Source of the DNA: Umbilicaria muhlenbergii
Lineage: Eukaryota > Ascomycota > Lecanoromycetes > Umbilicariales > Umbilicariaceae
Direction of reading: 5' to 3'
NCBI GenBank assembly: GCA_000611775.1
Contig: KK106983.1
Span: 499,542-563,541, forward strand
Length of the DNA: 64,000 bases
Below, one piece after another: positions 1-64,000 of the stretch. Each line of letters begins with the position of its first letter. The first letter of the stretch is position 1. The notes below the pieces were generated by a model. That model was not told where the DNA came from, did not search any database, and worked only from the letters and a program-made list of their open reading frames with translations. The position numbers were made by a program, and so were the translations under genes.

Positions 1-900
1 ATCACAAACCTGCATGATATCTTCAGTGAAACAGTGACTGCATCAGAGGCAAAATGATTCAATGAGGCATGCATGAGGGCCTGTGAAGCACTTGACAATG
101 AGTGAGTGCTATATGATGTCATGCATTAATCATGCATGTGCAGAGCCTGTTTCTCTGACTTATAAGCATGATGACTAATGTTGTGATGATGAAGAAGATG
201 TGATTTAAGGGTGTGTAAATGATGTTGTGATGATGTGTCACTGCTCTCACAAAAGTTGATGGCAGAAGGTTGAGAAGTTGATAATATTTATACTTTAAAA
301 CTCTTGTTGTGATATCATCACCTGTGACCTGAGTAGTGTTATCATAACACTGTCATGACTTCACTGCTGTGACTTCACTGCTGTCACTCTGCTCCTCAGG
401 ATTTTCATGTTCATGTGATTAACTCACCTCACTATCACCTCACTTAATCAGCGCCAGCGTCATGTCATCAGTTCAACAGTTAATTAAGTTTTTTAACAGT
501 CATTCACCTTTCTGTGCTGAAGGGCTGCTGCATAGAGGGGAGGCAATTGTCACAGGTTAATAACAATCTGAGATTCACATAAGGCATGTGACCTACAAGC
601 AGCTTGACAGTGTTAATGAGTCACAATGAAAACTCTGCACTGCTTAATCTCACCTTCATTCCTTAGTTATTAGTTCTATATAGTTAGGATCATATAACTC
701 TTATACATTTATATCTCATGCTGTCATGAACCTTGACTATACTTCCTTTTCTAGTAAGGGATGTTATAGTCTCACATTTATGATCACTTTTCATGAAAGT
801 GCTTCATGACTGACCTCTGTGAAGTGATTTCACTTTTAATCTTTCAGTAACTTAGTGCTCTGATGAGCAGAAGAAACTTTAACCCTTTGTTTAATTTCCT
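1..900. other. Left edge, no clear gene
   Basis: I see no recognisable domain here. The first 128 bases on the plus strand read as a protein-like frame if TGA is read through (it includes NEACMRACEALDNE). This could be the end of an antisense gene like those downstream of pol in gypsy 2 and gypsy 3, because it lies on the 3' side of the gypsy 1 chromodomain. The remainder should hold the end of gypsy 1, but I could not find an LTR pair. Confidence 0.3.
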
Positions 901-959
901 CATGAACATGTATCAGCATTGATTATGACTCATGAAGTTTCAGAAAAGTCCTCATAAAA

Positions 960-3900
960 TTTCTTAATTAATTTCTTGAAGTTGCAGATGTTATTCACAG
1001 GTTTTTAAATGATCTTTGAGGATTCCTTTCACATGATGTGATATTGTAGAACAGGTTTATCCTCAGAGCTGATCACAATTCATGAGGCAGTTATAATCTT
1101 AATCTTTCACTTCTTTTCAGTTGAGTTCTCTGCAAGATGAAGCAATTTAAGCTCTGATGTATTTTCATCTGCCTGCAGTTTATGATTGTGAAGCAGGTTA
1201 ATATGAAACACATCATGAATATGAAGTTCCTTCAGTAGTTTCAGTTAATAAATAATGTTCTCAATCTTCTTTATAATTTGAAAAAGTTTATAACACTGTC
1301 AATTCAGCTTCTGTGAGGATCACTTCAGAGTTATGTTTTTAATCTTTAATTAAATCAACTGTCTGACTCTATAAGTTACATCAAGGTGAGACTGATTATA
1401 ATGCTTAACTTGATACTCTTAAGACTTTACAAGAGCTCTGCAGATTTTTATTTAAATCTTGTGAAGACACTTCATAAGCTGCTCAGCTTCAATGATAATT
1501 CCTTTAACTGCAGAGTACTTCATGAGTTTCTTCACAATGAGCATATCTGATCTGAGTATGAAGTCATAGACAACCTCAAATGATGCCTTTTCAGTAGAAG
1601 AGTGTAAGCTCATGTTGTACATGAACTCAATTAATGTTAAAAGTGAGGCTCAATTGTTCTGTTGATAATTGACATAACTTCACAGGTACTGTTTTAGCAT
1701 GTTATTTTATTATTCAGTCTACTCATCAGTTTGTGAATGAAAGGCAGTGCTTAATCAGTGATTAATCTTCAACATGAACATCAGGTTGACTCAGAGTCAT
1801 GAGGTAAAAACAGATTCATGATCTGAAATTAAAGCTTAAGTAACTTCATGCAGTTTAATAATCTCTTTAATAAAGGTCTCTGTGAGTTGATCAACAGTTC
1901 AGTCCTTTCTGACTGAAATATAATGTGTCATTTTTGAGAATTTACACATCATCATCAGTATGACATTGTACACATCCTCATAAGTATGACTCTCTGAAAG
2001 ATCAGTTATAAAGTTTAAAGTGAGTATCTCTCAAAGTTCCTTCAGGATAAGTATGAGCTGTAATAATCTTAATTATCTTTCATGAATGACTCTGACTTTT
2101 TGACAGACAAGACAAGAATTGCAGTATTCTTGAATTTGCTTTCACATGTTCAGTCAGTAGTACTTTGCATGTATCAGGGCAAAGGTTTTCTCTGTCATGA
2201 GGTGATTTGCAAGTGACTTATCATGATGCTTCTTAATAATCTCAAGTTATAATGACTTCACATGAGGTATATAAAGCATTGAGTTAAAGTATAAAAGATC
2301 ATCTCTTCATGATCAGAGTGAATGAGAACTTGACATTTCTGAATTGACTTCATGAGCAGTGATTTGTTTCAACATATGCTTCATGAGAGGATCAATCTGC
2401 AAGAATTCAGGTAACATTTTAATGAGAGAGATGTCAACCTCCTCATAAGATTCTTCATTTAAAACAGTCTCAGAGGCCTGTTTCTGTTGATTTCACTGTC
2501 AGGAACTCATTGTGCTCATAATTAATACCTCATGAAGATGTACCTCTTGAGTTAATAAGTCATCTTTAAGCTCAACTGAAATCAAGGCTACTGTCAGGAA
2601 CAGCATTTATTGCAATATTAAAATATTCTCAGTTTAATCCTCTTATTTCACTTCATGTTGATGATCAGGTCTTCATGAAGAGTCATCAACAAAATTCAGA
2701 TTTCCCTTTCAGTAAGTGATAATAAAATCATAAGTTGATAAAGTCAGTGCTCATTGAACCTGTCTTCATGAGAGCTTATGAGTAGTTATAAAACTTCACA
2801 AGCTCAAATGATCTGATAACATCTTGACTGAATGAGTGAATCTTTTTAAATAATGCTGTCAATGATGAAAACTTTCAATTATCATGAGCAGTTCTTCATC
2901 ATGAGTTTCATACTTTTATTTCATGAGTATCATTTTTCATGAGAAGTAGATTGTAATCCTTCACTCATTAAAATGCTTTTGTGAGAGAATATTTAAAATT
3001 GCATACCCTGAGGCATCTGTTTCAAGTTGTATTGATAATGTGATGTTGAAATACTGCAGGAATGAAGTGATAATGAAAGCCTGCACAAGAATCTTAAAAG
3101 CAGTTTATGTCTTTAAAGACAGGAAGCCTGCTCTCTGTGAAATTAACTTCTTATTAAATTTTGCATTAAACCCTTTAATGATCTCTGTGAGAGGTGCAGT
3201 GATATGTGAGAAGCTCTGTATAAACCTCTGATAAAAGTTCATGAAGTTCAGAAATATTTACACTTCATGCATACTTTTTAACTCTGATGAGTTGACAATG
3301 ATGAATATGTGATTCATCTTCATTTCAACCCCTGTATCTGTGATAACATATCTCAAGAAGGGCACACGCTTTACATTAAATAAATATTTAAAAAGCTTTG
3401 TGAACAACTTTGTCATGAGCAGAGCTTTCAAGATAATCTGAACATGCTGTTCATGCTGACTCTCTTTCATTGAGTAAATCAGTATATCATTCAGGAATAT
3501 AATCATGAAGATGTTTAAATATTCATGAAGGACTTCATAAATATAAGATTAAAAACTCACAGAAGCATTGATAAGCCTGAAAAATATAATTAAATATTCA
3601 TACAATTTGTACCTGATATGAAATGCTGTCTTCCACTCATCACCCTCATGTATGTGAATGTGATAGTAGGTGTTTTTAACATCAATCTTTATAAAGATTT
3701 AAGTATCACAAACATGATTCATGATCTCATCAATTAATGATAAAAGGTACTGATTTTTTTAAGTAATAATATTTAACCTTTGATAATTCATGCAGAGCTG
3801 CAAGTCTTCATCATTTTTAAATACAAAAAGCACTGACACTCCTGCAGAAGATTACAACAGCTGAATAAATTCATTCATGAAGTTGATATTTAAATACTTC

Positions 3901-5600
3901 TGCAGTACAGTCAACTCCTTCATGAAAAGATTATACATAAGATTAAAAGATGATGTTGTCTTCTTCAATAAGTTAATTGAGTGATCTTCTTTGTAATGAG
4001 GAGGCAGAGTTTTCACTTAAGTTTTTAAAAAAACCTCTGTGAGGCTCTTGTAAGCTTCAAGAATCAAGTTCATGAAGTTTTTTAATTCATCAAGATTTAT
4101 CACCTTTAATCTCTGCATCATGTAATTCATCTTAAAGTTTCAGAGTTTTCTCATGAGGTCTTTTATGATGATCTTTTTCAGCAGTGAAGTTGTTAAAGAG
4201 TTCTCTGCATTTAATCTTCACTGTACTGTAAGATTGATGAAGTCAACCTTCAGATTATTTCATCATAATCATGATAATTTTAAGATCACTGACATCTTTA
4301 AGTCAACAGAGGTAAAAGGTTCATGAGTTTATTTTTAAACTCTGAAAAAGTCCTGAACCTTTATTACTTCATGATAAACAGAATAAGTTCACAAGGTATC
4401 TTCTTCAACATGATGAAGTGATAACATCTTAAAAATTGAAGATAAGCCCTCTGTGATATTCTTGTAAAGAAGATTGAGGTTATTAACATTATCAAGAACA
4501 GTTGAAAGTAATCTTTTATAAAATGTATTATGAGTCATAATTATGTCTTCATCTTAAATGATGCACCCTTCTCTGATCTTGACTTCATGATGATTTTCAT
4601 GATAATCTCAGAGGCTGCTGTGACATGATTACTGCTGTTAACTGAATCAGTTGACAGAGTTTTATTCACAGTATTGTTTGATTTCTTCTTAAGACAGTTC
4701 AGTTCTTTATGTTTATACTTATCACAGTAGTTGTAATCTCTATTAAAAAATACTCCTCATGAAGGTTCTAAATCATATGATGTAATGATGATGAATGTTG
4801 TAGGTTTGTGATCCTTTCACTTCACAGAGTTCACAGAGGTGCTTTCACTGAAATCACTGTTCATGATTATTACTCATGAGTGAGTTTCAGTCCTGATGCT
4901 GAGATGAAGTTTCTTCATGAGTGTAATTAAATCTTCATGAGAGTTTAAAAACACAGAGTGTTCATGAATCTTCTGCTTCATGATGTAATTCAGGCCCTTG
5001 AAGAAGATCATTAATTAAATTTAATGATAATTCTTCACTTCATTTTTTATTTAAATCAGAAGTTTATCTGACCTGTGAAGATACTCATCATCAGATTCAC
5101 TGCTTAACTTGTGATAATTCATTTAATTCATTCATGTGTTATACATCTGATTATCATGATTTTTTAAAAAAGACTTTAAAAAGTTCTTTTGACTTTCTCA
5201 GGTATCTTTCAAGCTCTTTTCTTCATGATGTGTGACTCATCACTTTATAATTTTATAATTCAGATAGTGATCTGACTCTTCAAGGTAAAACTTCACAGAA
5301 AGATGCTCAATTTGATGTATATATTACTGAAAGTGAAGGTAGTCCTTTATACAGTAAAGGTCTTCATCTTTAATTCACTTTTCATAACAGGTGTATCTCA
5401 GAGTTGAAGATAAATTTAATATAAATTATCTGTGAGTTTTAAACTTAACCTGCTTAATATGTTCCTTCTTACTTATGAGTTGAATCTTTGCAAGTTGAAT
5501 TTTAATATTCATCATGATGAACTCCTCAGAGGATGTAGAAGTGACGTGTCATGATTAAGAATTAAGAATGATAAAATCATCATTAATTATTGCTTGCAAA
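960..5600 (-). pseudogene. Ty3/gypsy chromovirus gag-pol (gypsy 1), RIP-degraded
   Basis: Reading the minus strand through TGA gives the gypsy order. The gag zinc knuckle is near 4720 (CDKYKHKELNC; its first Cys has become Tyr). Reverse transcriptase lies at about 3700-3250, with a stretch like EGDEWKTAFHIRYKLYEY followed by FLNDILIYS. Integrase lies at about 2160-1700, with CLVCQK of the HHCC finger and ITDLSESHTYEDVYN. A chromodomain-like end lies at about 1130-960. The catalytic YxDD has become FLND, which fits CpG decay of a GAT codon to AAT. Known of the family: Ty3/gypsy polyproteins encode protease, reverse transcriptase, RNase H and integrase, and chromodomains direct insertion to heterochromatin. 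Many in-frame TGA codons make this copy non-functional. The limits are approximate. Confidence 0.85.
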
Positions 5601-5882
5601 GTTTCTGAAGTGATTTGTGAAACTGTTATAAAGGCTGATTAAAAAGCTCATGAGTTTTTAATCATTCTTGCTGAACAGCATTCTTACAATGAATTGAAGC
5701 AATAAAACTGTAAGTATATTATCATAAGATAATATCTTAACTAAGGAATTATGAAGTTATGTGATAATAATGACTTAAACTTATAGTTGATGATTTGCAA
5801 TAATATGATATTACTAATAGATAGAGAATTATTATTAAAAAAGAAAGTGAAACATGCTCTGACCTCATAATATATCTCTTTC

Positions 5883-6400
5883 AAAGTTAATCAGTCTGAG
5901 GAAGATCTCATGAAGTAATCACTTCAGTGAAGCTGTCTTCATAAAATGTTCATTACTGAATCACATCTTCATGAAGTGTCATCAATGATGTTGACTCTTT
6001 TAATTACTTTCATGAAGTGCTGAGAATGATATTCATTAATTGAATCCCCTTGTGAGGTTGATTTATATGAAGCAGTCATCTCAATGAAGCTGCTTTCATA
6101 AGATGTTCATTATTGAATCACACCTTCATGAGGTGTCATCAATGATGTTAACTCTTTTAATCATTTTCATGAAGTGTCAGAAGTGATGTTCATTGACTGA
6201 GCTTTTTTATGAAGTTAATTCATGTGAAGCAGTCACCTCAGTGAAGCTACCTTCACAAGATGTTCATTATTAAATTATATCTTCATGAGGTGTCATCAAT
6301 GATGTTAACTTTTTTAATCATTTTCATGAAGTGTTAAAAGTGATATTTATGACTGAGCTCCTTCATAAGGTTGATTCATTAGCAAAAGTTATCTTCACAA
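5883..6400. repeat. 157-bp tandem repeat, about three copies
   Basis: The marker TCATCAATGATGTT recurs at about 5979, 6136 and 6293, exactly 157 bp apart each time, with the flanking sequence also repeated. Copies differ by transitions. The array lies on the 5' side of gypsy 1, so it may belong to that element's leader or LTR. The unit is not a multiple of three, so it is unlikely to be coding. Confidence 0.85.
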
Positions 6401-7429
6401 GGCTGCATTGTTGTTAAGTATAATTTTTCTTATTTTGAATTAACACCTGATGAGTTTTGTACATTGAATGCTCACACTGTGATTTAGTTGAACAAGATTA
6501 ATAAATGATTATTATTAATGTCTTTCTTCTCTTGATCTGAATTCTGATCAATGATCACTCAATTGATCAGCATGATTCAAGACTCATTCATCTCACTTGA
6601 GCAAGTCATTTAAGTGTAAGTGATCTCAACATCACTTATCTTCAGAAAGCACAGATGCTGTTTATTCAGATTTACTTTACTCTCATTTCAATGTTTTCAC
6701 TTTCAACTGATGTGTTGACAGAGTTATAAATATTAAGCATGATCTCTCTGCATTTGTTGTGCTTATAAGAGAAGTGAAGAAGCTCTTGATCTGATTTTTT
6801 AATTCTGTGTCACTTAATGTGAGGTCAGTCAGAGTGCATGCAGAGATTATATTTTTAAGCATGTTACAATTGAGTGTTCCTTCTGTAGGTTTTGTATGAA
6901 CTCAGGTGTTGCAATTGAGTATTATTAACTTTATTAAATTCATTGCATTCAGTGAATTTTGCTGTTTTATTTAAATTTATTTTTTATTTTTTCTCTCCTC
7001 CTCCTGCTCTGCTTGATAATCATTGAGGCATTAGAGCCTCTGTACATATCAACATGAATGACATGCTGATGTCAGGTGAGCACTTAGTACTGTGAAGAAA
7101 TCATGAGTTAAGAAGCTGCTTAAAGTGAAGAAGCTCTGAGTGAAGAAGCTGCTTCCTCACTCATTAACTTTTAATGAATGACAGGTCTCACTCTTCTACT
7201 CATCAGTCTTCAAGTGATAAGATTAAGGAGTCTGCTCATCAGCTTGAAAAGAATGATGAGGCTGCATTTTCTGAGTGAAACTCTGTAAATAGATAAATAG
7301 TTGCTTTCTGTGTTCAGCATTTGATATTCAGCATTTGATATTCAGCATTTGATATTCAGTGTTTGATGTTCTTTTTCAGTGATCATTTGTAGGCATGAGC
7401 AGTCTCATTATGATGATATTAAATGTATT
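6400..7429. other. Intergenic stretch without a recognised gene
   Basis: No domain was recognised on either strand. The right part should contain the 3' untranslated region and 3' LTR of the split copia element, whose polyprotein stops near 7430, but I could not match it to a second LTR near 42.3-42.6 kb. A short 14-bp tandem repeat sits at 7315-7370. Confidence 0.4.
7315..7370. repeat. 14-bp tandem repeat, four copies
   Basis: The unit CAGCATTTGATATT occurs three times without change and a fourth time with transitions. It lies just downstream of the copia polyprotein stop. Confidence 0.9.
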
Positions 7430-8026
7430 ACTGTGAAGAGGTTTTTCCTTGTTTAACATTTTCCCTCAAAGTTTCAGCAAGTCATATAAGCTTTAACTGC
7501 TGATGATGATTCTTGAATGTGTTTTTTGTCAATGCCTTTATTAATTCATCAGTCAACATTTCTTTTGTAAGCACTCAATCAACAATTAACTTCTTGTCAT
7601 CAATCATGTTTCAAATGTAGTGATGTTGCACATTAATGTGTTTGATATGACTGTGCTGCTCTGAGTTTTGCACAAGCTTTATGCTCAACTTGTTGTCTTT
7701 CAGCAATGTGATATTGAGGGTTGCTTGATTGAGGCTTAACTCATTAATAAACTTCTGCATTTAAACACTCTGCCTCACATCATGCTCTAACATGATATAC
7801 TCTGCCTCAGTGATTAATGTTGACACAGTGTGTTGCTTCTTTGACATTCATGCAACAACATTATTATTTAGCATAAAAACATATCTCATAATTGACTTTC
7901 AGTTCATGATGTCTCTGATGTAATTACTGTCTGAATAGTTGTATGATATCATCATAAATTAATTTATATGAACATTTTCTTTAGCTCTGAACATTAAATT
8001 AAAGCTTATAGTGTTTTTCAAGTATC
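7430..8026 (-). pseudogene. Ty1/copia RNase H end (copia piece 5)
   Basis: On the minus strand this reads RYLKNTISFNL, then NYSDSNYIRDIMN, then SKKQHTVSTLITEAEYI and KHINVQHHYI. These are the hallmark RNase H and C-terminal motifs of copia polyproteins (family forms: YLKGT, DSDYAGD, SKKQ..VS.STTEAEY, KHI.V.YH). Only TGA-type stops break it. The piece ends abruptly at 8026, where gypsy 2 begins, and its missing upstream part resumes at 16590-16698. It is therefore the 3' end of the same copia element that is scattered up to 42.3 kb. Confidence 0.9.
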
Positions 8027-8317
8027 TGTAAGAGGCGGGGTGTATGACAGAGCATTGTAGTGATGTTTAAACAGAGTGTCATAAGCACTATAGTCATGAT
8101 GAGGTCAATGCAATGATTATACATCTTTTATTCAGTGACAAAACTGATCATTAAGAAAGCAGGTTTCTGCATCTTCTTGTGAAGAGTTTTCACTTGATGT
8201 CAAGGCGCTAGACGCTGAGTCATCATATTTAAGTTATAGTGTCATATCATAGTGTCATACTATAGTGTCATATCATAGTGTCATACTGTCATACTATATA
8301 TATGATGACCTCTGACA
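8027..8317 (-). repeat. Gypsy 2 LTR (3' LTR)
   Basis: This matches 16299-16589 over the full 291 bp, with differences that are transitions. It begins TGTAAGAGGCGGGG and ends CCTCTGACA. A run of GTCATA-type short repeats lies near its right end. Confidence 0.93.
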
Positions 8318-8335
8318 CAGCATTCCCCTTCTCAT
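8318..8335 (-). other. Polypurine tract of gypsy 2
   Basis: Read on the minus strand, the bases just before the 3' LTR are purine-rich (AGAAGGGGAATG). This is where plus-strand DNA priming starts in LTR retrotransposons. Confidence 0.7.
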
Positions 8336-8811
8336 AATGTCATCCTCAGTGTCAATTGACTTTGAATTCATCATCATAGATATTATCATGATGGCCTGAT
8401 AAGTGATTGATCATGTAGGGTGAGGATGTGAAACTGCATTAAAGTAAGACTGATCACATGCCTTGCTTAATTGTGATGATATCACGCCTGGCAGTAAGTT
8501 CCTTCTAACATAAACATCAAAATTAAAATGTTTATCATAGGTTTAAAACACTTTTCCCTTGTGTTTCTTCTTCATCATCTCTCTTATGACATGTCATCAT
8601 ACTTCTCATGACTTTTTCATAGCTCATTGAGTGACTTAATGACTTCATGATGTCATCTTCATTGCAGAGATGTTCACCTCATGAAGAGAGTGTCATGAAG
8701 CTTGCAGCTCACAGCTCAACATTCTTATGATGTCATACTTCCTGTCATACATCATATGAATGCTAACATGATATATAAGCAATCAATAATTGAACTCTTG
8801 AACTTATGATC

Positions 8812-9837
8812 ATGAACAACAGTGAAAACCTGCTTTCATCAGGAAAGCCTGTTGATCTCTGAGCTCAATGTGATGAGAAGAGCTCTGAGTCACTGAAGTT
8901 GATGAATAAAACTGTGATGATCAACACCTTCAGAAAGAGATGAGGAAACAGGATGATAAAATCAACTGTTCAACATCTGAAGAAAGTCAAGTGTTTACTT
9001 TTAAGTGACATCTTTAACAGTGATTTCTGCTCTGTGTGATGTCATGATGATACCTCACTATCAATGCATGTGCAGCAGGGTCATCATCATGAGTGTGTGA
9101 TTTGAGAGAACTTCAGTCACACACTGTCAGGTACTGCTTGCTGTGACTCTTGCAGAAAAGCTGAAGTTGATCAGTGCTTCATGTCACAGGTCAATTCAGT
9201 CTGCACTTGTTGCACATCACTTCACAACCCTCATGATCAATGCATGATGAAGTCTTTAATCATCACTGCCTCAGCCTCTGAGAGCTCTGATGTTGTTGTT
9301 TCATGCACGCGTGCTTATGATGACAGAAGAAGTGATGACACACTGTAAGTCTGCTTTTTTTAATCCTCTTTCATTTTGTTTCATTTAATATGAATATGAT
9401 GTACTTGTCATACTTATGACATTTTGTCATATTGTCATATATACAACATTTTGTCATACTGCTGTACTGTTGCACTGTTGTACTATTGATATGTTAATTG
9501 TTGTATAACATTTAACAGCTGATCAATTCCTCATGCTGCTGCTTTTTACTGATTATTATTAACATTCTTCATGCTCTTTGCAGCTGCTCCTCAACATGAG
9601 TTTCTTGATTCTCTTGAGGTTGAAATGTGTTAATTCAATAATCTTAAGAAGCTCATTCAAGCTCTTATTATCTTGTTAAAGAGCACTGCTCACGCTCTTT
9701 GTGTCCTCAACACTCATCAATCTCATTATCATCAAGAGTATGTTGAACTCTGTGAGCATCAGCATGTTGAGGAGATGAGGTCAGAGACTTCATTAAATAA
9801 TAACAAAGAAGAATTTAAGATGATAAAAGACAAGTAA
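8812..9837 (+). pseudogene. Antisense gene in gypsy 2, cysteine cluster
   Basis: A plus-strand frame from the ATG at 8812 runs 177 codons to a GTAAGT donor at 9345, read through TGA. It contains a cysteine cluster, C-x2-C-x7-C-x8-C-x2-C-x9-C (CDSC ... CTCC ... C), at about 9138-9240. This is close to, but looser than, the fungal Zn2Cys6 spacing. A second coding-like frame (9598-9837) reads EFLDSLEVE through HQEYVELCEHQHVEEM to a TAA, after a TTTGCAG acceptor at 9583. Joining exactly at those two sites leaves the second part one base out of frame, so the intron model is not settled. The gene lies between pol and the 3' LTR, on the strand opposite to pol. Gypsy 3 carries a gene in the same place with a perfect Zn2Cys6 motif. 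A DNA-binding or regulatory role is inference. Confidence 0.6.
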
Positions 9838-10108
9838 ATAAATAAAAGTGACTTGACATGATGCTGATGAGGAGTTGAGTGCAAGGTGTTAATCTTAAGT
9901 TTATTTTAATCTTTAAACCTGAAATGAAATGCTTCTGCGCTTAAATGTTCTCTGCAATGTGACATGTCTGTGATAATGTAGTTTATGCAGTAATCTTATT
10001 AAAGATCCTGTTATAACATCATAATGTCATAACTCTTGTCATACTTATCATAAAGCACAGGCTCTGTCATAAAAGATCAGGTTAACAAAGCTGACAAAGT
10101 TTTCAATT

Positions 10109-10378
10109 CTTAAGACTCATGACTTTTGCAACAGCTTCTCAATCAACCTTGAAGAGTCACATCTTAAGACTCATGACTTTTGCAACAGCTTCTCAATTGA
10201 CCTTGAAAGATCATATCTTAAAACTCATGACTTTTGTGACAGCTTCTCAATTGACCTTGAAGGGTCACATCTTAAGACTCATGACTTTTGTGACAGCTTC
10301 TCAATTGACCTTGAAGAGTCACATCTTAAGACTCATGACTTTTGTGACAGCTTCTCAATCAATCTTGAAGAATCACAT
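10109..10378 (-). repeat. 54-bp tandem repeat, five copies, in frame with pol
   Basis: Exactly five 54-bp units, each starting CTTAAGACTCATGAC, plus a partial sixth. Read on the minus strand in the frame of the chromodomain, each unit encodes 18 residues like CDSSRSIEKLSQKS-VLR, with a TGA where W or R probably stood. The repeat forms the C-terminal tail of the polyprotein. Confidence 0.92.
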
Positions 10379-12136
10379 CTTAAGACTCACCTGAATTTCT
10401 GTTTGTCAGAGTTGTCAGCATGAAATTTTCACATTTTTGTCTTTATATTGCAGATGAAGTGTGTTGACTTTCATGTGTTATCTCACACCTGGTCTGTCAG
10501 CTTTCATTTAATGAAGTATTGAAGCCTGCTGTCATGAATGCAGTTATTCACAATTGCCTTGACTTCTCACTCATCATCTCAGTTAAGTAGTAGGTTTTTT
10601 CCTGTTAATGCAGAGGACACATGACATGTGTCTTGAAATGACTTCAATAAAGTGATGTTGAATATATTATAAATGTTTCAATCCTCTGAGAGGTTAAGTT
10701 TGTATGATGACTGACTTATCACATGTCATATCATGAATGAGCTGAGTTTTTTTCAATGCAGTTTCTTCATCTGCTTGTTCACTGACACATTTTTTTCATT
10801 GATCAGTACTAAATCACCTTCTTTGAATGTTATCTCCGTTCAGCGCTGATTATAATAATTTGCATATGTTTTATTAACTTGTCATAGCTGCTTTTGAGCT
10901 GTTGTAATTTAATCTTGAAGCTGCTGTGCATCTGCATAAGATCTTATTTGTTCATGTGAGTGCTGTATAAGCAGTCTACTTAAGCTCATCTGAGGGTCTC
11001 ATCTTAAGTTAAGCTGAAAGGGGCTCTTTCTTATAACAGCATGTATAAAGTTGTTGTATGAGAACTTCATGCAGAGTAAAAGCTTCACTCAGTCCTCTTG
11101 CTGCTCATTAATAAATATGCATAAATACATCTTCAAGGACTGATTCTGCCTCTCTGTTTGACTGTCAGTTTACAGGTGAAAAGTTGTTGACATGTTATGA
11201 TGACACTGCATATGAAAGCAGAAGCTGATTCATTGCTTTAACATAAACAGCTTGTCTCTGTCTGTGATTAGAACTTTTAACACATCATGATGCTTAATTA
11301 TGTCCTGAATAAACACTTCAATGAAGTCAGCAACTGACATTGTCTTCTGTATTAAAATATAGTGAGCCATTTTAGTCAACTTATCAATTATGACAAGGAT
11401 TAAATCTCATGTCATACTTTCATATGTGCTGCTCAGTGACAAATTCATAATGAAGTTCATTGTCACTGTATGTCACGGCTCAGTTGAGACTGGCAATGAA
11501 TTTAATAACTCATATGATTTATGATGAGCTGACTTCACCTTTTGGTATTTAACACAGTCATGACAGTAACATCATACGTCTTTGACAGCATCAGGTTAAT
11601 TATAAGATCACTGCATTAATTCTGTGATTCTTGACTTCCTGAAATGACCTGCAAAGACATCATCATGAAATCAACTGATCACTGCATTGTGAAGGGCAGG
11701 ATTCTGTGAAATGTAAATCTTATCATCATAATATACAACATCCTCAATTTCCTCTCAACATTTCATTATGTCAGGGAGTATTATCATCATATTTGTCATT
11801 TCTGACTCAGTCAAGTTGTTTTTATCCTCAAGAGGAGTAGCTAATCCCTGTCATACTCATCATATCAAACCATCTTTCAACTGTTTGATATGAATTGTAC
11901 ATTTAAGTTGTTTAATAAACATTCTTGTATAAGTTGTTATCTCCTCATCTAGGGGTGAGTGAGTAGACATGAGCTGAAGCGCTTCAACAGTGTCAGCAGA
12001 AGGAGTGTTTTCCTTAATTTAAAAATTAATAGAAATGTGACTTACATCATCATTTATAACTACAGTGTTTACTGTGTTATTCTTAATTGAGTGCTGCTCA
12101 GGTTCTGCATACTCAGGTTTTCTCATTCAGTCATGA

Positions 12137-12513
12137 CTTGCTTCTTGAGCATATAGATCACGGACTGCTGGTGTTTCAGTCATATCACTGACTTCAGTAT
12201 TCATCATATTGATATGTTCATCACGGCTTGCTTCTTGAGCATGTAGGTCATGAACTGCTGATGTTTCAGTTATGTCATCAGCTTCAGCATACATCATACT
12301 GACATATTCATCACGGCTTGCTTTTTAAGCATGTAGGTTATGAACTGCTGATGTTTCAGTCATGTCATCAACTTCAGTATTCATCATACTGATATATTCA
12401 TTATATTAATATATTCATCACGGCTTGCTTCTTAAGCATGTAGGTCATGGACTGCTGATGTTTCAATCATGTCATTAACTTCAGTATTCATCATACTGAT
12501 ATTATTCATTGTG
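12137..12513 (-). repeat. 90-bp tandem repeat, four copies, in pol
   Basis: CTTGCTTCTTGAGCAT starts units at about 12137, 12227, 12317 and 12424. The first two steps are 90 bp; the third is 107 bp because of a 17-bp AT-rich insertion. On the minus strand each unit encodes about 30 residues of the type TETPAVRDLYAQEAS, between RNase H and integrase. Confidence 0.88.
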
Positions 12514-15500
12514 ACAGATATGACATTCTTTTGTTGTAGCCTCTGTCATACTGAGCGTCTTGATTGCAGTGTCATTACAGCAAGTGTGTATAATTTCTTC
12601 TGCACTGACTTATAATTCTTGCTTTCTAAATAGAAGGACTGTCACATTATTTCAGTGATAATTAAAATACTGACAGCCTTCAGCAATTCATAATTAAGTC
12701 ATTTTGATAAACTGTCAGCAGAATTCTTCTTGCCCTCTTGATATGTGATCTTAAAGTCATACTCAGTGAGCTTTTCAGCTCACTTGAGCTGCCTTCATGT
12801 GAGGTTTGAGGTAGTCATAAACCAAACAAGGTTTGCATGATCAGTCAATATGATGATCAGGTGCTTAGCGCCTCAACAGTAATGTCATCAATGATGCATG
12901 ACTTTCATGATGACAAGAAGCTCTTGCTCACCTGTATCATATCAGATCTCAGTATTTAGCAGCTTCTTACTGTAATAAGTAATTAATAATCAGTGCAATT
13001 AACTGTTAACTTTAAAGTGTTGCATCAAGATTCTGTCAATTGTGAATTCAGAGGTGTTTATTTCAACTCTCATGAGTTTGTTTTCATTAAAATAATGTAG
13101 TAATGAAGCACTCATGAAGATCTCTTTCAGAGCATTAAATGCTTTCAATGTGACTCCTGAGAGTGAAAAAAAGGCAGGTATGATGTTTACTTGTTGTAAC
13201 TTTCCTTTGACTTGCAGGTTGCATGCTGAATATCTTGTATTAAATTTTTATAATGAAGTCAGGTTGTTCTGCTTTCTTTTAGTAGCAGTCTGTTGAGATT
13301 GAAGAGGAGAGAATGATGTATTCTCAGTCTTCTTTTTATTCTTTTCTGTTTTCAAGAGATTTAACAGTGGTGCTGCAATTCATGAATAATCTCTTATAAA
13401 CCTTCAGAAGAAGTTGATGAAGCTTAAAAAAACCTGCAATTCATGAACATTCTCTGAGAATAATCATTCTTCAACAGCATGAATCCTTTCTGAACTCATA
13501 TGTATGCCTTCAGTATTGATCTTAAACCTCAGGAAGTTCACTTTCATTGCATTAAAAAAGCATTTGCTGATCTTAAGATGAAGATCATGACATCATAATG
13601 TAATTAATACTTGTCATACATGCTCCTTATGTTTGAATTCATCTTTGCTGAAGATCAGGATATCATCTAGATAAATCATGCAAATTATATCAAGAAACTC
13701 ATCAAGAGCCTTATCAATAAATGCTTGAAACATAACAGAAGCATTCATGAGATCAAAAAGCATGACAAGATATTTAAACAAGCTGAATCATGTTCAGAAT
13801 GTTGTTTTTCACTCATCTCTGCCCTTGATTCATATTTGATTATATGCATTCTTGCAGTTCAGCTTAGTGAACTTCTTAACTTCTTAAAGATGATTCAACA
13901 TGTCTGATATAAGTGGTAATGAGTAGTGATTTTTAATGATAATATCATTCAAGTGCTTATAATCAATGACTAGTCATAAGCTGCTGTCTGATTGCAGTAC
14001 AAACATAACAGGTAAAGCTGCAGATGATATTAATTTACAGATTATGTTTATCTTCATAACATTATCTAAATATACCTTCAGTACATTGAGTTTAATCAAA
14101 GACATTGAGTATAACTTTCTGAATGAAGGTTGCTGCCCTGATTTCAAGTTAATGACATGATCATGTGAACCTCTCTCAGATAAAGACTGCTTCTCAGCTG
14201 CTTGAAATATGTCTGTGAAGTCATGATATTCAGGAGGTAGACTGTCATAGACATTATTGTACTTTTTGTCATATCACAACAAGTTCATCTGTAGAGTATA
14301 TTTTTTCATATCAGCCACTAGGTTCATCAGCTTTATAAAGCAGTCAGTAATGATGAGGTTGTTTATACATAAAACATTCTTCAACACCTTCTTTTCACTG
14401 ATGATGAATATACAGCATGCAGTAGTATGTTTTAACTTTCTTCATAGGAATTTACTCATATCATAGTAGTGATTTGAGTTTGCATGAACTAAAAATGATA
14501 GCCTGAGGACAAAAGGAGCTGATGTGTTGTCTTATGTGATAAAGAAATGATTATTATAGTGGTAAAGTTGATCATCAGTGTTGTACACTGTAATCATCAG
14601 TACAACAGACTCTGATAACTCAATCACATTACCTCATGCATTGCCTTGAGCCTCATAGGATTCAGTTGATAGAGACAGCTTATTAACAACATCTCATGTG
14701 ATTGTATTGCCCTGGCTGCTGTTGTTGATAATATATGAATATTGTGAAGATTTGCTCATCATATCACTCATTGTTGTTATGTGCAGTTTCACCTCTAGTT
14801 GCTCTGATATCAGATGTGAGATATCATTAATAATTAATAATGAAGCAAACTGAAGGTGATCTGTGAGTCATTTATTTGCATTGACTGTGATGAAGACAGC
14901 TGTAGATCATTCAATCATACAATTATTTATTCAATGACTGATGACTTCATATTTAATGCAGAGACCTGTTGACCTTCATGCATTCACTTCATTCCTTGAG
15001 ATGAAGTCTCCTTGTCAGCATGAGGAGGTTGTGAATGTTCATGTCATCATTATAATTGCTCCCTCAGTGATGAGTATATGATTGAGATTCTGGCTCTGAT
15101 TGTGATTACTTTCATGATAGAAACCTCATGAGTTGTTTTCTCTTTCATGACTGAATTGAGTGAATTGAGTGCAGATTGTTTATTATTCAGTGAGGGATTC
15201 TTTTCTGTCATAATATGACATCTGTGTCATACTTTTATTGTTGTTGTCAGTTTTGCTTTAATGATCCTTTTTGGTGTCTGAGCGGCTTCAGAACAGTTTA
15301 TGATCAATGATGACATCAAGATGTGCTGAAATTTCCTGCACTGACTGTCTTGTAACCTGCGTCAGATCTCAACATCATAGTTCAGTCAAGATGTGATGAG
15401 GAAGTCTTGATCATCAGTGATCTTAAATGAGTGTCTCATCAATTTCCTTGTGTGAAGCTGAAAGAAAGCAGTAGAGTTCTGATAATCTGTCATATCAAGA

Positions 15501-16298
15501 GGTGATTGTATCATGATTGTGAAGTTCAACTGCATTAAACTTAGATGATGATATTTCATTCATTCATGTCTTCATCAGGGGATAAGTTCTTCTCTAAAAC
15601 CTTTAAAAAGTTGTTGTAAGTGATTTAAGTGTGATCATGCTGCTCTTTTTGCTTTCATCAGTCACTCATGACTGTTTTCTCAAGGTAGGTGCCTGCTCAG
15701 ATGATGAAATCTTATTCAGTAAGAAATTGCTCTGGCATCAGCTCCTGATTTTGATTGATTTCATTTAAATATTCTTGAAGTTTTCATCTCATGACTTTGA
15801 TGCCTCCTGCATAAAGATGAGGCTCTCATGACTTTATAAAATGTTGAAAAGGGGGAGGTGTGATGTCTGTTGTAACTCAACATCATAATTCATGTGATGA
15901 ACTTGTGTTGTTCTCTGAGTTTATCATAGTTGAAGGATCTTCTTGCAGGTGTTGATTAAACTCTCAGAGCTTTTTTTTATTATCCTCAAACTCAATTTCT
16001 TGTCATATGTGTCATAATTGTAATCACTGATGCTTGATGACTTCCTGATTGTGAGCAGTGACTGCTTCAAGATCATTAATAAAGTCATCAGAGTTACCTG
16101 CATCAATATGTTCATCATTGTCATTGACAATGTCAGAAGCAGAAGTGTCAACAGCTGATAATGTAAACCTGTTAATCAAAGGTCTTAATTTAACTTAATT
16201 GACTGCTTCACTGACCTGATGAGATTGAAGTGTTGATGTCATCATGTTTTATTTGCTTCTGATGTGACCGTTCACCTGAAGGTACTGAGTGATCAGTA

Positions 16299-16589
16299 TG
16301 TAAAAGATGAGGTGTACAACAGAGTGTCATAATGATGTTTGAACAGAGTGTCATAAACAATATAATCATGATGAGGTCAATGCAATGATTATACATTTTT
16401 TATTTGATGATAAAATTGATTACTGAGAAAGCAGGTTTCTGCACCTCCTTGTGAAGAGTTTTCACTTGATGTCAAGGTGCTGAGCGCTGAGTCATCATAT
16501 TTAAGTTATAGTGTCATATCATAGTGTCATATTATAATGTCATATCATAGTGTTGTACTGTTGTACTATATATATGATGGCCTCTGACA
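16299..16589 (-). repeat. Gypsy 2 LTR (5' LTR)
   Basis: Partner of 8027-8317, same 291-bp length, starting TGTAAAAGATGAGG. Read on the minus strand it lies upstream of gag. Confidence 0.93.
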
Positions 16590-16698
16590 ATATCACACAA
16601 TTTACTTGATCACCTTAATGTGTTCAGCTCAAGGATTAATGATGTTTTGATTAAAACATCTTACTGTGAAAGTGATATCAAGGCGTGTGTCACAGGTA
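16590..16698 (-). pseudogene. Copia reverse transcriptase end (copia piece 4)
   Basis: The minus strand reads TCDTRLDITFTVRCFNQN, then AEHIKVIK and IV-Y. This is the canonical end of the copia reverse transcriptase (TRPDI.FAV ... H..A.KR..RYL). It continues directly from the piece at 31118-31584 across element A and into 7430-8026 across gypsy 2. Confidence 0.9.
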
Positions 16699-17083
16699 CA
16701 TCAGCAATTTAGTAATGAGAATATGAGTTAATATCATTCACTTAACACTTGTGTAATGCGCTCTGATCTGCTGATCTCATGTCATAGCTCATGGCCGCTC
16801 AGAGTGCTTTTATTTGTGTCATTTGTGTATTGTGCAAATGTTACTTTTATTGATGCTATTATTTCATGCAGCTTTGCCGTGGAAATTCATAAGAGCACAT
16901 AATGTATACAAGTCAATAACATTGATGATGTCACTTTCAACTGTCAACATCATTATAATTCATTGAGCGCTAGGTTTATTTCATCTGATTCTTATGATTT
17001 ACATGATGATGTTGTTGAGTTTGTGCATTGTTAATTCAGTGTTATGTTCATCTTTCACGTTTGAAGTACTATAAGTGATGAAT

Positions 17084-17134
17084 GTTCATTGAACATACTT
17101 GTTGTTCAATGAACATTGTGTGAGTTCATTGAAC
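17084..17134. promoter_or_regulatory. Palindrome array 1: three GTTCAWTGAAC sites, 20-bp spacing
   Basis: GTTCATTGAAC at 17084, GTTCAATGAAC at 17104 and GTTCATTGAAC at 17124, exactly 20 bp apart. It lies about 385 bp inside the left end of element A, where CACTA-type elements usually carry subterminal transposase-binding repeats. Confidence 0.85.
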
Positions 17135-17229
17135 TTTCAAGTCATGAGAGAATATTGCATATAATGCAGACATTGCAAGATACATTTATACATGATTAAC
17201 CTCAAATGACTGTAGACTCACTCATCATC

Positions 17230-18930
17230 CCTTTTTATGAGATATATGACTCATCATGTGTAGTGCAGATTACAGATTATCTCTTGATCTTTTAATCTGC
17301 ACATCATGTGCTGACTTGTAATCATCACTTTGAACATCATCATCATATGATGCAGCTGCAACTGCTTAAATAAATCCTCAATCTTATACTGCTCCTGTGA
17401 CTTCAGTGCTGTCATACTCACTGTCATCATCACTGTTAAAGCTTCATTCCTCAGCCTGCAACTTCTTAATATTAATGTTGATGCTACACTTAGCTCCTGC
17501 TGAGGTCATACTCAGCTTTCATTGCTCAAATGACATCTAACGCTCAGGAAAGTACTGAATGATAGAATTAATTCAATAATGTAAGCTTTGATTATCAAGA
17601 ACACATCATTAGCCTGATTTAAGCAACATTAAAATAAAGAAAGACAGTCAAAGAGAGAAAGAAATAAATGAGTCACAGTTCAAGCATCATTAACATTGAG
17701 AGTGCTAACTAAAATGTTGTTATTAATGCATTCACATGTTCAACAAGTTTTTCAAGAATTTAAAAAACTTATATATTTAGTTCTTCTCCTCTTGAATCTC
17801 TCTTTTCTTTTATAACATAATCACTGTCTTCTTGCCTCTGTGAGTATTAACAAATTTCTCATAGTTAACCTGATCATCAATGATACTGTTACTCATTCAG
17901 AAGCATTTCATTTTCATGATGTTTAATTTCATCTGTCCTGTGAATTGTGTTTAATTTCAACTTTAATCAGCAGGTTCTTTACATGACTTCTTATGCTTTT
18001 TCATTTTTATCAACAGCATATAAAGGTCTGCTCTTTTAATGTTAAGATTATGTTTTTCAGTGTTGTTGAGTTCATCTGTTGATTCAGAATTGAGTCAGTT
18101 CTTAATTGTTGAATGTTTAACATGTCTTGTGATGTTCTATGTCACATTAGCACTTCATCATAAGTGATAACTTGATATGTCTTGCTTCTTTCTTGTTTTC
18201 ATTATTAATGTCTTCTTCATTCTTGTCCTCACTCTCTTCTTCACTTTCATTTTCTTTGTCATCTTCATTGCTGTTCCTCTTAAACTTCTCTTCATCATCA
18301 CTGTTGTTCTCCTTACTGCTCTTCAGCTTTGATTAATCTTTGTAGAAAGTGCTCCTATTCAGTGATTCTGAGCTAAAAGGGTTGTTTCAATTCCTTGACA
18401 AATGCAACAATGAGCTTGAAAACCACTGACTGTTCATCTCATACATTGGCAGGTCATTCAACATGTCAGCATATGAATTGTCAACTGTTTTAACATTCAT
18501 TACTTCTTCAACTTTATTCATTCTGATCTGCTGATGTACCTGATGTAGCAAAATACTCAAAATAGCAGTTTGTTGAGTCTCAACCTGAGCATATCAAGTG
18601 TGCTGTACTTAATTTCATATAGCTGCAGCATTATAATGTTAGCACACTCTCCCTGTGTTTAAGGTCATCACTTACTCATAACTCTTAAGTCATTAAACCT
18701 CTTAAGTTTAAATACCCCTGATTCATATTCTCTGATGCAATGTGTGATCATTGTTATCATGAAGAGTAATATGTTAACTGACAGTGAATCAAACATGTCT
18801 TTCATATAAGTTAGGTAGGTTATATTTATATTTATTTTCATGTACATCATCTGTATTAATTCATTGATGATGATTTAAGCATAAAATTTAACCTTGAGTG
18901 ACTGCATCTTCATCAATCAATAATCAGCAC
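17230..18930 (-). pseudogene. Unknown element gene with acidic region (element A)
   Basis: I do not recognise this protein. On the minus strand it reads from a region like IIINELIQMMYMK ... YLTYMKDMFDSL ... CIREYESGVFKLKRF, through a Lys- and Glu/Asp-rich stretch, to a C-terminal run of Asp near 17.4 kb. It is duplicated in element B (43.7-45.36 kb), where the acidic stretch is clearer. The hydrophobic segment followed by CIREYESG loosely recalls DUF6532-like fungal proteins, but that is only a hint. Many TGA stops. Limits approximate. Confidence 0.5.
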
Positions 18931-21900
18931 TCAACACAGGTTCAAGTCACTTACCTTGTTACATGTAAAATTATCTGCTTTAAGCAATCATTCTGCAAGA
19001 TTTTTAATGTTCTCACATGACATCTGCAGCTGTCAGTCATAAGAGCTGATAATTAACTGTCATATCTGAGTCATTAAGTGACTGTGAAAGGCATTAAATG
19101 AGTCATAAAGCTGTCAATGTTAATTATGATTTATATAAAAAGTCAACTCTTTCTACCTTGCAGGCCTCTGCAGCAGTGAGAACATTTTACATCTCAGCAT
19201 GTTTCTTGTCTGTGACTGTTCTCATTCATTGAGTTATTTTTATTCAAGCATCACTCATCCTGTCATTAAGTCACTGTTTGTTAATATCTCATCATGAGGT
19301 GCTTTCTGATTCAGCATTGTCACTGAGTATTCATGCCTTCAAGTACATCATATAAACTGACATCAACAGTTCATGATCTGATGTTGAATGACAAGGCTCT
19401 CAGCAGAGTGCCTTTTCTTATAAGTACTGAGTTGAGATATCTGAGGAATTTTTGTTATTGTAATCTGAATCAAGGTTGTGGTTTTGTGAGGTTGACTTTT
19501 CAGTAGAAGATGAATGTGAAGTAAAGATCACTTCTCTTGTAAAATACCTCAATGATTACTTTAAGTGATATTCAATTGCTGATCTGAACTGTTAAACTGT
19601 TAATATTGAATCACTGCACTCTCTGTGTGATAAACATTTACCCTCATACTGATGCAGTCATCACTTATGAAATTGAATATGATATCATTATCACACTGTT
19701 TCTGCATCTACTTTATAACAAGAACTCAACACCTCTTTGATGTCTTCTCATAATTTACAGCCTTTGAATGATTATGCTTCACCTGTAAGTAATTAGGTTT
19801 TGCATTTGCTTGAATTAATTTAAAGTAAACAGTGTTTACTGTTTATTCTGTATTCAGATCATGACCTTTCATAATGCTGATGATGCTCAACACTGATTGA
19901 CTGAGACAGGATGATGTGATAAATATAAAAGATTATTTCATGATGCTGTTTTGAAAGATTATTTTGAAAAATTGTTTTGAGAAGGGTGCTGTTATTTCAA
20001 TGCATCACACTGATAAATTAACAACATGTCAGTGAATTAGCACAGGTTTGTGCAGTTACATGCAGAATTACAAGTAATCTGTTTAATGAACATCAAGAAG
20101 ATGTTGTGAGTCTTGACAGTCACTGATATTAAAAATGTGAGTGATTGATTAAAAATGTCATCACAACAAGAGATGCTGTGACAGAGTCTTGCAGCTTGTA
20201 ATTTGTGATGTAACTTCAAGACTTCTTCTTCTGATGTGTTGTTTCAATCAGTGATCATGATTCTGACAGGCAAGAGATCTACAAGAGATCAGATGCTGTC
20301 ATTCACAGTTTTTTTTAAATCTTTGTATTTAAAACAGTAACACAACTGTGTAACATTGACTTCCTCTTAAGCACTGACACATTGACTGTGTAGTGTATGC
20401 ACATCAGCATAGTGTCTCACTCAAAGGCTTGAGTGTAAGATATTAAAAAAGAACAGAGTGCACAAGGCCTGAGATAATACTGATGATGACATGTCTTAAT
20501 AAGTCATGATCACAATCTGATGACAGCAGGTTACATGATGATTTTTAAATTAACAGATATCAGTTTCCTGCTTCTTTATTCATTGATATTAAGTCAAAAC
20601 ACCTCAGTGAAGGCTTTTTCCTCTCAGAATTAAACCTTCCTCATAAACTTCATAGCCTGCTTCATATGATTGAGAATGTTCATTTGATTATAATATCTAT
20701 TAATAACTTCTGTTCAAAGACTCATTTCTGTTGCTGTCTAGATGCAATTAATGATGAGTGAATGATTTCTGAAGTTGACTTTCTACCTAGGAGTAGGTAT
20801 TTATACTGTGTTGATGTTAATTTTACAGCAAACATGCATTAACTTATTAATTGTTGATCAGGGCGTCTACAGATGATTAGATGACTTAATTTTATGATGA
20901 TCCTTAAAATGTATCTTGAACACCTGAAATCTCACTTCTTTTGATCATGAAGAAGAAATGTATTAACTTCTCAGTGTGCATCTCTTTCAAAGTCATCTTT
21001 CATTCCTGCTCATTTGTGATGCGCATGCTCATCACTTTTTTATACTTATATAATATGACATCCTCATCATCCTGATAGTTCAACTCCCAGGTAATCAATG
21101 TCAGGAAGGTGAGGAAGTTTAAATCATTCACAGTAATTATATTTTTTAATGCCTCAGTCTTTAGCAGATCCTGTGATTTACAGAAGATGCTGTAATGTGC
21201 ATTTTAATAAATCTGTATCATAATATATTAAATGACTTTTATTAATTCATCTTTCTTGCTGTTTATTTGTGAGACGGGTCCTGCAGCTGAACATTAAGAT
21301 GTGTTAATCATGTGACTTAAGATTGAAGAGATTAATTCCTCATGAGGATTTAATCTTCTCTTGCTCTTCACCTGCCTCCTCTTGTTGTAATTGCACTGTT
21401 GTGTCATAAATGTGAGGCATTTGTCACGCCACTTGTCAGAAACGCTGCAGAAGATGTGATTAAATTCATGATATATCAATTTAAAGATTCATCATAATAA
21501 CTCTTTGATTCTGCTTGTGTTTAGTCAGCTCTTTAAGAGACTCAGGTTTCTCATTTAAGTCTGCAGTTGTGTTAATATTAAAGCATACATGCAGTCATCA
21601 ATATTAAGGTGATTGTGTATCAGGTCATTTATTCATGTCATTAAATTAACTTTTTTCAGATTCTTCATCATGTAGTTTATTGAGGATGATGAATAGGTGC
21701 TTTTAATGCAGCATTTAAAAACATGCAGTGACCTGATGTTTAAAATGTGAAGTAAAGTCTTTGACATTATCAGTTCCTCTGAGGGCCTCACTGCATTTAA
21801 ATTCAATTAATACTTCATCACAGGCAGATGCTGAAGGTTTTGTGACTTCATGAATGAGTTGAAAATTTCAGTAAAGATCTCTTTATACAAATGATGACAG

Positions 21901-21950
21901 TATATCACACGCCTCTATTTCAGGAACGTCATGATAATCATCATTGTAAA
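18931..21950 (-). pseudogene. Unknown element coding block (element A)
   Basis: This block reads as protein over long stretches of the minus strand when TGA is ignored, but no family is recognised. At about 21.95-21.6 kb it reads YNDDYHDVPEIEA, HEVTKPSASACNEVLI and related text. At 21479-21294 it has KWRDKCLTFMTQQCNYNKRR followed by a basic stretch. Near 21.1 kb it has NFLTFLTLI. At 19.9-19.1 kb a separate frame is continuous. Element B repeats it at 45.4-48.57 kb, with transition differences. It may hold more than one gene or several exons. Its upstream border is palindrome array 2. Confidence 0.45.
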
Positions 21951-21974
21951 CATGTTCAGTCAAATATGCAGTCA

Positions 21975-22048
21975 GTTCATTGAATGAAAATCAACATTCA
22001 TTGAACTAAAATCAACATTCATTGAATGAAAATCAACATTCAATGAAT
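21975..22048. promoter_or_regulatory. Palindrome array 2: four sites, 21-bp spacing
   Basis: RTTCATTGAAY-type sites start at 21975, 21996, 22017 and 22038, each 21 bp apart. The array lies between the 3' end of the transposase gene and the start of the next minus-strand coding block, where the promoter of that block would be. Confidence 0.85.
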
Positions 22049-22049
22049 G

Positions 22050-25000
22050 TTATCTCCCTCAATTATAATACAATGTCACTTGCACTCCTCACTCAAGAAA
22101 GTCCTCTTCATAGATTGAATTGTACATGTCTCAATCATTGAAACTGTTGAGATAATAAATAGTCCTCTTATGTTCTTGAGTTTTCCTTGTCATCACTGAT
22201 ATAATGTGTACGCTTCTTATGATTGTGAACATCATATAAAACCTTTGACCCCTCACAGATCAAGGGTTCTTTGAGGAACACTTTGATTAATCACTTAATT
22301 CAATCATGCTGTGTACACCATGTTGACGTGCCTTGTTGAGTGGTTTAAATAGATCAATTAAAGCATCAGTATGATGAATGTTCTTTCTCTTATCATTTCA
22401 CTGCAGTGAATCTATCACTGATGCAATAAGTTGTAATTTCCCTGATAGTTACCTGTTTAATATGTTAAATGCATCAATGATATGATTAAGTTGTTTCTGA
22501 ATCAGAACACAGTCATGTCTTTAATTTTTAAACTTGTTTTGTCAGTCAGGTGTGCAATATACTCTCTCAGTTATTAAAACTTCAAGATTATTCACATTCT
22601 TCTCATTCTGTTTTCAGCACTTTAGTGACCCGTGTACACATATGTGATATGATTCAATTCAAGATGAGTCTTTTGCTTTATGATTCAAATCTCTGTCTGA
22701 TACTGTGATGTCATTCATAGCATTCTGATATTTTTTTACAAAACCTGTCAGGGTATCTAGTAAGCCTGAGATATTAAAAATATCAGTGAGAGTTAAAATA
22801 AAGCATCACACTTTGAGGTTGAGCCCTGCTAACTGTATTAATGAAGCTTTATTTCTTTTTGAGAGGCCTTTCAGCTTCTTGAGTGAATAAGCTCAGCTGA
22901 GTTTGATAGCTGAAGTTATCATTGCATTACATGATGTTTAACTGTCCTTGATATCACTGTGTAAGATGATGTCTTTCATAGTCAGTAGTTTCAAACAATG
23001 AGTGTTATGAAGCAACAGTTGTCATTGAAAGATCTTTTACTTATTTGTTCAGTTAAAGTATGTTTTTATTAAGTACTTATGAGTGACTTCACTATGTTCT
23101 GTATCAACATTGTCTGCAGCACTGTATTTGTGAATGTGTTCAATGTAGTGAGTCATCACATGTAATTTTGAGATGTTAAAGTGCCCTTTATTCATATTAG
23201 ATTCAGACAGCCTCAGATGACAGAAGACATCCTTGAGTCTGTTTATTTAAAATAAAGCATGTTGCATGTATTAAAAAGTGTCCTCATCATGTGAATGATA
23301 CTGTGTCAAAGTAACAAAGTTCATCATTACTCATGTGAAATGCACTGCTGCTGAAGCGTGAGGAGTCAAGAGTGATGCAATTATAAAAATAATTTAACAG
23401 ACAATTAATCTCTGATCTGCTTCAATTTATTGTTTGACACTGCTGTACTTCATAAATCTTTTCAAGCCTGAGAATGCTGAAATCAGATGAAATCTCTGAT
23501 CAAGTTGAGTCATCTTTGAGGTGAAGTTGATTAAATCTCACATTCTCTTTCTTCTTCTTGCAGTGAAAACATTCTTCTCAATAAGTTCACTCAGTCATTA
23601 AATTAAGTAAGTAACCATCCCTTTCAAGAGTTGATGAAGTACATCAATCATCATGAATTCATGTATGTTAACTTGATGATGAGCTCATGTGAAATTGATG
23701 ATGAAATGAATTTAAATGCTGTTATTATTCAGTATCTCTTCTTCCTCCTGACACTGAATTTAATTCATTGTTGTTTGATGAGTTCTTGAAGGTCAGTTGC
23801 CTTCAAGGTTTTCATGCTCATTGAGAGGGACTTGACATATAATGCAGTGTTGATTCATCTTTACCTCTGTAATCAACACCTGTTCCTCATAATTAATCAT
23901 GAAGCTTGTAATAACAGAGTAACAGCATCTGATCTTCTCATCTGCACACTTTATCAAGATATCCTCTCTAGCAGCTGTCTCAACAGTTAATACTCATCAG
24001 TCTTAATTGAATTGCTGTGAGCATGTGAAGTACATACACTTTAAAATCAATAACAATGTCATATGTCAGACTCTTACTTTGATGTTATCACTGTCATTCC
24101 TCACAATCAGCAGGAAACTCAGAAGTATTAAATTAAGTCATGTCTGAAAACATCTTGATTATCAATTTAAATTCCTTATGATTAAATATATTAATCAAGC
24201 TGATAAATCATCTTGATGCTGTGTCAGAACTGTCTTGTCAGTGGAAATCAACAGTGACATTATTGTTGCATCATTCAGAAGTTTCATCTGTGTCTCTCAT
24301 CATCAGTCTTCAGTATGCATCTCACTATAGACCCTCTTGTTTTCAGAGTTATATTGTTGAGTTGAGGCATATGTCAGATTACTGTTGAAGGCTTGATGAC
24401 TTAATAAAAACTGAAGAGTGTTGATGATGTCTCTGTACTGTATGCAATACACAATGTTCATTACCTCATCATAGGTAGATTTTACTGTAAAGGTTTAAGA
24501 TGTTCACTCATCTTCACCTCTTACAGAGCTGATATTATATGAAATCTGATGTAATTTATTTAGTCATTCCTCTGCATTCTTGAAACTTAGAAGTGAATGA
24601 AAGTGATGCAGATGAAGATTTTTAAAAAATCTGTTCACACTTTCTTTCATTGCCTGAGTTTGATGCAGTCAGAAAGTGAAGGCATAGTCTGTCTTATTAC
24701 AAAACAGGTGATAATTTGTGTTAATAGATGTGTTTGTGCTCTGCTTGTGATCATAATTTATAGAGGCCTCTGAATGAGCTGTATTTAAAATGCCTTCAGC
24801 TCAGCAGCCTGTTGCCTCTTGAAATGATTCAACTCATAAGGATGTTGATGTTGACAAAAGATCAGATTAAATTGATATGCCTTCTGCCTGCATTAATCCT
24901 TGTTTCATAAATGACTGTGAATCAGTTGATGTTCTTCAGGGAATTGAACATCCTTGATTGTCAGGAATATTCAGGAGGCTGTCATTCACATTGACATTAT

Positions 25001-25340
25001 AATTCATCTCAAAGTTCATATACTCATTGCCTTGTTCCTCTGATACCTCTTCTGTTTCCTCAGGTATTGTCTTGATAATCTCTCAGTTTGTGTCATTTTG
25101 TTCATTTGTTGTTAAGGGCATTGATGACAGTTCACATCATGAGATTCTTCATGATCAATTATGAACATGAACTGAGCACCTTGTTATATGATGTTTCAAT
25201 GCATTACTGTTATTCACACTCTTTCTGCAATCATCACACACATGAAACATGCTTATCAACAAAGCACAAACTGTCTTTGTTAATGTTTGATTGCCTGAGT
25301 GTCTAGATGCAGTGACCGGGATGATGTTTTAATATTAATA
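22050..25340 (-). pseudogene. Plavaka-type transposase (element A)
   Basis: Read through TGA on the minus strand, the order matches fungal Plavaka transposases of the CACTA/EnSpm group. It has TDYAFTF and VNRFFKNLHLHHFHSLLSF, then STYDEVMNI near 24.5 kb, then TIMSLLISTDKTVLTQH near 24.2 kb. FMINYEEQVLITEVKMNQHC with a following C-x2-C lies near 23.9 kb; HHQVNIHEFMMIDVLHQLLK near 23.65 kb; and NTEHSEAAHKYLIKA near 23.1 kb. Known of the family: these enzymes cut and paste elements with short terminal repeats and 2-4 bp target duplications. The N-terminal part (about 25.3 kb) may be a degenerate zinc finger. Dozens of TGA codons and Arg-to-Cys/His changes make it inactive. Start and end are approximate. 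Confidence 0.85.
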
Positions 25341-26620
25341 TCATCAACTCATGATTAACATCAACATGAGTGTGAGCTGTATCTGTTTTTAATGAAGTCA
25401 ATGTAGACATTCCACTCCTCAAGGTGTGACAGACAACAAAACATGAATAAGTCTTTAAAAATTAAAGAGATCAGTGAGTAATCTGCACAACCTCTCAGTG
25501 AAAACAGTGTTGAGAAGTTTAATCTGATGCTCTCAGAGGTGTGTGAGTCAATCAAGATTCTGTTTAAACACATTACACTCTTGACAACATCTCCTCACTC
25601 AGGACTTCCCTCAACACTGTTGTAATACTTTATGTCCCTGAATCTGATCAATCAAGGCAAAGTCAATGAGCCTGATTCATCAAACCCTCAATGAAAGATC
25701 ATGACAGCACATTTAAATTTAATGTTGAGATTAAGTCCTGCACAGCAGCAAGAATATAAGCAATCTTAAAGCAGAGAACAGCACCCTGAGCTGAGGTGAA
25801 TAATACAGATGACACAGAGAATGAGATGTAATGATGAAGATAAAACTGATAAAAGATACAAGAGAGAATAAAAATGACACAGTGAAAACCTGTTCATTAT
25901 ATCAATCATAACTTGACAATAAATGAGGGTTATATCAGGCTAAAGGGACAGACTGATTGCAAGATGATGAGATGACAGCAGTAATGACACAGTTGCATAA
26001 AGATGACAGCAGTGTTCTCTTAACAGTGTGTAATATGTTATTTAATTCTCATGGCATAAAGAGTGTACAGGATAATAATGAAAGCACTGTTTCAATCTGC
26101 AGTTCCTGAGATTTTGTGATGATTTTGATCATTAATTTCAAAAGTGATTATTTTTCATGAAGGAATAAAGTGCTGAACTAAGTTAAATCAACCCTCAGCT
26201 TTGTATAATCAGGTTTAATCCTTATATAACATTTTAATGACTTCAGTCCCGCCCTGTTGATGACTGATAATGATAACAGTGTCATTGCACAGCCTTTCAT
26301 CAAAATCTCTCATCAGTAATCTTGTATACTTAGTGTATGTTGTCAGGCACCTGTCATTGATCATCATTTTAAAAAATATTCTGAACAGATCTTCTGACTT
26401 GATTACATCATGTCTTTACTACAGTTTGAACCCTCCTGTCTTCAAGACACAGTCACAAATTCATCAGTGTGAAGTTGATGAAATGCAAGTGTTGCCTCCT
26501 ATGTTCTATTATCAATGCTCAGGTCATCAGTCTTCACTTAAAATTATGAGTTGTCACGCACGTGAATGCAGCTTGACAACATTAAAAGTTAAAATGATAT
26601 GAGCTTCACCTGAGTCATCA
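25341..26620 (-). pseudogene. Unknown element gene upstream of the transposase (element A)
   Basis: Unrecognised protein, shared by copies at 51.95-53.23 kb and in part at 61.57-61.87 kb. The best-preserved stretch, on the minus strand at about 26.45-26.26 kb, reads SEDLFRIFFKMMIND, TYTKYTRLLMRDFDERL and VIIISHQQGGTEVIKM. Further on come AAVQDLISTLNLNALL and NQAHWLCLD near 25.7 kb, and MCLNRILIDSHTSESIRLN at 25573. These may be separate exons or genes, since frames shift between them. It could be an N-terminal extension of the transposase transcript. Confidence 0.45.
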
Positions 26621-27178
26621 GTCTCTTCTCAGCACGCAAGAAGTATCAGGAATGTCATCAGTCATGAAGTTGCAATAAATACTTATTAAAACTGATCACC
26701 TTCTCATGAAACATCTTAAGCTTAAAATTAACAAAAGAAGTTTTCATGATACTTAAAAACTGACATCACCCTTCTGATCTCATTCACATTATACAGGTGT
26801 CTCACTGTCATGATGTAAGTATCTTCAGAGTTAATAATCAGGATTACATGAACATATTTAAGTCAATGATACAGCTGTTCTGATACATTGAGCCTTTATT
26901 ATACCACTATAGAGTGAAATACACAAAGGATAAAGTAGAAATTCAGAGTTTTTGCAGAATGATGATCAGTCTCTTTCTTCATTAATGTGCAATGTGAATA
27001 TCTGTGAGTTGAGAGACACTTCAACTCTTTAAATTTTTTTCAATGACATTACAGCTTTTCTTGCCTGCATGATTTCAACAGATAGCATATACTAATGTAG
27101 CAGAACCTCAATCAAGATAACATGTCATGATTAAAATTATTAAGAAAGCACACACCCTTGATGTGTTCTTTTCATTCA
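26621..27178. other. Non-coding spacer, upstream side of the divergent region
   Basis: This stretch is shared with element C (about 61.88-62.47 kb) but not with element B, which diverges near 53.28 kb. I recognise no coding frame. It separates the minus-strand gene ending its upstream side near 26.6 kb from palindrome array 3. Confidence 0.4.
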
Positions 27179-27229
27179 ATTCAATGAACATGAGTTTGAT
27201 TCAATGAACACATCTATCATTCATTGAAC
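27179..27229. promoter_or_regulatory. Palindrome array 3: three sites, 20-bp spacing, divergent promoter region
   Basis: ATTCAATGAAC at 27179, ATTCAATGAAC at 27199 and ATTCATTGAAC at 27219, exactly 20 bp apart. They lie in the gap between the minus-strand gene (upstream end about 26.6 kb) and the plus-strand gene starting at 27947. Confidence 0.85.
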
Positions 27230-27286
27230 ATGCTTATAAGTGTTGCAGAACAGTGGTTCAGATATTTTTCATTATTCATTAATTTA

Positions 27287-27596
27287 TTATCATCAGCAGC
27301 ATCACATCTCTTCATGATTTACTGCATCAACACTCTTCTTGCCCCTCACTACTCTTTTTATTGAACATTTTTTTTAATCTTCATGACATCATCTTCTGCT
27401 TCTCTCATCAACATTCTCATCATGACTCATTCATTAATCTGTTATCATCAGCAGCACTGCATCATCTCATAATTCACTTCATTAATGCTCTTCTTGCTTC
27501 TCATTATCCTCTTCATTGAACATTTTTTTTAATCTTCATGACATCACCTTCTGCTTCTCTCAGCAACACTCTCATCATGATGATACATTATAATAA
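27287..27596. repeat. 155-bp pyrimidine-rich tandem duplication
   Basis: TTATCATCAGCAGC recurs at 27287 and 27442. Each unit is rich in C and T and contains ATTGAACATTTTTTTTAATC. The same duplication lies in element C (62.58-62.88 kb). Pyrimidine-rich leaders are common upstream of fungal genes, so this may be part of the promoter of the gene at 27947. Confidence 0.8.
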
Positions 27597-27946
27597 TAAC
27601 TCATCATCTGGCAGTCACTTTAAAATTTACAGTGAAAGATGAAGTCCTTAAATGAGCAGGAGTGAGACATAACATTTATTAATTAAATGTATGAAACTTC
27701 TTCACAACCTCTCATTTAACCTCAGAAGCACTCAGAGCTGCTGAGTGAATTTAATAAATGAATTCAAGACCTCTTCTCCTCTACATTATTCATACTGTCA
27801 GTGAACATAAAGAACTTTGTGATCAGAGTGCAACTGTTGAATGAGATAAAACCTCTCACTGTCACTTTACATCAGTGTGAGTGATGTTATACTGATCAGT
27901 TTGACCTCATGTTACATAAGTTCATTAAATTCAACTTCCTGCTCAG

Positions 27947-30853
27947 GTGATGAAACCTTATTTCAAGCTTATTAAATCACTTTATTTGCATGTGCATGAA
28001 TATTATCATCAATTTACAATACTCAACACCCGTGAGAAGGATATGACATCAGAGTCATACAACATGAGCTTAAACCTCAAAGAACTCTTCATGAAAAATG
28101 AGATCTTGAATGATCTGCCTGATCTAAGTGCGCTTTATGACGCAGTGAGAGCTGAAAAGCTGAAGTATGCACATGCAACTGAGCGCAAAATCCTTCAAAT
28201 GATAGAGGATTATCAAGGCAACTGAATAACTTCTCTTATGTCATCATATTAATCATTACTGTATGACCTATATCACTTCCTGAGTGACGCTGAGAAGAAG
28301 TGCATTCAGCATCAGATTTCATCAAATCTGAGGATTAAACTGTCTGAGGTGCATGATCTGAATATTTACTGAATGAGAAGTGATGATCTTTTCAGACCTT
28401 TTAAATCAGTCTCAGTAGTCACATGAGGAGGCATGACTGACTATGATTTTAAATTCAGAGTGATTAGAACTTTATATGATAAGTGAAAGAGAGAGCTGAA
28501 CTCAGAACCTGATCTCATCAAACTCATTAAAATATTTAAGAACATGACAGTGAGTGAAGAGATTAAAGAGCTGACAGACAGAAGTGACAAAGAGAACAGC
28601 AGCAAGAAATTAATTATCAGATCTTAAAGAAAGAATTTAAATGAACTTAAGAATCAAAACATCACTGTGAAAGAAGTGAATACAATCAGTTAAAATGAGA
28701 CTACTTAAAGTCAGGTCAATTCTGATATCATGCACATAATTACTTTATCAAGATCAACCTCAACAAATGATTTAATTTTATCTGCTGTTCAACCTCACCT
28801 GTTAACCTTCAGTTATCAGTTTTTGCAAATGATGACTCATCAGAAAAGACAGTTCAAGCTCACATGTTAAAACTCACTTCATGACAACTCACTCACTCAA
28901 CATCTTCTGTTACATTTCAATTCACCTCACTCAGTGAGTGAGACATCAGATCATGTTAAGTTGATTATATCATCTTTGTTATGAGATCATGTGCCTCACT
29001 CAGCTCAGTCAGTCAGATTTAATAATTTAATTGATACACTTCACCTGATGAGTCATTTCATGTTAAAAGAATCATGATCATTACTCATACTTAATCAGCT
29101 CTCATTAATCAAGGAATACCTTGCATTGACTTCATCAGCATTAAAGAAAGATGAGTTTAACTTCATTAAACTCATGTTACACATGACCTCATTGAGAATG
29201 AAACTCAGTGCATCAGGTTTTATCATCAACAATCACTCATCTGCTCAGACACATTTAAAGCTTGAAACCTGATCAAGAATTCTCTCATCACAGCTCATAA
29301 GCCCTCATACATTTCATGATGTAACATCAGACATCATTCATCTCATGGCATCTCAGCTGATTGACATCATAAAGTAAATCTCTACCTCAGAGTCTACCTG
29401 CACCTCAAGAGAAGCAAGGTTGAGGTCAAGTCTTCAACTTAATTCAGTAAAACTTAAGATGTTGAAGAAGGATGATCATCTCAACTCTGCATCAACTGAG
29501 ATTCCTGAACTGAAGAGAGCAACAAGATTGAGGTCAGGTCTTCAATTTAATTCAGTGAAACTTAAGATGTTAAAGAAGGATGATCACTTCAACTTTGCAT
29601 CAACTGAGATTCCTGAACTGAAGAGAGCAAAAACAATCATCAAAGAAAGTAATCAAGAAGGTGAAATCAAGATCTCAGGCTCACCTCACATTCTGAAGAT
29701 ATACAAAAAGGGAGGATCAGTCAGAAGAAACATCATCATGAGTCACAAGAAAGCCTCAATCAACATGAACTTTACAGACTGATCAATTTATTATCATGAG
29801 TTCAATTGAAGTTCATATGACATGAAAGACATAAACACAGCTTCATTAATGAATGTGAAGCTCATCAATCACCTGATGCAACAGGTGATGAAATGACTCA
29901 TTATTAATAATTAAATGACTTAATACAAGGCAGACTTTGATGCAAATGAAGCTTTTAAAGTCATACAATACAGTCTGAGCTCAGTCATCAAGCTTAAAGT
30001 TCAGTCTGATGAAGAAAACTGAGGGGCTGAATGATACAATCAGGTCTGATGAGGTCAACATAAGTTCATCAGTGAGGCAGAGGCAAGGAAAGGAGATTCA
30101 GTGATATTAAAGAAAAATGTGAAAAAGAAGATAAAAAAGTGAAAAGCAAGTGAATGAAGTTTGAGTGAGAGATCATTCATTCAAGGAGACTTTAAATTTA
30201 ATTACACAGTCATCATCATGAGGTTCTTAAGATCAGGTAAGCACTTAAGACTTGTATAATTCATGAAGCTCTCACTGCTGATTGAAAAACCTGCTCAACT
30301 GAAGACCTCATGACTGATCATGCAAGAATCAGCATTATCAAGCTTAATGAGAATAAATTAACCCTCAGAGATGAAGCTGAGGCTGTTGAGCATGAGCATC
30401 AGGTCAGAAGGATAATCTTTAAGTAATATATTTAAAAATCATGATGTGATGAAGAAGAAGGCAATCAGGAAGATAATGAATGAAGAGATGACATGAATAA
30501 AAAACAAGTTGAAAAAGATCACACACCAGATGCTCATGATTAATGAAGCACTTCAGCAGGCTTACAATGATGACTGAGATCTCCTCAACATCATTATTTT
30601 TTTAAAGCAAATTCAGGCAGACCTGATCAACTTTATTAATGAGTTCATCATCAACCTCAGTGCTCATCTTGAGGATGAAAGCAAGTCTAAGTTCAACAAG
30701 GTGTGATTTATGAACATGTGAAAGAAAGCTCTTAACAGACATGATTACTCAGATTTCATCATTGAAGACAACTGAGAAGAGGTTAAAAAACTGAATGTCT
30801 TAATGAGAAAGAATGAAGGGGATAGTCTTTTATCAGAAGAATACAAGAAATAA
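27947..30853 (+). pseudogene. 968-codon unknown gene of element A, one continuous frame
   Basis: From ATG 27947 to TAA 30851-30853 a single frame stays open apart from transition-type stops (mostly TGA, some TAA), with no frameshift. I do not recognise the protein. Early text includes HEYYHQFTILNTREKD, AEKLKYAHATERK and the later KRELNSEPDL. A Ser/Thr-rich middle is followed by two 36-residue repeats (29416-29631), a Lys/Glu-rich helical region and the end EEVKKLNVLMRKNEGD. The copy at 63243-64000 shows the original codons at several stops: TAA at 28625 is CAA there, and CAA near 28214 is TGA there, which points to an ancestral CGA. It is the last gene before the right end of element A. Earlier exons may lie at 27.7-27.94 kb. 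Confidence 0.75.
29416..29631 (+). repeat. 108-bp tandem duplication inside the 968-codon gene
   Basis: Two copies of a 36-residue unit containing LNSVKLKMLKKDDH and STEIPELKRA, offset by exactly 108 bp and therefore in frame. Confidence 0.9.
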
Positions 30854-31117
30854 AGAGCAGAAGCAAGTCATTTAAAAGTTAACTTTATTAAGAAAAAAAG
30901 ATGTTGATCAGAGCTTTTAAATGTAGAATAAGTAACTTAACATAAATCAATGATGAGCAGGATGACTGACTGAGGGAAATATTAATTATGTATATGTGAT
31001 GAATGTGCGCTCATGGCAACAACAAGTTGCTAAATGAGTGCTCAGATTTAAAATATAAGCGCTAAAACTGTATCTCTTTAAATGAAAATATCTGAGCGGG
31101 CTGCCACTTTGTGAATG

Positions 31118-31584
31118 TAATATACATCAGCTTTTTAATAATTTGTTGTAAAAATTTTTAACTGACTTCATTTGAGTCTCTTGATTCATTTAATATAATG
31201 AATGATCCTGATTTCATTAATACTTTAATAAGTGAATAATCTTGTATCTCTTCTTCCTGAAGAACCTCTTCAATGTATGAAGTCTGATCAAGAGTTAAAG
31301 TACTCTTATGCTGATTTTTAATGATTTTTAAATCAATAATAACTCTTGCTTCTTCAAGGTCTGACATCTTGAATACTTCATTAAGAATAATCTTCATGCA
31401 GTTAACTTTCTGCATTGTTTAACTTATGATAAGAAGGTCATTCACATAAACATTAATAATGATGACAGTTTCATGAATCTTTTTAATCAATATGCTCAGA
31501 TTCATGTTCATGATCTGAAAACCTTCAGTCTTCATAAGATCAGTTAACTTCTTATGTTAAAGTCTCACTGATTACTTCAGCCTG
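31118..31584 (-). pseudogene. Copia reverse transcriptase middle (copia piece 3)
   Basis: The minus strand reads SVRL-HKKLTDLMKTEGF, then INVYVNDLLIIS, FKMSDLEEARVIIDLKII, TLTLDQTSYIEEVL and KKLMYIT. These are the palm and later motifs of copia reverse transcriptase (family: YGLKQS.R.W, YVDDLL, LG.A..ILG, QS.Y...L, LMYL). YVDD has become YVND, a CpG-type G-to-A change. The right side (31584) stops at GLKQS; the left side joins 16590-16698 across element A. Confidence 0.9.
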
Positions 31585-31740
31585 CATCAGCAATTTAGCA
31601 AGTTAACTCTGAGTTAGTTTTTAGCACTTTGAGCGCTCTGAGCTTCTGATCTCATGTCTCAGCTAACAGCTGCTCTTAGCACCCTCTGAGTGCTTTGAGC
31701 TCAACCTTAAATCTTGAGCGGAACATCAAAATTTTGTGAT
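31585..31740. repeat. Fragment of a Plavaka-family element left end
   Basis: It starts CATCAGCAATTTAGCAA, as elements A (16699) and B (43160) do, and keeps GCGCTCTGA, CTGATCTCATGTC and CTCTGAGTGCTT in the same order. It is a related but diverged end, with no gene following. It abuts the palindrome that replaces part of the copia reverse transcriptase. Confidence 0.65.
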
Positions 31741-31788
31741 AAAAAAACAGTTATTAAAACAATTGTTTAAACAAGTACACACACAGTG

Positions 31789-32788
31789 TTATAATAACAG
31801 TAAAACTTATAATAAGTAAACTTTTGCTAAAATTCACTTTTCTGCAATAAAAAATCATGATTTGTTGAGTCTGAAAGCACTGTATAAGTGTTGAGTTCTG
31901 AATATTTAAAGAACTTCAAGATTTTCATCACTTAAAAATCTACACACTTTAATAACTTTTGCACCTCAACAGATATAAAGAAACTTTCAATGCATAAATT
32001 ATAAAAAACAGTATTATCTATTAATGTTAAATTAAAAGTTTCTTCATAACTGCTGTTGTTGTTAAGTTATATTTAATTCAAGTTAAGTTATATTTAATTC
32101 AAGTTTTCAACAGCGAAAAATCTTTCAAAAAAAGTCACATACTTTGAATAACTATTGCGCTTTTATACTTATAATATAACTTTCAGGTTATAAGTTGTAG
32201 AGAATAAGCTGTTGAAGAGTTTTCTTATACAAAGTTTCTTTTTATGTGTTGTTGTTGTTAAGTTATTCAAAAAGTCATTAAAAGTCGGTTTATTAATGTT
32301 GTGATTTTCATCACTGAAAGTTTAAAATCAATGTAACTTTTTAACAACAACAGTTATAAAAAAACTTTAAGTTATAGAACTGGTTAATAGCTTCTTCTCT
32401 ACAACTTATAAACTAAAAGCTATATCATAAGTATAAAAGCGCAATAGTTAATCAAAGTATGTGACTTTTTTTGAAAGATCTTTCACTATTGAAAACTTGA
32501 ATTAAATATAACTTAACAACAACAGCAGATATGAAGAAACTTTTAGTTTAACATTAATAGAGAATACTGTTCTTTATAACTTATGCATTAAAAGTTTCTT
32601 CATATCTGTTGAGGTGCAAAAGTAATTAAAGTGTGTAAATTTTTAAGTGGCGAAAATCTTGAAGTTCTTTAAATAGTCAGAACTCAACACTTATACAGTG
32701 CTTGCAGACTCAACAAATCATGATTTTTTATTGCAGAAAAGTAAATTTAGCAAAAGTTTACTTATTATAAGTTTTACTGTTATTATAA
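31789..32788. repeat. 1-kb near-perfect palindrome (foldback element)
   Basis: The left arm starting TTATAATAACAGTAAAAC returns as its reverse complement ending CTGTTATTATAA at 32788. The arms match along about 450-480 bp each, with a weakly matched centre near 32.28-32.33 kb. Each arm also contains degenerate internal repeats around TTGTTGTTAAGTTATATTT. Unlike its surroundings it keeps several CG dinucleotides (for example GGCGAAAATC and TTGCGCTTTT) and lacks the heavy TGA/TCA bias, so it looks younger. It has no gene. It sits where about 110-130 codons of copia reverse transcriptase are missing. Confidence 0.88.
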
Positions 32789-32810
32789 GTTTTACTATTA
32801 TTATAATTCT

Positions 32811-34160
32811 CTTCTCATCATACTTGATCTTGAAAACTCACTTGCACTCAACAGGCTTCCTGCTCTGCAGTAATAATTCAATGACTTAAACTGTGTATGA
32901 TCTCAAGTTTGTTAATTCATGTTTAATAATCTTTCATCACTGTTTTTTTAAACATCAGGTCATTCACAGCTGCTTTATATGAATATGATTCTTTAATTCA
33001 TGCTGATCAGTTACTCTTATCCTCAGCCTCATGAATGTTTTCATCTTTAACAACATGCTGATCTCTTCTGCTCTGACTTTTAACAGTTAATCTTCCCTTG
33101 CCTTGACCCTTGATAATTTGTATAAACCTCAGAGCATTGACTTTCATCTTTTTTTTCAATCTCACTGACATTCATTCTGTCTCAGGTGTCTCAGCTACAT
33201 CTTTTTCACTTAAAGATGCAACTTCATCTGCACTTGCTTTATATGTAGCTCACTTGTTACAGCTTGCCCTGATACTTAGCTTTATGAGAGTGAATTAATT
33301 TAATACATCAAGCAGCTCAGCTGCTTCAGCACTCATCTTTAACAAGTGTTCATCACTTATCACTATAATCTCAGATGCAGCAGAATTATCAGAGGTAAAA
33401 AAATTAATTAACTGTGTATCAATCAATCTTCTTTCAGAAATATCAGTTGATAAAGAATTCATGAGATATTCTCTCTTTCATAAAAGTGACACTGACATGC
33501 TCTCCTCAGCCTCTTTAAATGAATTTAAATCTTGATCATGATTCATATGATTTTGTCAAGCTTCATTGATGTTGATATTCATGATTAATTTGTGTGAGTG
33601 ATTATATTTATATGATGTATCAAGTAATTGCTTGTCCTGTAATCTTGTTCATGTAAACATGAGTAAAGATGTTTTTATAAGGTTAAACCCCCTGCTGAAT
33701 TCATCAATAGTATATGTAGAGATGAGGTGTATAAAGTTAATCTTCATGCTTCACACTTTAATTTGCTTATTAATGTTGATGTACCTAATAAAAATTTCTT
33801 TTCAGATTCAGTTTAGATCTGACTTGACTCACTGTTCAGTCAGTATGTGTATATATGAAAATGAACTGAATATCTGAACATGCTTAAAGTTTAATTATTA
33901 TTCAGTTCAGGCTTCCTCTGAAGTTATAATTTTAACATGAGTTGATAGTCAGTTTCTAAGGTAGTTCACAGTATTCATGACTTCAGCTCAGAACTTATTA
34001 AGCAGTTTAATGTTTAATAACATGAAGTCCTTCATCATATGAATGATTCATCAGCATCATTCAGCTACTGAATTATGCTTCAGAGTGTATGAGGCAGAAA
34101 ACTCAAGAGTAACCTCATGATCAATAATATAAGTGATCATTACTTAACTTACAAATTCTC
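32811..34160 (-). pseudogene. Copia integrase C-half and start of reverse transcriptase (copia piece 2)
   Basis: On the minus strand: VMITYIIDHEVTLEFSAS near 34.1 kb, NTVNYLRN near 33.97 kb, NFKHVQIFSSFSYIHI near 33.88 kb and STYTIDEFSRGFNL near 33.7 kb. These are integrase core and C-terminal motifs. The start of reverse transcriptase, PVECK-VFKIKYDEK, lies near 32.85 kb. Reading frame and sequence continue across gypsy 3 into 40817-42310. It ends at the palindrome. Confidence 0.9.
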
Positions 34161-34623
34161 TGTAACAGGTGGTGTCATAGTGATGGAGATAATACAATCA
34201 TTCAATGAATTATATCAAGATACAACCAATCATGTTGCAGGTATGACTATACCACTGATCACATGTAGACTCAGATAAAACTAGAGGTTGTAGACTTATA
34301 AGATTGCATTTGAGACATGAGTTGAGCATGAGCTCCTAACTATGAATCTACCTGTGATTATATAAAACTTTAGAAGACTCATGTGTAACTGTACTGCTTG
34401 ATGTGTATAATCTCTCTGCTCAGGGTGCTCATGCTCTGAGCATCATGAGTGATTGAATGCTTGAGGTGCTTATGCCCTGAGCATCATGAGCAGTACCACA
34501 TGTACACTTACTGTGCATATCAATTAAATGCTCAGGGTGCTCACATCCTGAGCATTATGAGCAGTACTACATGTACGCCTGCTATGCATATCAATCAGAT
34601 ATCATTTAGTGAAAGGTGTAACA
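34161..34623 (-). repeat. Gypsy 3 LTR (3' LTR)
   Basis: Starts TGTAACAGGTG and ends AGGTGTAACA. Near its right half are three imperfect copies of a dyad, GCTCAGGGTGCTCA ... TGAGCATCATGAG, at about 34.42, 34.46 and 34.53 kb. These could form hairpins and might act as a terminator or promoter element. Confidence 0.95.
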
Positions 34624-34670
34624 TTAACTTCCTCCTCAACATTTTCATTCTCAAAAACTCAACCTTCCTC

Positions 34671-35210
34671 ATGCCTTCATCTAATATCAGAAAGAAGAAG
34701 TCATCTACTTCTCATCATTTCTATTTGACTGATTCAATCACTGAAAATGAAAGAATTATCATGTGAACGTGTGATCACTGCCTGATCAGTGGCAAGGAGT
34801 GCAAGGTGTTGAATGATTATGATAAATGTGACATCTGCATTCAGCTGAGCATCTCTTGCGACTTGTTCATCTCTTCAGAGGAGATCAACAAGGTGAGTGT
34901 GAAGATTCATCACCTGAAAAAAGAAAAAGATGCTGTCACAGCACAAAAGTGAAAAATAAGAGTGAAGAAAGAGAGGCTTCACAAACAAATCACTTTTCTG
35001 AGGAAGAAACAGTCAGACTTGATTCATACTGAACTTTAAAACATTGAAGAGCTGAAGATGAATGAGTGCATGACTGCTGTAACTGTTGATTCTTTTAACA
35101 GGTCTCTCCTCAACTTCTTCACATTTAAAGTTTTCAGCTTTAATGACATGAACTGACTTCCTGCAGGTTTTTTTGCTGAAATTGATGCAGTTTCATCACA
35201 CAATGAGTAA
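34671..35210 (+). pseudogene. Antisense Zn2Cys6 / coiled-coil gene of gypsy 3
   Basis: A plus-strand frame of 179 codons from ATG 34671 to TAA 35208-35210, broken only by TGA/TAA of the transition type. After a basic start (NIRKKKSS) comes C-x2-C-x6-C-x8-C-x2-C-x6-C (CDHC, then KECKV, then CDICIQLSISC). This is exactly the spacing of the fungal Zn2Cys6 binuclear cluster of the Gal4 family. It is followed by a Lys/Glu-rich heptad-like stretch, as in Gal4-type dimerisation regions. The gene sits between pol and the 3' LTR on the opposite strand, and its 3' end overlaps the pol end tail to tail by about 70 bp. A DNA-binding or self-regulating role is inferred from the motif. Similar Cys-cluster proteins are, as far as I recall, common unnamed predictions in ascomycete genomes. 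Confidence 0.8.
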
Positions 35211-38200
35211 GATTCTCTTCTGATTCTCATGTGTTTCCTCCACTATCATATCCTTTTCATTTGATCAGATAATGTGATTCATCATTTATATCTTGCTGAT
35301 TTAGAATTTTCTCTACCTTGAACTCAGCATCTTAACTTTTCAGGTTGATCTCTGATGAATTTTCTTGTATTGACATTTTCAGGTCTGCTGATTCAAGTAG
35401 TGATACATGAAATACTGAATGTATTCACATAATGAGTGAAAGCTCAAGCTCATAGTTGATGCTTCTCTTAGTTTTAGCAATTTGAAAAGGTCTCAACTTC
35501 ATGTGATTCAATTTGTTGTTAAGTCACTTTGTCTTGATATTGTGACACAAGAGGTATACTTTATCCTCTTTTTTAAAAGTAAGTCTTTTATCTCTCTTTT
35601 TATTGTGATATATCACTGATTTTTCTAAGGTGAATTTAATATTCCTCTGCAACATTTCATGCAAGTTCTTGAAGCGGTTCACTTATATTCTTGCTCATTA
35701 TGTTATTGTTATTAGTCCCCTGACCTCATTCATAGTCAGGTTGAAACTGTAATTGATGTAAAATGATGATACTTCAGTTGTCTCTGTTGCTGCTGAATTG
35801 TATGTTAACTGAGCTATCAGTAAGAGTTCTACTCAATTAGTTTGCTGATAATTAACATAACACTGTAGGTACTGTTTCATAATTTGATTAAGTCATTCAG
35901 TCTGCCTGTTCATTTGAGGATGATATGACATTGATAACTTGTGATGAATCTCTAGTTGATTTACTAATGATTTTCAGAACTTGAAAGTGAAGAGTTTGTC
36001 TTTATCAGAGATTATCTCTTTCAGCAGTTCATGATTGACTGTTATAATTCTTAAAAACATAACATGAGTTTCTCTGCTGATGATGCTTCATTGTAAGATA
36101 TGAAGTATCTGTACTTCATGAGTCTGTTCATGATGATTAATATTGAGTCATAAACTGCTTTCATCAGGGGTTCTTTCAACTTTGATAACTTAATCACAAA
36201 GTTTAATGTGATGCTTGCTCATGATCTCAGTGATGTCCTTGATGACTTGAATAAATTATATGACTTATGTTGATCTGCTTTGCTTCTTCAGCAGATGTTG
36301 CACTTTTAAATGATTTCTTCAACTTTCTTCTTCATATGTGAAAAGTAATATGTTCTTGTGAGTCATTCTATCATTTTGTCAATTCCCTGATGATCATGTG
36401 TCTTGTTGAAATGACTCTCCTCTATTAGCTTTCATTGAAGATTAACAGGAACATAGATCAAGCTTTAAAAAAGTAATAAATCTTTCTTCTTTTTAAAGCT
36501 TTCATGATCTTTAATATTCTGAAGAACCTGTTGTGCTAACTTGTCATTCTTCAATGCTTTTTGAATCTTATTTTTAAAAACATTGTTCTTTACCTGTATG
36601 ATGAAGTTGAACTGTTTATTGAAAAACATATTCCCTTGCTCATTCTTCTGAAGGATAACATGACTGATGACTGACTTATCTTGTAAGTAATTAGCTCATT
36701 GACTGAAAGTGTTCACTTTGATGTTCTCTGATCCTTTTTGATAATGAATCCTGAAATTGTACTGTGATAATTCTTTCAATCAACACACTTGTCTTCAATT
36801 TAAGACTTTCATTGTCATGAAATACAACAGATTCTTATGATCTGAGTATACTTGAACCTCATGTTTAAATCCTTTCAGATACACATGTCATTGCTTAAAT
36901 GCATCAACAATAGTAAACAACTCCTTGTCATGTATCTCATAACTCATTTCAGCGCTTGCAAACTTTCTTGAATAAAAAGCTACTGAGTGCAGACATCTCT
37001 TATCATCTGATTAATTGATGCATGCTTTTATAGCTTCATCTGATGCATTCATCTCAAGTGTAATAAGTTTCTCAGGGTTGAAACTCATGAGAATCAATTA
37101 AGAAGTGAATTTTTTCTTCAACTCATTAAAGGCTTTCTGTGCTTCAGATGATCACTCAAATTTTTAATCTTTTCTGATCAACTTCATCAGAGGTGATGTG
37201 ATTTTTGAATACTTCTCAATAAACTTTTTATAGAAGTTTGTAAACTCAAGAAAGGACTGTACTTCCTTGATGTTCTTCAGTACTGATCATTCAATCACAG
37301 ATTGTATTTTCTTAAAGTTCATTCATAACCCTTCTGATGTTACAATGAAGTTTAAAAAGTGTACTTCCTTGAAATGAAAAAGACTCTTCTCAAGCTTTAC
37401 CTGCAATCCTGCATCCTGCAGTGCTTATAAAACTTTATAAACATGCTGAATGTGCTACTCCTTTATCTTGAAGTAGATCAGTATGTCATTGAGGTACATA
37501 ATCATGAACTGATTCAAGTATTCTCACAGTATGTTATTAATAAAAGCCTGAAATGTTGCTGACGCGTTTGTTAATCTGAAAGACATTACTAAGTACTCAT
37601 AAAGTCTTGACCTTGTTTGAAACATGATTTTTCATTCATCTTCTTCTTTGATACAAATCTGGTTGAAGGCTCCTGAAATATTAAACTTAATAAATCATTA
37701 CACTCCCTGAAACTGATCCTGCAGTTCTGAAATAAGCAGCAAAGGGTAACTGTTTTTGATGATAATATTGTTCAATGCTCAGTAGTTGACACATAACCTG
37801 AGTGAATCATCTGACTTTGATACAAACAGTATTGAATATTCAGCTGAAGATTACAATTCTCATATGAATCCTTTTTATAAGTTCTTCTTTAAGTATTCTC
37901 ACAAAGTGTTTAACTTCTGAGGTGACAATGAGTAAATAAGTTGCTTCATTAATGTGTAATCTTTCATGATCTTGATTTCATGATTTTATTCTTAATGTTT
38001 CAGCAAGACGTCCTGATCTTTTATAGCTGTAAACAATTCCTTGAAGTCTTTATATTCTTTAGGGATAGATAACTTGATAACAGAGTCTCAGTCATCTTTG
38101 ACTCATCTGCTTCACAGTATCTTTGTGTCAAGATTCTTCAGTTCCTCATGTGTCTCTTCTGCTGACATAGTGAAGATCTTCACACCTTCAGGTGAATTCA

Positions 38201-40312
38201 GGACTGAATATAACTTATTAAGATTATCACTCTTAATAAAGTATATCTCATTTTCAGCTCAATCAATCATTGAATTGATTGCTCAGAGTCATGATATTTT
38301 TAAAACTATATCACTTCCTGGTTGCTCTGTTATGTTGAATTGAATTTTCTCTCAATGTTGACCTAAACACATGAGCGTGAGAACCGTCTCTCAGTTTACT
38401 CATTCATCATTATGTTTCATAAAGGTTTTATTGAAATCTTGAAGCCTGAAGGGATTCTGCTTCACCTGTGTTTAAATTACATGTTTCACAGTAAATCCTG
38501 AGTTCATGAAGTTCCCTGTACAGTCACTGTCTATTAGCAGTCAGGCTGACTGATCATTGACTTTAACTTAAACATGAAAATTACTCATGTCTTTCTGTGC
38601 TGCAGTGATGAACTCTCTTTGTCATTCACTGCTTGAAGGCTTTAAAATAAGCATCTTCAGAAGCCTCTGACTTGAAGGGCCTTCTAGTTTTTTAAATTAA
38701 AAGGAGAGAAACTTAAGTTCTTCTCTACATATTTAAAGTCTTCTGAATTCACCTTCTGAGTTGAATGCTTGTTCAGATCTCTTTTGAAGTATTTGTTGCA
38801 GAGTTCTCATACTCTCATACAGAGTTCTCATGAGATGTGTGCTTCATCAAGGGTAACATATCCTCCTCTGATGATGAACTGAGAACCTTTCAATGATGTC
38901 TCTCTGATTATATCTTGATAGTTGATTTCTTCACAGTCTTGTCTTTGTGTAAATGCATCTCAGATAATGTAAAGGATCTGTTCCTTTATCTTTTTTATGC
39001 ACTTCACATACTCCTCTTTCTTGCTGAGGGCATTGAGTATTTCAGTATACATTTGAATCCACTTTTCTTCATGAGTAGACAATCATTTGTTGTTGTCTTC
39101 TTTCATAAGCTCTTTAAAGTCTTTAAAATTCATTACTTTCATGAAGTCTTCCTCCTCACTTGATGAGGATATTGTATCATCACTGTTAATATAATTATCT
39201 TCTTAGTTGAACTGCTTTCACCTGACTTGATGTTCTTTCATGTTTGTGACAGAGTCTCAGTGAGAGGTTGCAGCATATTCTTTTGCTTTCTTTGATTGAC
39301 ATGAGAATTATTCAGAGCTGTTTTTATCACTCTGATGAACTACACAGCTGTCATCATAACAAGCTGTTCAAGACATAATGTTGTGCTGAACTGATTGCTT
39401 CAGTGCTGACTTTTTTAATGCAGCTGCATATGTCTTCTTCTTCAGTGAAAAGGCTTTCATTGAGATTTAACAATTACATGTGAAATGTTCTGACTTTCTG
39501 CAGTTATAATAATTTCCTTTAACTCTGATATTCTTTGATACTTGCTTGATTCCTCTCTGAAATTGATTCCTTCAGAAGGTCACATCAATTTTCATCAGCT
39601 GAGAGCTGTAATAAAGTTGATTATTATACTGAGTGCTTTCATGAGGCTTGTTCACCTTCAGTGATATGTAATTCTTCTGGCTCTTTTTCATAGATCTTTC
39701 ATATGCACAGTTGTTGATGATGACTGATTTTTCAATCATCTTGATTAAGATACTTGATTGCTCTGATTAAGAGATTTCATCTTTGATGAAGTCCTTCAAG
39801 CCTTTGTAGTACTGCACAGTCAAGGCAGTGTCATCTCAGTTTGTATACATGACATGTCTCTGAAAATTGATTATGTACATTGTGACAGCTTCTTTCTGCA
39901 CAATGTTGTAAATTTCTCACTCTGTGATTCTTTTCTGATTAATGATCTCAAACATGATTTTTATCTGCTTCTTGAACTTCTTTAAACTGATGAAGATTTT
40001 ATTCATTTCATCATCATGATCCTTCTTCTCATTTTTCATATAGTCTCAGGGGGTCAGCTTAAATCAATTGAGGACATCAGACCTCAAATAGAAAGATGCA
40101 TACAATACTTTGTCAACTTTCTTCTTGAACATGATGTGATTGAGGTGAATGTAAGTATCAAGCTGAGTGAGGAATGAACTCAACATCCTTTGTTTTTTTA
40201 AGAACTTATCTGATGATGAGATCTTGATCTTCATCTCTGATGACATCAGACTCTTAATGACTGATGAATTGCAACTGAAGGTTGCCATCCTTGTGAGGGA
40301 CTCATGAGTCAC
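35140..40312 (-). pseudogene. Gypsy 3 gag-pol polyprotein with chromodomain
   Basis: Gag starts at 40312 and includes FLTQLDTYIHLN and DKVLYASFYLRSDVLNWF, typical of fungal gypsy capsid. The zinc knuckle near 39.49 kb reads YNCRKSEHFTCNC with the first Cys turned to Tyr. Reverse transcriptase (about 38.0-37.4 kb) has MYLNDILIYF, so the catalytic Asp is lost. RNase H (about 37.0-36.75 kb) has [16 protein letters not shown] and VYSDHKNLLYFMT. Integrase (about 36.43-35.7 kb) has HQGIDKMIE and ISDKDKLFTF. The chromodomain (about 35.33-35.21 kb) reads AEFKVEKILN ... HYLIK-KGYDSG, with TGA where W is expected. Pol ends near 35140. Stops are almost all TGA at former TGG or CGA codons. Confidence 0.92.
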
Positions 40313-40353
40313 AGTTCATTTTATGACTGATATTCTGAGAACAGTGCTCAAAG

Positions 40354-40816
40354 TGTAACAGGTGATGTCATAGTGACAGAGATAATACAATTGTTCAATG
40401 AATTATATCAAGGTACAATCAATCACATTACAGGTATAATTATACCACTGATCACATGTAAACTTGAATAAGATTAAAGGTTGTAGACTTATGAGATTGC
40501 ATTTAATACATGAGTTGAACATGAGCTCCTAACTATGAATCTACCTGTGATTATATAAAACTTTAAAAGACTCATGTGTAACTGTACTGCTTGATGTGTG
40601 TAATCTCTCTGCTCAGGATGCTCATGCTCTGAGCATCATGAGTGATTGAGTGCTCAAGGTGCTCATGCCCTGAGCATCATGAGCAGTATCACATGTACAC
40701 TTACTGTGCATATTAATCAAGTGCTCAGGGTGCTCATGCTCTGAGCATCATGAGCAGTACTACATGTACGCCTGCTATGCATATCAATCAAGTATTGTTT
40801 AACAAGAGGTGTAACA
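40354..40816 (-). repeat. Gypsy 3 LTR (5' LTR)
   Basis: Partner of 34161-34623, same 463-bp length, including the repeated GCTCAGG/TGAGCATCATGAG dyads. Confidence 0.95.
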
Positions 40817-42310
40817 TTCTCCTCTCTCATCAACATGTAGATGTGTCATTTTAACATTAACTTTATTCTCTGTTTGTTGTAATCAGATCTTCATCTTATT
40901 AAAGTATTAATCTTTTGTTCACAGGAACAAAACTCATGACTTTTTTATAAAATCATTAATCAGTATCTCTGCATATGAACTGTCTTCAAATGATGATAAA
41001 TCATGCAGCTTTCAAAAGTCAAAGTGAACTTGTTCAAGCTTGTAAGTGATGAGCTGCATTAATTCATGTTGAATGATTCAGATCTGTTTGCTGATGACAT
41101 AAGATTCACACACTGCTTGTTGTGAGTCATATGAAGAGACTGAAGTTGTATGTTCATTTGAATTATTGTTATTTGAATCATCATTACTTTGCAAGGTTTC
41201 ACTGTTATCTTGTGCTGTGATGTTCATTTCAGTGATGATTCAGCTTGCATGTCTGACTCATATGATTTTTGAATGAGTTAATCATTAATATCATAATTGC
41301 AGTTCCTTGATTAATGCACATAAGAAACTGAGCTGACCTTGAACAGTCATCATCATATTGTTGATAATATTCAAAATATATAAGTTGTTGATTCACTGTG
41401 CATTAATTACTGTGTTTTCTCTTTTTTTAAGAGTCATTTTGATGTCCTCATCATAATAAGTGATGCTGTTTTGCTGAAGCTGTTTTAATGATATTAAATT
41501 TAACATCACCTGTGAAATAAAGGCTACATCTTTGATCCTGATAATTTCAGTCTTTGTATGAATCTTAATAACTTTTTTCTCAACAGTTAACATCATGTCT
41601 TCACTTATGATCTTGAATTTCTTATCATATGATTCAATATTAAAAAATAAATGTCATTGATTTGTAATATGCTCTGAAGCTTTAAAATTAATGTATCAGT
41701 CATATGAATTACTTTTAATGCTTGCAATCATATTTACCTGTTCTTCATTAAATGTGAACAGCTTTGTGTCACTGTCTTCATTATTATACTCCCTCATCCT
41801 TTGTACCTGATGTTTTGATTTTTGACTAATATCATAGCTAACAGTGTCACGTCATTTTGTAAAATTATTCATATGAACATTATCAGAATAAGTTTTTATG
41901 CAATTTCTCATTAAGTGTTTTAATCTTTTGCAGTTATAACATTTTTTTTATTCTTCATTCTGTTTTTTGTCCTGTTCTTTGTATGACTAAGGTTGAGCTC
42001 AGTATAAGATCAACTTTGTGATTCACTTTGATTCATACTTCTTCAGAGGTCAGAATTTGTTAAGCATCAATCATAATTGTTTTTTTTTAATTAAGTATAT
42101 AATTCTTCCTTGAGTCATACTCCTCTGATAAGCTCTCAAGTAAAGTAATTAAGATGATATCTTTTCACACATCTCATTTAATAATGACAGCAGCCTTGAT
42201 CTTCTTTATCATGCTTATTATATTCATGATTTATATGTTAATTGATTTCTCATGTCCTTGAGCCTTTGTTGTGAAGGAGTATAACAACAAAGAGTGTTGT
42301 CAAGTTTATG
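40817..42310 (-). pseudogene. Copia gag, protease and integrase N-half (copia piece 1)
   Basis: Gag (about 42.3-41.9 kb) includes ILITLLESLSEEYDSRKNY. The zinc knuckle near 41.94 kb is intact (CYNCKRLKHLMRNC, C-x2-C-x4-H-x4-C). The protease site, normally DSGA, has become NFKA near 41.68 kb, next to EHITNQ. The spacer ISLKQLQQNS lies near 41.47 kb. Integrase reads HELMQLITYKLEQVHFDF, INDFIKKS-VLFL and HLHVDERGE, ending at the gypsy 3 insertion. No insertions or deletions are needed, only transition-type stops. The 5' LTR was not found. Confidence 0.9.
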
Positions 42311-42657
42311 CCTGAACATTGAACTGAACTGAATGATTCAAATGATCTGAATGATGTACTGAACTGAACAACTGAATGAGTTAGCACTGAATGACTGAAC
42401 AGGTTAGCAGTGATTTAAATTAATAAATTTAATGCACACATAAAAATTTTAATCTTCATGCTCTTTCTTCTTCTTGCTCCTTAAATTAGAATTCTTCTCT
42501 GTAGCTAAATGTCAGTCATTAAAACACATGCATTAATTCATAATCTGCATAATCTTGACATTATTTTAATCTCTTTTTTTATCTTCTGCTGTGAGGCATC
42601 CTGAATGAATTCTGAATCAGATTGAAATTGAATCAGAATCAGAATCAGAACTCAATC
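42311..42657. other. Spacer between copia start and a plus-strand gag
   Basis: This stretch should contain the copia 5' LTR and the leader of the next retroelement. I see short repeats of GAACTGAA/TGAATGA (42.32-42.42 kb) and AATCAGAATCAGAATC (42.63 kb), but no boundary I can defend. Confidence 0.35.
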
Positions 42658-43159
42658 ATGATGATTAAAGAAATTGATAACAGAGTTTACTCATGAATTA
42701 AAGAGTCTTTGTTGACTTCTGTGAATGATGAACAATTCACTTTGAATGAAAACCTGATCAATCAGATCTTGACTGCTTTGATTGCAGAGATCTTGATTAA
42801 TCTCTTACAAGAACATTCTTCTGAAGCAATGACTGTTCTCTGATAATTAATCACTGATCATGAGCAGTCCCTGAATGAAATCAACACTGTTATAAAGGCA
42901 CATGAAGAACTACAAGTAAACTATAAAAGAATGAAGGATAAGAACAAGAAACTGAAGAAGAAAGTCACTGAATAAGCTGATGTGATAACATACCTTGAAT
43001 AAAAAATCATAATCATGAGCACCTCTTGACCTGATTTCTCTCAACTCACAGTTGAAGAATAATTCAGATTATTAAAGTTCTCTGATTCACTGATGTTCTT
43101 CAATGACTGTTTAAAATATAATGAATGAGTAGTGAAGATCAGAAACTACTTATTAACAA
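42658..43159 (+). pseudogene. Retroelement gag N-terminus, cut off by element B
   Basis: The plus-strand frame from ATG 42658 runs about 167 codons read through TGA/TAA. It has NENLINQILTALIAEILINL, then a long Lys/Glu-rich coiled-coil-like stretch, then LLKFSDSLMFFNDCLKYNE-VVKIRN. The last part matches the KFPDPP.F.DG....W..KI pattern of fungal retroelement capsids. It stops where element B begins (43160), so the rest is expected beyond the right end of element B-C, outside the window. Confidence 0.7.
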
Positions 43160-43544
43160 CATCAGCAATTTAGCAATGAGGATATGAGTTAATATCATTC
43201 ACTTAATGTTAATGCAATGCGCTCTGATCCACTGATCCCATGTCATAGCTCATAACCACTCAGAGCGCTTTTATTTGTATCATTTGTGTATTGCGCAAAT
43301 GTTGCTTTTATCAATGCTATTATTTCACGCAGTTTTACCGTGGAAATTCATAAGAGCGCATAATGTATACAAGTTAATAACATTGATGATGTCACTTTCA
43401 ACTGTCAACATCATTATAGTTCACTGAGCACTAGGTTTATTTCATCTGATTCTTATGATTTACGTGATGATGTTGTTGAGTTTATGCATTATTAATTCAG
43501 TGCTATGTTCATCTTTCATGTTTAAAGTACTATAGATGATGAAC

Positions 43545-43595
43545 ATTCATTGAATGTACTTGTTGTTCAATGAACATTGTGTGGGTTCATTGAAC
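43545..43595. promoter_or_regulatory. Palindrome array of element B left end, 20-bp spacing
   Basis: ATTCATTGAAT at 43545, GTTCAATGAAC at 43565 and GTTCATTGAAC at 43585. Same place and spacing as 17084-17134 in element A; the first site has a changed outer base pair but stays a perfect palindrome core. Confidence 0.85.
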
Positions 43596-43699
43596 TTTCA
43601 AGTCATGAGAGAATATTGCGTATAATGTGAACATTGCAAGATACATTTATACACGGTTAATCTCAAATGACTGTAGACTCATTCATCATCCCTTTTTAT

Positions 43700-45364
43700 G
43701 AGGTATATGTGTAGTGCAGATTGCAGATTGTCTCTTGATCTTTTAATTCACACATCATGTGCTGACTTGTAATCATCACTCTGAACATCATCATCATATG
43801 ATGTGACTGCAACTGCTTAAACAGATCCTTGACCTCATACTGCTCCTGTGACTTCAGTGCTGTCATACTCATCATCATCATCATCACTGAAGCCTCATTC
43901 CTCAGCCTGCAACTCTCTGATGTTGATGTTGATGCTACACTCAGCTTTCACTGAGGTCACACTCAGCTTTCATTGCTCAAATGACATTTAACACTCAGGA
44001 AAGTGCTGAATGATAGAATTAATTCAGTAGTATAAGCTTTGACTATCAAGAACACATCATTAGCCTGATTTGAGCAACATTAAAACAAAGGAAGACAGTC
44101 AAAGAGAGAAAGAAATAAATGAGTCATGATTCAAGCATCATTAACATTGAGAGTGCTAGCTAGAATGTTGTTATTAATGCATTCACATGTTCAACAAGTC
44201 TTTCAAGAATTTAAAAAACTTATGTGTTTAATCCTCCTCCTTTTGAATCTTCCTCTTCTCTCATAATGCAGTCACTGTCTTCTTGCCTCTGTGAGTATTA
44301 ACAAATTTCTCATAGTTGACCTGATCATCAATGATACTGTTACTCACTCAGAAGCATTTCATCTTCATGATGTTCAGTTTCACCCGTCCTGTGAAATGTG
44401 TTCAGTTTCAACCTCAATCAGCAGGTTCTCTACATGGCTTCTTATGCTTCTTCATTTTTATCAACAGCATATAGGGGTTCACTCTCTTAATGTTAAGATC
44501 ATGCTTCTCAGTGTTGTTGAGTTCATTTGTTAATTCAGAACTGAGCTGATTCTTGATTGTTGAATGTTTAACATGCCTTGTGATGTTCTATGTCACATTA
44601 GCACTTCATCATAAGTGACAGCTTGATATGTCTTGCCTCTTTCTTGTCTTCATCATTAATGTCTTCTTCATCCTTGTCCTCATCCTCTTCTTCACTCTCA
44701 TTTTCTTTGTCATCTTCATTGCTGTTTCTCTCAGACTTCTCTTCATCATCATTGTTGTCCTTCTTACTGCTCTTCAGCTTCAGTCAGTCTTTGTAGAAAG
44801 TGCTTCTATTCAGTGATTCTGAGCTAAAAGGGTTGTTTCAATCCCTTGACAAATGCAGTGATGAGCTTGAAAACCACTGACTGTTCATCTCATACATTGA
44901 CAGGTCATTCAACATGTCAGTATATGAGTTGTCAACTGCTTTAACATTCATTACTTCTTCAATCTTATTCATTCTGATCTGCTGATGTACCTGATGTAGC
45001 AAAATACTCAAAATAACAGTTTGTTGAGTCTCAACCTGAGCATATCAAGTGTGCTGTACTCAATTTCATATAGCTGCAGCATTATGATGTTAGCACACTC
45101 TCCCTGTGTCTGAGGTCATCACTTACTCATAACCCTTGAGTCATTAAACCTCTTGAGCTTAAATACCCCTGATTTATATTCTCTGATGCAATGTGCGATC
45201 ATTGTTACCATGAAGAGCAATATGTTGACCGGCAGTGAATCAAACATGTCTTTTATATAAGTTAAGTAGATTATATCTGTATTTGTTTTCATGTACATCA
45301 TCTGTATTAATTCATTGATGATGATCTGAGCACAGAATTTAGCCTTGAGTGGCTGCATCTTCAT
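43700..45364 (-). pseudogene. Unknown element gene with acidic region (element B)
   Basis: Counterpart of 17230-18930. It starts MKMQPLKAKFCAQIIINELI at 45364 and keeps one open frame for 81 codons to CIREYKSGVFKLKRF. Further on, at about 44.78-44.64 kb, it has a strongly acidic stretch of Asp/Glu with some Lys and Asn. It ends with DDDDDEYDSTEVTGAV near 43.87 kb. Function unknown; acidic tracts occur in chromatin- and transcription-related proteins, but that alone does not assign a role. Confidence 0.5.
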
Positions 45365-48300
45365 CAGTTAATGATCAGCACTCAACACAGGTTCAAGTCA
45401 CTTGCCTTGTCACATGTGAAATTATCTGCCTCAAGCAATCATTCTGCAAGATTTTTAATGTCCTCACATGACATCTGCAGCTGTCAGTCATAGGAGCTGA
45501 TAATCAACTGTCATATCTGAGTCATTGAGTGACTGTGAAAGGCACCAAATGAGTCATAGAGCTGTCAATGTTAATTATGATTTATATAAAAAGTCAGCTC
45601 TTCTTACCTTGCAGGCCTTCACAGCAGTGAGAACATTCTGCACCTCAGCATGTTTCTTGTCTGTGACTGTTCTCATTCATTGAGTCATTTTTATTCAAGC
45701 ATCACTCATCCTGTCATTAAGTCACTGTTTATTAATATCTGATCATGAGGTGCTTTCTGATTCAGCATTGCTGCTGAATATTCATGCCTTCAAGTATGCT
45801 GTACAAACTGACATCAACGGTTCATGATCTGATGTTGAATGACAAGGCTCTCAGCAGGATGCCTTTCCTCATAAGTATTAAGTTGAGATATCTGAGGAAT
45901 TTTCATTATCATAATCTGAATTAAGGTTGTGGTTTTGTGAGGTTGACTTTTCAGTAGAAGATGAATGTGAAGTAGAGATCACTTCTCTTGTAAAATGCCT
46001 CAGTGATTATTTTAAGTGATATTCAATTGCTGACCTGAACTGCTAAACTGTTAATATTGAATTGCTGCACTCTCTGTGCGGTAAACACCTACCCTCATAC
46101 TGATGTGGTCATCACTTATGAAATTGAATATGATATCATTATCATGCTGTTTCTGCACCTGCTTTATAATAAGGACTCAACACCTCTTTAATGTCTTCTC
46201 ATGATCTACAGCCTCTGAATAATCACGCTTCACCTGTAAGTAATTAGGTTTTGTGTTTGCTTGAATTAATTTAAAGTAGACAGTGTTTACTGTTTATTTC
46301 ATATTCAGATCATGACCTTTCATAGTGTTAATGATGCTTGACACTGATTGACTGAGACAGGATGATGTGATAAATATAAAGGATTATTTCATGATGCTGT
46401 TTTGAAAAATTGTTTTGAAAGATTGTTTTGAGAGGGGTGCTGTTATTTCAACATGTCACACTGATAAATTAGTGATGTGTCAGTGAATTAGCAGGGGTTT
46501 GTGCAGTCACATGCAGAATTGCAAATAACCTGTTTAATGAACATTAAGAAGATGTTGTGAGTCTTGACAGTCACTGATATTAGAAATGTGAGTGATTGAT
46601 TAAAAATGTCATCACAATAAGAGGTGCTGTGACAGAGCCTTGCAGCCTGTAATCTGTGATGCAACTTCAAGACTTCTTCTTCTGATGTGTTGTTTCAACC
46701 AGTGATTATGATTCTGACAGGCAAGAGATGTACAAGAGATCAGATGCTGTCATTCACAGTTTCTTTTAAACTTTTGTATTCAAAACAGCAACACAACTGT
46801 GTAATGTTGACTTCCTCTTGAGTGCTGACGCATTGACTGTGTAGTGTATGCACATCAGCATAGTGTTCCGCTCAAAGGCTTGAGTGTGAGATATTAAAAG
46901 AGAACAGAGTGCACAAGGCCTGAGGTAATATTGATGATGACATGTCTTAATAAGTCATGATCACAATCTGATGACAGCAGATTACATGATGATCTTCAGA
47001 TTAATAGATATCAGTTTCCTGCTTCTTTGTTCATTGATATTGAGTCAAAATGCCTCAGTGAAGGCTTTTTCCTCTCAGAATTAAACCTTCCTCATAGACT
47101 TCATAGCCTGCTTCATATGATTGAGAATGTCTGTTTGATTATATGATGATCTTCAGATTAATAGATATCAGTTTCCTGCTCCTTTGTTCATTGATATTGA
47201 GTCAAAACGCCTCAGTGAAGGCTTTTTCCTCTCAGAATTAAACCTTCCTCATAGACTTCATAGCCTGCTTCATATGATTGAGAATGTCTGTTTGATTATG
47301 ATACTTACTAATAACTTCTGTTCAAAGGCTCATTTCCGTCACCGTCTAGATGCAATTAGTGATGAGTGAATGATTTTCAGAGTTGACTTTCTACTTAGGA
47401 GTAGGTATCTATATTGTGTTGATGTTAATTTTACAGCAAACATGCATTGGCCTGCTGATTGTTGATCAGGGTGTTTACAGATGATTAAATGATTTAATCT
47501 TGTGATGATTCTTAAAATGTACCTTGAACACCTGAAATCTCACTCCTTTTGATTATGAAGAAGAAATGTATTAACCTCTTAATGTGCATCTTTTTCAGAG
47601 CCGTCTTTCATTCCTGCTCATTTGTGATGCGCATGCTCATCACTTTCTTACACTCATATAATATGACATCCTCACCATCCTGGTAGTTCAACTCCCGGGC
47701 AATCAATGTCAGGAAGGTGAGGAAGTTTAAATCATTCACAGTAATTATATTTTTTAATGCCTCAGTCTTTAGCAGATCCTGTGATTTACAGAAGATGCTG
47801 TGACATGCATCTCAGTGAATCTGTATCATAATATATTGAATGACTTTTGTTGATTCACCTTTCTCATTGTCTGTTTGTGAGATGGGTCCTGCGGCTGAAC
47901 ATTGAGATGTGTCAATCATGTGACTTGAGATTAAAGAGATTGATTCTTCATGAGGATTTAATCTTCTCTTGCTCTTCACCCGCCTCCTCTTGTTGTAATT
48001 GCACTGTTGTGTCATAAATGTGAGGCATTTGTCACGCCACTTGTTGAAAACACTGCAGAAGATGTGATCAAATTCATGATACATCAATTTAAAGGCTCAT
48101 CATAGTAGCTCTTTGATCCTGCTTGTGTTTAATCAGTCTTCTAAGAGACTCAGGTTTCTCATTTAAGTCTGCAGTTGTGTTAATATTAAGGCATACATGT
48201 GATCATCAATATTAAGGTGATTGTGTATCAGGTCACTTGTTCATGCTGTTGAGTTAACTTTCTTCAAATTCTTCATCATGTAGTTTGTTGAGGATGATGA

Positions 48301-48570
48301 ATAAGTGCTTTTGATGCAGCATTCAAAAACATGCAGTGACCTGATGTTTAAAATGCAAAGTGAAGTCTTTGATGCTATCAGTTTCTCTGAGACCCTCACT
48401 GCATTTAAATCTGATTAATACTTCATTGCAGGCAGACGCTGAAGGTTTTGTGACTTCATGAATGAGTTGAAAATTTCAGTAAAGGTCTCTTTATACAAAT
48501 GATGACAGTATATCACACGCCTCTATTTCAGGGACATCATGATAGTCATCATTGTAAACATGTTCAGTCA
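45365..48570 (-). pseudogene. Unknown element coding block (element B)
   Basis: Counterpart of 18931-21950. The least mutated part is 48087-47812: MMYHEFDHIFCSVFNKWRD, CLTFMTQQCNYNKRRR, a basic stretch, then SQCSAAGPISQTDNEKGEST. Upstream it reads EVTKPSASACNEVLIRFKC; downstream NDLNFLTFLTLIAREL and EDVILYECKK. No family recognised. A 157-bp duplication (46986-47299) is unique to this copy. Confidence 0.45.
46986..47299. repeat. 157-bp tandem duplication present only in element B
   Basis: GATGATCTTCAGATTAATAG recurs 157 bp apart and the following text (TCAGTTTCCTGCT and on) is repeated nearly unchanged. Element A has one copy near 20.54-20.7 kb. The two units differ far less than A and B do, so the duplication came after most of the mutation. 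Confidence 0.9.
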
Positions 48571-48582
48571 AATATGCAGTCG

Positions 48583-48656
48583 GTTCATTGAATGAAAACC
48601 AACATTCATTGAACTAAAACCAACATTCATTGAATGAAAATCAACATTTAATGAAT
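48583..48656. promoter_or_regulatory. Palindrome array of element B, four sites, 21-bp spacing
   Basis: Sites start at 48583, 48604, 48625 and 48646, matching 21975-22048 of element A in place and spacing. Confidence 0.85.
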
Positions 48657-48659
48657 GTT

Positions 48660-51600
48660 ATCTCCCTCAACTGTAGTACAATGTCACTTGCGCTCCTCAC
48701 TCAAGAAAGTCCTCTTCATAGATTGAATTGTACATGTCTCAATCACTGAAACTGTTGAGATAATAGATAATCCTCTTATGTTCTCAGGTTTTCTCTGTCA
48801 TCACTGATATGATGTGTACGCTCCTTATGATTGTGAACATCATATAGAACCTTTGACCCCTCACAGACTGAAGATTCTTTGAGGAACACTCTGATTAATC
48901 ACTTAATTCAATAATGTCATGTACACCGTGTTGGTGTGCCTTGTTGAGTGATTTGAATAGGTCAATTAAAGCATCAGTATGATGAATGTTCTTTCTCTTG
49001 TCATTTCATCACAGTGAATCTATCACTGATGCAATAAATTATAATTTCCCTGGTAGTCACCTGTTTAATATGTCAGGTGCATCAATGATATGATTAAGCT
49101 GTTCTTGAATCAGGACACAGTCACACCTTTAATTTTTAAACTTGTTTTGTCAGTCAGGCGTGCAATATACTCTCTCAGCTATCAGGACTTCAAGGTCATT
49201 CACATTCTTCTCATCTCATTTTCAGCACTTCAGTGACCCGTGTACACATATGTGATATGATTCAATTCAAGATGAGTCTTTTGCCTTATGATTCAAATCT
49301 CTGTCTGATACTGCAATGTCATTCATAGCATCCTGATGTTCTTTTACAAAACCTGTCAGGGTATCTAGTAAGCCCGGGATATTAAAAGTATCAGTGAGAG
49401 TTAAAACAGAGCATCACACTTTGAGGTTGAGCCTCACTGACTGTATTAATGAGGCTTCACTTCTTTTTGAGAGGCCTTTCAGCTTCTTAAGTGAATAAAC
49501 TCAGCTGGGTTTGATAGCTGAAGTTATCATTGCATTATGTGATGTTTAACTGTCCCTGGTACCACTGTGTAAGATGATGTCTTTCATAGTCAGTAGTTTC
49601 AAACAATGAGTGTTATGAAGCAACAGTTGTCATTGAAAGATCTTCTACTTGTTTATTTAATTAAAGTATGCTTTTATTAAATACTTGTGAGCAGCTTCAC
49701 TATGTTCTGTATTAACATTATCTGCAGCATCATATTTGTGAATGTGTTCAGTGTAGTGAGTCATCACATGTAGTTTTGAGATGTTAAAGTGCCCTTTGTT
49801 CATACTAAATTCAGACAGCCTCAGATGATGAAAGACATCCTTGAGTCTGTTTATTTAAAATAAAGCATGTTGCATGTATTGAAGAGTGTCCTCATCATGT
49901 GAATGATACTGTGTCAAAGTAACAAAGTTCATCATTGCTCATGCAAAATGCACTGCTGCCGGAGCGTGAGGAGTCAAGAGTGATGCAATTATAAAAATAA
50001 TCTGACAGACAATTGATCTCTGATCTGCTTCAGTTCATTGTTTAACACTGCTGTACTTCATGAATCTTTTCAAGCCTGAGAATGCTGAAATCAGATGAAA
50101 TCTCTGATCAAGTTGAGTCATCTTTAAGATGAAGTTGATTGAATCTCACACCTTCTTTCTTCTTCTTGCAGTGAAAACACTCTCCTCAATAAGTTCACTC
50201 AGTCATTAAATTAGGTAAGTAACCGTCCCTTTCAAGAGTTGATGAAGTACATCAATCATCATGAATTCATGTATGTTAACTTGATGATGAGCTCATGTGA
50301 AATTGATGATGAAATGAATTCAAGTGTTGTCATTATTCAGTATCTCTTCTTTCTCCTGACACTGAATTTAATTCATTGTTGTTTGATGAGTTTTTGAAGG
50401 TCAGTTGCCTTTCAGGTTTCTGTGCTCATTGAGAAGGACTTGACATATAATGCAGTGTTGATTCATTTTTACCTTTGTGATCAACACCTGTTCCTCATAG
50501 TTAATCATGAAGCTTACAATAACAGAGTAGCAGCATCTGATCTTCTCATCTGCACACTTTATTAAGATATCCTCTCTAGCAGCTGTCTTGACAGCTAATA
50601 CTCATCAGTCTTAATTGAATTGCTGTGAGCATGTGAAGTACATATGCTTTAGAATCAATGACAGTGTCATATGTTAAACTCTTGCTTTAATGTTATCATC
50701 ATCATTCCTCACAATCAGCAGGAAACTCAGAAGTACTAGATCAGATCATGTCTGAGAGCGCCTTGACTGTCAGTTTAAATTCCTTATGATTAAGTATACT
50801 GATCAAGCTGATAAATCATCTTGATGCTGTGTCAAAACTGTCTTGTCAGTGGAAATCAACAGTGGCACTATTGTTGCATCATTCAGAAGTTTCATCTGTG
50901 TCTCTCATCATCAGTCTTCAGTATGCATCTCACTATAAACCCTCTTGTTTTCAGAGTTATATTGCTGAGTTAAGACATATGTCAGATTACTGTTGAAGGC
51001 TTGATGACTTAATAAAAATCAGAGAGTGTTGATGATGTCTCTGTATTGTATATAATACATAATGTTCATTACCTCATCATAGGTAGATTTCACTGTAAAG
51101 ATTTAAGATGTTCACTCATCTTCACTCCTTACAGAGCTGATATCATATGAAATTTGATGTAACTTATCTAGTCATTCCTCTGCATTCTTGAAACTTAGGA
51201 GTGAATGAAAGTGATGCAGATGAGAATTCTTAAAGAATCTATTCACACTTCCTTTCATTGCCTGAGTCTGATGCAGTTAAAAAGCAAAGGCATAGTCTGT
51301 CTTGCTACAAAATGAGTGATAATTTGTGTTAATAGATGCATTTGTGCTCTGCTTATGATCATAATCTATAAAGGTCTCTGAATGAGCTGTATTTAAAATG
51401 TCTTCAGCTCAGCGGCCTGTTGCCTCTTGAAATGATTCAACTCATAAGGATGTTGATGTTGATAAAAGATTAAGTTGAACTGATATGCCTTCTGCCTGCA
51501 TTGATCCTTGTTTCATAAATGACTGTGAATCAGTTGATGTTCTTCAGGGAATTGAACATCCTTGATTGTCAGGAATATTCAGGAGGCTGTCATTCACATT

Positions 51601-51945
51601 AACATTATAATTCATCTCAAAGTTCATATACTCATTGCCTTGTTCCTCTGATACCTCTTCTGTTTCCTCAGGTATTATCTTGATAATCTCTCAGTTTGTG
51701 TCATTTTGTTCATTTGTTGTTAAGGGCATTAATGACAGTTCACATCATGAGATTCTTCATGACTGATTATGAACATGAACTGAGCACCTTGCTATATGAT
51801 GTTTTAATGCATTACTGTTATTCACACTTTTTCTGCAATCATTACACACATGAAACATGCTTCTCAACAAAGCATAAACTGTCTTTGCTAATGTTTGATT
51901 GCCTGAGTGTCTAGATGCAGTGACCGGGATGATGTTTCAATATTA
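48660..51945 (-). pseudogene. Plavaka-type transposase (element B)
   Basis: Same protein as 22050-25340. In this copy HHQVNIHEFMMIDVLHQLLK and GTVTYLI lie near 50.25 kb, and LTPHAPAAVHFA near 49.95 kb. It retains a few more CG-derived Arg/Gly/Pro codons than copy A. It is full of TGA codons. Comparing both copies gives mutual TG/CA differences at the same sites. Confidence 0.85.
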
Positions 51946-53230
51946 ATATCATCAACTCATGATTAGCATCAACACGGGTGTGGGCTGTATCTGTTTTCAA
52001 TGAAGTCAGTGTAGACATTTCACTCCTCAAGGTGTGACAGACAACAAAACATGAATAAGTCTTTGAAGAACAGAGAGATCAGTGAGTAATCTACACAGCC
52101 TCTTGATGAAAACAGTGTTGAGAAGTTTGATCTGATGCTCTCAGAGGTGTGTGAGTCAATCAAGACTCTGTTTAAATACACTACACTCTTGACAACACCT
52201 CCTCACTCAGGACTTCCCTCAACACTGTTGTAATACTTTATGTCCCTGAATCTGATTAATCAAGGCAAAGCCAATGAGCCTGATTCATCAAACCCTCAAT
52301 GAAAGATCATAACAGTGCATTTAAATTTAATGTTGAGATCAGGTCCTGCACAGCAGCAAGAATATAAGCAATTTTAAGGCAGAGAACAGCACCCTGAGCT
52401 GAGGTGAATGATGCAGATGATGCAGAGAATGAGATGTAATGATGAAGGCAGGACTGATAAGAGACACAAGAGAGAATGAGAATAACACAGTGAAAACCTG
52501 TTCATTGTATCAGTCATAGCTTGACAGTAGATGAGGGTTATATCAGGTTAAAGGAACAGACTGATTGCAAGATGATGAGATGACAGCAGCAATGACACAG
52601 CTGTGTAAAGATGACAGCAGTGTCTTCTTAACAGTGTGTAATATGCTATTTAGTTCTCATGGCATGAAGAGTGTACAAGACAATGATGAAAGCACTGTTT
52701 CAATCTGCAGTTCCTGAGGTTTTGTGGCAGTTTTGATCATTAATTTCAAAAGTGATTATTTTTCATGAAGGAATGAAGTGCTGAACTAAGTCAGGTCAAC
52801 CCTCAGCTTTATATAATTAAGTTCAATTCTTGTATAACATCTTAATGACTTCAGTCTCACCCTGTTGATGACTGATAATGATAACAGTGTCATTACACAG
52901 CCTTTCATCAAGGTCTCTCATCAGCAATTTTGTATACTTAATGTATGTTGTCAGGCACCTGTCATCAATCATCATCTTAAGAAATATTCTGAACAGATCT
53001 CCTGACCTGACTACATCATGTCATTGCTACAGTTTGAACCCCCCTGTCTTCAAGACACAGTCAAAAATTCATCAAAGTGAAGCTGATGAGATGCAGGTGT
53101 TGCCTTCTATGTCTTATTATTCATGCTCAGGTCATCAGTCTTCACTTGAAATTATGAATTATCACGCATGTGAACGCATCTGAGAAACATTAAAGGTTGA
53201 AATGATATGATTTTCACCTGAGTCATCAGT
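51946..53230 (-). pseudogene. Unknown element gene upstream of transposase (element B)
   Basis: Counterpart of 25341-26620: SEDLFRIFLKMMIDDRCLTT and RDFDERLCNDTVIIIS-type text on the minus strand at about 53.05-52.88 kb. The part from 52893 is repeated at 61575 on the other side of the cargo. Confidence 0.45.
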
Positions 53231-53240
53231 CTCTTCACTT
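52893..53240. repeat. Direct repeat flanking the cargo (left copy)
   Basis: About 350 bp matching 61575-61930 (and A 26283-26660), starting at CACAGCCTTTCATCAA. Element C is colinear with A beyond this block, while B diverges from A near 53.28 kb. Confidence 0.85.
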
Positions 53241-53520
53241 AGCACGCAGGAGTATCAGGAATGTCATCAGCAGCAAAGTTGTAATGATTATAAAAGAGAT
53301 AAGGTGAGTGATCTCTGAGCATGAATTTACATTGTAACAAGCATGTTATGAAGATATTTAAGTGTAAAATCATCAGTGACTGTTCTTGAAGATGATGATA
53401 CATCATGTGCCTCATGAAAGAAGCCTCACATGCAGAATAAAGTTTTAAATCAGGACTGATGATTCTGTGACACAGAGCATTCAAGTTTGCTTCATGCTTC
53501 ATATTCATGTTACACTGCAT
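53239..53520 (-). pseudogene. Upstream extension of the element B unknown gene
   Basis: A 93-codon open frame on the minus strand (HRIISPDLKLYSACEASF, HHLQEQSLMILHLNIFI, YNFAADDIPDTPAC) leads into the conserved unknown gene. Elements A and C have different sequence at this position. Unrecognised. It could be the original N-terminal part of that gene or the first piece of the cargo. Confidence 0.4.
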
Positions 53521-53639
53521 CTACATCTCATGTGCATATTTACATTCACTTACTTGCTTGACAGTCTTGTTGACACTGCTTATCTTCTTTCTTATTCATC
53601 ACACATCTCTTTTCTTCCTCTCTTCATTCATTAACTTGC

Positions 53640-54110
53640 TTAATTATTAAGTCAAGTAAGCTTGTCTCTTCTTTATTCATCAGTCTTCTTTCTTCTTCTT
53701 TCTCAACTTCTCTTTACTCATCAGTCTTCTTTCTTCTTCTTCCTCAAGACAGTAAGTTTGTTTTCTTCTCTTTACTCATCAATCTTCTTCTTTCTTGTTC
53801 AACACAGTAAGCTTGCTCTCTTCTCTTTACTTATCAGTCTTCTTCTTTCTGCCTCAACACTTCTTTACAATTCACATGTTTATTTAATGCCTTCTTGATT
53901 ACTCACCTGACATCATCTTTTTTTCTTAAGACTCTCTTCTTTCCTTCTTGAGATTCTCACTTATGCATTAAATAAAGCATAGTTCACTGAACATAATATG
54001 ATTCATTGAACTGTGCATCTTCTTCTTTCTGCCTCAACACTGTAAGCTTGCTCTCTTCTTTGTACTCATCAGTCTTCTTCTTTCTGCCTCAACATGTCTT
54101 CACAATTCAT
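53640..54110. repeat. Pyrimidine-rich imperfect tandem repeats
   Basis: About six imperfect units built on CTTTACTCATCAGTCTTCTT and AACACAGTAAGCTTG, strongly C/T rich on the plus strand. It lies upstream of the gene at 54327 and may be its promoter leader. Confidence 0.75.
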
Positions 54111-54279
54111 GTATTTGTCTGATGCTTTACATGTTTACTCACTCAACATTCATCTTCCTTCCTCAAGACTCTTCTTTCCTTATCAAAACTCTCACTTATG
54201 CATTGAACGGATCATAGTTCACTGAACATCACAAGGTTTATTGAACATCACACAGTTCAATGAATTAAGCTTAATGAAC
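53982..54279. promoter_or_regulatory. Palindrome arrays upstream of the first cargo gene
   Basis: Group one: GTTCACTGAAC at 53982 and ATTCATTGAAC at 54001. Group two: GTTCACTGAAC at 54217, GTTTATTGAAC at 54236, GTTCAATGAAT at 54255 and GCTTAATGAAC at 54269. Most spacings are 19 bp. The second group ends about 50 bp before the gene at 54327. Confidence 0.8.
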
Positions 54280-54326
54280 ACATCACTTCACCTCACCTCA
54301 CCTCTTACCTCACCTTTAACTTTAAT

Positions 54327-55583
54327 ATGTCAGCTGAGAATTCAAAGAGAGCCACGGCTCTATTACATAGTGAGGATCAGGTCAATGAAGAAATTTCAGA
54401 GTACAAAAACTTAACAGAGGTCAGGAAGATGATCTCTTGACTCATGAATGATCATATGAAAGAGATCAACAGCACAATTAAAGAGTACATGATCAAGAAT
54501 CACCTGAAGCAGAAGAGATTGAAGAGTGCATCTGATCAGTAAATGCTGAAATCAATAATTGTGATCCTGACTGAACTTCATCATGATATCTGAACTCAAT
54601 ACTCTGATAATTTCATCTTCATCATGCTTAAATTCATCATCAGATGAGCGTTGTACAATCAACAACACAAGATGAAGTACTGAAAGAAGCAGAAGAGTGA
54701 CAGAGCATCTGTTAATAAGATGCATCAACTCACTTCATAATCTTCAGTCAAATCTAAAATGCCCTTTAAGCTGTTGAGTGAATTTAATGCATACTGATCT
54801 GAAACCTCTTTCTCCTCAACATCATCAGCAGTTTCAGTGAACATGAAAGATTTTGAGATCACAATGCAACTGTTAGATGAGGGAAAACTCTTCATTATCT
54901 CTCACATCAGTGTTAATGATATCATCTTGAATAATCTGACCCCTGACTGAACACCTTTTTCACAGGTTAATTTCAAGTTGTGATCAGCTGTTCTGACAAC
55001 TGACCTTGAGTACATTATTGCACACTGAATTGAGTACTCCTTCACTGATCATATTGTGAGTGTCAACAGCGCCAGACTTCTCAAAGCAGTCATCAGTGAT
55101 GCATGAGTCAGGGGCTTATCAGCTGCTGTGTTTAATGTTCATTCATCATCAGTCTCTCACGGTAAGCTTGATCCTCCTGAGGAGTGAATGATATGATTGC
55201 TGACTCTGTTTATAAATCTCCTTCAGACTTCTCAAGAGCCCTCTCCTCCTAAACTGCTGTTGAAGTGATCACTGAGTGGACACAATATTGGCCAAGGAAG
55301 TAGTCAACAAGAAAGCAGGTGAAGAAGACTGCATCAAGTGAAGATTATTTCAACTGATGAAGAAAGTTCTGATGAGGATGTTGTAGATGTCAGTCAGAAT
55401 GAGGGTGCTGAGAAAGGGATAAAAATCACTGAGAACATGCAAGGGGTCAAAAGTCATGAGCTGAAGTTTATGATTGAGAGTATTGAGATCAACAATACAG
55501 GGAGGCAGGAAGATGTGAATGTAAATGATGATCAAGACATCAATATGAGAGAGGATGAGAAACTTCCTAATGTTGAAAAGTAA
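54327..55583 (+). pseudogene. 418-codon unknown cargo gene, one continuous frame
   Basis: From ATG 54327 one frame runs to the TAA at 55581-55583, with only TGA-type stops inside. It starts MSAENSKRATALLHSED and has a Lys/Arg-rich, probably helical N-terminal part (KEINSTIKEYMIKNHLKQ). The middle includes KLLSEFNAY ... MQLLDEGKLFIISH. The C-terminal part is acidic (TDEESSDEDVVDVSQNEGAE, then NVNDDQDINMREDEKL). The middle resembles the region just upstream of the 968-codon gene (27.72-27.9 kb), which hints at a shared ancestral gene. Not recognised; size and charge would suit a structural or regulatory element protein. Confidence 0.65.
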
Positions 55584-55639
55584 GTGTCAATTCATGTGAT
55601 GAGTTAACTCACTAGCTAATATAAACTCATAGAATGTAT

Positions 55640-57450
55640 AAGAATATTGACTTTATTGTGACTGAACATTTATCTTAAGAGCACTGAAAAGACTGTGCCT
55701 GCTTATTCTGTCACAATCCTCTCAAGGTGACTGACAATGACAAGATTAAAATCACTGAGTTGAAATCCCCCGTGTACTCATACCAAGCATTTGAGGTATT
55801 CATCATGATGAAGATGAAATGTTGGCAGAGGAGGGGTTGAAACACAGATGACATGAGACTCAGCAAGGTTTGCAACAATTCAGTACACACTGCACTCATG
55901 TCATTAATTAAGTGATAAACTGTTGAGCAATTAACTCTGATCACGTTAATGTGAATCCTGAAGATTACTCACCACAGCATCAAGTCTGCCTGAAAGGAGA
56001 AATGAATTGATTTACATCTCACACAGGGCATGAAGGAGGTACTGCAACAACTTAAATTTATCTGTTCATTTAAAAATACCTACAGGATTGAATGCCCTTG
56101 CGTGAATGCAAGCTCAGTCAGTCAGATGATCCTCATTAAAAAACTGAACCTCATTCTGATGCCTGCTGCCCTGATGCTGCAGTGAATGAATATGTGTGTG
56201 ATACATCTGAACCTACAAGATTCTCATTTTGAGTGGCAGATCTGACACGCTTATGAGGATTTAAAACTCAACAAGATCACATCAGCTCTTTCAGAGATGA
56301 ATCATCCTCTGATTACACCTCAACTCCTTGATGCAACAAAACTGAAGGACTCAAAATGAATTGTCTTTGAACAATTAAAGTTGATTTGTGTCATCACCTC
56401 AGGGAGTTATCCTGAGCATGTCATGAAGAAACTTGAACATTGATTTACTTAAACAAGATCAACACACAGAAGCAAACAGCCTAAACAAAAATGAGTAGAA
56501 TGACAGCTATGCTGAGGCTGAGTCATCATAAATGAAGAGCATACTCAGTACTAAGAAAGTTCATTTGCTGTAAGGCTCATCCTGGCATTGAGAAAAAATC
56601 TCATCACACATAAGTGATTCATGAAAAAGACATCATTAAAGCAATCCTCTGCTCAGATGACACATTAAACAGGAACATTACAGAATGAATCATGAATGAT
56701 GAAAATCTTGATGTCTGTGTGAAAAGAAAAACAGGCTCATCACATGAACCTTCACATGTGTACAACTCAGGCACTTGTAGCGCTAGAAAAGGAGCATCAA
56801 TGCATCATTGAAGGCAGTGATAAGAGAGGCTGACTCACTGCATCAGAATACATAGTCAACATTTAAAAGATGATTTCAACCTTATGATTAAAGAGATCAG
56901 TGAAGATGTTTAAATTTTTTGATAACTCACTTACTGAACATATCTCAAACACACATGTTGTTATCAGCTGCAGCCTACTGAAGCAGTTTCATGAAATGAT
57001 CAACAGGTTGATGATAACAGCTTCCTCAAAGATGATGAAGGAGCACTGAGTTGCAGTGATAAAATGAGAGGTGACTCAAGGCTTCAAGAGGGACCCTCTG
57101 AAAATAAATGTGAGATAATGAATCAGGTGAGTATGAAAGATGAAGATCTTAAGTTTCTGACTCTTGTTAAAAGTGCATCTCATCATGAAAGACTTGAATT
57201 GAACTGCTGAGAAGATTCAGGACAACAGGTGAGCAAAAATGATATTAAATCAATTATATAAGCTGCAGAGTTCAGCAAACTCTCCTTATGAAGTGCTGAT
57301 GATGACAATTGAGGACAAGGAGAACTTCTTAAAGGCTGCAGCTGTACATCACCTCATCACAGAAGAGTGAGATGCAGGTGAAAAAGTAATATTCTGCTGC
57401 ATGTCCCTCATCAGCGCTTTAATTTTATACTGAGTAAGTTCACTTTTGTG
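55640..57450 (+). pseudogene. Possible SNF2-type helicase remnant in cargo
   Basis: Tentative. Near 55.77-55.9 kb the plus strand reads SPVYSYQAF, then QRRG, a stop, NTDDMRLSKV. This could be a decayed form of the helicase sequence around motif I (Q..G......GGI.ADDMGLGKT): GGA-to-AGA and GGC-to-AGC changes would give R and S at the two glycines. Later text (ITSGSYPEHVMKKLEH, AVRLILALRKNLI and HVVISCSLLKQFHEMIN) reads as protein over about 1.7 kb, but no second helicase motif is convincing. Introns are likely. It follows the gene at 54327 on the same strand. Confidence 0.35.
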
Positions 57451-57524
57451 AACCAGCTAACTCTTCTCTGCTGATGAAACAGCATTGATGATGAAGATCT
57501 TGACTATTGTGTTGACAGCTGATC

Positions 57525-58020
57525 ATGAAGCAGTTTCTTCACAATGTTATTGAAGGACAGTCAGCATTGATGCATGAAAACCTCTTCAAGATTAAGGTAA
57601 TGAAGATCATGAACCTCTTTCAGGAGGAGCTCATGATGTTGACAGCTCATTTAAAAAAAAGACTGCTGACCTACATTGTGTTGATGATGAAACTTATTGA
57701 TGTAGATTATACACTGCACAAGGCCTGAATACAGGTTCAGTTTGAACCTGAATGAATAAAACATGATCAACAACAAGTGAAGAAACAGGTCAACTGAATT
57801 GAGCAGAAGCAGTCAACACTGACATATGCAATTCAATGTCAAGCATCAGATGTAGAGAGGGTCATATATGATCATCAGCATCATCAGATGTGATTAATGA
57901 ACTTAGCCCTTAACATAAAGATGATGACTGAAGATGTGTTTCAACAGGGCTTGCAGGATGATGTTAATGATGAATTATAAATCATTACATCAGAAGATAA
58001 GCTATCAGAAGGGCTGAAGC
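57525..58020 (+). pseudogene. Unknown cargo coding stretch
   Basis: An open 67-codon frame starts MKQFLHNVIEGQSALMHENL. It continues read through TGA, with FEPE-IKHDQQQVKKQVN, VERVIYDHQHHQM-LMNLAL and QQGLQDDVNDEL, to about 58.0 kb. It is rich in Gln, Lys and Leu and probably helical. It may be the end of the preceding gene. Not recognised. Confidence 0.4.
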
Positions 58021-58302
58021 AGGTGAATATCATATGAAGGTGTTAAAACATTGTCTTGAGCAGTCAGATAACATATCATAATTCACAATGCAAGCATACA
58101 CTCAAGATTAAGAATTGTTCCCTATAATTGTGTCATGAAGTATCAGCACTCAATAACAAAGCCAGTGATGTGCTCTTTCACATATGTGAAACATAACATC
58201 AGGTATACAGACTGAGCCCTCTCTAAGTTACTGTAACTTAAAAGTGTTAATTTTGAGACCCCTCACATATCATAACATGTCAACAAACAGGGGTGGTACC
58301 TG

Positions 58303-58356
58303 GTTCATTGAACATGAAATCACAGTTCAATGAACGCAAAATGTGATTCAATGAAC
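58303..58356. promoter_or_regulatory. Palindrome array inside the cargo, 21-22 bp spacing
   Basis: GTTCATTGAAC at 58303, GTTCAATGAAC at 58325 and ATTCAATGAAC at 58346. It lies in the gap between the stretch ending near 58.0 kb and the coding region starting near 58.56 kb. Confidence 0.85.
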
Positions 58357-58559
58357 ATAAAACTTCAATTGCATGAACGCGTGCAATTAAGGTACTTGTC
58401 AGTAAAGCTTTATCTCACTTACTCACTGTCTGCTCACTCAATTGAATTAGTAGTCTCATCACATTTATTAATCATTTATTGCAACTGCTCTACATACTAC
58501 TACGGCTGCACTTTCACCTCAATATTACCAGTGTGATTCAAAATGAGGTCAGTTGATGT

Positions 58560-59049
58560 GTGATATGAAGTCACTACTCAAGCAAGATTCAGAAACACAG
58601 AGATGATTGCAGTATCTGAGTTGAAGGGAGGATCTTAAACAAGAAAGAAGAGTACAGAAGAGAAAACTGCATGATGATATAAATCATGTTCAAGCAGAGC
58701 AGGCAGTCACTATTGCAGACTTTGACAAGCTGAGTCACAATTTCTACATTGTTCAGGCTCAATTTCAAGAATTTATGACAAGACAAGAGTGAAGGCTGAA
58801 TTACATGCAGTCAACTCACTTTAAATGAAACAAAACAGTTACCTTGAAGTCTTATGAGTTGAGATTCAGATGTATGAAAGCCATGAGTGAAGATCACTTG
58901 TCATATTGTGAAGAGGCAGTTGCATGAGATCATCATGATTAAAATTAATAAATCATCACTGACATCATCAGCCTTGCACTGAATATTGCTACGCTGAAGG
59001 TATCCTCCCACAGATCATGTAGTCAAGAAATGATGTCATCATGTAGTCA
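58560..59049 (+). pseudogene. Unknown cargo gene, coiled-coil-like
   Basis: The plus strand read through stops gives KRKLHDDINHVQAEQAVTIA, LSHNFYIVQAQFQEFMTRQE and MKAMSEDHLSYCEEAVA. The protein is charged and helical in character. No family recognised. It runs into the 300-bp tandem duplication that follows, with stop-laden but coding-like text. Confidence 0.4.
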
Positions 59050-59649
59050 AGAAACAGCATCATCATGTTGCATTACTCAAGCTCAATGTGAGGCTGACCT
59101 TAATACTTGCAAGCAGTCAGCCAACATCATTCAAGTTGTGAATCAACAGAGTCTGAAGTGCTCATGATCAGCAACAGTAAAATCACAAGCGCTGTTTGCA
59201 CAAGAAGATATGAGATTCATGAACCTTGATGACCTTGATTGTGAGGCTTCAACACCAAGGAAAAAGTGACACCTCTGTAGCAGCAGCTATGTGGATTCAA
59301 CAAGCAGAGATGATGAGATGAATGATGTCATTCAGACTACTACTTCTCAAGAAACAGCGTCATCATGTTGCACTACTCAGGCTCAATGTGAGGCTGACTC
59401 TAATACTTGCAAGCAGTCAGCCAACATCATTCAAGTTGTGAATCAACAGAGTCTGAAGCGCTCATGATCAGCAACAGTAAAGTCACAAGTGCTGTTTGCA
59501 CAGAAAGATATGAAATTCATGAATCTCAATGACCTTGATTGTGAGGCTTCAACATCAAGGAAAAAGTGACACCTCTGTAGCAGCAGCTATGTGAATTCAA
59601 CAAGCAGGAATGATGAGACAAATGATGTCATTCAGACTACTACTTCAAG
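59050..59649 (+). repeat. 300-bp tandem duplication
   Basis: The block starting GAAACAGC-TCATCATGTTGC recurs exactly 300 bp later (about 59051 and 59351). The copies are nearly identical, differing by transitions. The unit is a multiple of three, so a protein frame would survive. Confidence 0.92.
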
Positions 59650-59771
59650 ATTGAGGAGACAACATGATAAGCATTTATCATTATGATATCTGCTCAGAAC
59701 TTCACTACAGTGAAGAAAACATATGCTTGAATGATCATAAGCTTTACACTCATACCACACCTTCATCTTGC

Positions 59772-60127
59772 GGCAGCAAATGCTTCAAAGTTGATCAGCC
59801 TCAAGAGCAGAACATGAAGGACCTCAGTTTTAAAGAACTGATTAATAAGATTCTGAACACTCTGCCTGTTGCAAACATGAAGCTGGACTCAGAAGAGGCT
59901 GAGGATGTCATTATGATGAGTCAGCACTTGAGTGACAAAGATCATTATAGGCAGCAAATGCTTCAAAGTTGATTAACCTCAAGAGCAGAACATGAAGGAC
60001 CTCAGTTTTAAAGAACTGATTAATAAGATTCTGAACACTCTGCCTGTTGCAAACATGAAGTCAGACTCAGAAGAGGCTGAGGATGTCATTATGATGAGTC
60101 AGCACTTGAGTGACAAAGATCATTATA
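59772..60127 (+). repeat. 178-bp tandem duplication in the PRP28 fragment
   Basis: GGCAGCAAATGCTTCAAAG starts units at 59772 and 59950; both encode KDLSFKELINKILNTLPVAN. The unit is 178 bp, not a multiple of three. Confidence 0.93.
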
Positions 60128-60662
60128 GACAAACAATGATGTACACAGCCACTATGCCCTCAGCTGTTGAGTGCATCATCAGAAAATATCTACGCAGGCC
60201 TGCTATCATTACTATAAGTAACATGAGTGAGGCTGTGAGAATGATCAAACAGCGCATTAAATTCATCAATGAAGAAGATAAGAGGAAGAAACAGCTTTTG
60301 AAGATATTATCTTTGAGGGAATTCACACCTCAAATCATCATCTTTGTCAATATTAAATGAAACTGTGATGCTGTTGCTAAAGATGTAAAGCATATGAGCT
60401 TTTCATCAGTCACTCTTCATGATAATAAAACACAAGAGCAGAGAGAGGCTGTGCTGACATTCATACACAACAGCACTACTGATGTTCTGGTTGCTATGAA
60501 TCTCATCAGTAGAGGTATTGATGTGCAAGACGTCAATCTTGTGATCAACTTCAACATGACAATGAACATTGAGAGCTACACGCATTGAATTGATCATACA
60601 GATCATGTTGACAAGAGTGATGTTATTATTATGTTTCTTGACAATGAGGACGCTGATGTTAT

Positions 60663-60721
60663 GTAAGATTTACTTATCAGTGACTGATGACTTTTGAGCA
60701 TTTTACTGACTTGATCTCTAG
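60663..60721 (+). other. Retained spliceosomal intron in the PRP28 fragment
   Basis: Starts GTAAGA and ends CTCTAG, with a TACTGAC branch-point-like site about 20 bp before the end. Removing these 59 bp joins DADVM to YDFKQM in frame, as in Prp28 proteins. Confidence 0.85.
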
Positions 60722-60879
60722 GTATGATTTTAAGCAAATGCTGATGAAGTCATCAATCTCAAGGGTTCCTGAGAAGCTTCAGAAACATGAGGCAGCACAA
60801 CAGAAATCACAGAAAGACAGCAGGCAGAAGAAGATTAAGAATAACAGCAGCTTCACTGACAAGAGAGGCTGACAGTGAT

Positions 60880-61560
60880 CATAAGCACATGTAGTATTAT
60901 CATCTAAAACATGACCTTCAGGAGGGCCTCAAGCAAGGTGATTAAAAGTGATGCATTTGTCAAGTTAAAAGAATTGATAAGATCATGACACTCTCATCTC
61001 AGAACATATACTCTATACTCATGTGATTGAGATGCTGTAAGATCAGGTGTAAATGAATCAATCAGTGATGTTCTTCACCTTGCTCACCTGCCTGAACTCA
61101 CCGCTTAAAATGTTGTAGATGAGCAAGACAAGGAACTTCTACATCTTCCTCAGCTTCACTCTGAGCCTAGAAAACTGAATTAGCAACTCATGTTACAGCA
61201 TCATAACTTCTCATCACTAGACAAACATCCTCACTACTCAGTAATTCACTTCTCATGCAGCACTGTGCTGATTTTCTGTGTGATGAGTGATTACAGCTTT
61301 GGCGGTACAGAGGAGGAGAACATGAAACTTAAGAAGCTTAACACTGAAGTAATATGTCTAATAACATATGTGCTGTTCACGCTGATACAGTCTTGTTAAC
61401 ATGATGTCTAGCTCAAGGATCCTGATAACTTTAAAAACTGAGAGAAGCTTGTTCATGCTGCAGAAGGCTTAAAAGAAGGCCTTAATCAAAACTTCAATTC
61501 TCAGTTGATAATTACTACATGAGAGATATATGACTGATTCTTAGCAAAGTTTTCATTGTT
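60880..61560 (+). pseudogene. Unknown cargo coding stretch after PRP28 fragment
   Basis: One plus-strand frame reads coherently: SDVLHLAHLPELTA, DEQDKELLHLPQLHSEPRKL, then an open 69-codon part with HHNFSSLDKHPHYSVIHF and DYSFGGTEEENMKLKKLN. It ends near the start of the right direct repeat. Not recognised. A nearby Trp/Gly-poor composition fits the same mutation process. Confidence 0.4.
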
Positions 61561-61574
61561 GTTCAAGTATTGAA

Positions 61575-61930
61575 AGAAATATGCACAGCCTTTCATCAAG
61601 TTCTCTCATCAGCAAGCTTGTATACTCAGTGTATGTTGTCAGGCATCTGTCATCAATCATCATTTTAAGGAATATTCTGAACAGACTTCCTGACCTGATT
61701 ATATCATGTCATTGCTACAGTTTGAACCCCTCTGTCTTCAAGACACAGTCACAAATTCATCAGCATGAAGCTGATGAGATGCAGATGTTGCCTTCTATGT
61801 CTTATTATTAATGCTCAGGCCATCAGTCTTCACTTGAGATTATGAGTTGTCATGCACGTGAATGCAGCCTGACAACATTAAAAGTTGAAATGATATGAGC
61901 TCTGTCTGAGTCATCAGTCTCTTCTCAGCA
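61575..61930. repeat. Direct repeat flanking the cargo (right copy)
   Basis: Matches 52893-53240. On the minus strand it carries the conserved part of the unknown gene (TKYT, RDFDERL region). Beyond it the sequence stays colinear with element A. Confidence 0.85.
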
Positions 61931-62474
61931 TGCAAGAAGTATCAGGAACATCATCAGCTGTGAAGTTGCAATGAATACTTGCTAAAACTGATCACCTTCT
62001 CATGAAACATCTTGAGCTTAAGGTTAACAAAAGAAGTCTTCATGATGCTTAAAAATTAACATCACCCTTCTGATCTCATTCACATTATACAGGTGTCTCA
62101 CTGTCATGATGTAAGTATCTTCAGAGTTGATAATCAGGGTTACACAAATGTATTTAAGTTGATGATACAGCTGTTCTGATATGTTGAGCCTTCACTATAC
62201 CACTATAGGGTGAAATGCATAAAGGATAAAGTAGAAACTCAGAGTTTCTGCAGGATGATGATCAATCTCTTTTTTCATTAATGTGCAATGTGAATATCTG
62301 TGAGTTGAGAGACACTTCAACTCTTCAAATCTCTTTCAATGACATTACAGCTTTCCTTGCCCGCATGATTTCAACAGATAGCATATACTAATGTAGCAGA
62401 ACCTCAATCAAGATAATGTGTCATGATCAAAATTGTTGAAGAAGCACACACCCTTGATGTGTTCTTTTCATTCA

Positions 62475-62525
62475 ATTCAATGAATGTGAGTTTGATTCAA
62501 TGAACACATTTATCATTCATTGAAC
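62475..62525. promoter_or_regulatory. Palindrome array of element C, 20-bp spacing
   Basis: ATTCAATGAAT at 62475, ATTCAATGAAC at 62495 and ATTCATTGAAC at 62515. Counterpart of 27179-27229, upstream of the plus-strand gene at 63243. Confidence 0.85.
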
Positions 62526-62578
62526 ATGCTTACAAGTGTTGCAGAACAGTGATTCAGATACTTTTCATCATTCATCAA

Positions 62579-62883
62579 TTTGTTATCATCAGCAGCACTG
62601 CATTCTCTTATGACTCACTGCATCAACACTCTCCTTGCCCCTCACTACCCTCTTCATTGAACACTTTTTTTAATCTTCATGACATCATCTTCTGCTACTC
62701 TCATCAACATTCTCATCATGACTCATTCATTAATCTGTTATCATCAGCAGTGCTGCATCACTTCACAACTCACTTCATCAACACTCTTCTTGCCCCTCAC
62801 TATCCTCTTCATTGAACACTTTTTTTAATCTTCATGACATCACCTTCTGTTTCTCTCAGCAACACTCTCATCATGATGATACA
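62579..62883. repeat. Pyrimidine-rich tandem duplication (element C)
   Basis: Counterpart of 27287-27596: two copies of a unit of about 155 bp around TTATCATCAGCAG and CACTTTTTTTAATCTTC. Confidence 0.75.
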
Positions 62884-63242
62884 TTGTAGCAATAGCTCAT
62901 CATCTGGCAGTCACTTTAGAATTTACAGTGAAAGATGAAGTCCTCAAATGAGCAGGAGTGAGACATAGTGTTTATCAGTCAGATGCATGAAACTTCTTCA
63001 CAATCTTTCATTCAACCTTGAAAGCACTCAGAGCTGCTGAGTGAATTTAACAGATGAATTCAAGACCTCTTCTCCTTTACATCATTCATACTGTCAGTGA
63101 ACATAAAGGACTTTGTGATCAGAGTGCAACTGTTGAATGAGATAAAACCCCTTACTGTCATTTTACATCAGTGTGAGTGATGTTATACTGATCAGTTTGA
63201 CTTCATGTCACACAAGTTCATTAAATTCAACTTCCTGCTCAG

Positions 63243-64000
63243 GTGATGAAACCTCATTTTAAGCTTACTAGGTCACTTTGTTTGCATGTGCATGAATATT
63301 ATCATCAATTCACAATACTCAACACCCGTGAGAAGGATACAACATCAGAGTCATACAACATGAGTTTAAACCTCAGAGGACTTTTCATGAAGAGTGAGAT
63401 TTTAAATGACCTGCCTGATTTAAGCACGCTCTATGACGCAGTGAGAGCTGAAAAGCTGAAGTATGCACATGCAACTGAGCATGAAATCCTTCAAATGATA
63501 GAGGATTACTGAGGCAACTGAATAATCCCTCTTATGTCATCATATCAACTGCTACTCTATGATCTATATCACTTCCTGAGTGACGCTGAGAAGGAGTGCA
63601 TTCAGCATCAGATTTCATCAAATCTGAGGGTCAAATTGTCTGAGGTGCATGACCTGAATATTTACTGAGTGAGGAGTGATGACCTTTTTGAACCTTTCAA
63701 ACCAGTCTCAGCAGTCACATGAGGAGGCGTGACTGATTATGATTTTAAATTCAGAGCAGCTAGAGCTTTATATGATAAGTGAAAGAGAGAGCTGAACTCA
63801 GAACCTGATCTCATTGAACTCACTGAAGCATTTAAGAACATGACAGTGAGTGAAGAGGTTAAAGAGCTGACAGACAGAAGTGACAAAGAGAACAGCAGCA
63901 AGAAATCAGCTACTGAATCTCAAAGGAAGGATTCAGATGAGCTCAAGGATCAGAACATCACTGTGAAGAGAGTGAATACAATCAGTCAAGGTGAAACTAC
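63243..64000 (+). pseudogene. Copy of the 968-codon unknown gene, cut by window end
   Basis: Starts MMKPHFKLTRSLCLHVHEYY and follows 27947-28720 without indels to the window end. Read through four TGA codons it stays in frame to NTISQGETT. Codons here show what stood at stops in the other copy (CAA for TAA at 28625) and the reverse (TGA here against CAA there at the IEDY end). Function unknown. Confidence 0.75.

Follow-up and report, generated by a model that had tools for sequence, protein, structure and literature searches.

Arrays of the palindrome GTTCAWTGAAC, with sites two helical turns apart, are shared in Umbilicaria muhlenbergii by a Plavaka DNA transposon and two families of Ty3 retrotransposons. 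These arrays are real and far beyond chance. With a probability of roughly 0.45, we read them as platforms for a dimeric, helically phased and probably host-encoded protein that would regulate unrelated transposons.

Palindrome arrays in two copies of a Plavaka transposon

The window (the whole stretch of 64,000 nucleotides that was analysed, from contig KK106983.1) contains 7 exact copies of GTTCAWTGAAC, against 0.22 in shuffled sequence, 29 copies with at most one mismatch (3.55 in shuffles) and 32 copies of the core TTCAWTGAA (5.4 in shuffles). Fifteen pairs of cores lie 19-22 bp apart, where 200 dinucleotide shuffles gave 0.005 pairs on average and never more than 1; among pairs in the window, no other distance under 40 bp occurred. 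A preliminary description of this DNA had noted a regular spacing of the copies, and these counts bear it out. Genome-wide, 277 core pairs were found at 19-22 bp and none with the reversed motif, while only 5 pairs were spaced 23-38 bp apart, every one of them at 38 bp, or twice 19. Exact pairs with a gap of 2-32 bases numbered 40 (control, 0), and their starts were always separated by 19-22 or 40-43 bp; triple arrays numbered 114 (control, 0). Chance as the origin of the arrays is ruled out by these shuffle and reversed-motif control counts.

The clusters of the window belong to two copies of a PlavakaB-type DNA transposon, delimited by self-alignment and by their ends. Copy A (16699..31117, 14.4 kb) is internally deleted; copy B (43160..64000 in the window, continuing past it to 66305) measures 23.1 kb. 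Target duplications, judged by eye, are TA and AA, respectively. Copy A starts with CATCAGCAATTTAGT, and both copies end with GTGAATG. Both copies are C-to-T mutated and contain a broken Plavaka transposase on the minus strand (22074..24866 and 48682..51498; PF18759, E 2.7e-39 in copy A). An internal direct repeat (52896..53290, plus strand, with a partner at 61584-61977) borders the 8.3-kb segment absent in copy A, and copy B has a Prp28/DDX23-like helicase fragment (59932..60675, plus strand; best chain 5dtu, E 9.2e-80). The transposase domain, the 2-bp target duplications and the left terminus CATCAGCAATTTAG agree with PlavakaB elements, which have termini 5'-CATCA..TGATG-3' and target duplications of 2-3 bp in the part of their description used here (PMC12730594). 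The elements differ from that part of the description in the right end, which reads GAATG instead of the expected TGATG, and in a size of 23 kb with a Prp28-like fragment. At least one Plavaka gene region is without known relatives, as none of 3676 candidates matched the plus-strand region 27620-29779 at E 0.01 or better.

With up to two mismatches allowed per site, the first array has three cores at steps of 20 and 20 bp in both copies (17084..17134, all exact, and 43545..43595), and it is present in all 10 copies compared. A second one lies at the transposase gene's 3' end or just past it, with four cores at 21-bp steps in copy A (21975..22048) and three in copy B (48583..48635), where the tandem repeat continues to 48657. 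In copy A, 26 bp separate it from the final residue of the transposase alignment (the match ends at 22074), and it could overlap the last transposase codons. A third pair (27179..27229 and 62475..62525) again has three cores each at steps of 20 and 20 bp. The remaining arrays fall within the stretch missing from copy A: two cores 19 bp apart at 53982..54011, five sites at 54198..54279 (four cores at 19-bp steps and a degenerate one with two mismatches, 14 bp further on at 54269), and three cores before the Prp28-like stretch at 58303..58356 (steps of 22 and 21 bp). Spacers and steps vary among arrays (20/20; 21/21/21; 22/21; 19; 19 with 21 or 22), and the arrays are therefore not simple copies of one array.

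The preliminary description had counted at least eight clusters of three to five copies at 19-22 bp. Every listed cluster exists, and the steps hold throughout except for the one of 14 bp, but the cluster at 53982 has two sites only. As three pairs duplicate the arrays of one element (17084 and 43545, 21975 and 48583, 27179 and 62475), there are about five independent arrays rather than eight separate cases. All of them are outside recognised Plavaka genes, apart from the one that may touch the last transposase codons. The supposed position at an element end applies to the left side, where the first array starts 385 bp inside the element, and not to the right side, where the nearest array is 3.9 kb away. 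No TATAWA box was found to recur at a fixed position next to the Plavaka arrays, an observation counted against the explanation proposed below.

The cores are retained in otherwise mutated DNA, as had been noted, with 3 of 77 core columns differing between copies versus 860 of 9876 others. We nevertheless rejected core survival as proof of selection and consider it weak evidence, since the contexts of the core cytosines are those least affected by mutation (C/T differences from one element copy to the other of 12% for CA, 18% for CT, 29% for CC and 67% for CG).

No name for GTTCAWTGAAC was found in the literature; among the matches listed, titles concerned unrelated matters, many of them antimicrobial resistance. 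A heat shock element has TTC and GAA separated by two bases, whereas here three (AWT) intervene, and on inspection an RNA hairpin would have only 5-bp arms around one base. Both candidates were discarded.

Distribution over transposon families

Among 100 listed triple arrays (of the 114), 38 belong to Plavaka, 50 to LTR ends of a chromodomain Ty3 element, 11 to a second Ty3 family and 1 to a single-copy locus, in classes assigned by eye from spacer sequence and with overlapping rows of one long array counted repeatedly. The proposed restriction to the Plavaka family is thus largely refuted, as 62 of the 100 are elsewhere, mostly in Ty3 LTRs. Still, 99 of the 100 are within transposons, and host genes hardly use the motif, which is counted against the explanation proposed below. 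The exception lies between two convergent genes in DNA of about 50% G+C; a gene or RNA was sought at this locus and none was found. The second Ty3 family has its array within the open pol frame, with a step of 21 nt or 7 codons, and a peptide repeat could contribute to it. The claim that arrays avoid coding sequence, valid for the between-gene places in Plavaka, fails in this family, and its coding-frame array is also counted against our explanation.

The window contains one copy of the chromodomain element (34161..40816, minus strand), with reverse transcriptase, RNase H, integrase zinc-binding, SH3_Tf2-1 and chromo domains, LTRs at 34161-34623 and 40354-40816 and the target duplication TTCTC. 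Its pol, SH3_Tf2-1 domain and chromodomain match a Tf/sushi-type chromovirus. Each LTR of this copy has one core (34200 and 40393), 39 bp from the LTR sense 3' end. Tf/sushi-type chromoviruses are known for self-priming from the RNA 5' end; in 14 LTR ends, including several that were mutated or 3' ends, we found no 9-base complement of the post-LTR site in the LTR.

Further LTR ends were collected by homology, using as query the LTR sequence without the array. All 37 ends carry 3-6 sites when C/T and G/A variants are allowed, with steps of 19 (41 cases), 21 (28) and 22 bp (9). They derive from the 41 strongest matches (358 first-look candidates, 40 scored) and are ranked by likeness to one end, L042, so that with L042 itself and some pairs of both LTRs included they are neither random nor fully independent. 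Four matches that end before the array (C3:374944, C6:1416370, C4:3143770 and C5:2284343) were omitted, as were 17 short ones. Some LTRs have extra sites (6 in L073 and 4 in L083, and, among those found by the motif, 5 in L044 and 4 in L040). The TATA box lies some 100-130 bp upstream of the array, an unusual arrangement for an activator that also speaks against our explanation. The exact palindrome is absent from 26 of the 37 ends, which have only C/T-changed versions, and this too is counted against the proposed explanation.

Transversions were found in 0 of 1221 core cells and 3 of 576 spacer cells (p 0.03), which speaks for our explanation, but the test is weak; 9 of the 37 rows (11-bp spacer, indel) were excluded from the count for one spacer. 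The 30-bp block upstream was kept out of this comparison because it was not aligned for indels, and the 39-bp LTR tail adjoining the array is almost as conserved as the cores (1 transversion in 1443 cells). The CG observed/expected ratio, taken for the LTR only because whole-locus values are higher and confounded by flanking DNA, was 0.31-0.50 in four array-bearing LTRs (L042, L043, L044 and L047), versus 0.07 and 0.11 in Plavaka copies A and B.

The left end of Plavaka also occurs in short elements at 16 loci, 12 of which have the right-end pattern, mostly GCGGATG, GCAGATG or GTGGATG; target duplications are clear in three (L020, L026 and L034) and unclear in others. From the shared ends, we infer that they may be mobilised by the Plavaka transposase. 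None of the 16 contains an internal core, and the single core at these loci (L031, position 252) is located beyond the element, at a distance of about 430 bp. The lack of cores in the short elements argues against a role of the arrays in transposition.

Alternative explanations and known systems

The preliminary description had compared the arrays with the subterminal repeats of CACTA elements. In CACTA/EnSpm elements, large DNA transposons from a superfamily related to Plavaka, short motifs are repeated subterminally. Here, a repeated short motif is likewise found inside a large DNA transposon, with one array 385 bp from the left end, and Plavaka transposases resemble those of EnSpm/CACTA in the portion of PMC12730594 considered. 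The word 'subterminal' does not occur in the main text of that paper. The motif is not clustered at both ends, however, and in addition to its absence from the short derivatives, it is present in LTR retrotransposons, which do not use such a transposase. Transposase-accessory sites are thus largely refuted and very improbable. It is less probable still, to the point of being negligible, that AT-rich, C-to-T mutated DNA or simple tandem repeats produced the arrays as an artefact. Many carriers are indeed AT-rich, and four arrays (21975, 48583, 54216 and 58303) are detected as tandem repeats with 19-22 bp units, but composition-matched controls gave no pair and no triple genome-wide, against 277 and 114, spacers differ inside most arrays, and the single-copy locus is not AT-rich; the controls exclude this as a full account.

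The nearest precedent appears to be the VANC system of the Arabidopsis VANDAL elements, which are Mutator-like. In the sections of PMC5735166 considered here, a short motif is densely arrayed in introns, intergenic and terminal parts of the DNA transposon, repeat number varies between copies, and an unrelated element has the motif and is affected. By analogy, a factor now or formerly encoded by Plavaka might counteract silencing or activate the element through its own non-coding gaps, with Ty3 elements having acquired the sites and riding along. The short motif arrayed in non-coding parts, the number of Plavaka arrays and the gene region without known relatives are consistent with this possibility, which we consider doubtful at about half the likelihood of our own reading. 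Chromovirus arrays exceed Plavaka arrays among those listed, some arrays are in LTRs less depleted of CG than Plavaka, the 11 genome-wide Plavaka transposase matches (each past the cut-off) all have stops, and a Pfam scan of Plavaka frames on both strands found no DNA-binding domain and no VANC-like gene, though the element is badly mutated. Unlike the VANDAL motif, ours is palindromic and repeated strictly every two turns, a Ty3 retrotransposon accounts for the largest share of its listed arrays, and the associated transposase is of the Plavaka type.

Host proteins are also known to bind Ty3-type elements. CENP-B homologues and Sap1 are host DNA-binding proteins on Tf LTRs in fission yeast, where CENP-B homologues cluster or silence Tf2. 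A host protein could similarly bind the present arrays for surveillance, clustering or silencing the transposons, which we regard as unlikely. The main carrier is a Tf/sushi-type chromovirus with sites in its LTRs, and many sampled copies are C-to-T mutated, as surveillance would suggest; sites serving only for silencing should vanish from lineages, yet they are present in three families, with 4-6 sites in some LTRs. The Tf LTR proteins have other motifs, a DNA transposon is included here, and we know of no phased palindrome arrays for CENP-B or Sap1. The Drosophila gypsy insulator blocks enhancers by means of a bound host protein, the zinc-finger protein Su(Hw), whose site array is close to the 5' part of such an element; the present arrays have another motif, fewer sites and helical phasing, and extend to a DNA transposon.

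A proposed shared regulatory protein

In the reading that we prefer, one sequence-specific protein would bind GTTCAWTGAAC as a symmetric dimer, and dimers would stack at two-turn intervals on the same helical face, so that each array would form a multi-site platform. The same grammar is found in unrelated carriers: gene gaps of Plavaka, the LTR of a Tf/sushi-like Ty3 element and pol of a second Ty3 family. The bound protein, available to all carriers, would raise or insulate transposon transcription. A host-encoded factor is favoured because there are array-bearing LTRs that retain CG, while each of the 11 Plavaka transposase matches has stops. Of the two functions suggested in the preliminary description, the operator may be retained, given the palindrome, the several copies on one helical face and the places between genes, while the transposase-accessory one is not. 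Joint control of element and cargo genes would be consistent with the positions of the arrays.

More broadly, and slightly less probably, a DNA transposon and at least two Ty3 families may have converged on one phased palindrome and share a regulatory or anti-silencing protein, a single trans-acting factor with a regulon made up almost only of transposons. The usual view is that each transposon brings its regulatory signals with it; in this genome, transposon classes have a strict DNA grammar in common. A single protein may set the activity of several transposons, and it could be searched for with one probe. The case would also test for a fungal counterpart of the plant VANC-like anti-silencing under strong C-to-T mutation of repeats.

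Phased arrays of the palindrome

Genome-wide scans covered the 34.8-Mb genome in 7 contigs, with the window at C3:499542-563541 (C3 being the contig that holds it). The exact palindrome GTTCAWTGAAC (W, A or T) was counted 184 times, whereas its reversed form, used as a control, gave 18. Exact pairs separated by a gap of 2-32 bases number 40 (control, 0), and their starts are without exception 19-22 or 40-43 bp from each other; steps below 19 bp were covered in these exact pairs only. For the 9-bp core TTCAWTGAA, 277 pairs lie at 19-22 bp and 5 at 23-38 bp, each of the latter at 38 bp (2 × 19) inside a longer array, and there are 114 triple arrays (three cores in phased series); the reversed motif gave 0 in all three counts. 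The regular helical spacing noted in the preliminary description is therefore borne out. Stacking of a protein on one helix face would explain it, as sequence drift cannot, and of all the evidence for a predicted protein-binding array this strictness of spacing weighs most.

Within the window, the core occurs 32 times (5.4 expected), with 15 pairs 19-22 bp apart (0.005 expected) and none at other distances below 40 bp. All clusters described previously are present, with 2-5 rather than 3-5 sites each, and their 19-22 bp spacing is true of every step save one of 14 bp to a degenerate site. Three clusters recur only through the two copies of one element, which leaves about five independent arrays (17084/43545, 21975/48583, 27179/62475, 53982-54269 and 58303), whose spacers and steps differ. 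The left array (17084/43545) was present in 10 of 10 copies compared.

Plavaka copies in mutated DNA

The host is an ascomycete near the Umbilicariaceae, a lichen-forming group, as judged from a TLDc-domain protein that shares 91% identity with one named as Lasallia pustulata. The AT-rich window (29-39% G+C, measured in 2-kb steps) is strongly depleted in CG (observed/expected 0.08) and contains no ORF of at least 150 aa with a start codon. C/T differences across it affect CG most, then CC, CT and CA, unlike RIP in Neurospora with its CA bias. Short open stretches resembling Ty3 reverse transcriptase, as judged by eye, lie at 3258-3548 and 13974-14273 (-). Directly before the window, 1164 of the 2000 bases at C3:497542-499541 (end of fetched locus L036) are N, which explains the low G+C there.

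Copy A (16699-31117) and copy B (43160-66305, the last 2.3 kb past the window edge) are Plavaka DNA transposons, about 91% identical in self-alignment across the left 10 kb. The minus-strand transposase (Plavaka, PF18759, E 2.7e-39) aligns with relatives at 24866-22074 in copy A and 51498-48682 in copy B; all 11 Plavaka matches genome-wide contain stops. The copies agree with Kojima's account of PlavakaB (PMC12730594) in their left end, CATCAGCAATTTAG, and in their target duplications of 2 bp (TA and AA), but not in the right end (GTGAATG versus TGATG). Internal direct repeats of about 395 bp (52896-53290 and 61584-61977) flank 8.3 kb that is kept in the 23-kb copy B and missing from copy A, which suggests deletion by recombination between them. 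This stretch includes a Prp28-like splicing helicase fragment (59932-60675; best chain 5dtu, E 9.2e-80), near tandem duplications at 59047-59646 and 59772-60128, that looks like captured host sequence. A DUF6532-like match in the left part of the element (18692-18892, minus strand; E 6e-5) scores 23.4 bits versus a Pfam cut-off of 24.

Across the left 10 kb, 845 of the 863 differences between the copies are transitions. The C/T difference rates between copies A and B are 67% for CG, 29% for CC, 18% for CT and 12% for CA. Differing columns number 3 of 77 in cores versus 860 of 9876 elsewhere. The cores do survive in mutated DNA and the motif evades the mutated contexts, as had been remarked; since its Cs sit only in CA context or at the terminal position, such survival is expected and gives no sign of selection.

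Carriers outside the Plavaka family

The arrays had been attributed to one transposon family, but most of the triple arrays classified lie elsewhere. Among 100 of the 114, 38 belong to Plavaka, 50 to LTR ends, 11 to another family and 1 to a single-copy locus, with classes assigned by eye from spacer sequence and overlapping rows of long arrays counted repeatedly.

The LTR class is carried by a Ty3 chromovirus. Its copy in the window (34161-40816, minus strand; RT, RNase H, integrase zinc-binding, SH3_Tf2-1 and chromodomain) has 463-bp LTRs, a 5-bp duplication TTCTC and just one core left per LTR. In order to avoid selection by motif, we ran a homology search with an array-free LTR query. It gave 358 first-look candidates, of which 40 were scored, and 37 of the 41 strongest matches were retrieved. 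All 37 LTR ends hold 3-6 cores if C/T and G/A changes are allowed, at steps of 19 bp (41), 21 bp (28) and 22 bp (9), and 26 have no exact motif copy left. Between the array and the sense 3' end of the LTR lie 39 bp; in the 14 motif-found LTR ends examined, a TATAWA box is situated 203-277 bp from this same end. Some LTRs have additional sites (L073, 6; L083, 4; L044, 5; L040, 4). Transversions affect 0 of 1221 core cells versus 3 of 576 spacer cells in the LTR ends (p 0.03), a weak test because the LTR tail is likewise conserved (1/1443).

The other family is also Ty3 (3 of its 11 rows come from fetched loci, L050-L052, the others being placed by spacer identity). In L052, with an LTR of about 208 bp, RT and integrase, the array (4013-4065) falls within pol, where the frame is open, and reads SMNHMSNSMNEGQSSLN, with a step of 21 nt, or 7 codons. 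The single-copy array (L049 1470-1520, equal to C3:5530869-5530919) consists of three cores, each step being 20 bp, and the surrounding DNA has a G+C content of about 50%. It is flanked by a TLDc gene and by what we take, from its sequence, to be a SAC1-like gene (this fragment had no match in Pfam); no gene or RNA was found at the array site itself.

Short elements and the candidate binding protein

Short elements of about 1 kb (L019-L034, at 31585 in the window, and past the window in L037) have their left ~100 bp in common with Plavaka (28 matches, mostly 74-76% identity). A Plavaka-similar right-end pattern was found in 12 of 16 loci, and 2-bp duplications were seen by eye in L020, L026 and L034. 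Against L025, identity is 92-98% for most of the aligned pieces and 85-90% for a few. No core was found in 15 of the 16 loci, and the sole one (L031, position 252) sits some 430 bp beyond the element. This absence weakens the earlier comparison with CACTA subterminal repeats. If the short elements move by the Plavaka transposase, as the shared ends suggest, the arrays would be dispensable for movement.

A dimeric protein may bind the palindrome and would stack along the helix every two turns. We favor a host-encoded candidate on three grounds: three families share the sites, the rising site number suggests a benefit to the element, and array LTRs that retain CG exist while every Plavaka transposase match has stops. 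The CG argument is not strong; it stands with LTR-only observed/expected values (0.31-0.50 in L042, L043, L044 and L047, versus 0.07 and 0.11 in copies A and B), used since whole-locus values (0.52-0.68) are inflated by flanking DNA. The main rival, by analogy, would be a Plavaka-encoded protein resembling VANC, the Arabidopsis VANDAL anti-silencing protein, that retrotransposons exploit. There is a precedent in Arabidopsis, where AT9TSD1, an unrelated element, likewise contains VANC6 motifs and is derepressed in some of its copies (PMC5735166). A silencing factor acting at the arrays would fit the sites, but their spread across families and growth in number speak against it.

Our literature searches found no name for GTTCAWTGAAC and, judged by title, nothing relevant on shared or phased arrays. 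A transposon study of Umbilicaria pustulata (PMC8773270) reports that Gypsy elements, at 8.8% of the genome, make up the largest group of class I, and its main text contains none of the words motif, CACTA, RIP or methylation. Factor-site arrays in transposons are already known; within the reach of these searches, the variant described here, strict two-turn palindrome arrays that a DNA transposon has in common with Ty3 elements, is new.
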